Of a DNA stretch of 64,000 nucleotides, positions 1-64,000 are shown one piece after another. Each line of letters starts with the position of its first letter. Position 1 is the stretch's first letter. Under the pieces are notes generated by a model. The model ran no database searches. It was not told the DNA's origin and was given only the letters and a program-made list of their open reading frames with translations. The translations under genes were made by a program, and so were the position numbers. The stretch comes from Cornus controversa (lineage: Eukaryota; Streptophyta; Magnoliopsida; Cornales; Cornaceae), in assembly GCA_026545225.1 (NCBI GenBank), contig CM048849.1, forward strand, positions 13,523,541-13,587,540, written 5' to 3'.

Positions 1-131
1 GTCCAAAGATAAAGAAAAAAGAAACTTAAGAAGGTATTTAAATTTTATTTGATTTTATTTAAAGTAATTTTTTTTATATTATGTTTCATTAATATAATTA
101 AGGTTCCCAAGTGCATTGCACGTGCACCTAC

Positions 132-170
<39 letters not shown>

Positions 171-1562
171 GGTATATAAATTGCTAGAGTGAGTTGTAAA
201 AGAGGGAGAGAAATTAATGAAGAGAGAGATGGTGATTTTAATAAGAAGTGGGAATGGAATGGTCCTTCCATAGCTCAAGAAGAGGAATGATTTTGTTGAA
301 ATCAGCATTCCAATGGAATGACTAGGAATAACCATTCCATTTCTAATGTAGCACAACAAACAAGAGAAAGGGAATTAGAGGTGGAATGACCATTCCATTC
401 CACCTCTATTCCTGCGTACCAAACTCGCCCTAGGAGTTTAGTTGCAAAAGTTGACAAGTGGGCAAAAGATATAGATATATATAGATACGTATAGGCAAGT
501 GGACCACAAAAAACTATTTTAATCTCTCTTTCTCTCCCTCATAGAACCGGCCAACTCTCTCCATATTTTTTTCTTCATTTTCTATAGATTTTGGGAGGCT
601 TAAGGTGTGATTCAAGACTTACTCCAAGAGAAAAAATTTCTCTACTCTTATTCCTCTTCAATTTGAGTAGTTCAAATTCAATTTTGGTGAAGTTTGAAGC
701 TTAAGTAATTCTACGGTTTGTACCACTTAGCTTGGATTTGAGGTAGGGGTGTAATTTCCTTCTTAACCTTTGACTCTATAGGTCACCAATGTTTTAATTT
801 GTATTTTAGCATTGTTTAGTGTTATAAATATGATCTTGCCATGAATTTTTGATGTCTTACTTGCTTTAATTAAGTTTAAGGTGTTAATTTTACTCAAAAT
901 GTGTATACTTTGTGTATTAGTTTATCGTGCACTTGTAATCATAGATGCATATGAGATATATGTTAGTTTGACAGCATGCTTAGTGTATTTGGAATCATAT
1001 ATATAGTTTTGAAGACGTATGTATGTATGTTGTATGCCTTACGTGTTTGACAAAATGCATAAAAGAAATACTTGTCGTAAAAATACATGATTTTTGATAC
1101 ATAGTGAGAAGGATGTCATTGCATCATGATATGCATGATTTGAACTTGTTATACGTTGATTAAAGTGGCATAAAATGCACTTGTGAAGAATTTGATGAAT
1201 TCTTGATTTTGTTGGAATGGATGTGTTTGAAACGTATATGATTGGGTGTTGATTTTGAGAGAATGTTGTAGGAAGCAAGAAAAGTCTGAAGCCCTAGGGT
1301 GAAAGACCTTAAGACTTGGCCAAGAATGTGTTGTTATTGTCGGGTTAGTAGCCTATAAAGCGAGAGTAGGGTACTTAGCCTTTAAGGCATGTATTTTAGT
1401 TTTCAATTGTCAACTACTCCCAATTGTTTGATTTTGAATGTTAACTTGGTGTTTGAGTTTTGCTTGTGTTTGTGAACCCAAGTTGAATTTGTTGATATGT
1501 ATTTGTAATACATGATGTTATATTTGATTATGACATAGATAAGTTTTAATTGAAGAAATATC
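1..1562. other. Gene-free left flank with AT microsatellite and old repeat-like sequence
   Basis: No supportable gene. An (AT)n microsatellite lies at about 133-165. Bases 240-431 contain repeated GGAATG/CATTCC words and stop at a sequence (412-431) typical of the ends of small plant DNA transposons, but no partner terminus is visible. Bases 500-1420 look like the leader and LTR sequence of an old gypsy element: a CT-rich stretch at 519-560, then degenerate unique sequence. No TSD or paired LTR was found, so this reading is weak. The last five bases (1558-1562, ATATC) are the left target-site duplication of the copia element. Confidence 0.4.
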
Positions 1563-1774
1563 TAATAGTCACATGCTTCAGAGAAAAATTGGTCTCTCTA
1601 GTGTTGTCCAGCTCTTGTAACAACTTTGAGATATTGTTTGCAATTCTGTTTTTCAGCTTTCTGTTCCACTTTTTTAGGCTTGAGACTAGGCAGTTCAGGT
1701 TGTATCTTTGCTATATATATTTGACTGATTCATTCAATACAATATAGGAGAATTATATTCATCTCTTTCTGTCA
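1563..1774 (+). repeat. Copia 5' LTR
   Basis: 212 bp. Its last 159 bases (1616-1774) align with 5869-6027 with only a handful of differences by eye. The 5' end at 1563 is set by the TSD, because the right copy lacks this part. It ends in TGTCA directly before the primer binding site. Confidence 0.8.
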
Positions 1775-1786
1775 TGGTATCAGAAC
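1775..1786 (+). promoter_or_regulatory. Copia primer binding site (initiator tRNA-Met type)
   Basis: TGGTATCAGAAC directly follows the 5' LTR. It differs by one base from TGGTATCAGAGC, the sequence complementary to the 3' end of plant initiator tRNA-Met that primes minus-strand synthesis in most copia elements. Confidence 0.85.
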
Positions 1787-1836
1787 ATTTAGCCTGACTC
1801 TTCCCACCCGTATATCTTTTTTCTTTTCTTCTTCTA

Positions 1837-4800
1837 ATGACTACCAATACCAACACCACCATCCATAACACTAATGATCATCACAGCACATTGATTAGTA
1901 TCATTGTTGCAGCTCAAACTCCCTTAAAGCTTCCTGGAAATTGCAATTTCAGACTCTATTCATCGGGTATGATCTTCTTGGATACTTCGATGGCTCCAAA
2001 CCTTGTCCAGAACCAATTATTCGAGACACCACTACTCCAAACCTAGCACATACACTTTGGATCAGGTAAGGTCAACTCATTCTTAATGCAATTCTTGGTT
2101 CTATGTCCCCCATAATAATTTCCTTCATTGCTCGAGCCAAAACATCACGAGAAGCCTGGACAATATTGACTAATACCTATGCCAAACCATCTCGGGGCAG
2201 AATCAAGCAAGTGAAAAAGCAATTAAAACAAATCACAAAGGGATCCATGGAAATTTCACAGTACCTCTAGACCATCAAAGCTCGTGCTGATGAGCTTGCA
2301 ATCCTTAGAGCTGCTGTTGATAATGAAAACCTCTCAGAAAGAATTCTTGAGGGACTGGGTGAAGACTACAAAGAACTGGTTCGTGCAGTACAAGCCCGCG
2401 ATACTCCCATCTCATTTGATGAACTACATGAAAAGCTTCTAAACTTTGAAGCTTCTCTCCACTGTACCAACAAAACTGAACCATCCTACTTCCCAGCCTC
2501 TGCTAATCCAGTCAATCGCACCTACAATTGACCATGTAACTTCTCACCTTCTGCTCATTCCTCTAGCAATAATTCTAGCTGGTATCCACCCTCATACTCT
2601 GGTAGTAGCAACACGGGCTGGCACCGGTCGCCTATCTCTGGTAATCATTTCAATCCATCCACAAACATCAGACCTAACCATTTCCAGTCTGATCGCAGCT
2701 CTCCAAAGCCTTACCTAGGCTATTGCCAAATTTGTAGAATTCAAGGTCTTACAGCTAGGCGTTGTCCCTCTTTTCGTTTAGTACTAGTTGAGACATCCAC
2801 CAACATTACTACACAAACGCACCAGTCATCAGGGCAACTAAAAGCCAACTTTACTGCCAATACCTCCAACACCCCAACATGGCTCTTGGATAACGGTGCT
2901 TCTCATCATGTCACCTCTGAGTTGAGCAATCTCTCACTCCATACACCATATAATGGCTCTGATGACATTATGATTGGTGATAGCACAGGACTCCCAAACA
3001 CATACCGGTTCCACCTCTCTCCAAACTCCCAATGCTCAATTTTCCTTAAATAATGTTCTTTGTGTACCTAGCATGAAAAAAAACTTGGTTTCCATTTCCA
3101 AACTTTGTATTTCCAACAATATTTCAATTGAATTCTTACTATTTTCTTTTCTTGTCAAGGACCTTTGCACATGAGCAACTTTTTTGAAGGGTGAAATGAA
3201 AGATGGTGTATATGAGTGGCCGGTATCCTCGCTAATCCTTGCCTTTTCTACTATCAAAACCACTTCATCACAGTGGCATCACCATTTGGGACACCTTGTT
3301 TTCCCTATTTTACAGCATGTCATCTCTACAAATAATCTAGATTTATGTTCTTCCAGTCCTTTGAATTTTTCTTGTAATGCATGTCACTACAATAAGAGTC
3401 ACAAACTATCCTTTTCCAGCTCTACCATTGTCTCAACTCATCCTCTTCAAATAATTTTTTCTAATGTATGAACCTCCCCAATTCTTTCTTATGATGGCTT
3501 TAAGTATTATGTAATTTTTGTTGATCATTTTACTAAGTATATCTAGTTTTATCCTCTAAAACAAAAATTCGAAGTGAAAGACATATTCATTAGATTCAAA
3601 GCCATTGTAGAAAAACACTTCAATTAACACATCAACACCTTATTTTCTGATAATGGTGGTGAATATATTGCTCTTTCTAACTTTCTTGCTCTATATGGTA
3701 TCTCTCATCTCACTACTCCACCCCACACACCCGAACACAATGGCTCTCTGAGCGGTGTCATCTCCACATTATTGAAACAGGTCTCACACTCCTTTCTTAT
3801 GCATCTATTCCTTTGACTCATTAGTCTAATGCCTTTGCTACAGCCGTCTACTTGATCAATCGGATGCCAACTCAAACATTAAATCTCTTATCTCCATATG
3901 AAAACATTTTTGGTACTCCTCCTAATTACTCAAAACTCAAAGTATTCGGTTGTCTGTGCTATCCTTGGCTTCACCCATATACATATCATAAACTTGAGTC
4001 TCGTTCCAAACCATGTGTTTTTCTTGGATACTTTCTCGCTCAAAGTGCAAAATTCTGCTATGATCCATCAACTTCAAAAAATTTTTGTTTCTAGGCATGT
4101 TAGATTTGTCGAATCAATTTTTCCATTTATGTACATCTCTTTTTCCACAAGCCCCATGCCAGAGTCTACCACTATGTCAACTTGGATACCACCAATAATT
4201 AAAGTACACAACACTACTTCATCACTCATACCACCATCTAACGTTCACCCTTAACAGCAACTCCAAAGTGAAGCTCCAACACAATCACACCATACAGCCC
4301 CTACACCCGTCGATCCTACCCTCTCCACATCCAACAACCCAACCCCACCACATTAACTAACCTCCACCAATCCCTTGCAAATCACCACTCAACCGGACCA
4401 TCAAATCACAAACCCAACCCATTCCATGCGAACTAGAGCCAAAAATAACATTCGTAAACCAATTCAAAAACTAAATCTTCACACCCAATTATCGACATCT
4501 CTTGCTATTGAACCCACCACACCAACCGAAGATCTTAAAAATCCAAAATGGCATAGGGCCATGTCTGAAGAATATGATGCTCTTGTTCAGAATGGGACTT
4601 GGGAGCTAGTACTTTTTAATCTTACTCAAAATGTTGTGGGTTGTAAATGGATTTTTCGTACTAAACGTAACTTTGATGGCTCTGTTGACAGGTTTAAGGC
4701 TCACTTGGTTGCCAAAGGTTTTCATCAACGCCCAGGAGTTGATTACTTTGATACCTTCAGTCCAGTAATGAAGCCTAACACCATGAGACTTGTTCTTAGC

Positions 4801-5868
4801 ATTGTAGTAAGTAGTGGATGGACCCTTCGTCAGCTTGATGTCAATAACGCCTTCTTGCAAGGTAATCTCAATGAAGATGTTTATATGACTCAGTCACTAG
4901 GTTTCATTGATCAAGACTTCCCACTACATGTTTGTAAGCTACAGAAAGCAATTTATGGATGAAACAGGCTCCCAGCGCAAGGTACCAAGAACTCCGACAT
5001 TTTCTTCTTCAATTAGGATTGAAGAACTCTCATGCCGACACATCACTTTTTGTGCTTAATTCTGGTGGACATCTTGTTTATTTATTGGTCTATGTTGACG
5101 ATTTAATTATTACTGGGGATGATGAAAACCTGGTGAATCGCTTTATTCATTTGCTAGCCACACGGTTCTCTCTTAAAGATCTTGGCAAACTCTCTTATTT
5201 TCTTGGAGTTGAAATTGCTCCAAATCAGCATGGCATCCTACTTTCTCAACGTCGATATTTGCTTGATCTCCTTACTCGTACTCACGTGTCTGAGGCTAAA
5301 CTAGTTCAAACTCCTCTTTCGCCAGGTACTACACTATCGCTGTACTTAGGGGACAACCTATCTGATCCTATAGAATTTAGAGCAGTTGTGGGTAGTCTCC
5401 AATATCTTCTTCTCATTAGACTTAACATAGCCTTTGCTGTCAATAAACTTTCTTAGTTTATGCACAAGCCCACAATTAAACACTGGCAATTTGTAAAGCG
5501 TTTACTTCGTTATCTTTGTGGTACTCCTGACTATGGCCTCTAACTTTACCGAGAATCTCCTCTGTCTTTGCTTCTGATGCTTTACACGCCTACTCTGATG
5601 CAAACTCGGCAGGCGACCCAGATAATTTTTCCTCAATAGGTGCTTATATTGTCTATCTTGGTTGTAATCCTATCTCTTGGAGCTCTAAAAAGCAGAAAAC
5701 CATTGCACGTTCATTGACTGAAGCCGAATATAGATCTGTTGCTAATACAGCTGCTGAGATAACCTGGGTGTCCTCTTTGCTGTGTGAACTTGGTCTTCAG
5801 CTACCGATTTGCCCAGTCATTTATTGTGATAACGTTGGGGCAACTCAGTTGTGTTCTAATCCTGTCTT
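1837..5868 (+). pseudogene. Copia gag-pol pseudogene
   Basis: Gag starts at 1837 and is broken by stops and frameshifts. A degenerate zinc knuckle lies near 2720-2770, with its histidine position read as Leu. The protease motif near 2890 reads DNGAS instead of D-S/T-G-A. The integrase HHCC finger is at about 3270-3390. The integrase core (about 3470-3780) still shows SDNGGEY but has in-frame stops. Reverse transcriptase runs from about 4540 to 5456; one lost base after IYG near 4960 shifts the frame, and YVDD is intact near 5090-5105. RNase H (about 5570-5868) is frameshifted and stops abruptly after NPVF, where LTR sequence takes over. At least six inactivating changes make this a dead gene. 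Confidence 0.88.
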
Positions 5869-6027
5869 TGTAACAACTTTGAGATATTGTTTGCAATTTT
5901 GTTTTCCAGCTTTTTGTTCCACTTATTTAGGCTTGAGACTAGGCAGTTCAGGTTGTATCTTTGCTGTATATATTTGACTGATTCATTCAATACAATATAG
6001 GAGAATTATATTCATCTCTTTCTGTCA
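5869..6027 (+). repeat. Copia 3' LTR, 5'-truncated
   Basis: 159 bp matching the end of the 5' LTR. The preceding sequence is RNase H coding DNA, not a polypurine tract, which marks an internal deletion. The TSD copy ATATC follows at 6028-6032. Confidence 0.85.
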
Positions 6028-6032
6028 ATATC

Positions 6033-7107
6033 AATCCATATGTAGCGTGAATTTAATGTTGATGTCATGAGCATTGTAATGTAGGCCATGTAGTTTGATA
6101 GGTATGCTACATTGAATTTATGCATGAATCGCTTGAGTCATTATTTTATATTGGTTTGCTAGGCAAGTTGTCTCTCAACCTCTCCCCACAATCACTTTTA
6201 CAGATAAGGGGCATGTGACCGAGGACGCTTCAGAGTGCTAAGGATTGGCGCATTTTACTTTTGAGTTTTTGTCCATTTTTCTTATATATGACATGTTGAG
6301 CATTTAGAGAGGGAATGTGGATATTATTTAGCAACAATGATATTAGGACGATGATCTTATGGAATGTATATCGTGCGGGCTCGACATGCCTATTGTGTTT
6401 GGAATCTACCCGCCTCCTTTATCCGCCATCAATCTAGACTTCCTAATGTTTGATGCCTAGTTCCAGTTCCAGTTTCCCTTTCGATGGTACTGTTACTGGG
6501 TTTTGTTCAAATACCGGATATTTAAACCATTTGTTAGATTAACGGTTGGTTTGTATTATGTTTGATATTGGGCTTAATTGTAATCGGCCGTGAATTGGGC
6601 TGAGATGGGGTTTTAGACATCTGGTTTCTATTTTTGGTGTCCCGGTATTTATGGGCCTTTTGGGCTTCTTGCACTTTAGGTCCGTTTGTAAATTTTACTA
6701 CATATATACGAGGCTTAATTTTCTGAAAGAAAAAAATAATGTAAAATTGAAGAATGTGAACAAGAAGCAATGTCATGGTGTGATTTAAAAATAGAACGTG
6801 CAAAGATATGCACGCAAGGCTCACTTATTTCATTTTGGTTGACTATAGAATTTATTAATATGTGATAACTGATGATAATAATCTTATTCTATTTAGTTAT
6901 TAATTAAAGGTGACAAGAACACGTAAAATTTAGATTCCAGTTATTTATTTGCAGGCCATGTGCATCGAGCTTGCTTAGCATGGCTTTCAGAGTACCATAA
7001 ATACCACCTCCAGTTCTCACATTCCATTGTACCAAAGCTTCGTCACAGCCCAATCAACCTTTCTTCATCTTCCTCTTTGATCATTTTCAAACTCCATTTA
7101 AGACATC
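6033..7107. promoter_or_regulatory. Upstream region of the PR-10 gene
   Basis: No open frame of interest. Bases 6040-6530 look like old LTR-derived sequence interrupted by the copia insertion (low confidence). Closer to the gene, ATAAATA at 6997-7003 is a plausible TATA element about 105 bp before the start codon. A CT-rich leader (7038-7080) precedes the ATG. No specific defence-response element was identified with confidence. Confidence 0.45.
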
Positions 7108-7951
7108 ATGGGTGTCATAAGTTATGATGTGGAGAAGACTTCCTCAATCCCTCCTGCCAAGATGTTCAAGGCCTTTGTCCTCGACTTTGACACTCTCATC
7201 ACCAAGATCGTGCCACAAGCTATTAAGAGTGTTGAAATCGTTGAAGGGGATGGAGGGCCCGGAACCATCAAACTCGTCACTTTCTGGGACAACATTAGTT
7301 ACTAGTTTCTTCTTTAGGACGCCATTATGCTAAAGCCCTTTCTGTTACTTCCATTGTTTTTTCATGCATTATAGTTTTCTGAGAACATTTGTCTGATTTC
7401 AGACAATTGAAATTCAGAGAAAGCTGTCCAGAAACTTGTTTGATTGTAAATTTTTAAAACTGTTTCTAAAAAATGTTTCTTTTCGGAGGACTGTCTTCTA
7501 TAATTTTTTAGAGCAGTATCATTTTCCTGAGTTCTTGGAAACTAATTTAAGAAAACTGACCCAAACAAAACATGCACTTTCTTTCTTAGTATGGCCAGTC
7601 AGATAATTGGATTGATACTCAAAAAAATAAAAAAACATTTTCATTTGTTGATACGCAGGTACCCAATTCACAAGCATGAAGATCCGGGTTGATGGGATGG
7701 ACAGAGAGAACTTCACCTACGGATTTAGCGTAATCGAAAGTGCTGCTTTGATAGGTGCACTTGAATCATTCTCTTACGAGATAAAAATCGACGCCTCTCC
7801 TGATGGAGGATCCATCTTCAAGAGCAATGGAAAATATTACACCAAAGGCGATGCCCAAATTAAAGAAGAACAAATTAGTGCTTCAAAAGAGAAGGCCTTC
7901 GTAATGTTCAAGGCGATTGAGGCATACCTCTTGGCAAATTCTGATGCATAA
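7108..7951 (+). CDS. PR10: PR-10 / Bet v 1-like protein, two exons
   Basis: Pathogenesis-related class 10 proteins are small cytosolic proteins with a hydrophobic cavity that binds flavonoids, cytokinins and similar ligands; many are stress-induced or pollen allergens. Exons are 7108-7297 and 7659-7951, with a 361-bp GT-AG intron (donor GTTACT, acceptor ACGCAG). The join is phase 1 and makes a Ser codon at residue 64, the usual intron position of the family. The 160-residue product has the expected length. It starts [11 protein letters not shown], carries the glycine-rich loop [10 protein letters not shown] near residues 46-55, the Bet v 1 signature region around SPDGGSIF and YYTKGD, and the C-terminal helix ending YLLANSDA. 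Both exons are open and in frame, so the gene is probably functional. It is the only intact gene in the window. Confidence 0.93.
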
Positions 7952-8287
7952 AACTAATGCCGCTTTAGAGTCTCTACTGATATATATAGTCTCATAAATG
8001 TGCTTTTGTATCATTAGTTAAAATTTCTTTCCCTTTGCTAATAAGTATGCATTGTTGTGTTCAAGTTTCTTGTATTGCCAGAATAATTGGATTGCATAGT
8101 CCATGTAATATTTTACCAAGTATTCCAAACTCTTCTATTCGTCAATTAAGCAATTAATAATTATCTCTCAACTTGCAAGTTTCCAGCTCAATTTACTGAA
8201 CAGTTCTATAGGTCTTTTACTTCTAGTTGTAGGTAATACAATTGGGATACATAATTGTTATTTATTTGACCATCAGAGTCACTAACA
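7952..8287. other. 3' flank of the PR-10 gene
   Basis: AT-rich presumed 3' UTR and downstream sequence with several AATAAT-like poly(A) signal candidates near 8096-8165. No gene. It ends with TAACA (8283-8287), the left target-site duplication of the outer solo LTR, so the repeat nest begins only 336 bp after the stop codon. Confidence 0.6.
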
Positions 8288-9319
8288 TGTAATACTCCCT
8301 AATTTTGATGTCATTTATTTTAATTTAAATGCTCTATATATATATTTTTATTTTATGTGAGTTGCTTAGTGGATTGTTTATTGATTGATTTAAATTTATT
8401 TGAGTGCCTTAAATGCTTTATTTATTTTTATTATTTCATGTAAATTGCTTTGTTGATTGTTTGGTAGTTGAATTAAATGTTTTTGAGTGCTTTAAATTTT
8501 TAGGGAGTTTATATATTTAATTCTAGTTGGGTTGGGTATTTGGATTTTCTTTTATTTTAATTTTGGATTGGGCTAGGGTGAAATTGGGTTAAGTTGGGCT
8601 GGACTAGCTGGGCTAGGGGTATAATTATCTTGATGGGCTAGGGTTTGTGTGTGTTAATTTTTTCCCTTTTAATTTTTTTAATTTTAATTAATTTTCTAGA
8701 GAAAAAAAAAGAGGGGATTAGGGTTTCCACCATAAGTTTTACGCACATAAAACAAAAGTGACGAGTTACGAATCATCAAAAAGACAAGTTCGATTATTCT
8801 CTTCCCCTTTGAATCTGTATACATAGTCTAGGTTTTGAGCTTATGATTATATCTGAATTTTTTTATATAATTTGATATTATATTCTGTTGTTTCTTGTTG
8901 AAGAAATTTGTGTGATTTACTATGCTAATTAGTTATAGGTGTATGGATTTATATATGTATAGATATATGCATATATATATTATGTATGTGTATAATGTAT
9001 AAAAATCATACGAGCATGAATCTAGCTAGGTTGGAAAGGGATGTTAATTTATAACCCTTTTTTGTTGTTATTGCTTGGTAAATGACTCTTGATCCTTAGA
9101 AAATCAGATCGTTGAAGAATTTGATTTTACTTTTGAAAATTTTGTGAAGAACCCTAGAACTTGGGAATTGGGGGTTTTCAATTCAGGCCATTTTTTATGA
9201 GGCTTTTTACACCAATATGTAGCCTACTTTGAGAGAAGGAGAATGGTGCAAAAATGGAGGTGAACGGTGGCCGGAGCTTCGCCAGAAAGCCCCTAGCAGC
9301 GTGTTGTGTGCACTGCTGG
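8288..9319 (+). mobile_element. Solo LTR (Tekay-type gypsy), left part
   Basis: Starts TGTAATAC and is homologous to the start of the 3' LTR at 21643. Shared landmarks include the TTACGCAC block (8739 against 22130) and the TCTTCCCCTTTGAATC block (near 8800 against 22220). It is more diverged from the inner element's LTRs than those are from each other, so it is an older insertion. It continues at 25460-27168 after the hAT nest. TSD TAACA lies at 8283-8287 and 27169-27173. Confidence 0.85.
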
Positions 9320-10900
9320 TAGGGGTGGCAAAATTCAACACGACTCGACAATACGACTTGAAATCGACATGAAGTTAGCGGGTTTGAGTTTGGGTTAAAC
9401 AGGTTTGGGTCGTAAACAGGTTGACATGATTATGACGCGAAAAAAATGTGTCGGGTTCAAGTTCAACCCGCTTAACCCACCTAACCCGTTTAATTTGATG
9501 GGTCGTGTCAGGTCCGGTCGGGTCAATGCGGGTTGAATCGACCCGTTTAACCCATGTAACCCGTTTAGTATTAATATTTATTAATTAATTTTAAAATATA
9601 AAGTTTAATATTGTAAATTTGTTTTAGAATATTAAAAACATGTAAACATATATCTTCACACTATTTGTGCTGACGTATATTATATATATTATATTTTAAT
9701 ATGTTATATATAGTATAAATGTTCATTTATTTCATTCTTAAATCTATTAGTATTCATTGATTCATTTAGTAATAAAACAACTACTCACTTTTTTAATAAA
9801 GACATGAACATGAAATTTATAAATGAATAATTATTTATACTAAATAGTTTCCAAAAAATCAATAAAATTCACTAAATTAATTAAAATTTACTAAAAACTC
9901 ATCTTTATCAAATTCATAAGATAATCAATTTTTTTTATGTTATATCAATGTGGGCTTGATTGTGTTATACTTGACCATAAGAGTGATGGTTATTGAAGAG
10001 AATAATATATTTTCTTTTCTTCCTTATTATTTAATTTTGAGAAGGAGATGTGGATGTATATCAGATTAATGGGGTGCAGGTAATATATGGTGGATATATA
10101 TATATATATATTTAGGTCGAGATATAAATATATAATTATATGTATATGGTGGATATATATATAATTATATATAAATGATGGTCATAATTGTTCTTTAGTG
10201 TCTCGAGATATATAGTATAAAATATAGCAGTTATAAATAATATATGTTAAACCATTTTCTTATATTTTCTTAAATTCTGATTAATTAGTTAAATGTCTAA
10301 AAAATTAATAAGAATAATTGATAAGTTTAAACCATTTAATATGAATATCTAGTTTTATGAAATTAAGTTTTCTTTATTGTTCCAAGATATATAGTATAAC
10401 ATATAATAGTTAAAGTAATATAAGTTAGACCACTCCTTTATTTTTTGTCAATAATACTTCAACATTAATATATATTAAAAAAATATGTTAATTCAATGAG
10501 ATATATACTTAATGATTGTTCTAAATGCTTTATTATTTGTGTGGTATTAATATTTTTAATTGATTTCAAGACAGTGAAAATTGTATTTTTGATTTAATTA
10601 CTTAGTTTATATAATTAATAACGTTTGTTTGTTATATTAAAAATGAGCGAAAAAATATTATTGTAATTTAATTAATGTTTCAAACTTTCATTATTGTAGA
10701 TTAAATATTATTGTTGTGGCATATGTAAACAAAAGAAATTGGTGGACTAGTGGAAGAATCATTTAACTATCTTAGAAGTTGTAAATAGCTTAGGTTCAAT
10801 TCCTCATAACAACACTCTTTTTAATAAAAGACCCACCTACAACAGGTTACACGGGTCGTGTTTGTGTCGTGTCACCCGTTTAATAAATGGGTTATGTCGT
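9320..10900. mobile_element. Non-autonomous hAT-like element, left part
   Basis: Begins TAGGGGTGGCAA, mirrored by TTGCCAACCCTA at the far end (25440-25451). The flanking 8 bp are ACTGCTGG (9312-9319) and GTTGCTGG (25452-25459), six of eight identical. Subterminal ACCCGTTTAA / GGGTCGTGT words recur at 9470-9570, 10850-10890 and 25265-25430. Reassembled length is about 1.78 kb and there is no transposase frame. The last five bases (10896-10900, GTCGT) are the TSD of the gypsy element inserted here. Confidence 0.72.
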
Positions 10901-11000
10901 TGTAATACCCCGAAAAATTTGGACGTCTATTATTTTAAAGAATTTAAATTTCTTTATATTATTATTATTTTTCAATTCATGTGAAATGCCTTTTACATGC
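10901..11000 (+). repeat. Tekay 5' LTR, first segment
   Basis: TGTAATACCCCG onward, matching 21643-21747 apart from a few differences in an ATT run. The match ends at ATGC, immediately before the inserted Tat-like element. Confidence 0.88.
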
Positions 11001-11641
11001 TGTAGACATTAAAAAATTACATGATAGACCCAAAATACAATTTGGGTTTATCTTCAGTTTAGCCCACTTTAAAATATGGCCCAATGAGTCAGATAATTTG
11101 AAGCCAGACCTACCACAAATAAATAAGTTATGGGCTGGTCTAAATTGTCTAAGAAGTCAAAGCCCACTTGAAAATGGGTCTAATATATATATTGGATAAT
11201 TATCAAAATTATCATAAAAGATAATTATAGGATAATTATTAAAGAAAAAGAAAGTTACAAATCTACCCCTCTGATGAGCCTATAAATAAAGGTCCAGAGG
11301 TGGGAGAAGAGAGGACCAGAAGATTCTCAGAAAAAGCTAAAACTCTGCAGAACTCTTCACTCAAAATCCAGAACTCCAAAGAATCTAAACCCTGAAGGAG
11401 AAGAACAACAAGCACATCATCCACGTGTCGTTCTCCAACAAAGTTGCAATTCAATTCAAGATCAAGCTCTAGCAGCCCTTGAAGCCGGATTACCAAGGAG
11501 ATCGAATCAGAGGACATTATCTTCATATTTCTTTTGTAAAGATTTACAGAGGATTGTACCCTTTTTCTTGAATCAATAATAATTGTTTATTTGTCACTAA
11601 TTTTCGTTCCTAGATTTTCGGACACGAAATTTGTGTGTACA
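11001..11641 (+). repeat. Tat-like 5' LTR
   Basis: 641 bp, TGTAGACATT through TGTGTACA, matching 16322-16995. CCTATAAATAAAGG at 11278-11291 contains a plausible TATA box for the element's own promoter. Confidence 0.88.
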
Positions 11642-11647
11642 AATTTC

Positions 11648-11665
11648 TGGCACGCCCGGTGGGAC
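11648..11665 (+). promoter_or_regulatory. Tat-like primer binding site
   Basis: TGGCACGCCCGGTGGGAC begins six bases after the 5' LTR. It starts with TGG as expected for complementarity to a tRNA CCA end. The tRNA species was not assigned. Confidence 0.7.
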
Positions 11666-11727
11666 ATCCTCTGCCTCTCATCTCTGTCTCCTACATCATA
11701 CCTCCAAAACTCTGTTCATCCGAATCT

Positions 11728-13887
11728 ATGGCTCCTACCAAGGTTCGGACGACAAATAAGAAAAACTCAAAAGAAACCACTTCTGCAATGGCTAACACCA
11801 AAGTTGCCGCAAGTAGTGACAAAAACACTAAGAACCTGTCAAGTGCTAGCAGCACCTCAGCAGGTCCTATGACGCGTAACAAAACCAAAGCAATTGCTTC
11901 GCTCAAGAATCAGCAAGATTTGGTGAATCCTGCTAAACCAATGGATGTGAAAACTAAACATGTTAACACCAATGGTCCTCAGGGGGCAAAGAACTCTGGC
12001 GTAGTTTCAGAAAAGTCGGTGCCACCACATTCACCCCACTCCGTCTCTGACACCAATTCTAGTGTCGGTTCGCTCTCAGAGTCGTTACTCGAGATTTCAG
12101 AACAATCAGTCCCTTCAAAGAATGTTGGCCCTCAAGGACTTTCCTATTCGATGGTTGTCGCAGCTATGATGACTGGAACAACCTCGGTGGAAGACCAACT
12201 GGCAGTCATGGCGCGCGCAATCGAAAACCTCACAAAGACTGTCGAAGAGAAGGACTTGCAGATCGCCGCGCTAATGAGGAAGCTTGAAATTCAAAATCCT
12301 GACAAGTCAACACATTTGCCTGCGAATACTTCAAATTCCTCTCTTCAAGGTGCCCAATCAAAAGAGCGTCATCACACATCTGCGTCAAGACACATAGCTG
12401 GCGAAACTAATCCTGCTTCGCCAGTTGCTTTGTTATCTGTCCAACAGTTGCAAGATATAATAACGAACACAATCCGAGCACAGTATGGCGGCGCCCCTCA
12501 AAGCACTCTTGTGTACTCAAAACCCTACACCGAAAGAATTGACAGCTTAAAGACGCCAGTGGGATATCAACCGCCAAAGTTCTAACAATTTGATGGAAGA
12601 GGCAATCCCAAACAACATGTTGCACACTTTGTGGAGACCTGCAATAACGCTGGCACCGAAGAGGATCTCTTGGTCAAGCAATTTGTTCGTTCCCTCAAAG
12701 GGAATGCATTTGATTGGTACACGGACCTCAAAGCTAGAAGTATTGACTGTTGGGAGCAGATGGAGCGAGAGTTTCTTAACCGCTTCTACAGTACTCGTAG
12801 AACAGTAAGCATGTTAGAACTCACTAGCACGAAACAAATTAAGGACGAGCTTGTGGTCGACTATATCAATCATTGGCGAGCTCTAAGTCTTGATTGCAAA
12901 GACCGTCTTTCTGAAATATCAGCAGTCGAAATGTGTATGCAAGGCATGCACTGGGAGCTTCTTTACATTCTGCAAGGAATCAAGCCTCATACATTTAAAG
13001 AATTGGTTACTCGTGCCCATGATATGGAGCTCAGCATAACAAGTCGTGGTGCAAAGGATTTTGCCTTTCCCAATATGTCTGACAACTATCTTAAAGATGA
13101 AGAGGTTGAGTCTGAAGAGGAAGACGAAATACTTCCTAACTCGGACGATGAAATAAATACATGTTATGTTACAAGTATCGTCTCTAACAACTTGTATCAA
13201 GAAACACATCATGTTGCTTCAGTAACTTCATCTGAAAGTTCTCAGTTACATAAGATATTGAGTCAAGAAAACATTGGTAGAAGACTGGGCAGACAGGGGG
13301 CAAACCCTCCATATAAAACTCATTCAAGCTCTCCTCAAGCAACTTCAAATAGAAATGATCGGAAAATTGTGTTCACATGGAGGCCAAAAAAGAAAGTTCA
13401 AGATGTGAATAGTCTTGCAATGATCTCGCATGAATCATTGCCCATAAACACACAAGTGATGTCTCAAGAGTCAGTTTCTCGAATTGCCTCTAACAATCAG
13501 CGAAACGAAGGTCTCAAAGAAGAAAGCGAGGAACAAGAACAAAATCGTCTACAATCCCAGATGGAACAAGAGGCTAGAAAAATCAAGAGACTAGAGGAAG
13601 GAAAAGTATGGGGACCAAAGCTCGAAGATGCCGTCTGGATAGAATCTCGCAGTGGAATCAAAGCATACTGGGTGAGGTTTAATCCTCCGACATGGACCAC
13701 GACGAATGAAATACCTTTTCCTTCTGGGTGGGGAGACGAGTTCGAAGAAGATATTTCTTCTCAAGTACGAGAAGAGTATAATGAAGAAACAAAGCAAGAA
13801 AAAAATCTCCAAATTGACGCCGAGCTGATTCACACCTTTCAACACAAGCTTGGACTGTCTCCTGAGTCTTGCATAGCTAAAGACTAA
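11728..13887 (+). pseudogene. Retrotransposon gag protein with one in-frame stop
   Basis: Encodes the nucleocapsid-type protein of the Tat-like element. The plausible start is the ATG at 11728 (MAPTKVRT). The frame is open for about 285 codons, hits TAA at 12583-12585 within PKF*QFDGRGNP, and continues in the same frame to the stop at 13885-13887, about 719 codons in all. The N-terminal half is Ser/Thr/Lys-rich and includes a short predicted coiled coil (VEDQLAVMARAIENLTK). After the stop comes the retrotransposon gag core, with ETCNNAGTE, FVRSLKGNAFDWY and FLNRFYSTRRTVSM. An acidic Glu-rich segment and a charged helix follow. No zinc knuckle was seen. A single nonsense change in an otherwise open frame suggests recent inactivation. 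Confidence 0.82.
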
Positions 13888-14345
13888 GTAAAGCTAAAAG
13901 TGCTCCCCAATACGAGCCTAAACTGTCGATGACACTCCTTGACACGAGTATAAAATGTCTACCAAAAAAAAAAAAAAAAAAAGATGACACTCCTTGACAC
14001 GAGTATAAATTGTCTACTAAAAAAAAAACACTCCTTGACACGAGTATAAATTGTCTACCAAAAAAAAAAAAAAAAAGAGATGACACTCCTTGACACGAGT
14101 ATAAATTGTCGACCAAAAAAAAAAAAAAAAACACTCCTTGATACGAGTATAAACTGTCTACCAAAAAAAAAACACTCATGACATGAGTATAAACTGTCTG
14201 CATGAAAAAAAAAAACACTCCTTGATACGAGTATAAACTGTCTACTAAAAAAAAAACACTCATGACATGAGTATAAATTGTCTGCATGGAAAAAAAAATT
14301 CACTCCTTGATATGAGTATAAACAAACTTTACAAAAAAAAAAAAA
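13888..14345 (+). repeat. A-rich minisatellite, about nine units
   Basis: From 13931, units of roughly 40-55 bp contain ACTCCTTGACACGAGTATAA followed by TTGTCTACC and a run of 8-18 A. Unit starts are near 13931, 13986, 14028, 14082, 14131, 14171, 14214, 14256 and 14300. Units 6 and 8 carry the variant ACTCATGACATGAG. Length differences lie mostly in the A runs. No coding potential is assigned. Confidence 0.88.
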
Positions 14346-14424
14346 TTGAAGCTTGCAAGAGAAGAGTTGGGTGACCTGACCTGCCGCCGAGATATTGACG
14401 AATGTCTGCTGCATCGTGGTGACT

Positions 14425-14580
14425 TGGCCTGACCCCGAAGGGACAATAAGAGTGACACCGAAGTGCACTAAGGGACCCCGAAGGGACGACAATAAGAGTG
14501 ACACCGAAGTGCACTAAGGGACCCCGAATGGGACGAGTGACACCGAAGTGCACTAAGGGACCCCGAAGGGACTAATGAAT
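14425..14580 (+). repeat. Short tandem repeat in the Tat-like element
   Basis: About four copies of a unit of roughly 45 bp built from GACCCCGAAGGGAC, AATAAGAGTGACACCGAAG and TGCACTAAGG. Copies differ by small indels. It lies between the A-rich minisatellite and the purine-rich block. Confidence 0.8.
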
Positions 14581-14997
14581 GGCGTCTAGAACTCCATATT
14601 CTGAGAAAGGCGATTTGACCTGCAAGAATTGACCCAAAAAAAAAAAGAAATTGAAACTTGCCAAGAAAAGTGTTGAGGGACTCACGTAAAGTGTCTTCAA
14701 TGAATTCGATAGATCTGTTCGTCGTTCCAGAGACAGCACCAAAAGTCGAGCAGGGCCCACAAGTGGAATCTGATCTAAAAAAAAAATAGATTTGATTAAT
14801 AGCGGTCACGGAAAACAAAGTTGATAGTAAAGAAAAATGTTCCTTTCAAAGTTTAGCCACATATATATTTTGTTTCAAGCGATTATAATACAAGGAGTTG
14901 TGTAGCAGAGATGGTGTGGTGTTATAATGTCTTCTCATGAGATCTTGTGTTCAAATCTACCAAGCAACAAAAAAGAAACTTTATTTTTTTACACATC

Positions 14998-15918
14998 AAA
15001 GGAAAAGAGAAGGAAGGAAAAAAAAAGAGAAAAGAAAAAAAAAAAAAAAAAAGAAACAGGCGTGAAAAAAAAAAAAGAGAAGAAGAAGAAGAAGAGAAAA
15101 AAATAAAAGAAGAAGAAGAAGAGAAGAAAAAAAAAAAAGAAAGAAGAAAAAAAGGAGAGAAGAAGAAGAAAAAAAAAAAAGATCAGCCTCCTGGAGAAAA
15201 AAAAAAAAGAGGAAAAAAAATCAGCCGCCTGGAGAAAGAAGAGAAGAAGAAAAGAAAGAAGGAAAAAAAAAAAAAAGGAAAAAAAAAAATCAGCCGCCTG
15301 GAGAAAGAAGAGAAGAAGAAAAGAAAGAAAAAAAAAAAAAAAAGAGAAAAGAAAAGAAAAAAAAAAAGAGAGAGGAGGTGCGGCTGGAGAAAGAAGAGAA
15401 GAAGAAAAGAAAGAAGAAAAAAAAAAGAGAAAAGAAAAAAAAAAAAAAAAAGAGAGAGAGGAGGTGCGGCTGGAGAAAGAAGAGAAGAAGAAAAGAAAGA
15501 AGAAAAAAAAAAAAAAAAGAAGAAAAAAAATCAGCCGCCTGGAGAAAGAAGAGAAGAAGAAAAGAAAGAGGAAAAAAAAAAAAAGAGAGAGAGAGAGAGG
15601 AGGTGCAGCTGGAGAAAGAAGAGAAGAAGAAAAGAAAGAAGAAAAAAAAAAAAGAGAGAGGAGGTGCGGCTGGAGAAAGAAGAGAAGAAGAAAAGAAAGA
15701 AGAAAAAAAAAAGATGAGGTGGCAGTTGAAAAAAAAAAAAAAAAAACAGGCGCTGGAAGAGGAGAAAGAAAGAAAAAAAAAGAGAGAAAAAAAAAAAGAA
15801 AAGAGCAGTTGAAAAAAAAAAAAAAAAAACAGGCGCTGGAAGAGGAGAAAGAAAGAAAAAAAAAGAGAGAAAAAAAAAAGAAAAGAAAAAAAAAAAAAAA
15901 AAGGAAAAAGAAAAGAGA
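14998..15918 (+). repeat. Purine-rich tandem array of about 0.9 kb
   Basis: Almost pure A and G on the plus strand. Tandem units of about 70-85 bp share GGAGAAAGAAGAGAAGAAGA and are separated by short anchors such as TCAGCCGCCTGG or GTGCGGCTGG (near 15220, 15290, 15377, 15464, 15532, 15600, 15663). Two further units with CAGGCGCTGGAAGAGG occur near 15747 and 15830. Long reading frames here (Lys/Glu/Arg-rich forward, Phe/Ser/Leu-rich reverse) reflect composition and are not called as genes. Confidence 0.9.
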
Positions 15919-16004
15919 ACTTACAGTTGCTGTAGTTGATGAAATTTCTCTCAATTATTCTCTGAAAAGTTTGAAGTGTAAGCTACATATATATAGTGGT
16001 GGGT

Positions 16005-16210
16005 TAATCCTATTTGACATAGGATTTTCAAGACTCCAATTCCGTTTGAATATGGAAAACAACATATACTACTTGAAATTGGATAAGAAAAAAACAATTC
16101 TATTTGCAATAGGATTCTCAAGTCTTCAATTCCACTTGGACCAGAAAAAAAAATCCTATTGGCAATAGGATCCTCAAGTATTTGATTTAACTTGACAAAG
16201 AAGACATCCT
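16005..16210 (+). repeat. Three-copy repeat before the Tat-like 3' LTR
   Basis: Three diverged units of about 65 bp, each with CTATTTG.CATAGGATT followed by CTCAAG and a CAATTCC.. TTGGA-like segment (near 16008, 16098 and 16155). No coding function is assigned. Confidence 0.65.
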
Positions 16211-16304
16211 TTTTGCAGTTGAATTTTCGCACAAAAAAAAAAGCGAAATTTAAATACTTCAAGTCCCGCTTCAAATACGTGACAAACTCAACATGGCGCG
16301 AGAC

Positions 16305-16321
16305 TTAAAGTGGGGGCAATT
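16305..16321 (+). promoter_or_regulatory. Tat-like polypurine tract
   Basis: AAAGTGGGGGCAATT directly precedes the 3' LTR at 16322, the expected position and composition for the plus-strand primer. Confidence 0.8.
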
Positions 16322-16499
16322 TGTAGACATTAAAAAATTACATGATAGACCCAAAATACAATTTGGGTTTATCTTCAGTTTAGCCCACTTTAAAATATGA
16401 CCCAATGAGTCAGATAATTTGAAGCCAGACCCACCACAAATAAATAAGTTATGGGCTGGTCTAAATTGTCTAAGAAGTCAAAGCCCACTTGAAAATGGG

Positions 16500-16552
<53 letters not shown>

Positions 16553-16995
16553 AATTATCAAAATTATCATAAAAGATAATTATAGGATAATTATTAAAGA
16601 AAAAGAAAGTTACAAATCTACCCCTCTGATGAGCCTATAAATAAAGGTCCAGAGGTGGGAGAAGAGAGGACCAGAAGATTCTCAGAAAAAGCTGAAACTC
16701 TGCAGAACTCTTCACTCAAAATCCAGAACTCCAAAGCATCTAAACCCTGAAGGAGAAGAACAACAAGCACATCATCCACGTGCCGTTCTTCAACAAAGTT
16801 GCAATTCAATTCAAGATCAAGCTCTAGCAGCCCTTGAAGCCGGATTACCAAGGAGATCGAATCAGAGGACATTATCTTCATATTTCTTTTGTAAAGATTT
16901 ACAGAGGATTGTACCCTTTTTCTTGAATCAATAATAATTGTTTATTTGTCACTAATTTTCGTTCCTAGATTTTTGGACACGAAATTTGTGTGTAC
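16322..16995 (+). repeat. Tat-like 3' LTR lacking its terminal base
   Basis: Matches 11001-11640. It is longer because of an (AT)n expansion at 16503-16547. It ends ...TGTGTAC where the 5' copy ends ...TGTGTACA. The next base already belongs to the Tekay LTR, and GTAC is shared by both sequences at the join. Confidence 0.88.
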
Positions 16996-18283
16996 TTTAT
17001 TATAATCTACTTGTGAATGATTTGTCTTATGATGATAATTTCATGTTGGATGATTTGAAATAACGGTTTGTGCAAATTTAAATTATAATGCACCTTGTTA
17101 TTTTATATTGCATATTGGAATGTATCTATGCATTTTATTTTGGCATGTAAGGATTGCCCAGCATGTTAGGATCGCCCATACCTAATAAGGTATCTATGTA
17201 TTTTATTTGGCATGTAAGTATTGCCCGGCGTGTCAGGATCGCCCATACCTAATAAGGTATCTATGCATTTTATTTGGCATGTCAGGATCGCCCGGCGTGT
17301 CAGGATCGCCCATACCTAATAAGGTATCTATACATTTTATTTGGCGTGTCAGGATTGCCCATACCTAATAAGGTATCTATACATTTTATTTGGCGTGTCA
17401 GGATCGCCCATATCTAATAAGATATCTATACATGTATGCATATGTTTTCTTTATTTTGAACTTAAAGAATGTGTTCATTGTTGGATGATAAGGGTTTGTT
17501 GGAACAATGTATAAGATGATTTTACTTCTGAAAATATGAACTAAACAGGAAATGACTAGTATGTATATATCTATACCTATTAAGGTATCAAAAGATTAAA
17601 TGATGGCATGTTAGGATTGCTTAAACTTGATATTATTTCATGTTATATTTATTTCTGATGAACTTAAGAAATGTGATCACTTTTGTGTAATAAGGATTTG
17701 GGTGGAATATTATCATTAATGACTGTTGTTTTGAAAACATGAAACTGGAATAAGAATAGCTTGTATGTTAAATCTATTGTTTTCTTTTGTGTCCCTTATA
17801 CTGAGGGTATGTATATTGGTTCTCTGATTGGGATGTAGTAGATAGAACTTGCTCGTGGGTTTAACCCACTTTGTTGATATTTCAGGTTTCAGACAGGTTC
17901 CATTGCAAGGATAGAGTTTTAGGGTTAGTTGTGGCAGACATCTCTTCTCATCGGTCACAGGGTAGAAATCTATTCTCTTATTCAAGGGTCAGACTATGGA
18001 CTCTTTTAGAGGTTTTGGTTGTTGGTTTTAAATTAGAGTATTAAACTTGTGTTTATTCTGGTTAAGGGGTTCTTGCGTTACGGGACTTCCAAATTGTATT
18101 AGCAGACATATAACTATTTATTTATCGGTTATTTCAGTTCAGTGGAATTTTCTGTTTACCTTTTAGAATATATTTTAGTCTGTCTTTTGTATTCTATGCT
18201 TGTTGCTACCAGTTGCATGTATCTCCCAGGTTTTGTGTATGAGACTGGCCACCTCATGAGCGAAATTTTCTGGGGCTATTTCA
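16996..18283 (+). repeat. Tekay 5' LTR, second segment
   Basis: Nearly identical to 23963-25249. It contains the tandem array at 17113-17434 and ends CTATTTCA directly before the PBS. LTR sequence equivalent to 21748-23962 (about 2.2 kb) is absent between this segment and the first one at 10901-11000. Confidence 0.88.
17113..17434 (+). repeat. LTR-internal tandem array with palindromic core
   Basis: About five units of 48-72 bp built from GGCGTGTCAGGATCGCCC and ATACCTAATAAGGTAT, the latter an inverted repeat able to form a small hairpin. The same array occurs at 24100-24396 in the 3' LTR, and a decayed version lies at 26375-26525 in the solo LTR, so it is a family feature. Confidence 0.85.
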
Positions 18284-18285
18284 TT

Positions 18286-18297
18286 TGGTATCAGAGC
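18286..18297 (+). promoter_or_regulatory. Tekay primer binding site (initiator tRNA-Met)
   Basis: TGGTATCAGAGC begins two bases after the LTR ends at 18283. It is the exact sequence usually complementary to plant initiator tRNA-Met. Confidence 0.9.
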
Positions 18298-18435
18298 ATT
18301 CCCGGTTCAAGTATCCTCAAGTCTGTAGGGTCCGTCGTAAGGTATCTTCCGCATTGCGTATTCTGATAAATAGAATCTAAGTAGAGGGTTTATTGTACTC
18401 TATATATCTTAGTCTATTATTGGGATTTTATTTAG

Positions 18436-21400
18436 ATGTCGCCCCGTAGGAGGAGGAAGGCGAACCACAACTAAGGTCAGGATAATGTTCTGGATGAAAA
18501 TGTAGGACTTCTTCTCGATTTGGTAGTCGTGATCACTTAGGCTGTAGGTACAGGAGTGGCGACTGCTCTTTAGAATTAGCCGCCACCACAACAGCCACTG
18601 TAAATGGTGCGTATTCCATTACCAGTGGAACAATCTAACAGTTGGGAAGGATTCAAAAGTATTTCACATGAGGGAATTCCTGGACTTACAGAAGAAGGAC
18701 AGGACAATCGCAGGGTCGGAGCAGAAGTTGACTAATTTATCATTGTTGCACTTAAGGAGGTGAACACTGAAGAGAATAAGGTGATCTATTTTGTGAAGGG
18801 ATTGATTTAGATTACTCAACAGGTTATTGTGGGTACTATAGTTTATTTCACTTACACTCAGGTGGTTGATGCTGCATTGCAGCATTGTCAAATAAGGAGG
18901 GAGTATAGGAAATGATATGGGAGAAACGAAATGATAGATACTCCGCTAGCCAGATAGTGGAAAAAAAAATGAAAATAGTAGGGCAATATGTTTAATAGAT
19001 GAACTATGGGAGGGTTTATAACATCATGCCATATGATGAGTAGACTCTTCAGGTGATTGAGGGTAGGATACCGATAAAGGGGTAACTTTGATTGTGTTCT
19101 TATTTGATACTGGGCATCTCACTCTTTTGTGTCTCAGTCGTTTGTTAGGATATCGGGTATACTTATTCAGTCATGTAATTCTCAACTTACTATAACTACA
19201 CCATTGGGAGTTAGTACAGTATTACGGGCACGTTGTAGTCAAGTCACTATAGGCATTGGCAATCTCAGGTTCTTAGTGGACCTATTGGTCCTAGACATGA
19301 ATTCATATGATGTTATAGTCAGGATGGATTGGTTATCGAATTATTATGCCCATGTCAATTGCCATGATCAGGCAATTCTTTTGTTATACCGGGTCAGGAG
19401 GTGTATTTGATTGTTATACCACAATCAAATGAAGGGTCTAGAACTCGCCTATTCTTTATTAGTGAGGAGTCTCCGGAGGGAAATACAGTTTCTACAGATC
19501 TCATTCCAGTGGTACGAGACTTTCAGGATGTGTTTTAGGAAATTCCAAGACTACCACCGAGTCGTGGGATAGACTTTGAAATTTATATAGCGTCAGGTAC
19601 CAGGCCTACTTATAGGTCAGAGGAGAATCATGCCAGACATCTTTGTATCACTTTGTAAACACTAAGAGATAGTCAGTTGTATGCAAATTTTGAGAAGTGT
19701 GATTCCTGGTAGAGGGAGGTGAAGTTCTTGGGTTATATAGTATCTGAGAAGGGATAGCGGTTGATCCAAACAAGGTGTCCGCGGTATTAGAGCTGGGGGG
19801 GCAACCTACCTCACCCATGGAGATTCGTAGTTTTCTGGGGTAGTTGGTTATTGTTATAGGTTCATTCAAGGCTTTTCGAAGATTGTTAGCCATCTCACCC
19901 ATGTACCTAAAAAGGGTGTGCCTTTCATTTCTAATGATTCTTGTTAGACGACATTTGATGAGTTAAAGAACAGGTTGACAACTGCACCTGTTCAAGCTAC
20001 CCTTTAGTGTGGCATTGAGTACTTGGTATGTACCGATGCATCATTGTAAGGTCTGGGGTGTGTGTGGACTCTGCCATGAGGACCTGGTGACATTATCTCT
20101 TGGGAAAGACTTTTGTTCAACGACCATAAGAGGTTGCAGTATATGTTTTTACAGGAAAAATGTTGATAATTTAGCTGATATTTTTGTAGCATGTGTAGTG
20201 GTCACACCTACTATCATTTGGAGGATAATTTCAGATCAGCTTACTGACTCGTAGTGTGTAAAGAAGGTGGCTGAGTTGAAATCTGGATAGGTACCATTTT
20301 ATACAGTGGGTACAGATGGAGGTGGGCATGATGAGTGAGACCTACAATTCTCAGTTTTTGGTATGCTTGAGAGGGGATAAGATGTACCAAGACATGAAAT
20401 GACAGTTTTGGTGGGCAGGCATGAAGAGGGACATAACTATATTTGTCTCTAAGTGCAACAGTGGTCAGATGATCAAGATTGATCACCAGAGACCGCCAGA
20501 GTCTTTGCAACCACTGCCTATACCGGAGTGGAAGTGGGAGAGCCTCTCTATGGATTTCAATGTGGGACTTCCCACCTCACAATGAAACCATGATGTTATT
20601 TGGGTGATAGTGGACAGGCTTACGAAATTATCACATTTCTTGCCATACGCTTGAGTTACACCTTAGAGTAGTATGCGAAGCTTTACATTACAGAGATAAT
20701 GAAGCTTCATGGTGTGTCTTTGTCCATTATATCGGATAGAGATTCGAGTTTTGTTTCAGGGTTTTGGGAGAGCTTTCAGCAAACAATGGGTACAGCTTCG
20801 CACCTCAGTACAACTTATCACCTTTAGACCGATGGTCAGACTGAAAGGGTTAATCAGATTTTGGAGGATATGTTACGAGCATGTGTACTAGACTTCAAGG
20901 GCAATTGGGAGACTTATTTGCCGTTGGTTGAGGTTGCCTATAACAATAGTTATCAAAAGACTATTGATATGGCACCATTTGAGGCTCTGTACGGACCACC
21001 GTGTAGATCACCGATTTGCTGGTTAGAAGTTGGAGAAAATAAGTTTTTGGGCCCTGAGTTCATTAAGGACAAGTCAGAAAAAGTTGTCTTTATTAGAGAC
21101 CGTATGTGGACTGCGCAAAGCAGACAGAAAAGTTATGCTGACCGAAGAACTCGTGCACTAGAGTTCAAAGTGGGGGATCAAGTTCTGCTCAAGGTTTCCC
21201 CCATGAAGGGAGTTATGCGGTTCAGAAGGAAAGGGAAGCTGGCACCTCATTCTGTAAGTCCTTTTATGATTACTGACAAGGTGGGAGCGGTAGCGTATAG
21301 ACTGACGTTACCGGACACTATGTATAGGGTGCACAATGTCTTTCATGTTTCTATGCTACGGAAGTTCCTTAGAGATGATGATACTTACTAGCACATTGAG

Positions 21401-21642
21401 GTTGGAGAGACTGAGTTGCAGCAAGATGCAACATATGTAGAGCAACCTTATTGTATTCTTGACCGTAGGGATCAGGTTTTTCGTTCTAAAACCATTCCAT
21501 TAGTTCGAGTTCAGTGGAGCCACCATAGCGAGGCGGAGTCCACTTGGGAAAGGGAGGATGAAATGAAAGCAAAGTATCCAGAGTTTTCTTTTGGGTATGA
21601 GCTGAATTTCGAGGACGAAATTCCTCTTTTTAGGGGGAAGAA
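18436..21642 (+). pseudogene. Tekay gag-pol remnant with reverse transcriptase core deleted
   Basis: Gag begins at the ATG at 18436 (MSPRRRRKANHN then stop) and is riddled with stops to about 18915. Protease (about 19095-19420) keeps FDTG and VRMDWLSNYYAHV. At about 19620 the text jumps from the start of reverse transcriptase to a segment close to its C-terminus (HARHL...FEKCDSW), so the catalytic core with its YxDD box is missing. RNase H is fragmentary (about 19965-20130). Integrase (about 20320-21060) keeps SMDFNVGLP, SDRDSSF and TDGQTERVNQ with scattered stops. A GPY/F-like module (GKLAPHSVSPF) and a chromodomain (about 21440-21600, with VRVQWSHHSEAESTWE) close the polyprotein. Many stops sit where C-to-T or G-to-A changes would create them. 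Confidence 0.88.
21627..21642 (+). promoter_or_regulatory. Tekay polypurine tract
   Basis: TTTTTAGGGGGAAGAA directly precedes the 3' LTR. It overlaps the end of the chromodomain reading frame, as is common in this lineage. Confidence 0.85.
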
Positions 21643-24600
21643 TGTAATACCTCGAAAAATTTGGACGTCTATTATTTTAAAGAATTTAAATTTCTTTATA
21701 TTATTATTATTATTATTTTTCAATTCATGTGAAATGCCTTTATATGCATTTTATCATTTCATGTGAATTGTTAGGTCTTTATACAATTATTATTTTATGT
21801 GAATTGGTTGTCTTTATAAATTCTTTCATTTCATGTGAATTGCTCTACGTTTATTTTTATCAATTTATATGAATTGTTTATTGATTGTGTATTAGTTGAT
21901 TTAAATATTTTAAATGCTTTGAATTGGGTTAGGGAGGAATCTGGGCTGGAATGGTTAGGCTAAGGATATGCTTAAGTTGTTGAGCTATGGTTATAGTTAT
22001 ATTATTATGGTTATTATTATTATTATTTTTAGTAATTTAGTTTTTAGAAAAAAAAATAAAAAAAATAATAATAGAATAAAAATGATTAGGACAAAAGATA
22101 ATAAGAAACTAGGGTTTCTGCCGTTTGCATTACGCACAAAAATCAGGAGAGTAAACGAAAGAGATAAGGAGTTGGGTGAATGAGTGTTTGAATCGTCAAA
22201 GAGGCAAGTTTGATTCTTCTCTTCCCCTTTGAATCCGTATGGATAGTCTAGGTTTGAGGATTGTGTTTATTTTGGAAATTTGTATATAATTGTTTTTTTT
22301 TTCTGTTGATAAATTTTGTGAGAATTAATTATGCTAATTGTATAGACATGTTGTTAGAAATTTGTATGCATTTAATTATGAAATTAAATGATTTTGCATG
22401 CTAAGAATAATTCAGTGAATTAAACATTAGGATTTTGGAGTTTTGGTACTGTTTTAGAGTATTTTTGCATATGTATAAACATGTATATATGATTGTATAG
22501 GCGGGTGTATATATATACGAACATGAAATTTGGGTCTACTGTGTTTATCATTTTTGAGGGATTTTGTTTCGATTAAAAGGTAGATCTTACTTCCTAGAAC
22601 GATCCTTGAAAGTTTCATTATGAACCGTTGGGTAGATTGACGGGAAATTGAGTTTAAAATTTTAGATTTTCGAAACTTGAAATTGGGCGTTTCTGATTTT
22701 GTCCGCGAGAGGGGATGATTTTGGTACCAATACGTAGCTTAGATCGATACGAGTTCAATGGTATATTCATATGCGCGATTTGGTGCTCGGAAGTGATCGG
22801 GAAGCTCGGCCTCCATTGTTGGTCGCTGAAGCTTCAGCTGGGGAAGAAGAAAGAAAAAAAAAAGAAAAAGAAAAAGAAAAAGAAAAAGAAAAGGTGGCCA
22901 AGCGTCCGCCGGCACGTGGGGCCGCGTGCCGCCGGTGCCGGTGGCCAAAAAATTATTTTTGGGGCTCACTCTTGGGGGCCCACCCCTGGGTCGGTTATGG
23001 GCCCATTCCGAATTATTTTATTATTTGTTTTGAATTTTTGAAATTTTTGGAAAAACTTGAAAATTCGGAAAATCATTTTTTAAAAATACTTGTATAAATC
23101 TAAAAGTTCCCAAAATTTTATGTCAACTTACTGGGAGCTTAAGGAGCTTGGGGTTTAAATTTCATATCGAAATGATTTACCATTGTCTTTCAATTAATTT
23201 TTAAAGTGTCTAAAAACTGAGTTTTTCAGCGTCTTTAATTTTAAAAAATATTTAGAAATTTTCAAAAATTCTGAAATTTTTACTGTAACTTTATGAGGGT
23301 TAAATACACTTGGGTTTAAAGTTTCAACTCAAAATGATCTTTCCTTGTTGTTTAATTGATTTTTAAAGTGTCCAAAAGTTGAGTTTTTCACTTTCTGTAA
23401 TTTTAGAAAATACTTTTATAATTCCAAAAATTTCCAAATTTTTACTATAATTCTATGGAGGATAAATACAGCTGAGTTTAAATTTTTAACTCAAAATAAT
23501 CTTTCCTTGTTGTTCAATTTATTTTTAAAGTGTCTAAAAGTTGGATTTTCACCTTCTTTTATTTTTAGAAAATATTTTAAAATTCCAAAAAATTCTAGAA
23601 AAAATTTAGGTAACTTTATAGGATTAAAATGCACTTGGGTTTTAAATTTCATGTGAAAATGAGTCTCCCTTGTGATTGTGTTGGTTGTGAAAGTATGCCT
23701 CAAATTATGTTTATTTTTCTTTTTGCAAGAAAAAAATATTTTTTTAAAATTCTCAAAAATTCTAGGAAATTCCAGCATGATTTAATAGGGTTCTTAGTAG
23801 TAGAATATGCCTAGAAACCTAGATAAAAGTTTGGTTTAGACTCCCTCATATATTTGAGTGCATTGAAGGTTGAATTGGGAAATTGCTTCTTTAATGGATG
23901 TTTGAGTTATTTGATTTACTTGAATGTAATTTTCTTTAAGGATATAAATGCCCATCAAGTACTTTATTATAATCTACTTGTGAACGATTTGTCTTATGAT
24001 GATAATTTCATGTTGGATGATTTGAAATAACGGTTTGTGCAAATTTAAATTATAATGCACCTTGTTATTTTATATTGCATATTGGAATGTATCTATGCAT
24101 TTTATTTTGGCATGTAAGGATTTTCCGGCGTGTCAGGATCGCCCATACCTAATAAGGTATCTATGTATTTTATTTCACATGTAAGGATTGCCCGGCGTGT
24201 CAGGATCGCCCATACCTAATAAGGTATCTATGCATTTTATTTGGCATGTCAGGATTGCCCTGCGTGTCAGGATTGCCCATACCTAATAAGGTATCTATAC
24301 ATTTTATTTGGCGTGTCAGGATGGCCCATACCTAATAAGGTATCTATACATTTTATTTGGCGCGTTAGGATCGCCTATATCTAATAAGATATCTATACAT
24401 GTATGCATATGTTTTCTTTATTTTGAACTTAAAGAATGTGTTCATTGTTGGATGATAAGGGTTTGTTGGAACAATGTATAAGATGATTTTACTTCTGAAA
24501 ATATGAACTAAATAGGAAATGACTAGTATGTATATATCTATACCTATTAAGGTATCAAAAGATTAAATGATGGCATGTTAGGATTGCTTAAACTTGATAT

Positions 24601-25249
24601 TATTTCATGTTATGTTTATTTCTGTTGAACTTAAGAAATGTGATCACTTTTGCGTAATAAGGATTTGGGTGGAATATTATAATTAATGACTGTTGTTTTG
24701 AAAACATGATACTAGAATAAGAATAGCTTGTATGTTAAATCTATTGTTTTCTTTTGTGTCCCTTATACTGAGGGTATGTATGTTGGTTCTCTGATTGGGA
24801 TGTAGTAGATAGAACTTGCTCGTGGGTTTAACCCACTTTGTTGATATTTCAGGTTTCAGACAGGTTCCACTGCAAGGATAGAGTTTTAGGGTTAGTTGTG
24901 GCAGACATCTCTTCTCATCGGTCACAGGGTAGAAACCTATCCTCTTATTCAAGGGTCAGACTATGGACTCTTTTGGAGGTTTTGGTTGTTGGTTTTAAAT
25001 TAGAGTATTAAACTTGTGTTTTTCTAGTTAAGGGGTTCTTGCGTTATGGGACTTCCAAATTGTATTATCAGGCATATAACTATTTATTTATCGGTTATTT
25101 CAATTCAGTGAAATTTTCTGTTCAGCTTTTAGAATTTATTTTAGTCTGTCTTTTGTATTCTATGTTTGTTGCTACCAGTTGCATGTATCTCCCAAGTTTT
25201 GTGTATGAGACTGGCCACCTCATGAGCGAAATTTTCTGGGAGTATTTTA
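21643..25249 (+). repeat. Tekay 3' LTR, complete
   Basis: About 3.6 kb, TGTAATACCTCG through GAGTATTTTA (the 5' copy ends CTATTTCA, so the terminal CA became TA). It includes an (AAAAAG)n-type run at 22846-22893, a GC-rich block at 22900-23010, several diverged copies of a segment around TTTTTAAAGTGTCTAAAA at 23180-23560, and the palindromic tandem array at 24100-24396. Short reading frames inside are not called as genes. Confidence 0.9.
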
Positions 25250-25254
25250 GTCGT

Positions 25255-25451
25255 GTTCAAGCTACACAACCCACCTATAAATGGGTTATACGGGTTGTGT
25301 CGTGTCACCCGTTTAATAAGTGGGTCGTGTTTGTGTTCAAGATATGTGACATGATTAGTAATCATGTCGTGTTCGGGTTGACCCATTTATCAGAATATCC
25401 TTGTTTCGACACGACCCGAATACGACCCGCGAATCCGAATTGCCAACCCTA
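25255..25451. mobile_element. Non-autonomous hAT-like element, right part
   Basis: Continues the element split at 10900. It has ACCCGTTTAATAAG and TGGGTCGTGTT subterminal words and ends TTGCCAACCCTA, the inverted partner of the left end at 9320. GTTGCTGG at 25452-25459 is the presumed TSD copy. Confidence 0.72.
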
Positions 25452-25459
25452 GTTGCTGG

Positions 25460-27168
25460 GCGCGTTGGGGAAGAAGCCCCAGTGCAGGCACTCCCCAAGC
25501 GAACTGCCGGCGCGTGGGGCCGCATCCGGCTGGCGCCGACTCAGGCTGGTGCCGGAGAAAATATTTTTGGGCCCCACTAGCGGGGGCCCACCTCTGGGCC
25601 CAATTTGGGCCCATTCCGAAATAGTTTACTATTTGTTTCTTTTTTTTGAAATTTTTGGAAAATCTTGAAATTTTGAAAAATCATTTTTTAGAAATATTTA
25701 ACAATTTCTATTAATTTTTTGGAAAATCTTGAAATTTCCCAAATTTTTATTTCAACTTCTTGGATGTTAAACAAACTTGGGTTTTAAATTTCATTTAGTA
25801 ATGAGCTTCCCTCATGGTTATTTTGATTTTAAAGTTTGTATAAAAATTGGGTTTTTATTTTCTTTTATTTGGGAAAATATTTTTTAAATTCTAGAAAATT
25901 TTGGTGATCTTTTGGGAATAGAGTGTACTTGGGTTTTAAGTATCAAGTCAAAATGAGCTTCCTTGTGATTAAATTGGTGTAGAAAGTGTGCCTCAAAACT
26001 AGATTTTTATTTTCTTTAATTTTGTTAAATCTTTAAAAATTCCCAAAAAATTCAAGAATAATTAAATAGGGTTCCTAGGAACATAAAAGGCCTGGAAACC
26101 TAGATTAGAGCTTGGTTTAGACTCTCACGAAGATTTAAGGAAATTGGAGGTTTGATTGTGTGCTTGCTTATATGAGTGGGGGTTTCGTTATTTTACTCCT
26201 TAACTGCTTTCTCTCTGAAATTATAAATGTTCAAGATATACTTAGTTTTAATTTATTTTTGAACGAGTTATCTTATTGTGATGATTGAATATTCGATAAT
26301 TTAAATCCTTACATTTTGTGTAATTTTAATCGTTATGCACCTTATTTTATTTCATGTTGTAAGTTGGTTTGGGAGGCATGATAGGATTGCGAGGGGCATG
26401 TTAAGATTGCCAATACCTATTAAGGTATCTAAAGTTAAAGGAGGCATATAAGGATTTCCATAGGCATGTCAGGATTGCCAATAGCTATTAAGGTATCCAA
26501 GAATAAAAATGGTGGCATGTCATGATTGCTTAAATTTAATAAAATATATGCTTATGTTTCTTTGTTTTGAACTTAAAGAATGTGTTCATTATTGTATGCT
26601 AAGGGTTTATTGGGACATTGTAAAAGATGACTCATTTTTTTAAAACATGATTTGGATAAAAAATGACTTGTATGGTTACATCTATATATATTTTTGTATC
26701 CCTCATAATGAGGGTATGTATACCGATTCTCTGTTTGGGATGTAGTAGATAGGGCTTGCTCATGGGTTTAACCCACTTGTTGATATTTCAGGTCCCAAGC
26801 CGATTCCACCGCGAGGTTAGAGTCTTGGGGTATGGTTGTGGCAGACGTCTTCTCTTATCAGTTACAGGGTAGGAAAGCATTCTCTTCTTCAAGATTCAAA
26901 CCATAACTTTTTTTAATTTAGGGTTAAAAACTCTTGTTCTTTTTGGTTAAGGGGTCCTTGGGTTACGGGACTTCCAAATTGTATTAACAGACACGTACTT
27001 ATTTATTTAACGTTTATTTTAATTCAGAGGGACTTTCTATTATGCTTTTAAAATTTATTTCATTTTTTCTTTTGTACTCTTTGCTTGTTGCTGTCAGTTG
27101 TAAATATCTCTAAGGTTTTGTGTATGAGACTGACCACCTCATGCACAAAATTTTGTGGGGATACTTCA
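25460..27168 (+). mobile_element. Solo LTR (Tekay-type gypsy), right part
   Basis: Homologous to the second part of the 3' LTR: the GC-rich block (25495-25620 against 22900-23010), the decayed palindromic array (26375-26525), the TTTAACCCACTTGTTGATAT block (26765 against 24827) and the terminal GAGACTG.CCACCTCATG block (27126). It ends ATACTTCA at 27168, followed by TSD TAACA (27169-27173). With 8288-9319 it makes about 2.74 kb of LTR and no internal region. Confidence 0.85.
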
Positions 27169-27173
27169 TAACA

Positions 27174-28650
27174 TTAATCAAACACCTGTGACTTGTGTTG
27201 CCAAATATTTAATGACAATCTGTAAGAGTTAATAGGTTTACTGCTCGTTCTTTTAATTTTCAGATTATTTAATTTTAGCCCCATTAATACTAATCAACCA
27301 CACACAAGCAAGTAAAATAAATCTAAGTGCAGAAAATATGAAATAACACCATATATATGTGGAAACCCAAATTAGGAGAAATCTACAAGTGTGGTTGTAG
27401 CTCTGGAGAAACGAATTGACTATCATCGAAGCAAAGTGCAATAGACTCTCTCTGATTAACGCTCACTCATTCTACCAAGAACTTGGTGTTAAACACCTCA
27501 GGTTTCCTCTTGCGACTCCACGTCCAAGTGTTGTAGACTTCGTACTAATGTCATAATCCTTATAGAAGGGTACCAAAAGAACATGAAGACTTTGTGAATT
27601 TCATGTCCCCTTCATACTGCGTTTAACTTCTCCTTCCACACAAACAAACAAATAGTTGAGAACAAACCAAACAATCTACTGTCTTAATCAATAAGTAATC
27701 TGAAGTAGCCTTTGAATGATTGATCAAGTGTATAGAGAACAACATCCTAATTCACTCCGTGTATGTAGACGTGCTCTCAAAGAAAAACAAACAAAAAAGT
27801 CAATAAAATTTTCAACCCTAAAAATACTTCAATAACTTTATCTCTCTAAAACTAGGTCTTCTAAAATCATAATTGAAGAGAAAACTTAGATATATATAGG
27901 CATAGGAGCCCTAATCTTGGTTGAAAAACAAGTTAGAAACTAATTCAGGACGTCCTAAATAATGAGGACTGTTCGGACATTGAAGAAACCTTAATTTTTA
28001 AAAATTAAACTTTTGGTTTCTCAAATCCAACCTCTTAAATATAAAATGCAATGTGTCCTCACCACATGTACCTATACTAAATGATATTCTCACTTGAATT
28101 ATGTTACACTTCGATTTTCAAAACTCGGTTAAGAATGAAGGAAATGGGGGTGAGCTAAAAAATCTCAATCGGTACACACAGTCGAACACTTCGATCTCAA
28201 GACTTAATTTTGTATGTGTCTAAAGTATCAAGATGGAACCAAGCTCATTAGAAAGAGGATTCAAGATCACTCTATTTCAAAGAAAACTACACTCCAATCC
28301 ATTTTAAAATGAATGACATATGTCCATTTAAAGTCAAGGACAGTTTTAACACATGTTGTGAATAGTACCTTTGATTAATCGAAGAGGCACTTTCAATTAA
28401 TCGAATCTGTGTTTAATAGAAGTTCTATCAAAACATCAATCATAAAATACTGGTTTTGGGATCCAATTTCATTCAGTTTCTCCGATTAATCAAACATAAG
28501 TCATTGATTAATCAAAGTTAGGTTTTCGATTAATCGAAAACCTTCGACAAAAAATCATGTTAAGTCCTTTTTTTTTCCCCAGTTGGACATACAAAACTCA
28601 TTCACAATTATGCATCTATTCCACATACATCATTATACATTTTATACATC
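27174..28650. other. Gene-free spacer with a TCGATTAATCGA-type repeat
   Basis: No supportable gene. Bases 27270-27800 have the look of an old retrotransposon LTR read backwards (GTGGAAACCC, then splice-like stretches), but no pair or TSD was found. Bases 28375-28545 carry several diverged copies of GATTAATCGA / TCGATTAATCGA. The final TAA (28651-28653) is the TSD of the CACTA element. Confidence 0.45.
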
Positions 28651-28653
28651 TAA

Positions 28654-28920
28654 CACTACAAGAAATTTGGCTTTTAATGACAGGCTTTTTACGACGATCC
28701 TGCATAGCCCCTCGAGAAAAATAGTTTTCTACGACGGGCCCGCATGGCCCATTGTAGAAAGTCACTTTCTAGGATGGGCTCGCATAGACCGTTGTAGAAA
28801 TTATGCTTGCGCAACGGGCCATGTAGGCCCGTGGTAGAAAATTAGTTTCCATGACGGGCTAAGAAACCGTTGTAGAAAGTTTTATTCTTATTACGGGCTT
28901 TGCCCGTAATTAAAAGTTTT
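28654..28920 (+). repeat. CACTA left subterminal palindromic repeats
   Basis: About five units of 40-50 bp, each an imperfect hairpin: CTACGACGGGCC, a short loop, then GGCCCATTGTAG, separated by AAA-rich spacers. Such arrays bind the TNPA-type protein in known CACTA elements. Confidence 0.8.
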
Positions 28921-29397
28921 TTTAAAAAAATAAATTTCCGTGCTCTTATTTTGGTTTCGCGTGAGATCGATACACTTTTCCCCTCACTTATGGGTGCGTT
29001 CTCTCACTTCAAACCGTCTCTGAGCTCTCATTCCCTCAGCTCTAATCAAAATCTGAACCCATAATCTCTGCTCGTCAACCAAATTTAATCTCAATCTCAC
29101 TCAACTGTTGAAGCCCTAACCCATTCTCACTCACCGATCGAAACCCTAACCCAATCCCACTCACCGATCAAAGCCTAACCCAATCTATTTCCCTTCGGTG
29201 AAAGCCCTAACCTAATCTCACTCCTTGATTGAATCAGCCTACAAAATGTTTTGAGAAAATAGTGAAGTTACAGGAGGTTTACAGAAACTCCTCTAAGATT
29301 GAAGCTTATCCTAAAAGGTACTCCTCTAAGATTCCTCAGATTTGGTACTCTTTTTATATAGATTTTCTGTAAGATCGAAGCTTATATATATATATAT

Positions 29398-29436
<39 letters not shown>

Positions 29437-30052
29437 TTGATGTTGTGATACTCTGTTAGTGGTGGTAATGGAAGAGAGATAGCTTTATGTGAGTTTCTCT
29501 TTGACTATTCTCATTTCTTTTGGATGCTAAGAAATTGAAACTAATTAAGAAAATGGGAACTAATTAGTGAAAAAATAATGGGAGCTAGTTTTCCCTCATG
29601 TTCAATTTCGTACAAGTTAGTGCTGAAGTTCAATTTTATGTTTTCTTCAGAGCTAACTAAACAACGTGTAGTGTGAGTAAAATTTCTTCTCTTTTCCTCT
29701 GTTTCCTAATCAAACAAACAAGTTTTTTTCTCAATATTTTCAGATATTGTAATTGGTTTTGGGGTTTAATTTCCTTGGTGTTTTTTGTTTGTTTGTTTGT
29801 TGGATTTTTAGGGTTTGAAATTCACGAGAGGCCTCTAAAGCAGACACTTTGGGATTCCAATAAACTCTGTCTCTCTGATTCCACTGCAAAAGGAAATTTA
29901 TCATAAAACCCACTGTTAAATGCATATGTACATGTGTATAACTATATATATGCGTGTTGAGTTTTTATGTATATTATTGTCTACTTTCCTCTTTTTAAGT
30001 TTCTGTGTCAAAACTAAGTATTAGTGCAGTGAATAGCATTTCAGTACAAGTT
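28921..30052. other. CACTA 5' leader-like region
   Basis: Bases 28960-29240 are CT-rich with repeats of CTCACTCACCGATCGAA followed by CCCTAACCC (telo-box-like AAACCCTAA near 29139), resembling a plant 5' leader or promoter. A compound microsatellite (TA)n(CA)n lies at 29384-29436. Bases 29437-30052 are AT-rich with no recognisable coding exon. Confidence 0.5.
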
Positions 30053-30053
30053 T

Positions 30054-30120
30054 GAGGCTTTTTAAAGATTAATTTTTATTTTTAAAAAACATAGATTATA
30101 CTTTATAGAATGAATTAATC
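30054..30120 (+). repeat. Duplicated segment, half A1
   Basis: GAGGCTTTTTAAAGATTAAT through GAATGAAT matches 35171-35230. The homology breaks at GAATGA and resumes at 33650 (half A2). The uninterrupted version is at 35171-35330. Confidence 0.75.
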
Positions 30121-30247
30121 TTTATAGCTAATTATTTACCACTGCATTCAATAAGAGAACCTGGATAACCTGATCTTTCTAGCATCGATGGATAGCTTTC
30201 TTGATAAGCATCTGCACCGACATATGCAAATTACAAAAGTTTCTAAA

Positions 30248-32350
30248 TTACAATTTGTTGAGCATGACTTGAAGTTCATGTTGAGGCTGGAGATTGAGAA
30301 TCTGAACTGGCGAGTGGACATAAGTCGGAGAAATGGTGATCTTGTAGCGTTACAGAATCATCGAGAGTGTTATCTTGGCTTCAGTTGTTGCGAAGTTCAA
30401 GCCCACATAGGTTCGAGGTCCATAACCGAATGGCAAAAATGCCACAATGTTGTCATTGGTTGCCTTAGCCACCCCTTCTGCAAATCTCTCTGGTTTGAAG
30501 AGATGAGCATCTTGTCCCCACAGTTCAGGGTTACTATGAAATGCCCCAGGTGGAATATGCACCTCTATGTTAGCTGGAAGAATTAGCATCCCCAATTTGA
30601 CTTCCCTTTCAATTCTTCTACCAAGAATAGCAATCGGTGCATAAAGCCTCAGAGTTTCATTAATGATCATGTTCATCTAGACATAAATAATGGGGGAAGT
30701 TAGATGTCAAATGTAGTAAAATCTACCACATAGATAAGTAAAATCTAAAACTAAAAGTTTGATTTGCTTACAGTCTTTAGTCTCGCAATGCCTTCTGGGA
30801 TTGGATTTTCTTTGCCAAACAATTCTAGGACTTCATTCCTTGCTTTCTCTTGCCATTCCATGTGGGTTGCTCAAAGAAGAATGTTCCAAGCAAGTAAGCT
30901 AGTAGTTGTTTCCTGTCCAGCAAGATAGAATGTCTTGCACTCATCAATTCTATCATCTACTGAAATCCTCCTGCTCTTGTCAACATCATGGTGAACTTTT
31001 ATAAGCAATCCAAGAAAATCACTCCCATAGTTTTCTGCTTACCTGCCATCACCTTATCTTCGCGTTTCTTTATAAGTTCTATAATATAATTTCTAATTGC
31101 TTGTTCTGTTTTGTCTGCTTCAATGTCATCATTTGACATTCTGCAAAAATTGGACTTGATTAGTGTGGATGAGTTATATTAAATATTAAGTTGTTAAATT
31201 TGGTGCCATGGTTAGAGACTCAGAGTCGATGTTAGATCAACTAATGAAGCTTGTAAATAATCATGGCCTATGAATATAAGACAAGGGGGAAAACAACTAG
31301 CCTCTCATAGATGTAATATTCATGAAATATTAATTAATATGTTAAATGGAAATTGCTTTAAAATGAAGGGGATGATAGAAGAGAGAACCTGCCCAATGCC
31401 AGGAAACCGTATTTTAAACATATTTCTGAAATGAATCAATTCCAATATATTCAACATCTCAAATATGTTCTTCCCCTCCAAGTAACTACTTCCAAAAGCT
31501 GTCTTTGAAATTATTTCTGATGTCAAAACTTTGAACTCATCGTAGACCTCAATCTCCTTACTTTCGTGGTGCCTCCATTTTCCTAGCATCATTTCCACAC
31601 TCGTGATCATTGATGGAATCATACTCTGTATAGATAGGAAGGCAACTATTTGATATTATTATCATGGATATATGCTTTATTATGCTAAGTAAATAGTTCA
31701 AGAAAAGAAATAATATTTTACCTTCAAGCCCTTTGCATGGAAAGCGTGGTTGGCAAGTTTGTGTTGCTTCAACCATTTTTCACCTTCTGATGCAACAAGC
31801 CTATGTCCTACTAGCTTCTTCAGGTAGCCTTCCATCTTTTTTTTTTCGGTATGCTCCATCTTTATTATTCAGGATCTCTTTAATCAGCTCAGGTTCAGTA
31901 ATAACCAATTGAGGTTGAGGACCATGCCAGTTTAGAAAATTCTTCCCTATTTTAGTAGATTAGTTAAAACGAAAAAAATAATTAGTTTTTGACAATTGAT
32001 TTGGATTAAGACAATTATAATTTAGTTGTGGACTATGGCTAATAACTTGTTATAATTACCATATATCTTGATCCATGAATAAGTGTGAGGCATAGTTTTG
32101 GAAAATATGTGATCATGATGTGATAAATCGACGGGATTGCTTGTGGAATCCATTCCCATCTTGATGATCTCTTTGGTGTTTCCATGGAGAAACTTGTAAG
32201 AAGGACCTTTGATTCCTTGCGATGTGCCATGATATATTGTATGCGAATTGGAGTCCACCATACCTTGTGGAGGAACCACAAGAGAGTGAAAAGGAGGGAA
32301 AGGTAGAGACAACTTGAAAGGAAGGTTATCATGGCTCCAAGCACAATCAC
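30248..32350 (-). pseudogene. CYP749-like cytochrome P450 pseudogene
   Basis: Nearly full-length P450 on the minus strand, with introns retained. Exon 1 (about 32350-32039) encodes an N-terminal membrane anchor, then FLHKVWWTPIRIQ, with a frameshift before GIKGPSYKFLHGNTKE. Exon 2 (about 31945-31717) contains NFLNWHGPQPQLV. Exon 3 (about 31622-31390) contains FGSSYLEGKNIFEM. Exon 4 (about 31140-30770) has the I-helix AGQETTTSLLAWN, with stops and frameshifts. Exon 5 (30676-30248) has the K-helix ETLR, PERF and the heme region PFGYGPRTYVGLNFA. The heme-ligand Cys of FxxGxRxCxG is Tyr. A stop interrupts the C-terminal LSMIL*RYK, and the end is TAA at 30248-30250. The sequence resembles the CYP72-clan family CYP749 from memory. 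It cannot make an active enzyme. Confidence 0.85.
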
Positions 32351-33649
32351 ACAGCCTTGTGTTCTTGAACAATTAATAGATTTTCATTCAAGCTAGTTGT
32401 TACATTCTTGAGTAATATATATAAATTGCTTAGGAATCAATTGGTTGAAGTAGGTAACAAAAACTACATGCTATGTTTCTTGCGTAAGAAGCAATGAAAA
32501 CGACATGACAGTGATGAAATTTTTGGCATTTCTTACATTGTCAGCTCTTAGTATATATATAATCTTCCAGTGATGGAATTTGGGAATTTTTGGAATACCA
32601 ATAAGCATATAAGAGATTTGGTCTCATAGCCATTTACCATACTTTTCCAAACCAAACCTCCTGGATTAATGAGCATGGAAAGCAAGATCATATGCACATA
32701 AACATATACAAGTTTGCTACATTCATTAGTGGTGATTTTCACATTTCTCCTAGTCTAGATCAATGTGGTGATATACTGAATGTCATCAGTGTAGTTCATA
32801 TCATCAGTGGAGAAGGTTATTCTTCCTGCTCTACATTTGGAAAAATCCAAAATGGTTTTGGAGCCAAGTTGTGACATTTGTCTCCAGATTCATTGGACAG
32901 ACTACAGAAATTAATGGTTCATTTTTTGTGGAGAAAAAAATAGAAAGAAAAGAAAAACGCGTGCACATGCTCAAAACAAGAAGAAAAAGATCAAGATGAA
33001 ATGGAGACAACATCATAACATTTTGAACTCGTTTCCTTGTATATTTGGAGTTTGGTTTCAGCTAAATTGATTGTGCTATTGGTGACAATACAACATCCAT
33101 CTGTATATAAATAGTCATACATATTGCTTCAACCCGTTTGTAGGGGATAAAGACAAGGATGATGATAATGATGATGTATATATGTCCATTGCAATGACAT
33201 CAGAGTTTAATTAATTACTATGTAGTTGGAAAAGGGATTGAATAAAGTTCAATCCTATTTTGGCAATGATGGTGTGAAAAGATCATGAGCAATGTCTTGT
33301 TTATGCCTCTATGGTACTGGTAATTTGTTAAAGAAAATATCGATTTGTTTGCTACAACTAGTAAAAGTGCAACCTATTTAAAATCTCACTTCAATGAATA
33401 CCAACAGCTTGGTGGTGAAGTGTTTCAATTGTTGTACAAAAGATTTGGTCTCATAGAAGTTTAAACTCCATACCTATTTTACAGACCTGGCCTGCCTGAT
33501 ATAACCCTGGAAAATTGGACCACAACCCTCTAATTTTTATACATATTTTTGTTTGGCTTGTTTGTAGATGACAATCATAGAAGAAAAAATGAAGTTTTTT
33601 GTTTGGGTTGTTCGTAGATGACATATCATATATGAAAAAAATGAAGTGT
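32351..33649. other. Gene-free stretch downstream of the P450 start
   Basis: Presumed P450 promoter region and beyond, AT-rich. A tandem pair of about 50 bp lies at 33547-33645 (TTTGTTTGG.TTGTT.GTAGATGACA). No coding exon was recognised. Confidence 0.5.
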
Positions 33650-33760
33650 ACGAATGAGCATCAATAGTTAGAAGTTAACCTAAGGACCATACAACGTCTA
33701 GACTCTAAACAAAGTACCAAACTTTTACTTCTTCCAGTAATTACAAGTAATAGAACATTA
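33650..33760 (+). repeat. Duplicated segment, half A2
   Basis: GAATGAGCATCAATAGTTAG onward through CCAGTAATTACAA matches 35224-35322, continuing the copy broken at 30120. Confidence 0.75.
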
Positions 33761-34199
33761 CTTTGGCCTTAAATCACAATTTATAGGAAGGATTACTATT
33801 TCTTGGTTGATTTCAAATTTTCCCAAATTGATTTGAATCTTGAAAATTATGGATGGAAAAGAAACAGATATGTGGCTAATTTCACCTTATAATGCAATAT
33901 AAAACAAAACATATAAATTATTTTCTGAGCAACCCTCTGAAGTTTTTGGGTTACTTCAGGGAAAGGCTGGTCCTAGAATTGTGTTTCTCAGTAAAGTTTT
34001 TTTCCCTGGTAAATACTGCTCCTGGAAATGTTGAAACCTCATACAGAAGTAGTACCTCAGAGAATGCAAAGAAGTACACTGCAGGATCAAGAAGCAGAAA
34101 TCAAAGATAAGCATAACTTAGATGTAAAATTTCCCAATTTATTTGAATATTTTTTAAAAAATTCTACTCCAAATCCATGAGCAATCAGAAGGAATTTTT

Positions 34200-34560
34200 A
34201 ATGTCCAAAAGTTTTCTGCGTAATAAGATGCTTCTTAACCCAATCAACCCAAATGGAATCAGACTGGAATTGAACAACCTTCCAAAGATGCTTAGACATT
34301 GCTGCCACATTCCACACTAATAAATCTTTAACACCCAGCCCTCCTTCAAATGTTGGTTAACAAATGTTTCTCAAGAAATTTTATTTCCCCTTCACTTAAA
34401 GTAGAGCCTTTCCACAAAAAAATTTCTGTGCAGAGCTAATATTTCCTTCATAATAGGTTTAGGAAGTATAAAGGTAAAGGCCCAATATACCTGAACAATG
34501 GATGATCTGTATGCTGCACTCTTCACAATCTAGCTAATAATCTGTTCAGCCTCTGTAGTT
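34200..34560 (-). pseudogene. LINE reverse-transcriptase remnant
   Basis: The minus-strand translation shows the C-terminal part of a plant LINE/RT-like protein: ILPKPIMKEI, then FFVWKGS, then GGLGVKDLLVWNVAAMSKHL and DSIWVDWVKKHLI. Stops and frameshifts separate the blocks. No 3' poly(A) tail or TSD was identified, so the extent is approximate. Confidence 0.65.
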
Positions 34561-35170
34561 TTTTGAATGAATATTGGTAACATAGGGGTTCTATCATCTT
34601 AGTGAAGTTCTTTCTAGTTACTTAGATTTTCATGATTACTTCATGTGGTTCCTAAACTTGTCTTCATACTTGAATCCAGTGCTTATAAATTGGAGCTAGA
34701 GTCTAATTATCCCCAAGGTTCTCTTCGTTTCTAGTAATGATTTGCTTCATAATATTGAACATGAGTGATCTGGAATGTTATCCCCAACCCATAAATTCAT
34801 CTTTTTCCTATGAAGAGATAAACATGATGAATTAAATAGATATAAGTTGGCAGGCAAGTAAAGACTAATGCCACTATTCAACAAAGTTGGAAATACCCCC
34901 TTCTTGTTGTGTTTTAACCATTAGTAAATAAACAGAAAACATAGCATGTGCAATGCATGTGATAGCATGAAAAGTAAAATCATAAGATTGATTGCATTTT
35001 TCATTGACAAAATGTTCCTGGAGAAAAGACCACCAGATTAGCATTCTTGGATCCATATAATGACCTGTTTAATATATATATATGGGTGGAAAACACCATA
35101 TTATCCTTTTATCCAAGACCCAAACGAAACTCCCTTCTTGATCAATGTTGCTTCCCTCAACAAGTCTGAG

Positions 35171-35330
35171 GCTTTTTAAAGATTAATTTATTTTTAAAAA
35201 TAAATAGATTAGACTTCATAGAATGAATGAGCATCAATAGTTAGAAGCTAACCTAAGGAACATAACGCTGTCTAGACTCTAAACAAAGTACCAGAACTTT
35301 TAATTTTTCCAGTAATTACAAATTAAATGA
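35171..35330 (+). repeat. Duplicated segment, uninterrupted copy B
   Basis: One continuous block homologous to 30054-30120 followed by 33650-33760. It shows what the locus looks like without the intervening 3.5 kb that contains the P450. Confidence 0.75.
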
Positions 35331-35395
35331 TTCAAATAATTTGATGTCTTTTGTTATAGAAAAAAAAACTTGAAGCTGACTAAAATGTCCACCTT

Positions 35396-35951
35396 TCATG
35401 CTTCACTGCTGTTAGCTCCAGGCATTGTCAAGGTAGCGAAAGACCACCTGTATGGCATAGTTTCTAAACAGGAACCAAAACAAGGATCATGAATACGTAA
35501 TACCATGAAGAAGAAAGAAAAGAAGTAAAACTACAAGCATGATATTTGTTCAGAAAATAAATTGAAGTTTATAGACAATTTTAAAGATGGTTTCTATCTT
35601 GTTCTAATCTACTTACATTGACCCAAATGTTAGGTGGATTATTTACCAACTAGAACCACAGAAGAAAATAAGGTGCACATTTACAAATTTCTCACCAAGA
35701 TGTAAAAGTGAATCTCAAAGGTATCCAGTTTGCATTGCTCGGAAGTTTTGCATGCTGCAACTACTAAGGTTTAGGAATTTATACATAAAGGGAAAGAACA
35801 TCATGTTAGAGAGAGTAACTCTTTCGCTTATTTCCCTGTTAACTTGAAAAGGCCTCTTGAGAGTGCAAATAAACCAGCAACTGGCCACCACAAGCTACAG
35901 CCAAAGGACCCGACCTTGAATCATCAGTAGCAATACACGAGACACAAGCAT
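35396..35951 (-). pseudogene. Two exons of an unidentified plant gene
   Basis: On the minus strand, exon 35951-35844 is preceded by a pyrimidine tract and CAG and followed by GTTAAC. It encodes ACVSCIATDDSRSGPLAVAC then GGQLLVYLHSQEAFS, of the kind found in WD-repeat proteins. A second exon-like block, 35463-35396, follows TTTAG and encodes TMPYRWSFATLTMPGANSSE then A and a TGA stop, a plausible last exon. The gene was not identified. Spacing and shared strand suggest both come from one captured gene. Confidence 0.5.
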
Positions 35952-36411
35952 CTGATATCAGAAGAATATTAGAGAGAAATCAGGATTTTTCTAATCTCAG
36001 CAATCCATGCATTATCTAAACCACACCCCAACATACAAATTCACAACTTATGTTAACCCTTCAAGTCTAAAGTGGTATTTTTACAGCATTGCTCCAACTA
36101 TTCAGATGGCAAATTAAATCTTGACAATAAGGGTGGTTAATTTTGTAGGATGAAGTGTGCATCGTTATCAATGTGTCATTAAGCTTACTACAACTCCAGG
36201 CAAAATATTACTGAACCATATTGTTGGGGAAGCTTTCTCATATGTACAGTAGCATGATTTAAAGAAAACTTCCATAACATTCCCTAAACCAATTCCCTTC
36301 CAAATAGCAACAGGTTTCCAAGACAGTGAAATGTAGAATGTTTTATATCTGTTGATTTTGGTTTGATACTTTTTAACTATTAACTGGAAAGAAATCAAAT
36401 TCGTCATCAAG

Positions 36412-36604
36412 GGTTTCAATGATGCTGTTAATGGATTTATGGATGATGGTAGGTTGATTATGGGTAGTGATGGTGGGGAGGATGTGACCATTGCCATCAA
36501 TTCATCTCCAAGCAAATTTCTTGGGTGGCAATACAACACATTAGTTGTCAATGCTTCCAACTTTTGGAGGGGTGCTGTGTGCAAAGGCATCAATGCTACT
36601 TCAG
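36412..36604 (+). pseudogene. Class III HD-ZIP transcription factor fragment
   Basis: An exon-like block after AAG encodes GFNDAVNGFMDDGRLIMGSD then GGEDVTIAINSSPSKFLG. After a +1 frameshift near 36570 it continues VLCAKASMLLQ. This is the conserved stretch following the START domain in REVOLUTA/PHABULOSA-type proteins (family form GFNDAINGF.DDGWS and GVLCAKASMLLQNVPPA). The WS after DDG is changed to RL, and the middle segment is diverged. No homeodomain, zipper or MEKHLA exons were found nearby, so it is an isolated piece. The miR165/166 target region of these genes lies elsewhere and is not present. Confidence 0.82.
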
Positions 36605-37632
36605 TTACTTCAAGAAAACTGAATTGGTTATGTAGGACCCATTTACGATGAAAGACAAAAAAAACATAGACTTTATAGTGGTTAGGATTATCTTTGGCTG
36701 GCTCCCCACTAGTTTAATTTTATTTTTTCTTCTCAAATATATGATCTTGATCACCTGCTTAATTTTTAAATTATATTTTAGAGATAGTAAATTTTCTACT
36801 AGTGGAGTATAATATCAATATCCATCCATATTTTTTTCAGGCCTGGATAAATTTTGCTGAACTCAAATGGGAATTTCAGCTGGCATGGGCTCAAGTATAT
36901 CAAGGTCACTTCTCAATGTTTTCATCCTTATAACAATAGCATGTTGTTTGAGTTTGCTGAGGGGGACCTTGTTTATTTTTGTACAAGTCAAATTTGCTTT
37001 AAAGTGTGTTTCATCTCTCTCTCATATTTTGTTTGGAGGTTATTTTTTTGTTTCCAGTATCTATTACCATTGACTTCTACATGCTGATTTAGTAGGTCCT
37101 TTAGCTTTTATTGGAACATATTTATTAATTTTGCTGTATCCCAGATGATTTTGCGTGTATTAGATATGTGGAAAACATAAGCTTTTATTTTGTTTCGATA
37201 CTATTTCTTGTTTCCAGATTACTTTTATTTTCTAGATTTTGATTCAATAGGTTTCATTTTTTGGTTGAAATGTGTACATCCTTCTCATTTTTCTACATAC
37301 AGTTTTTATGAATCTGAGAATTTTGAGTCCTATTCTTGGAATTACAGTAATTATATGCACTTTTTGCTTAAGCTATTCTCGACAAATCATAAGCTGAACT
37401 TTTTAGTTACCTCATATTCTTCTGTTTATTTTGTACCATAATTATTTTTTTATTAAAATGTTAGAAAATGCAGAACTCTTAGCAATTTAGCATGAGAGAT
37501 GAATCATGTTGAAAATCTAAAAAAAAGAAAAGAAAATTGGACTGATTATCACTCATCGATTTTCTTTTGACTTTTCAACTTCTTTTGAATTTCTCTAATG
37601 ACTCTTGAAGTTGAAACTTGGATTGACTACAG
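36605..37632. other. Spacer between captured fragments
   Basis: AT-rich. A possible small exon at 36841-36903 is preceded by TTTTTTTCAG, followed by GTCACT, and reads AWINFAELKWEFQLAWAQVY. It could not be assigned to a family. Otherwise nothing is recognised. Confidence 0.3.
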
Positions 37633-37706
37633 GTCAATCATGTGCTGGATTTGATAGTTCATAGTCTTTATAACCACAAGGAGGTGTTTCTTCAAGAGCT
37701 TGTGAG
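37633..37706 (+). pseudogene. Single exon of an HSP90 gene
   Basis: A 74-bp exon with CAG before it and GTAAGA after it. It encodes VNHVLDLIVHSLYNHKEVFL then QELV and two bases of a Ser codon, as expected for the N-terminal ATP-binding domain of HSP90 (family form SRLLDLIVHSLYSHKEVFLR then ELVSNASD, organellar type). The phase-2 exon end fits the S of SNASD. The catalytic Glu-Asn region is only half covered. Neighbouring HSP90 exons were not found, so this is an isolated fragment. Confidence 0.8.
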
Positions 37707-40529
37707 GTAAGAATAGGTGTAAGAATAGGTGTATTCTGTATGCCATGCATAAGAATTATTTATTTTGTTATATAACACCCAAGTATATTTCAGTTCTGAT
37801 TTAGCTTTCATGGCCCTACTTTAACCAATTTGCATATGATATATGTGTTTAGCTTCCGTTTTAGCTTGTGATTCTGTCGCTATATTTTCCATGCATATTT
37901 TTGCTTTTCGTAGTCTCTATTTTGCATTTTTATTGCAGCTATTATGCGATTAGATGGCTATAAATTTTGTTATTGAGTTGCAGTTGATATTTCTTTTCTT
38001 ATTCTCCAAATGTTAGTTTATAGTTTCTATAGGTGGTTGTGAGGCATACATTTGGGTTTGAGTGTTATATTTTGGTTAGTTCATAGTTTTTAAAAAGTGC
38101 ATGTCCTGCCATTTTCATAAAATAATGATGGCCACAATAGACAACACTTACATTCCTTATATAGGACTTTAGTTCAGAACCATTGAAAACATTTATTCTA
38201 AACATTACACAGGTGACAAGAATATAGATCAAATTCTATGTTTAGTAGTACTATATTTTTGGGAACTAATTCTAGAATTGGTGGCCATTAGAAGTCATTC
38301 CATACAGATCACTTCTCTAGACAATGTGAGTTTTCGTGGAACATATAATTTGCCTACATGTTCCTGTGTGAAGGTGCCTCATAAATCATAACTTATTGCT
38401 ACAATAGCTGATCTTTTTCAGTTATCTTGTCTGTGATTTCCCATTGCTAATCATCTTTGTGGTTTAGGCCAATTGTTTCCAAGTAAAAAGAGCCAAATGT
38501 TTTAGTAACTCGATGGTCTAGTATAGTTCTCTTTCTTTCAGTCGCTTGTGATGGATATGGATATTATTGTTATGGTGTTTTCATGCTACCATGCAAGAAC
38601 AGTTGGTGCTAATTATGTTAGGGCCTGGTGGCTATTTGTTGTAAGAGGTTTGCTAGCAACAGTTGTGTCCGTGACTGTTGCTGGCCAGTCGCACTTCTCA
38701 TTGGGCGACTAGCCCAAGTCAGTGACAAAATGCCCATCAACATGTTAATATTCAGATTTTGTGAAAGGGTGTCCAAAATATGTAACCCCAAACCATTTAA
38801 GAAAGTAAATTAAGTTCAATGTGGATGCAATAGAATCTTGGGATATATATAAGTGACTTATTGTCACTTTTATTTTCTTTTTCATGTTGTAGTCATCTTT
38901 GAAACGCAACCCTAATGGCCTCAATTGAGTCTGTAGTGATAATGATGGTCTTAGATATAAAGTTTCTGGGTTAGGTTTTCTGCACATGGTGTATATATAT
39001 ATATATATATGGAGCTTTGTATCATGCATTAGAGTGCGCAATTAATTTTGTTATACCATACCTAACAAAAATGATTACGTTTCACATATGGATAATTATG
39101 TGCAACAGATTAGCAAGGTCTCAGTCACATGTGAAAGGGTCATGCAATTGTGACTTGCCTGAATCTGTCATGAAAGAGCAAGCGTACCTTTTCTCATGGC
39201 GTAATATCGGGGCTTGTCTCATGATACATTCCTTTACTTTCTGGAAAATATAATATATATATATATATATTATTCAAATTGAGAAAGATAATATATTTTA
39301 AATACCTAACTGCAACTAAGGAGCTAATTCTCAAAGTCTATTTTAAATACAAACTTACATGAGTTACTAACTTGAAGCCTTTAGACTCAAAGCTTAAGCA
39401 ACTCCACATAGATGGCAATACAAATAACCACCCACGTTATAAAGATTCCATCTCTTACATCGACCTCTCTAGAGTACATGTAAGTAAACATATGATTAAT
39501 GGATATATATATCATTTTGTCATACTAAATATAATTTTGTTTTTCTGTCAAAGAACTCTCACAATATTTATGGAGGGACTTAAACTCTCTTTCACTTTAA
39601 AATGAGAGCATATATCACTAGATCATAAATCTTGATCACAATTCACCAACATGCTATCAAATTATTTAAGTGATTATAGTTGGGCAAGTTAGGTACTTAA
39701 TCAAAAATGATTTAAAATATGCCTAAAACTTGGACAATATAATAAAGGAGTACACGTCTAGCTTCAAAGTTATTTTAATCGAACTAATTTTAAATTCATC
39801 ATTACCAATGTTGTATCATTGTGTTACAATATCTACGCTATTAATTGAAAATTGTTTATCTCCAAGAGTTGTAGCTCAATGGTATGTATTTATTCCATGC
39901 GTGAGTTGTTTTCAAAATAAAAATAAAATAAAATTTTGTTTGTGCATCGTTTAACAACATGATGCAATGAGAAAAATAAAATAAAATAATTTAAAATTTT
40001 AAAGTAATATATGTATTGAATGTTACTACCCATGGCAGAATTAGTGTAATCGTGCTAGGCATGTCTTGAGTTAACTTGGTTTATGTAATGTGTGAGCTCA
40101 TAGGCCATGTGAAGTAAGTTATTCCACATCCATGTCTAATCAGGTAGTTGTGATTAATTAATGTTAATTAGATTAAGTTGAGCAGGATAGAGTAGGTGAG
40201 CTAAACATTAATTTCCTTCAATTTTCTCTCCTAGATTTCTTTGTAATATTGAGATAGATTAAGGCAATTACGACAAGAACTTAAGTTACATCTATGAATG
40301 CTCATAGGTAGGAAGAAGACAGTAACTAAAAGCCTAGTGAATTCTAAAATAACTGGATTGGTCACATGTTGGGTGATCATTAATTGTTTGGCTCCATTGT
40401 GGTTTGACATTTTTTTTTCCAGTTTATCTGGGATGTGGGGGGTTAACACCTCTCTCTCAGGACTTAGGAGGGTAGGAAGTGTGGGACTCTAATCCTACGA
40501 TAAAGACTAGAGATGTCAAAGGGGTGAAT
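37707..40529. other. Gene-free interior of the CACTA element
   Basis: AT-rich with (AT)n tracts at 38993-39012 and 39249-39270. Open frames are short and composition-driven. No domain or exon could be supported. Confidence 0.45.
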
Positions 40530-40670
40530 CTTTTTTGCATAGAAAGCGCTGGTAAAAGATAAGTTTCACCAACGCACGAAAGAAAGGGTTGGTAAAAGAT
40601 AAGTTTCAACAATGCACAGAAACAAAGTGTTAGTAGATAAGTTTTACCGGTGCATAAAAAATGAGTGATG
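40530..40670. repeat. Tandem palindromic repeat GCTGGTAAAAG...CACCAACGC
   Basis: About three and a half units of roughly 45 bp, each GC.TGGTAAAAGATAAGTTT followed by CACCAACGC or a variant, so each unit is an imperfect inverted repeat. The array is interrupted by the Athila element and continues with CACTGGTAAAAGG at 50868-50882. Its style resembles CACTA subterminal repeats of another family. Confidence 0.6.
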
Positions 40671-40675
40671 TGGTC

Positions 40676-42084
40676 GGAACTAAATTATATTGTAAGCTTA
40701 ATTTTGCCCTTTTTATCAAAATATAATTTAACCACTCGCAAGAGCACGAATCTTTGTAGATAAGGTTCTATATAGAGGGTATCGATCCCACGAGGACTAG
40801 TCGCAATTGTCTTAAAGGAAGATTAATTCTACTTTAATTCGAAAAACAGATTTTTGAATTTGTGTTTAAAAACTATTGCATAAATGAAATGACAAGAAAA
40901 GTAAAGAGTTTAAAGTTGGGAGAGAGAACTAGGGTTGGTTTCCACCACTAGCCATTCACATGTTCATAAGTGTAGCAAGCATGGGATTCATTAATTAAAT
41001 GCCTAACAATGTCATTAGGCTTGTGACCTCAATGACATATCAAAAGATCAATGTGTGTGCTAACCTATCATAATCCATCTTCAACAAGCATAGCTTTTCA
41101 ACCTAACTAACTACCTAATTACTCTACTCTCTAAGTGAACACTACGTGCATCCAAACTACCTTGTCTTGGCATGGTCTATACAAACTAACATCACACATT
41201 CATTTAAACACCATTATCTAGCCATCATTTGCACTTCTTGTGGAATATGCAAATGTTGTGCATTCAAGTGACAAAATCTACTCTAAGACAAGAATAAATT
41301 CCAAATCAAATGAATATATATAAGAGATGTATTTGTGTACATAATCACTAGGCTAAATAATCAACATTTAATTACAAATCCCAAGAGCTACAAAGATGAA
41401 CAAGTTTACATGGCTAGGGGTTGAAACCAACACCCTAGTAGAAGAGTTAGTTGCTTATGGTTGCCTTGCACCCTTCCATTGATGAAGAAAGTGAAGCTTC
41501 TTGGTCTGGTTCAGCTTTTCCTCTTCCTCTCCCGAAGGTCTCTCCTCTTCTATATTGATGTCTTGAGAGATATGAGATATGTGTGGCTTTTTGGTGCTTT
41601 TTGGCTCCTTTTTCTCCTTTGGGGCCCACCATATATATATATATATCATTATATATATCTTTTGTATCAAGAAGACCCCCAAAAGTCTTGTTCAAGTCAG
41701 ACAATCCCCCTAAGTCGTGCAAAAAGGGGGATTTTGTTGCAAGTGGGAGAGCAGGTGAGCAAGTGGCCAAGTGGGCTCTACAGCATCTCGATTGATCGAG
41801 ATTGAATCTCGATTGATCGAGATTTCGATCAATCGAAATGAGATCTCGATCAATCGAGATTTCGATTAATCGAGATCAACATCTCGATTGATCGAGATGC
41901 CTTGGGCTGCATTTTCTGATTTCTTCTCTTGACTGCAAAAAGCTTCCAACTTTTCTCCATTTACTCCAATACCTGCAAAACATCAAAAACACAAAAATAC
42001 CGTAAACATATCTCAGTAAACGCGAAAATGGAACTAACGTATGTAAGAAAGAGGGTTCAAATGCATAGAATTGAACACTTATCA
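40676..42084 (-). repeat. Athila 3' LTR (element sense)
   Basis: TGATGTGGTCGG through ACTTATCA. It contains hairpin-rich TCTCGATTGATCGAGAT repeats at 41787-41900 and an AT run at 41633-41660. Confidence 0.9.
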
Positions 42085-42098
42085 CACCCCCAAACTTA
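42085..42098 (-). promoter_or_regulatory. Athila polypurine tract
   Basis: On the minus strand AAGTTTGGGGGTG abuts the LTR. A second copy of the motif, with the typical upstream AACATTGAGGACAATGTTGC, lies at about 43169-43207, roughly 1.1 kb further inside. Confidence 0.75.
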
Positions 42099-43874
42099 CA
42101 TATTGCTAGTCCCTTAGCAATACAATATTACAAAAATGAAATCCACTATCTTATACAAAAGTTTAATCATGCTCAGTCGTCAACTAGATAAAGGGCGATC
42201 ATCCGTTCATTTCACATTTGGCAAATGCAACAAGTATTACAGAACTATGTGGTCATTAGCAAAAATGGACTTTCACAAGCTATAAATGAACGACAGTCCC
42301 CACATAATGGCCAGCCCGAACAAATATAACAATTCCAACCCCAAAATCCTCTTTGAAAAGTGAACATACATTCCAACGTGTGGCTTTTGTCATATTTGGA
42401 GAAGAAAACGAACAAATCTGTTTTTAAGAGAAAAACTCATTGAAAATGCTTGACACGGTTGTTCATTATCACAAAACATTCATGATTGCTCATGTGCGGA
42501 TGACCGTACAATGCTTAGCTCTTTTTGCTTACTTGCAAGCCCATGTAGCGTCGTTGGGCCAATGACTCCCAAACCAATTGATTTTAGGGCATTAGGTGAA
42601 GAAGCACCCCTCGGACTTAATGACCGAGCTTACAAGGCGATGAGCGTAAGCAAGCCACCCGCTTATTATTGCTCAACCTTACACACTTTTACGCGAATAT
42701 TCCCTGCTTTGAGGCATAGAAATCCGGTTTATTGAGTGAGAAGGCTTATTGCATATTTTTCTCTTTTTTTTTCTTTTTTTTTTTTTTACAACAACCGGAA
42801 GAACTTATTCTTTAAGTTGTTCAGATAAAAACAGAAATTTTCAAAAATTCTCCCTCAGACTTATACCCCACAATTTAAAATGCATGTGTGCGAATTTGTG
42901 TTAGGACGAGAATTGTACGTGCTCGAATTTAGACAAAAATGTAGACCGTTCTAGCCTACTATAAAGCTTGCAAAAGTGCGGGTATTTACAATGTTAAAGT
43001 TCTTAACTACCTGCTGCATTTACCTCGGACATTTATTCGAATGACTTTCTTTAAAAAGTAAGACATCATGGCAAGCATGCAAAAATATCAAGAAGAAAAA
43101 AAACTGCACTACAATGACACTCAAAATAATGACCGAACATTGCATGCGTATGCAAGTGGTATAGCATACCGCACCCCCAAACTTATATGCAACATTGTCC
43201 TCAATGTTTGGACAAGAAGAACAAGGAAAGAAGTTACCGCGATGGCAGAATGCGAGAAAAATGGTATTCACAGCAGCGGTCATCTTGTAAATAAGGAAAA
43301 CCTGCACAGAACACCAACTGGATACCACGAGCATTAAAAGGAACAAAAAGTAGATAAATAGAACATAATGAATAATTATGCACAAACAGACAATGCCAAT
43401 ATCACTGTATATCTAAGGGTCTGAACTGGTGTTTCTCAATGGTCTAAGAGGTTTATGCGACAAGATATTGACTATCCAGGCATGCTAACGTATAGCATGC
43501 AAAGGGGCTGCCTTTCTTTATTACCGCCATACTGTGTTGAAGCAATCTCAACAGTATTGGGAATTGAAACCAGGCGGTAATAAACGAAAATCATCAATTG
43601 AATTGCATATAACAATTAGACAAGTGGTACTACATACATAGTCAAAGTATAGAGAACAGATATATTGACAGAAAGCAAAAATAAAGACAGTAAAGATAAC
43701 ACCTGGTATAAAAGAAAATATAAATGTATTCCATATAGCTGAAAATGAGTTTGAGTACAAAGTGTACATGTAGGTGGAATACTCAGAAAGAAACTAAACA
43801 TGGCCAACATGGCCTATCAAAAATAAAGAAAGAAAAATACAGAAAGCAAAGCATAAAAGATGAAAAAAATGCAG
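42099..43874. other. Athila internal 3' region
   Basis: Non-coding region between the GC-rich frame and the LTR. It holds the extra PPT-like motif at 43169-43207. No supportable gene. Confidence 0.55.
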
Positions 43875-45097
43875 CTACTCGAGGGCGGGTGGTGGTGGTG
43901 GAGGCTCGGTGGGAGTAGAAGTGGAGGTGGAGGCTCGACCAGCGAACAGGAACTGCAGGTCCTGCCGGAAGGCTCGGAACTCGTCTAAGATCGCTCTCTG
44001 ACCCTGCGCCAGAGAAGAAATGTCCGTCCGAATGCCTGCCAGCTGACTCTGCGTCACCTGGACGTGCTCGTCAAAACCCTTCTGGAGCCGCTCTACGTTA
44101 GCCACCAGGCAGGAATAGCCAGTCACTAAGATATCATGCCGCTCTGCAGCGACATCCATCTCCTCCTCCTCCATCTCCTCGTCCTCTGACTCAGCCCCTG
44201 CAGGCTCTCCCTCATCCGTCTCCACCGGGGCATCCATATCTACATCGTCTGGTGGATCACCCTGGTGGTCCTGTCGCTCTAAGTGTCGCCTCACCCGCTC
44301 CCACTGAGTAGATGTGAAGCGGGTGGGCGGTGCCAACTGAATGTCAGTACGACTAACCGGTATACTGGCACTATTGAGAAAAGCGGCGATCAGGAAAGGA
44401 AAGGGAAGCCGCCAACTCGCTGCTCTCCGCATCCTCTTGTTCACGAGGCCATCCCAGACCTTGAACATCTGCCCCCAGATCAGCGACGGAATTGAAACCC
44501 AAGTGCCCGTGTGGAAGGCATAGAGGCAACGGAGGAGGTCGCCCCTGCGCTCTGCCACGTGCTGCAGCGGACACGCGTTCTTGAGGAGAACGGTGTCCAA
44601 GAACCAAATCTGCTTGGGCACATCGATTTGGACGTGCAGTTGTGACTGGGCGTGGTAAACGCCCCACCACACATGTCCATCACGATCGAGAACAGCATCG
44701 TGTCTGCTAGGAGTGCGGCCCTATAAAGTGGCTGACCGTCCGGGCCAAGCATGTCTGTCGACTGCTGGTGAGGGATGCCGAGCATCTGAGCAATCCGGCT
44801 TGGCGTAATCGTGATCGTGACAGTGGCCACGACCGTCTCTAGTGTATCTGGCGCGGTGCAGGAGTAGGTCATGTGATCGTAAAAGACCTGCACTAGGCGC
44901 TCGTGTCCCACGTCGGTGGGAGGCACACATAACCGGTCAAGGTGACGCCTCCTGAGCTCGGCAACCGTCCACGCGGTGTCGGGACACCTCTCGAACTCGG
45001 CTAAGTCAAAGATCTGCTCTGGGTGGAACTTCCGAGACCGGAAGGCTCGCCCGGGCACATCGCGAACAGAACCGGCGGCGTTCTTCACCCTCGCCAT
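43875..45097 (-). pseudogene. GC-rich Athila accessory protein, one frameshift
   Basis: Starts at an ATG read from 45097 (MARVKNAAGS) and runs to a stop at 43875, with a single frameshift near 44665, about 408 codons. The N-terminal part (RSRKFHPEQIFDLAEFERCP, VQVFYDHMTY, ITPSRIAQMLGIP) resembles the putative plant transposon protein domain carried by many Athila-like elements. It is followed by an acidic region (44150-44230, Glu/Asp-rich), a helix resembling a coiled coil and a Pro-rich tail ending PPPPPPALE. It is visibly richer in G+C than all surrounding sequence. It occupies the env-like position. Function is unknown. Confidence 0.68.
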
Positions 45098-45754
45098 AGT
45101 CTCGGAACAGTCTGCACTTGATTCCAAAAATTATGTAAATAAAAGATAAATAAGAAGAAAGCTAAACTATGAATAAACTAAAAGAATAAAAATAAAAATG
45201 AAGTCCTAGTCCATGGTACTGACAAGAATGCAAAAAAAATCGCTCTCAAAGAGGCAATGCGAACGGATGCAACCGAAACAAAGGTGCCGCGGTTACACAC
45301 CGTACACTAAGCTTTTGAAACAAAAAGAAAGCCAAATCTCACTCCTACATGAATTCCTACCCCCCCGAAACCCACAAAATCCTATCACAGATATCGCAAT
45401 CGCACCCATCCACCCCAACATCATCTAACCATGTTTATTACGCCGTAAAACTATCAAGAATGGCGAGCGAGTATGCAAAATGCAACCATGCATCACTTAC
45501 CTCGAGAGGAAGAAGATGAACGGCTCAACCGAAGAAGATCCACTCGCAGCCACGAAGAGAAGATCGCGCAAGCTCTAGCGGTAGCTTCGGACTGTGTCGG
45601 ATGGCGGCGGATGATCGAGAATGGTAGATCGAGTGCTCGGGAGTGCCTGGAGAAGGCTTGGATCGCACGGAGGAAGAGAAGAATTCGGATGGTCTTTTAA
45701 AATGGGAGGGAAGCCCAACGGTTTAAATAGACTTTCAGCTCATGTGCAGGCCCC

Positions 45755-46150
45755 GCGTGCATCTCGATTGATCGAGATGTGCATTTCGATCAATCGAGAT
45801 TTCGATTGATTGAAATCTCACTTCGATCAATCAAAATCAGCTTCGATCGATCGAGATTGTCTCTTCGATCAATCAAAAATTCCTTCACTGAATCACACTT
45901 TTACTTCGATCAATCAAACATTTAATTCATTCAATCAAAATTTTATTTCGATCAATCGAAATCCCATTTTGATCAATCGAAATTTTCGATCGATCGAAGA
46001 CCTATCGAAGTGCAATCGAAGAATACTGCCTCTCGGGACTTTGGACTTGGCAAATCTCTGTAATTTTTCGATCAATCGAGATTGAAATCTCGATCAATCG
46101 AAATCTCGATTGATCGAGATCCTGGTTTCGATCAATCGAGATGCTCAAAA
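45755..46150. repeat. Internal TCGATCAATCGA palindromic array
   Basis: More than 20 intact or mutated copies of the 12-bp palindrome-like words TCGATCAATCGA / TCGATTGATCGA separated by short spacers. The same motif occurs in both Athila LTRs (41787-41900, 50563-50680). Confidence 0.9.
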
Positions 46151-46311
46151 ATAGTCAGCTTGAGTTATGCTTCAGGGACTTGGATATTTGGGAATTAGAT
46201 ACTACATTGCTTAGATACAAACCTACTTTGGATTAAAGGGACATCATGGAAGCATGATAGCTACCATGGCTTCGCCACCTTACACGTCTATGGCGCGACG
46301 TCCGGATCGAC

Positions 46312-49043
46312 TCACGAGTCAAAATACATGGGATCCGTCAAAGTGATGACATCCACGTATTCGGTGGTGACTTGGTCACCCACACACACTTTTAAGCGCT
46401 GCCCGTTTACTTTGAACAACGAGCTATCTTTCAAGTCCTTCAATTCCACCGCTCCGTGGGGAGCGGCGGAATTAACCAACGGAGGAAAGGGGTCTCTCAG
46501 AAATCTCCATTTAGGCAAATCCATGACAGTATTAACATCGAGCATGGAATTGACTTCACATATGGCTTGCTCAATGTCAAAATCATCACAGTTGAAGTGA
46601 TTTAGGCATGCCTCTAAAGGATCCTTGGAAAGAATAGAAGGAAGTGCTTCTTGAACAAGGTCTTCCACAACATCGACACAAAAGCACTCACTTTCGTCGT
46701 CGGATGTGTGGTGGGAAGCATTGAAGATGTTCAAACGGAATTTCATATTCCCAAAAGAGATGTCCATCACTCCGGTACGGCAATTAACGCAAGCGTTTGC
46801 CGTGGCCAAGAATGGACGACTTAGAATGATAGGAATATGACGATTCGGATTTTGGACCAGTTCCGTGTCAAGGACTATGAAGTCCACCGAAAAATAGAAT
46901 TTGTCCACTTGAATGATGACATCCTCAATGATGCCACGTGGTTGCTTCACCGAACGGTCGGCAAGTTGCAACACAACCGTGGTATGCTTGAGTTCCCCCA
47001 AACCTAGTTGTTGGTAAACTGAGAATGGAAGCAAATTGACACTAGCCCCTAGATCAAGAAGTGCTTTTTCAAAAGATTAATTTTCGATGGTGCACGAAAT
47101 GGTCAGAGCACCCGGATCTTTGAATTTAGGAGGGGATTGGTGTTAGAAAATGGAGCTTATGTGCTCAGTTAAGAGGACTTTCTTAGGAACATTATTCCTA
47201 GATTTGCACTTTTGAGTGCACAAGTCCTTCAAGAATTTTGCATAGGAGGGAATTTGTCGAATAGCATCAAGGAGAGGGAGATTGATCTTTACTTGTTTGA
47301 AGATCTCCATCATGTCTTGGATTTTCTCTCCTTGCTTCCCGAAATGAGAAGGTTCCTGGTTCCTTCAATCTTTGAGGAAAAGGAACCGGAGGTTCATAAG
47401 AGGTGTCAAGATTTGGAATCGATGACGACACAACTTCACTTGCCTTTCCTTTTGGATTTGAAGGGGTATTTTGCAAATTTGGATTTAACGGAAACAATTT
47501 TGGATTTAATTGGGATTCTTTTGGATTTTTTAGGTTGCTCTTGGAATTCCTTTCTCTCTTCCTCCCCCACCTTGGAGTTAATGATTTTACCACTCCTCAA
47601 GGTTGTGATTGATTGAACTTGCTCCGGAGGAGCATTACAAGTTGAAGATGATGGATCTTCAATCATATGGACACCTTTGGGATTCGCCACCGGTTGACTC
47701 GGCAACTTACCTTCCTCCCTTCTATTTAAGGCATTAGCTAGTTGCCTGATTTGAGCTTCTAACCTAGCCATAGATTGAGCATTGGCTTCAAGCTTAGAGA
47801 TTGATTGAGAGTGAGTTTGCAATAAGCGGGTGTTGGCCTCAAGATTGCTTATCACTCTTTCTTCAAAGCTTTGGCTTCTCGGAGGAGGTGGTGGTTGTTG
47901 GTAATTAGATCTTTGATTGTAAGGTTGAGGGTTTGGCCTATAATGAGGCTATTGAGAGGGGGAATTAAAAGAGTTTTGCCCTTGGAAAGAGGGACTTGAT
48001 TCTTGAGGTTTTCATGAAAAAGCCGGATGGTTCTTGTAACCAGGATTGTACGTGTTTGAATATGGATCATTCATTTGTTTAGAGTACAAGGCATTCGCTT
48101 GCTCTTGAGCATAATCGGGAGATTGCCCGGCAATAGGACAATCTCGCACGAAATGTGAAGTACTATAGCAAAACGAACACCCTTCCTGATTTTGGACAGA
48201 TTGGTTTGTAGTAGGCAGCCCATTTTTCATGATTAAATCCATTTTTCGGGATAGGGCTTCTACTTGCATGGCAACCTCATCCACCCGTGATATTTCATGC
48301 ACTCCTCTACAAGGTTGGGTGGCCTTCCCTTTCCTAGTGGAGGAGCGTTGAGCTGAATTGTTGCTTAGGGTTTGAAAAAGTTTCCATGCCTCATCGGGGC
48401 TTTTCAAAAGATATCCACCCCCACACGTGGAGTCTATCATTTGTCTGTGTTGCTCACTCACCCCATCATAAAAATTTTGCACTAGCTGCCATTTTGGGAC
48501 AGCATGATGCGGATAAGATTTTAAAAGATCCTTCAACCTCTCCCATGTCTCATGGAATTGTTCTTGGTCAATTTGGGTGAATCCGGTGATTGCTCGTCGA
48601 ATATCACTTGTCTTACCCATTGGGAAGTATTTTTTCAAGAACTCTATTTGCATCTCCACCCAAGAATGGATTGAGTTAGGTTCTAAGGAGCTGAACCAAC
48701 TTCTAGCTTTATCTTTTAGGGAGAAGGGGAACATACACAGCTTTAGATCATCCTCCGTAAAGTGTGGTACACGAATAGTGGAACACACGGAAAGGAAATA
48801 ATCTAAGTGCCGGTACGGATCCTCATTAGGAAGACCATGGAAGCTATTAAGAAGATTGATGGTGGAGGACTTTATTTCGAATTGATTTGCCGCCACATTT
48901 GGAAATTGAATACATGAAGGTATTTCAAATGTAGTCGGAAGGTAAAAGTCCATAAGCAACTCTCCTTGAGGAGGTGGTGGTGGAGGTGGTTGTTCATGAT
49001 TAAAAGGAGGTAGTCCGGGAGGTTGTCTCTCATTTGGATCCAT
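46312..49043 (-). pseudogene. Athila gag-protease pseudogene
   Basis: The gag start is the ATG read from 49043 (MDPNERQPPGLPPFNHEQ). The gag core contains SFHGLPNEDPYRHL, FPFSLKDKARSWF and FLKKYFPMGKT, then a CCHC knuckle (CSFCYSTSHFVRDC) near 48185-48144. A stop near 48012 and frameshifts follow before a Gln/Ala-rich helix (47855-47700). The aspartic protease (about 47100-46312) has DLGASVNLLPFSVYQQLG with catalytic Asp, then LSRPFLATANACV, and ends MYFDS and a stop. In intact Athila elements reverse transcriptase would follow; here there is none. Confidence 0.88.
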
Positions 49044-49420
49044 GTTTTCAGTCCTAGGCAATATAGGGTCCCTAGAGGTTCCTCTACGTTGTCTAAGTGT
49101 TCGTTCAAGTTCAATGTTACACGGAAGCAAAGGAAGTGACAAGGACCGTCTACCTAGCATGCATTAACAATCGAACAACACCTCAATACACAAAGTAACA
49201 ATAATCTATACAAAAAGAATGAATGAATTCAAACCACTAATTTTAGGCGTTATACTCACAAAGGGTTCCAAGTTTACTTCTCTTTGATGCCCACTATGTG
49301 GTATACCTAAAATCAAGAAGTTTGAGAAATAAGAACAAAATATATACAAAAAGAATGAAAGAATTTCTAGCCTAAGAATTAAACCAGATTTAATCTTCCA
49401 ATGGCGACAATAAAACCGTA

Positions 49421-49439
49421 GTCCCCGGTAACGGCGCCA
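49421..49439 (-). promoter_or_regulatory. Athila primer binding site
   Basis: Read on the minus strand as TGGCGCCGTTACCGGGGAC, six bases from the LTR end. It closely resembles the Athila PBS usually attributed to tRNA-Asp, and it fixes the element's orientation. Confidence 0.88.
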
Positions 49440-49445
49440 AAATTT

Positions 49446-50862
49446 TGATATGGTCGGAACTAAATTATATTGTAAGCTTAATTTTGCCCTTTTTATCAAA
49501 ATATAATTTAACCACTCACAAGAGCACGAATCTTTGTAGATAAGGTTCTATATAGAGGGTATCGATCCCACGAGGACTAGTCGCAATTGTCTTAAAGGAA
49601 GATTAATTCTACTTTAATTCGAAAAACAGATTTTTGAATTTGTGTTTAAAAACTATTGCATGAATGAAATGACAAGAAAAGTAAAGAGTTTAAAGTTGGG
49701 AGAGAGAACTAGGGTTGGTTTCCACCACTAGCCATTCACATGTTCATAAGTGTAGCAAGCATGGGATTCATTAATTAAATGCCTAACAATGTCATTAGGC
49801 TTGTGACCTCAATGACATATCAAAAGATCAATGTGTGTGCTAACCTATCATAATCCATCTTCAACAAGCATAACTCTTCAACCTAACTAACTACCTAATT
49901 ACTCTACTCTCTAAGTGAACACTACATGCATCCAAACTACCTTGTCTTGGCATGGTCTATACAAACTAACATCACACATTCATTTAAACACCATTATCTA
50001 GCCATCATTTGCACTTCTTGTGGAATATGCAAATGTTGTGCATTCAAGTGACAAAATCTACTCTAAGACAAGAATAAATTCCAAATCAAATGAATATATA
50101 TAAGAGATGTATTTGTGTACATAATCACTAGGCTAAATAATCAACATTTAATTACAAATCCCAAGAGCTACAAAGATGAACAAGTTTACATGGCTAGGGG
50201 TTGAAACCAACACCCTAGTAGAAGAGTTAGTTGCTCATGGTTGCCTTGCACCCTTCCATTGATGAAGAAAGTGAAGCTTTTTGGTCTGGTTTAGCTTTTC
50301 CTCCTCCTCTCCTGAAGGTCTCTCCTCTTCTATATTGATGTCTTGAGAGATATGAGATATGTGTGGCTTTTTGGTGCTTTTTGGCTCCTTTTTCTCCTTT
50401 GGGGCCCACTATATATATATATATCATTATATATATCTCTTGTATCAAGAAGACCCCCAAAAGTCTTGTTCAAGTCAGACAATCCCCCTAAGTCGTGCAA
50501 AAAGGGGAATTTTGTTGCAAGTGGGAGAGTAGGTGAGCAAGTGGCCAAGTGGGCTCTGCAGCATCTCGATTGATCGAGATTGAATCTCGATTGATCGAGA
50601 TTTCGATCAATCGAAATGAGATCTCGATCAATCGAGATTTTGATTAATCGAGATCAACATCTCGATTGATCGAGATGCCTTGGGCTGCATTTTCTGATTT
50701 CTTCTCTTGACTGCAGAAAGCTTCCAACTTTGCTCCATTTACTCCAATACTTGCAAAACATCAAAAACACAAAAATACCATAAACATATCTCGGTAAACG
50801 CGAAAACGGAACTAACGTATGTAAGAAAGAGGGTTCAAATGCATAGAATTGAACACTTATCA
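49446..50862 (-). repeat. Athila 5' LTR (element sense)
   Basis: TGATATGGTCGG through ACTTATCA, matching 40676-42084 with few differences. It carries the same hairpin repeats at 50563-50680. Confidence 0.9.
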
Positions 50863-50867
50863 ATGAG

Positions 50868-51145
50868 CACTGGTAAAAGGTAAAATTTATAGCTGGAATA
50901 TTTGCTCGTACCATATTTTGCCAATTAAACCACTTACGCTCATTTAGTGCTAAGTGACTCTCTCATTGAGTTTGTCAATTTTCAGAAATGGTTTCCTTTT
51001 TCAATTTTTTGTCAGAATTTTTTCACCATGTTCATCAAGCCACAATCGATATATTTTTATCGAACATTGTACCATTGATATCCTAATTTTCATTTGAATA
51101 TTTTCTAGTGTTTTGAAAATTAATTCTTAAATTTCTATTTTGCAG
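50868..51145. other. CACTA interior after the Athila insertion
   Basis: Continues the repeat array cut at 40670, then AT-rich intron-like sequence leading to a TTTTGCAG acceptor. No gene. Confidence 0.5.
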
Positions 51146-51221
51146 GAGGAATTGATAGAAGAACTCAAACCGCTATTTGATTATAGTCGTGTTCAATCTC
51201 TCGACATTGTATGCCTCGATG
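51146..51221 (+). pseudogene. Lone exon of an unidentified plant gene
   Basis: A 76-bp block with TTTTGCAG before and GTTAGT after. It encodes EELIEELKPLFDYSRVQSLD then IVCLD and one base. It reads as a genuine exon and is unlike CACTA transposases. The gene was not identified. Probably captured. Confidence 0.5.
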
Positions 51222-51889
51222 GTTAGTTCTTATTTATCTCACATCTCTCTCTATGTACACACGTATATGTACACTTTTTGTTTATGTGTGTGATTTTTGG
51301 TTTTCAATTTCTTCTATCTCTGTTTTTCCTTTTCAATTTTTCAAATGATTTTTAATTTTCATTGGGAATTCCAGTCATAAATTGTTGAAGCTTTTTTCTC
51401 TTTAATGTATTAACTAATACCATTTTTATATAATAAATTTTTGCTTACCAACTTTTGACTATAGCTTTCTTATTTTACTTTATAAGTTATAGTTTTCACT
51501 TTGATAATAGGTTTGTATGCTTTAATTTTTCATAGAACTAGTTATCTAGAAGTGAATTATATATGTGGTAGTTTCCAAAGAGTTCAGTTAGGCAGTGAAT
51601 TGAACTGTCCATATTGTTTTCTCTATGCAATTTCGAGCTGATATTTTCCTTGGAGGATTTTTTCTACTCCCTACATTTTGTCATTTGCTTCACGATGAAC
51701 CTTGTTTAGGTTTATTGGTCACTTTTACTAGTAGTTGCATATTGTTGAATAAATTAGCAAGGAGATATGGATAAAGGCTGGATGTACCTTCATAACAGGT
51801 TATTGTAACCTAAATAACCTTACCCATAACAATTTAGACATTATACCTATCATTCTTGTCATAATGAAAATTTGACTTTCTGATTGTAG
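51222..51889. other. Intron-like spacer before the transposase
   Basis: AT-rich, with no coding exon recognised. It ends in TTGTAG, the acceptor of the first tnp2 exon. Confidence 0.5.
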
Positions 51890-54800
51890 AGCTTCAACGA
51901 AGTATTTAAATGGAGCACGTAGATTTGCCAGTTGGGCCCAACGTAATGCATGGAATCCAGCTAAGATTATATGCCCCTGTAAACATTGTTTAAACTCACA
52001 ATATCAACATTTTAATATGGTGTACGAGCAATTAGTGATAAATGGAATGGATTCTGCTTATACTGTATGGGCCTTTCATGGAGAAAATCGGATTACATAT
52101 GTAGAAAATAAAGGCACTGAAGATGGTGTGGAAATGCCTAAAATGTATGGCATGTTTAGAGATGTGTATTTTGATGGTGAAGAAAACGCTACAACAGATC
52201 CCACTTATGGAAGTTGGAAAAGGCTGAAACTCCTCTATATCCTAATTGCATGAAGTATACAATTATGTCAGCAACAGTTGCTTCATATAAGCATAAAGTT
52301 GCTCATAATATATTAGATACTGGATTTGATGAGCTTCTTAAGATTATTCGTGATATGCTTTCGATAGATAATAACCTTCCTGAGGGGATCAATGCAACAA
52401 AGAAGTTATTGAAGATATTTGACTTGAGGTATGAAAAAATCCATGCGTGTATCAATGATTGTTGTCTTTGTAGAAAAGAAAATGATAATATGATTGCATG
52501 CCCAAAATGTGGTGCTTCATAGTGGAAAGTGAATGAACATAGTAAAAAAATTCAAAATGGGATTCCGACTAAGGTGTTGTGATACTTTAAATGAAAAGGC
52601 TGAACAAGTATTATGGCATTCGACTCATAAAAGTCGTGATAAAAAAATGCAGCATCCAGTTGATTCATGTGTTGGGAATTGATTGATAAAAAGTGGTTGA
52701 GTTTTGCATCAGATCCTCGAAATTTGAGGCTTGGCCTTGCAACCGATGGATTCAATCCATTCGGTGACCTTAGCTCTAAACATAGTTGTTGGCCTATAAT
52801 TTTAGTGGTATATAATTTTGCCCCGTTGCTTTGTATGTCTAAAGAGAATATGATGTTGACGTTGTTAATCTCAGGACCAAAGCGACCAGGAAATGACATT
52901 GATGTGTATTTGGAGCCATTACTGGAAGATTTAAAAGTGCTATGGGAAAAAGGTGTTGAGCTCTATGATTCATTCACTAAATCCTTGTTTAATTTGAGGG
53001 TGGTTTTGATGTGGACAATCAATGATCTTCCGGCCTATTCTAATTTGTCTGGCCAGGCAACAAAAGGTAAGTTTGGTTGTCCAATGTGTGTTAAAGACAC
53101 ATATTCTGAATGGTTGAAATCTAGTGGGAAGACTGTGTTTAGGGGTACTCGGCGATTTCTTCCATTTAATCACCCATATAGAAAGAAGAAAACTTGGTTT
53201 AATGGAAAAGAAGAAATGAAGGGGCCACCTAGAGTATTAGCAGGTTCAGAAATTTTTTGCGGCATTAAGGATTTTCAAAATACATGGGGAAAAAGTAAAA
53301 ATCAAGAAAAAAGTAAAAAGCGCAAGAAGGAAGAGAAACTTAACATTTGGCCATGGAAGAAAAAGTCTATATTTTTTGAGTTACCATTTTGGGAGGTACA
53401 CAATTTGAATTCACCTATATCTTCGGTGGTCATTTTTTTTTTATTTCAGGAGTTCACACTCCTTACTAATAATTCTTTTTGCTTGTTATGTTAGGCGTTA
53501 CTTCTCCGACACAATTTGGATGTGATGCACATTGAAAAAAATATTTGTGAGAGTATTTTTGGCACATTATTGAATATAAAGGGAAAATCAAAGGATGGAC
53601 TAAAGTCTCGTATGGATTTGAAGCAAATGGGCATTAGGGGAGATTTGCACCCAAAGGAGTTGGGGAAAAAAATTACTTGCCACCAGCACCATATACATTT
53701 TCGAAGAAAGAGAAGCAATCATTTTGTAAAAGGTTACAACAGTTGAAGTTACCTGATGGTTATAGTTCAAATATTGGGCAACGTGTATCATTGGATGAGT
53801 GCAAAATTAGTGGCCTAAAATCTCATGATTGTCATGTTCTTATGCAACAATTGCTGCCTATAGCTTTACGAGGGACACTGCCAAAAGGTCAGAGGATTGC
53901 TGTATTTCGCCTATGTGAGTATTTTCATGAAATATGCCAAAGGGTGATTGATAGAAATCAATTGGAAAAAATTGAAAATGAAATTGTCGAAACTTTATGT
54001 ATGTTTGAAAGGTTCTTCCCACCGTCTTTCTTCGACATTATGGTACACGTTACCATTCATATTGCACGAGAAGCTCGTTTATGTGGACCAGTACAATTTC
54101 GTTGGATGTAATACCCCGCTCCAACACATGGTATGATATTGTCCGCTTTGGGCCTGAGCCCGCACGATTTTGCTCTTGGATTTTACTCCAAAAGGCCTCA
54201 TACCATTTGAAGAGAACATACTACATATAAGCACATCCCCTTGTCCACACCCAGGCGATGTGGGATTAAGCACCCTGTACCCTGTCAGTGTGATAGCTCA
54301 GCCCAGTGTCTATCTTCGCACCCACCCACTCACACCCGTCCACAAGGGTTACTACAATCCACCCCCCTACGAGGCCCGACGTCCTTGTCAGCACAATTTT
54401 GGCTGGGTTCAGGCTCTGATACCAACTGTAATACCCCGCTCCAACATATGGTATGATATTGTCCGCTTTGGGCCTGAGCCCGCAAGGTTTTGCTCTTGGA
54501 TTTTACTCTAAAATGCCTTATACCATTTGAAGAGAACATAGTACATATAAGCACATCCCCTTTTTCACACCCAGGCAATATGGGATTGAGCACCCTGTAC
54601 CCTGTTAGTGTGGTAGCTCAGCCCAGTGTCTGTCTTCACCACCCGCTCACTCACACCCGTCCACAAGGGTTACTACATTGGATGTACCCATTTGAGAGGT
54701 AATTTATTTATAACATTCTTCTATATATGTTATGCAATTACAAATATTAGTTAATTTACATATATATAATTCTATCGTTATATTCAGGATGATGAAAGTT

Positions 54801-55861
54801 TATAAAGGATATGTTAAAAATTGAGCAAGACCTGAGGGATGCATAGCAGAAAAGTACTTGGTAGAAGAGTGCATTCAATTTTGTAGTGAGCACATGAAAC
54901 AAGTCGCTGAAATTGGTGTTCGTCATTCTCGAAATGAAGATATTGAAACTGAAACAATGGAAGGAGGACGCCCACTTTCTAAGGGAATTTCAAAAACCAT
55001 GTCTAGTGACATGTTAGCCATTGCTCACCGTTACGTACTATTCAACAATGAGGAGGTGGAACCATATTTAAAGTAAGATGGTACAAAAAAATTTTAATTT
55101 ATAACTATTATTGAAAAATAAAATACTTTACCATGTTATTTTCTTATCAGAAAACATGTGGAGGAACTCAAGGGTTTGGACAGTTGTCTTGCAAGGAATG
55201 AAAGCACTCTACAAAAGAAACACATGGAGACCTTCAGTTCATGATTCAAAACCATAATTAATGCAAGTTGTAATGTGTCAATGACACTAAAGGGGCTTTC
55301 AAATGGGCATAGGAATGATGTAATTTCTTATTCTGGTTATATTGTGAATGGCCATCGATTTCACACCAAGGATGTCGAGAGAAGCACACAAAATAGTGGT
55401 GTTTCCATTGAAGCTGAAACTATATGTCGATCTAGTGCAAGTGACACAAATCAAGTTGCTGAAAAAATATCTTACTATGGTGTTCTGAAAGATATAATTT
55501 TGTTAGACTACTACTCATTTCAAGTACCGTTGTTTCATTATGACTGGGAAAATATTAGAAACGACATCAAAGTTGAAGATGGATTTATATTGGTGAACGT
55601 TCATGAAGGTCAAAGTCAGTTTGAAAGTGATCCATTTATCCTTGCATCACAAGCTAAGCAAGTGTTTTATTCTAGGGATATTGAAACGTCAAGTTGGTAT
55701 GTGGTACTTAAAATACCACCAAGAGGCAAAATTGACTTGGACACTTTTGAAGAGAATGCTTATATGCCTTATGCTCCATTAGATATATCAAGACTTGAAT
55801 GTGAAATTGTTGATGATGGCGAACATCATGTACGAGTTGATTGTGAGGGCATATCATTGTA
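51890..55861 (+). pseudogene. CACTA transposase (tnp2 / TNPD-like) pseudogene
   Basis: Catalyses cut-and-paste transposition in En/Spm elements. The first visible exon gives STKYLNGARRFASWA and IICPCKHCLN, the transposase-associated domain. After a frameshift near 52240 comes CLCRKENDNMIACPKCGAS, then stops to about 52670. The tnp2 core follows: LRLGLATDGFNPFGDLS, LPAYSNLSGQATKGKFGCPM and, after an intron (about 53395-53496), HNLDVMHIEKNICESIFGTL. A frameshift near 53680 leads to ISGLKSHDCHVLMQQLLPIA and FFPPSFFDIMVHVTIHIA, the DUF4218-type part. This is interrupted by a TRIM at 54107-54677, then YPFER, intron, MMKVYKGYVKN and a stop. The last exons hold a DUF4216-like region (YYGVLKDIILLDYYSF, DPFILASQAKQVFYSRDIET). 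Multiple stops and frameshifts make it dead. Confidence 0.9.
54107..54677 (-). mobile_element. TRIM retrotransposon inside the tnp2 exon
   Basis: Terminal-repeat retrotransposon in miniature, 571 bp: LTRs 54107-54356 and 54427-54677 (TGTAATACCCCG through TTACTACA) with a 70-bp interior. TTGGA at 54102-54106 and 54678-54682 is the TSD. On the minus strand the interior starts two bases after an LTR with TGGTATCAGAGC (54413-54424), an initiator tRNA-Met PBS, and ends with the polypurine tract GTAGGGGGGTGGAT (54357-54370). It has no coding capacity, as usual for TRIMs. It splits a Trp-Met-Tyr stretch of the transposase. Confidence 0.9.
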
Positions 55862-56110
55862 AAATATTTTCAAATGGGTATTTGGTTACTTGGTTATATT
55901 TTTTGGTTTGTATTTGGTTACTTGTAGAATATTTTTTGATGAAATTAAATGGTTATGATTATATACCTATCTAAATTTGCGTCAAATTCCTTCTTAAACT
56001 GTTAATATGTTGTTTCTGGTGCTCTTTTTGTAAATCAATAGTGGCGCCTCCAATATAAACTGAATTATTACTCCTTTGATAAGATTACAGGTCATCTAAA
56101 GTTTTTTACT

Positions 56111-58309
56111 ATGTCTGAACATCCTGAAGTAAGTATCAACCTTACTTAATATTGTTTTATCTTAAATTGTTTGTTTTGATTTAAGTATCAACTTTAAACA
56201 TGTGCATTTTTAATGTTCTTCTTCTTTTAATGCATGTACTTGAATGAAGTCATCTAGATAGTGTGAGAAACGTGCAAAATGAAATCGTCGAGCAGCTATG
56301 GCTGCAATGATACGTACACCCTCAGTTGTACGCATTTCTGACGGGGGTTCAAATTCTCCAAGGACACCTTCAGGTGATCAATTTAGAGTTGGTGGGGTTT
56401 CACCCGATCCCGTTACTTCTCAAGGACCTTCCATTGAGGCTACATCAAATACAAAGAAAAGAAAGGGTAGGGGAAAGTCTCAAATGTACAAGATTGCATC
56501 CACACCAAATGAGCGTCTAGTTGTGGATTTTAATGAAAGGGGGCAGCCAATTGGTGATAATAGTAAGAAGTATAGTTCTTGCGTTGGGGTTCTAGCACGT
56601 GAGAGTGTTCCCATAACAATTAAGAGCTGGAAGGATGTGCCTGATTCTCTATTACAAGAATTATGGAATATTATAAAGGTAATTTTTTTTTACTAATTTG
56701 CTAGTAGAAGGATGTGTCTGATTCTCTATTAGAAAAATAAAAACATGTTCTCTCTATGATAGTAGGATATTTATTTGATAATTTGCAGCTAAGATTCGAT
56801 GTTGCCAACTGTCATGCAAGTGTCTCATTTGGATTGATGGGAAAGGCGTGGCGCAATCACAAATCAAATATAACAAATAATGTGTTGTCCATGAGAAATA
56901 ATTGACGAGCCATTGCCTTAATGAAGCCCGATAATGTGGATGAGTGGCAAGAGTTTGTTGCCAATCGATTATTGGAGGAGCATACTGTGAGTATTTATAT
57001 GCACTTTTTAATTATATATATATATATATATATATTTTCATGACCTATATAAATTAGCAACTTTTTGTTATTTACAAAAAGAAAGAAAACAAAAACAAGA
57101 ATTGAGGAGCAAAATAACTACCCTACACACAACAAGCCGATTAGGCTATGCTCGATTAGAAGATGCAATGGTAATAATGAATGTTTATTTTCTTCACTTA
57201 TTTAATGCTAACCATAGTTCTTGTGATTTAGTAGCACAAATAATTGAAACATGCATGTTTGGGTATGTAGAGAAAAGAGTCTGACATGCCCGATAACATT
57301 TCAAGGGTGGATGTGTGGATTAAAGCGCAAATGAGAAAGGATGGTCAGCCCATAAATGAACAAGTCAAGGATACTGTGGTAACATGCTTCTTTTTTAATT
57401 TAAGTTAATCATTTATATTTATTATATTAAATTACTAATGAGTGTGCTTAAAATATGGAATTTTAGGAAATAACTAAGACATATTCCCAAATGACTCAAA
57501 GTTCAGAAATTCATGATGATGCGATCAATCATGTATTTGGTTCTGAACATCGCGGAAGAGTGAGAGGGCTTGGGTTTGGGGTAACACTAACAAAATTGAA
57601 AACCCAAGCACAACAACAAGAAATTTCCCAAAGATATGAAAAGAAATTTGAAGCAATGATGCGGGACCAAAAGGAGCGAATGTTGGAAGCAATGCAACTC
57701 AAAAGGGAGAAAATGAGGGAAGATATAAGGGAGGAAATGATAGAGCAAATGAGGGAAGAGATGAGGGACCAAATGAGGGAAGAGATGAGGGAACAAATGC
57801 AAGAGTTTAGATCATTGTTGGTAAGTGAAAATAAGAATGTATTGTCATCATTTCTATTAAAAATGCTTTGTCATAATTATTTTTCTTTTTTTTCATGCCA
57901 GACACAGAATGGTAATAACCAATCTTGTCCCAATGCTTCACCACGTGTCCCATCTACTGAAAATGTTGAAAGAAAAGATTGCGAGTTATTCCATTACAAT
58001 GGGACAGGATTACTTGTTGCTACTGGTGAAGTTGTTTCCTCGGATCCTTCTACGCTCATAGGTGATGCACCACTCGGTTCTGATTGTTGGAAAGTGTGGG
58101 TCAATTTTATCTTTGAATCCGAAGCTCCCTTGTATAGGGCAGATCCCTCTGGCCGTTATTTGCTTGGGCAAGCTCATGGAAATTCAATTGCATGGCCTAG
58201 CAAGTTTATCAAGATCAGTAAGTATCCCAAAGTATAATATTCTTATATCTAATTCCATTGATACTAAAAATATAATATTTATTTACTTGCAGCTTGGCCT
58301 TCGGGATAA
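56111..58309 (+). pseudogene. CACTA TNPA-like protein (Ptta/En/Spm family) pseudogene
   Basis: The regulatory DNA-binding partner of the CACTA transposase. Exon 1 (56111-56128) encodes MSEHPE with donor GTAAGT. Exon 2 resumes near 56263 (CEKRAK, stop, NRRAAMAAMIRTP), then IASTPNERLVVDFNERGQPI and WKDVPDSLLQELWNIIK. Exon 3 (from 56789) has LMGKAWRNHKSNITN, a stop, and VDEWQEFVANRLLEEH. Small exons near 57085-57170 (TSRLGYARLEDAM) and 57265-57378 (DVWIKAQMRKDGQP) follow. The next exon, to about 57822, has a heptad-like MREEMRDQMREEM region, probably a coiled coil. Then come DPSTLIGDAPLGSD and the C-terminal exon join (donor at 58218, acceptor CAG at 58290-58292), ending WPSG and TAA. At least two in-frame stops disable it. 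Confidence 0.85.
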
Positions 58310-59990
58310 TGGTATTTTGGGGCTGTGCTTGTTTTTGTGGTTGTATCTTTATAGGAGATATATAGAATTTTTGAAAGCAATCTGTTAAGGGCGTGTTTGG
58401 TTCTTTTGTTACTGAAGAAATTTTAAGGAAGAAGAAGAAGAAATTATTCAGATGGAGTGGTCTTCCTATGTAGTGAATAGCTCCATAAACTAGGAGAGGT
58501 ACTTCTTGAATTCTCTCTCTAATTTCTTCAATAGTCACTGTTAGCTCTCAGCATTTCTATTGCTATCATTTTGTATTAATTTGTATGACTATCTCATTGA
58601 GCTTTCAATAAATAGCTAATGCATCGAATGACATACCTTTGTCAGAATCTTGACAATATTGAGTTAATTTGTAAGGTTGGCAAATTGCTAAGCCGTTGGA
58701 TATATTTCTTTTTTTGTATAAATTAATCATATATGAGTTTTTGATAGAGTTAGTGACCATAGCTTAGGTTCAAGTGTTAGTGATCAACAACTTAGGCTAT
58801 AAAAAGTAGCTAACTGTCCATTAGCAGTCACAAGATATAGATCTTGGCATTCAGATCATCCCATTTGGAGCCAATTATCACTAGATTGTCAATATTGTTA
58901 TTAGGAAATCTGCTTCATGCTACTGTGACTTGAGTTCTGGAGATTTGCTTGGCTATTTTGACATTTTTTAAAACCAAAAGAGATTATGGTAGGTGTGGTG
59001 ATGATCAGTGTATTTGGCGGGTGGATTGGGAGAAATCAGATAATTATGTGTTGTAGTTTTGCTGGCCATAAAGATTGGCTTAGAAAAAAATTGTAGTTTT
59101 ACTTACAATGTTGCTTATAATCTTTCTCATTATTTCTTGTTTCAATTTGGCTTTCTTGAATTCGCATCGCTCTCTATTTGCAATCTATCATTCTCACTCA
59201 ATTTTCACTTAAATTTGAATATTCTCTCTTACACCTAAATTTGTATCTCTCTAGAATCTCCATGTGATCTTCACTTTTCTTCATCTTTCTATTTGCCTTC
59301 TTGGTCATTCGAAGTGAGTTTTGTATTATGGGTACATTGTAGTAAATATTAACCAAAAATGATTCAAATAAAACTATAGAAGTTTGCATGTGTTTTAAAT
59401 AGATGCTAGTCAATATTGCCTACCTTATGACATATGGTTAACTGGATCCCAATTCAGGTCATGCCCAGGTCCATGTGAGCTGCATGGCACATCAATCTTG
59501 CTTTAGTTCCCCTCTAGCAAGCATGAAGAGTGCAACTAGTTAAACACCAAGGATTTTATTGCCTTGTAAAACCCGGAGCGAATTGATATTTGTCACATAG
59601 CTTAGGAAGTCTGCTATTGACAACCATGATACTTAAAGAAGAAATCAAGATTTACAAATATGAGGAGAATTTAATCAAATAACTAAAAGTAACCAACACT
59701 CATGCAAACTATGATTGCAACATGTGCTTAAGAGGTCATATAAGAGAAATTGAGAGAGTTGGTCGATAAAAAAGAAAAAGAAAAAGAAAAAAAGCACTAC
59801 CTAGTTTTCGTCACGGCAATGCAAGGTCCTGGGGAGGGAGGACTTGAGACAAACATAACCTTTTATGATTATTTTTGTTCATAAACTATAGTTCTAAGAA
59901 TACTTTGATTTTGCCTTTTAAGAACACATGTTATTAGTCCTGTGAAGAGTATCCAACTCCTGTAATTCGCACATAAATTAAGTGGGTATT
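58310..59990. other. Spacer between TNPA and the PPR pseudogene
   Basis: AT-rich, including (AAG)n near 58426-58443 and (AAAAAG)n near 59769-59793. No coding feature is supported; the last few hundred bases are probably the captured PPR gene's own upstream region. Confidence 0.45.
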
Positions 59991-62221
59991 ATGAAAGCTC
60001 TATTGCCTAAAAAATCTAACATAATTCACATAATACCCTTTTGCTCAAATCCAGCTTCACTCAAACTAGTTCATAGTTTGTACCACCAAACCTCATCATC
60101 ATCAGCATATCTCTCTCCTACCCATCTTAACACTCCCCTAAACAATGCCATACAAATCAGGAACAGCAAACATGCCTCCCAAATTCACACCCAAATCATC
60201 ACCAACAACTACATGTCCCTCCCTTTCCTTTTCAACAGACTCATCAGCTTGTATGCCAAATGGGGGCATATCAATCAGAGCCTCACATTGTTCTGAACCA
60301 CCTATGATAAGTCCAAGAATGTTGTCACTTGGACCTCTCTTATCACCCAGTTATCTCATTACAACAAACCACTTTAAGCCTTGAATTTCTTTAGCTAAAT
60401 GAGAAGCACTAGTGTGTATCCAAACCAATTCACCTTCTCTGCTGTCCTACCCGCTTGCTCAGACACCATGATTGTTGTTCACGCCGAACAGATGCATTCT
60501 TTAGTTTGTAAACATGGGTTGGAACTTGACATATTTGTTGGTAGTGCATTGGTCAATATGTATGCCAAGTGTTCTAATATGGGTTCTGCCGAGAGAGTAT
60601 TTGATGAAATGCCTGAAAGAAACCTTGTTTCTTGGAATTCTTTGATAGTTGGGTCTTTGCTAAGCAAGTTGTATGATCGAGCGGTTGGATTATTTAAAGA
60701 GGTTCTGGGAGAGACATCTATATCCCCTGACCAAGTAAGTTTTTCTAGTGCATTGAGTGCTTGTGCTAACATAGGTGGCGTGGATTTTGGTAGACAAGTT
60801 CATGGAGTTGTTGTTAAGTATGGTTTGATTACCTTAGCTTATGTGAACAATTCACTTATGGACATGTATGGTAAATGTGGGTTCTTTGAAGATGCTGTTA
60901 AGTTGTTTCAGACTATAGGAGATAAAGATGTTGTTAGATGGAACATCATGGTAATGGGGTGTGTCCGAAATGACGACTTTGAAGAGGCTTGCAATTACTT
61001 TTCGGTCATGAGAAGTGAAGGCATTTCACCTGATGAAGCCTCATTCTCTATTGTCCTTCATGCTGCTGCTAATCTCACAGCATTAGATCAGGGCACTTTG
61101 ATTCATGATCAGATAATAAAAACTGGGTTTGAGATAAATATTTGTGTTGCAAGCTCATTGATTACAATGTATGCTAAATGTGGGAGCTTGACTGATGCTC
61201 GTTGGATATTTGAAGAGAGTGAGGATCAGAATGTGGTATCTTGGACAGCCATGATTTCAGCTTGCCAACAGCATGGCTGTGCAAACCAAGTAATAGAATT
61301 ATTTGAGGATACGCTGGAAGAGGGGATTAAGCCTGATTATATAACTTTGGTTTCTGTTATGTCGGCTTGCAGCCATACTGGACGTGTTGATGATGGATTT
61401 GCTTATTTCAATTCCATGACTGAAATGCATCATATAAACCCTGGTTCTAAACACTACTTTTGCATGGTTGACTTGTTTGGTCGTGCAGGTGAATTGGATG
61501 AAGCTAAAAAGTTTATAGAATCAATGCCATTAGACCCGACGCATCTGTGTGGGGAGCTTTGCTTGGGGCTTACAGAAATTATGGAAATCTTGAAATAGGT
61601 AGAGAAGCTACAGATAGGCTCTTTGAAATTAAACCTGATAATCTTGGAAATTATGTGCTGCTATGTAACATGTATGCATCTAGTGGAAGGTTGGAGGAAG
61701 CTATTGAAGTTAGGAGAATGATGAGGGTCAATGGGGTAAGGAAGGAGTTTGGATGCAGCTGGATTGATGTTAAGAATGAGACCTTCATTTTTACAGCACA
61801 TGACATATCACATTCTAGGTCCAATGAAATATATGAGATGCTAGGAAAATTGGAGGAGTTGGTAAAGAAGAAAGAATATGTGGCTGAAACCCAATTTGCA
61901 ATTAACAATGTGGAAGAGTACAAGGAGCGGAGCTTATGGTATCACAGTGAAAAACTGGCTCTTGCATTTGGGCTACTGACCCTCCTTGTTGGGGCTCCAA
62001 TTAGGATAAAAAAGAACCTGAGGATTTGTGGTGATTGTTATACAGTTATGAAGTTTGCTTCAAAGATTTTTAAGAGAGAGATTATTGTGAGGGATATCAA
62101 TTGGTTTCACCGATTTGCTAATGGTTTGTGCTCATGCGGAGATTATTTAAGCAAGCTCAGAAGATATGTTATCTATGCTTTTGTAATTTCTATTATAGGG
62201 AAGCTAGGGTCCTTATTGTAG
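59991..62221 (+). pseudogene. PPR-DYW protein pseudogene, nearly complete
   Basis: PLS-class pentatricopeptide proteins with a DYW domain edit C to U in organelle RNA. The first true ATG is at 59991 (MKALLPKKSN); there are no introns. An organelle-type N-terminus is followed by PPR units such as NQFTFSAVLPAC, FVGSALVNMYAKCSNMGSAE, NLVSWNSLIVG and ICVASSLITMYAKCGSLTDA, then E motifs and the DYW domain with HSEKLALAFGLL (the HxE zinc-site region) and CGDC. In-frame stops occur at 60294, 60375 and 60396, and a frameshift near 61535 separates PLDP from DASVWGALLG. The C-terminus reads CSCGDYL and runs on 23 codons; loss of two bases from DYW plus stop would explain this. CGDCH, usual in the family, is CGDCY. 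Non-functional. Confidence 0.88.
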
Positions 62222-62811
62222 GTACAACTCTACATTTCTAGTAGCTTGAGAAAATTTTATTATATTTTCTTTTCTCATTCGCTACTTGTAGTCCAAGTAT
62301 AGGGATTACTTTATTTTTATTCATATTTTTTCTATCGTCACACTATTTTTTTATTATTAAGTTTTTGTCTTTATTTATTGATCTTTTTGTGCCTTCCATT
62401 GACCCTCTCTCCTTAACTCCCAGGACAATGAATCAGCGCAGCAGTAGCAGCATGGATGTTGTGTTACACTGCGATGACCGCTTCAATTGCCTCTAAACTA
62501 TGTCTTCAAGTGCAGTGTTTTTGCTTGCTAGAATGTCTTTTGTTCACTGTATCTAAAAATTAATAGTTGTAATTTTTAAGCATGCTAAATCATTTGAATG
62601 TTCTAGCTTTGAAGGGATGCAAATTAGATATTGATATTGTGTTTTTGGGTTGACTTCCATTTGAATGTGTTAGTTTGGATGCAAATTGGATGTTGGTATT
62701 GTATGGTATCACATGTTTTTGGATTGGGTTTCATAGGTTTTTGGAATGGGTTTCACAGGTTTTTGGAATGGGGATGAAAGAAAAAGAATATTTCAAAAAA
62801 AAAAAAAAAAA
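62222..62811. other. Spacer before the CACTA right end
   Basis: AT-rich. A short duplication of GGTTTTTGGAATGGGTTTCA-like text lies near 62726-62775, followed by a run of about 18 A at 62795-62812. No gene. Confidence 0.5.
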
Positions 62812-63371
62812 ACCTTATAAGGCGGACAATGGCCACCCTTAATAATATGAGGCTTATCTTTTAAGGCAGACCAACCCGCCCTTAATATTAAAGCTTCTAA
62901 GGCGGGCTGAAGCCGCCCTTAATATTCTGCTTTTAAGGCGGGCCAAAGCCGCCTTAAATATTATGTGGTTTAGCTTCTAAGGCAGTTGAAAACCGCCCTG
63001 AATATTGGTTTTTTAAGGCGGACAATAGCCGTCATAAATAATTGATATTTTAAAGCGGTAAGTAACCACCCTTAATAATTGAGATTCTAAGGCAATAATT
63101 AATCACCCTAAATAATTACACTTCTATGACGTGTAAGGACCGCCTTGAATAATCGAACTTTCAAGACACTAAATAACTGCCTTGAAAAATTATTTTAAAG
63201 GCGTTTCTGAAATTATTCAAGGCAATTTCTGACTGCCTTTAAAAGGTTTCCGCATGCCTTTAAAAAAACATAGTAATCATAACGCCTTAATAGAGGACAG
63301 GCCATGGAGCTCCTTAAAAAGCCATTTAGGGCAGTTTTTGCCCGTCGTAAAAGACTAATTTTCTTGTAGTG
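62812..63371 (+). repeat. CACTA right subterminal palindromic repeats and terminus
   Basis: About ten units of 35-45 bp of the form TTTTAAGGCGGGC, loop, GCCGCCCTTAATATT, each an imperfect hairpin, decaying toward 63250. The terminus reads GCCCGTCGTAAAAGACTAAT then TTTCTTGTAGTG. The GACGGGC word near the tip echoes the left end, but the main repeat unit differs from the left array. Confidence 0.82.
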
Positions 63372-63374
63372 TAA

Positions 63375-64000
63375 AAATATCAGTGGATGCATTTCAAATC
63401 ATAAAGATATCTCAATAACATCATAACATCAAATCAACTCCAAAAAATACGTACATTGTCTAGTTTCTCAAAAGTAGAACCAATATACTAAAAATGATTG
63501 TCCAACATCCATGTTACAATTCCCAAAAGTGTCAACATGACACATACATATATAGATACTAAAATTTCAAAAAATGTTATCGAGTACTTCACGTAGCTAC
63601 TCAAGTTCCATCCATTGTCAGTGTCTTATCTGAAAAAAGTTTTTTTTTTTTTTTGGGGGGGGGGGGGGGGGGAGGGGAGGGGTGAGCAAACAACTAGCTT
63701 GGTTTGAATGCCCCAATCCACAAAGGCATCGACCTAACACCGACCAACAAGATATGCAATCATGATGTCGTTATTCTACATGGCATGCTCAACAGTTAAA
63801 TGTCAGACCAATCCAATACTTAATAGTTAATTAAACACATAAAAATATTTAAATTTATATATTTCTCGGTCATAATCTGATACTTAAACATAATTGGTTA
63901 ATTTCAACAGTCATGTAGTGTTGGACAATTTCGACGACACTCATATGATAAGGCAACTCTGAAGATTGTATATTATTTGTAATATATTGATCTTGGCATT
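63375..64000. other. Right flank with poly(T)-poly(G) run
   Basis: No gene. Bases 63640-63654 are 15 T directly followed by 18 G (63655-63672), then a G-rich tail; such a run is prone to sequencing and assembly error. The rest is AT-rich, unassigned sequence. Confidence 0.5.

Follow-up and report, generated by a model that had tools for sequence, protein, structure and literature searches.

A CACTA transposon family of Cornus controversa that carries segments of unrelated host genes, probably gained stepwise during internal repair

Plant transposons of the CACTA kind that carry pieces of host genes have been described several times. Tgm-Express1 of soybean, a 5.7-kb element found inside a flower-colour gene, holds five fragments of unrelated host genes (PMC1947982). 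The element described here is similar in combining several unrelated host fragments with exons and introns retained, but at 34.7 kb it is far longer, and it has transposase genes, sibling copies and an empty acceptor site. Chimeric transcripts were demonstrated for Tgm-Express1 (PMC1947982); our element was studied at the level of DNA sequence. In Ipomoea nil, members of the Tpn1 family reach 40.6 kb and share with it CACTA ends, a 3-bp target site duplication (TSD) and captured genic regions; the gene-carrying members characterised in that account, however, are non-autonomous, with their internal sequence replaced, whereas here transposase genes adjoin the cargo (PMC5105172). Cactavine-5 of grapevine likewise has a PPR piece downstream of its transposase, but the description has this one gene only, opposite to the transposase, and here the orientation is the same (PMC2528002). 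CACTA elements of Chenopodium are, like ours, transposase-bearing, with gene fragments upstream of the transposase; their reported fragments are as short as 80 bp and lie in the 5' region only, whereas here they lie on both sides (PMC8978399).

How DNA transposons acquire gene pieces is still argued. One model, put forward for Pack-CACTA of Arabidopsis and later applied to further Pack-TYPE elements, starts from two neighbouring elements: having lost the ends that face each other, they excise together as a single hybrid that includes the host DNA between them (PMC13317346, PMC8903248). Another, gap filling or FoSTeST, invokes an internal break, template switching at microhomology, and transposition for the multicopy cases; it is close to what we propose below, but was described for animal Pack-TIR elements, whereas here the captures are serial and in a plant CACTA family (PMC8277862).

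The window—by which we mean the whole 64,000-nt stretch analysed, from a 772-Mb genome—contains a CACTA transposon of 34,718 bp, at 28654-63371. Its features are as follows (C2, C4 and C5 are the three large contigs that hold donor loci):

28654..30115, + strand: left end as far as the P450 acceptor site, comprising the CACTACAAGAAA terminus and the subterminal repeats
30116..33651, - strand: P450 capture: the gene with its introns plus about 1.3 kb of DNA upstream of it, the flanking GAAT being doubled
35165..35317, + strand: uninterrupted internal duplicate of the P450 acceptor site, with the WD capture junction at its right side
35318..36315, - strand: captured WD-like gene segment, 97.5% identical to C2:99598895-99599893
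36316..36723, + strand: captured class III HD-ZIP segment, exon plus intron, 93.7% identical to C5:56908840-56909245
37630..37710, + strand: exon of HSP90 type in which both splice sites (3' and 5') are present, coding at 37630-37704 (25 aa)
40666..50862, - strand: LTR retrotransposon nested in the element, with TSD ATGAG and two LTRs of about 1.4 kb that are 98.3% identical
50863..51361, + strand: segment with the PLFDYSRVQ frame (51131-51223), component of a high-copy repeat
51876..54110, + strand: TnpD-type transposase, degenerate (Pfam Transpos_assoc, E 1e-16; Transposase_21, E 1e-81; start of DUF4218, E 3e-21)
54111..54677, no strand: 567-bp insertion that interrupts the transposase region, 9-bp duplication TTGGATGTA
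55245..55862, + strand: DUF4216, part of the transposase region (Pfam E 1e-12)
57467..58237, + strand: Transposase_23 (TNP1/En/Spm, TnpA-type) frame (Pfam E 6e-6, over the cut-off)
59867..62145, + strand: captured PPR-DYW gene, a pseudogene here, 95.9% identical to C4:55885482-55883199
62146..63371, + strand: right end, comprising subterminal repeats of the AAGGCGG type and the inverted CACTACAAGAAA terminus

CACTACAAGAAA occurs exactly, and inverted, at both termini. When the end motif was scanned for with two mismatches allowed, 14 matches were found against 9.7 expected, a number reached by 12 of 100 shuffles and not above chance; the ends are instead defined by the pair of exact inverted matches together with the TSD and the siblings, other copies of the family lettered A to H. 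All six copies for which both ends are available have their ends and a 3-bp TSD confirmed, each with a different sequence (TAA in the window copy, ATA in A, GTA in B, GAT in C, TTT in D and TGA in G), although the left end of D has CACTACAAGAAA with one mismatch. Subterminal repeats are present at both ends, the right arrays found by TRF and the left by eye and by self-comparison of D. Both TnpD (Tnp2)- and TnpA-type proteins are encoded, in a region that is broken in the window copy: the TnpD-type frame is split into short frames here and has a 569-aa first frame in A, C and F. Siblings A-F are uninterrupted at the site of the 567-bp insertion. The window copy would move, if at all, only by the transposase of relatives, and the copies on several contigs, with their differing TSDs, show mobility in the past only. 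The LTR retrotransposon (10,197 bp) is a later insertion and lies outside the capture. Host gene DNA from four donors sits between the CACTA ends, as in Pack-TYPE elements, but these are a non-autonomous class, and packFinder files any element matching a transposase as autonomous (PMC8903248). Because transposase domains are present in the window copy, the element works like a Pack-CACTA, yet is not filed as one. The first-pass annotation had the CACTA identity right, with the ends now set at 28654 and 63371 and the TSD at TAA; the transposase genes that it called the element's own do stand beside the cargo, but are not intact in this copy.

In the P450 piece, Pfam PF00067 matches at 30353-30676 (E 9e-24) and, below the cut-off, at 31323-31655 (E 0.0033), and nucleotide homology to a P450 cluster at C4:51.564-51.588 Mb spans 30182-33649, taking in introns and upstream DNA. 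The locus at C4:51.57 Mb matches at 93.6% across the first exon and upstream DNA only, and shares with the captured piece a first-exon frameshift; the body is best matched, at 84.6%, by the neighbouring gene. The exact donor of the body was not found, and so the left junction is read against a relative. The empty acceptor site is preserved in siblings D and E, and once more in the internal duplicate within the window. Compared with this site, the insert has doubled 4 bp, GAAT, with zero acceptor bases lost, and carries a 2-bp filler at its right junction. The D/E junction by itself would also fit a deletion between the two GAATs, and only the internal duplicate argues against this; D and E probably go back to a single insertion that was copied, so their empty-site lineage counts once.

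The WD-like and HD-ZIP pieces are fused directly, at a shared AGGT, though their donors lie on C2 and C5; the left WD junction shares ACAA. The WD-like name comes only from the donor locus (C2:99.60 Mb), where the exon concerned lies about 0.8 kb away and is a weak match (Pfam WDR41, E 0.07, below the cut-off); Pfam found nothing for the WD exon in the window. The HD-ZIP coding piece (36409-36604, + strand) matches a REVOLUTA sequence at E 1e-16, Pfam found nothing for two of the donor exons, and the match to C5:56.91 Mb extends into noncoding DNA on either side of the exon.

The PPR donor (C4:55.88 Mb) is an intact frame with a DYW domain (E 5e-38). Its copy, matched by Pfam PPR at 59982-62221 (E 1e-42), begins about 125 bp upstream of the ATG and ends inside the last codon, before the stop. 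It has a 1-bp deletion, and changes are flat across codon positions; it is a pseudogene without coding constraint. The left junction has a 6-bp filler and the right a shared TTATT. The PPR pieces of the window copy and sibling A have 15 differences from the donor in common, which shows a single origin for both. Where the PPR piece would lie, siblings D and E carry another 1.7 kb, and a clean empty state is therefore missing for this capture.

The two remaining pieces differ from these. The HSP90 exon is preceded by AG and followed by GTAAG, and is likely to be a captured host piece: a GRP94 query finds it at E 0.001 over the window and about 1e-5 over the element alone, and a cytosolic HSP90 query missed it at E 1. 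The PLFDYSRVQ segment belongs to a repeat for which 40 long matches were counted (39 besides that of the window itself), among the 40 of 98 candidates that were scored. By module comparison it is present in D and E and absent from A, B, C and F. Since it sits in a high-copy repeat, its capture by this element is not demonstrated.

The siblings indicate when the pieces were gained. The left-end module (28654-30110) is 91-94% identical in all eight fetched siblings, with only 13% coverage in F, where an LTR element occupies the left part. Six siblings of the window copy have the WD, HD-ZIP and HSP90 pieces in common with it, and two of the six, D and E, of one lineage, are without P450 and PPR. 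H, an 8.3-kb partial sequence, was used for presences only. G shares with the window copy only the left end and P450, its right end being 71% alike, and shows that halves of elements do get exchanged. Read across the siblings, the module comparison shows that the captures were not made by the window copy and argues that they were gained stepwise in ancestors. That the pieces might be private to this element was dismissed when the first genome DNA search found them in siblings. The ORF lists of sibling-specific stretches held no gene nameable by eye.

All six pieces named by the first-pass annotation, which counted at least six genes, are therefore present, as four proven captures, one likely capture (HSP90) and one high-copy repeat (PLFDYSRVQ). 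The nucleotide search that it proposed found donors for P450, WD-like, HD-ZIP and PPR-DYW, and bore out its view of DNA-level capture from unrelated host genes: the four donors lie on three large contigs, and noncoding DNA was copied along with the exons. 'One transposon' was too narrow, as the pieces were apparently gained in ancestors and are common to sibling elements.

Taken together, we think it probable that ancestors of this CACTA (En/Spm-type) family took up host gene segments one step after another, and that transposition then distributed them. Host segments would have been copied in as filler during the repair of an internal break or gap, and the copying machinery would switch templates at short shared sequences, by an SDSA, polymerase-theta or fork-stalling type of process. 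Element copies would diverge through later deletions and further fills. The junctions are of the corresponding types—4-bp duplication, short filler and 4-5-bp microhomology—and three of the six that could be resolved, the only ones the test takes, share at least 4 bp, against an expectation of 2.26% (binomial, 2.2e-4). These features would favour template-switching gap filling over fusion of neighbouring elements. Fusion has its precedents in Arabidopsis Pack-CACTA and other Pack-TYPE elements (PMC13317346, PMC8903248), and sibling G, with a window-like left end and P450 joined to a less similar right end, would suit it. We consider it unlikely, however: with no acceptor base lost at the P450 site and 4 bp doubled, two elements would need an identical breakpoint, and the direct union of WD (C2) with HD-ZIP (C5) is impossible from one host interval.

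Delivery of some pieces by another gene-carrying element, a Pack-MULE, Helitron or other mosaic, nested in this one, seems to us quite improbable. It draws on C5:6.24 Mb, a second mosaic relative in which the HD-ZIP piece runs on into the same sequence as here and is longer leftward, and the HD-ZIP piece may derive via that mosaic; but the donors are ordinary gene loci, the matches are sharp, and no terminal repeats were seen by eye at the P450, WD and PPR junctions. (The next frame at C5:6.24 Mb, read by eye, resembles an LRR receptor kinase.) That the genes are residents merely surrounded by a transposon, or RNA-derived retrocopies, is very improbable, and both readings were rejected on the siblings, the donors and the copied noncoding DNA. 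Residence is excluded for the shared pieces, which recur in siblings on other contigs with target duplications of their own. The PPR piece, being intronless, might look like a retrocopy, but this is neutral since its donor is one uninterrupted frame, and the copy begins upstream of the ATG and stops short of the stop codon; the P450 piece has introns and upstream DNA, and the HD-ZIP piece noncoding DNA on both sides of its exon.

Elements of this kind are already known, in Tgm-Express1, Tpn1 and Cactavine-5; the useful part here is that states before and after capture are preserved. For P450, the donor region, filled element and unfilled acceptor site all exist within one genome; for WD, HD-ZIP and PPR, the junctions are partly resolved. 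Fusion and internal gap-filling models can thus be tested base by base in this family. A bolder form of the gap-filling reading, on which we are evenly divided, is that the family's interior is a zone of repeated break and fill, in which serial microhomology-guided template switching leaves the flanks unlost and the transposase genes beside the cargo. If true, this would differ from the tandem-insertion model of Pack-CACTA and would explain cargo drawn from several genes and chromosomes. For annotation there is a plainer warning: P450, PPR, HD-ZIP and HSP90-like exons in the Cornus controversa genome can be transposon cargo.

The CACTA element spans positions 28654 to 63371 of the window (G000:C5:13523541-13587540, from a 772-Mb genome of 61 contigs, judged by its genes to be a plant's), 34,718 bp in all, and encloses every captured piece. 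Mismatch-free CACTACAAGAAA occurs in the window at 28654 and 63371 only, the two inverted; TAA flanks the element on both sides, and both ends carry subterminal repeats. A DNA search with window 29500-40665 gave at least 59 matches in the genome, most of them 91-99% identical (39 of 355 candidates scored), and eight of these loci serve as siblings:

Sibling elements: locus (contig and Mb), and length or extent compared
A: C1:33.38; 19,976 bp
B: C6:12.27; 19,864 bp
C: C2:71.65; 21,376 bp
D: C5:15.84; 25,920 bp
E: C5:14.95; without left terminus
F: C1:42.54; compared in part, over 20 kb
G: C1:89.05; 12,958 bp
H: C8:6.19; compared in part, over 10 kb

Both ends and a 3-bp duplication are found in A, B, C, D and G—six of six with the window. 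The right flanks of D and E agree over at least 14 bp, so the two are probably a single insertion copied along with its surroundings, and we count them as one lineage. Outside the element, to its left, lie related repeats at 16992-18281, 23959-25247 and 26481-27169 (96.7% and about 77% alike), and a purine-rich tract of ~1 kb (14900-15920) made of imperfect A/G tandem units.

Captured pieces with their donors, and later insertions (window coordinates)
32125-33649: P450; donor C4:51574740-51573193, 93.6%
35318-36315: WD-like; donor C2:99598895-99599893, 97.5%, ends sharp
36312-36723: class III HD-ZIP; donor C5:56908840-56909245, 93.7%
59867-62145: PPR-DYW; donor C4:55885482-55883199, 95.9%
40666-50862, minus strand: LTR retrotransposon, about 10.2 kb, gag-like and protease-like frames
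54111-54677: 567-bp insertion, 9-bp duplication TTGGATGTA, mostly two 251-bp direct repeats, 92% alike

The P450 piece is the one for which the site of entry can be seen empty. In D and E the acceptor is continuous through GAATGAATGAGCATC; the window has GAATGAAT, then the insert (30116-33651), then GAATGAGCATC, with GAAT doubled and zero acceptor bases lost. Judged by the D/E junction alone, loss of the DNA between the two GAATs would give an identical outcome. An internal duplicate of the acceptor is unbroken too, however, in the window (at 35225) and in A, B, C and F, and because both it and the D/E acceptor are uninterrupted, we take the empty state to be ancestral. The right junction has a 2-bp filler, and the left a short filler, judged solely by comparison with a donor relative: the closest donor copy ends early, at the start of a frame that we read as Copia-like, and window 30182-32559 is 84.6% identical to a neighboring gene of the P450 cluster (C4:51584542-51582144). 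Exon 1 is frameshifted in the window copy, and the donor remnant shows the same shifted stretch. The window's P450 piece is about 97% identical to those of G and H and about 94% to those of A, B, C and F, whereas its left end is 91-92% identical to the former and 93-94% to the latter; exchange between lineages is a possible cause. Nearby, on the minus strand at 34201-34356, a frame GGLGVKDLLVWNVAAMSKHLWKV... appears to resemble the zf-RVT end of LINE-type proteins.

The WD-like piece starts within the internal duplicate, where ACAA is common to acceptor, product and donor, and it meets the HD-ZIP piece at a common AGGT. The HD-ZIP donor locus contains a START-domain exon (E 4.5e-12) and more REVOLUTA-like exons. 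A second mosaic, at C5:6240800-6242800, has HD-ZIP III exons that extend further on the left, followed by the sequence of window 36724-36956 and then by a frame that we read as the start of an LRR receptor kinase; the HD-ZIP piece may have come by way of a different mosaic, or the locus may be an older family copy.

The PPR donor is an open frame of 723 codons, 720 if counted from the first Met, and encodes PPR, E and DYW domains. Outside the family, the next-best matches are all partial: C4:55.89 Mb (88% over 0.8 kb), C5:53.40 Mb (86% over 0.4 kb) and C4:55.30 Mb (72-77%). TTATT is shared at the right junction, the left has 6 bp of filler, and D and E have an unrelated 1.7 kb at this site. 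The window and A have 15 differences from the donor in common over about 1.3 kb, so a single capture predates their separation. Changes by codon position, a test applied to this piece alone, are even, both against the donor (22, 27, 29) and between the window and A (17, 15, 12); the captured copy also has a 1-bp deletion and is decaying as a pseudogene.

Two further stretches, which the first-pass annotation counted among the captures, are not proven to be such. The HSP90-type exon is preceded by a 3' splice site and followed by GTAAG, and it is present in five of five siblings examined by protein (A, B, C, D and F) and, by DNA, in E. The PLFDYSRVQ stretch (50863-51361) has at least 47 matches in the genome (40 of 98 candidates scored), at least 40 of them long; these include the window's own, and apart from it the long ones are 87-98% alike. 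The stretch is present in D and E and absent from A, B, C and F. Some matches are close to other P450-bearing copies, at distances up to about 8-9 kb (C8:6.20, C4:29.51 and C3:19.44 Mb).

Compared module by module, WD, HD-ZIP and HSP90 occur in all of A-F. P450, whole or in part, is found in A, B, C, F, G and H and is absent from D and E; the right part of PPR, compared in A-G, is found in A, B, C and, over the part covered, F, and is absent from D, E and G. In A, B, C and F, P450 has lost its right part and PPR its left. G matches the window in the left end and P450 only, which shows that element halves are exchanged. D and E have the site without the LTR retrotransposon; in A, B and C the stretch itself is missing, and in F a related LTR element sits elsewhere. 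At substitution rates of 1.3e-8 and 7e-9, the PPR capture is very roughly 1.4-2.6 My old, and the LTR insertion, just as roughly, 0.7-1.2 My. The site of the 567-bp insertion is uninterrupted in A-F; a related piece adjoins G. A 569-aa first transposase frame is kept in A, C and F; those of B, D and E are split, as is the window's, which consists of short frames interrupted by the 567-bp insertion. The window copy could probably be mobilized only in trans.

How were the pieces acquired? At least 4 bp of common sequence occurs at three of the six resolvable junctions, against 2.26% of random junctions in the element (binomial, 2.2e-4); the right end of HD-ZIP was left out because its other side has no known source. 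The fusion model applied to Pack-CACTA (PMC13317346 and PMC8903248) fits less well, because the P450 acceptor is intact, with nothing lost, and because two contigs feed the adjacent WD and HD-ZIP pieces. The best reading is internal repair: a break or gap would arise inside the element and be filled by copying unrelated host DNA, the template switching at short common sequences as filling proceeds, and the product would then transpose. A limited check of literature on CACTA capture, gap repair and template switching, covering titles and the opening lines of abstracts, found no plant CACTA element for which donor, product and empty acceptor are all described. The captures themselves are of a kind already known in CACTA elements, established for Tgm-Express1 (PMC1947982), Tpn1 (PMC5105172), Cactavine-5 (PMC2528002) and Chenopodium elements (PMC8978399).
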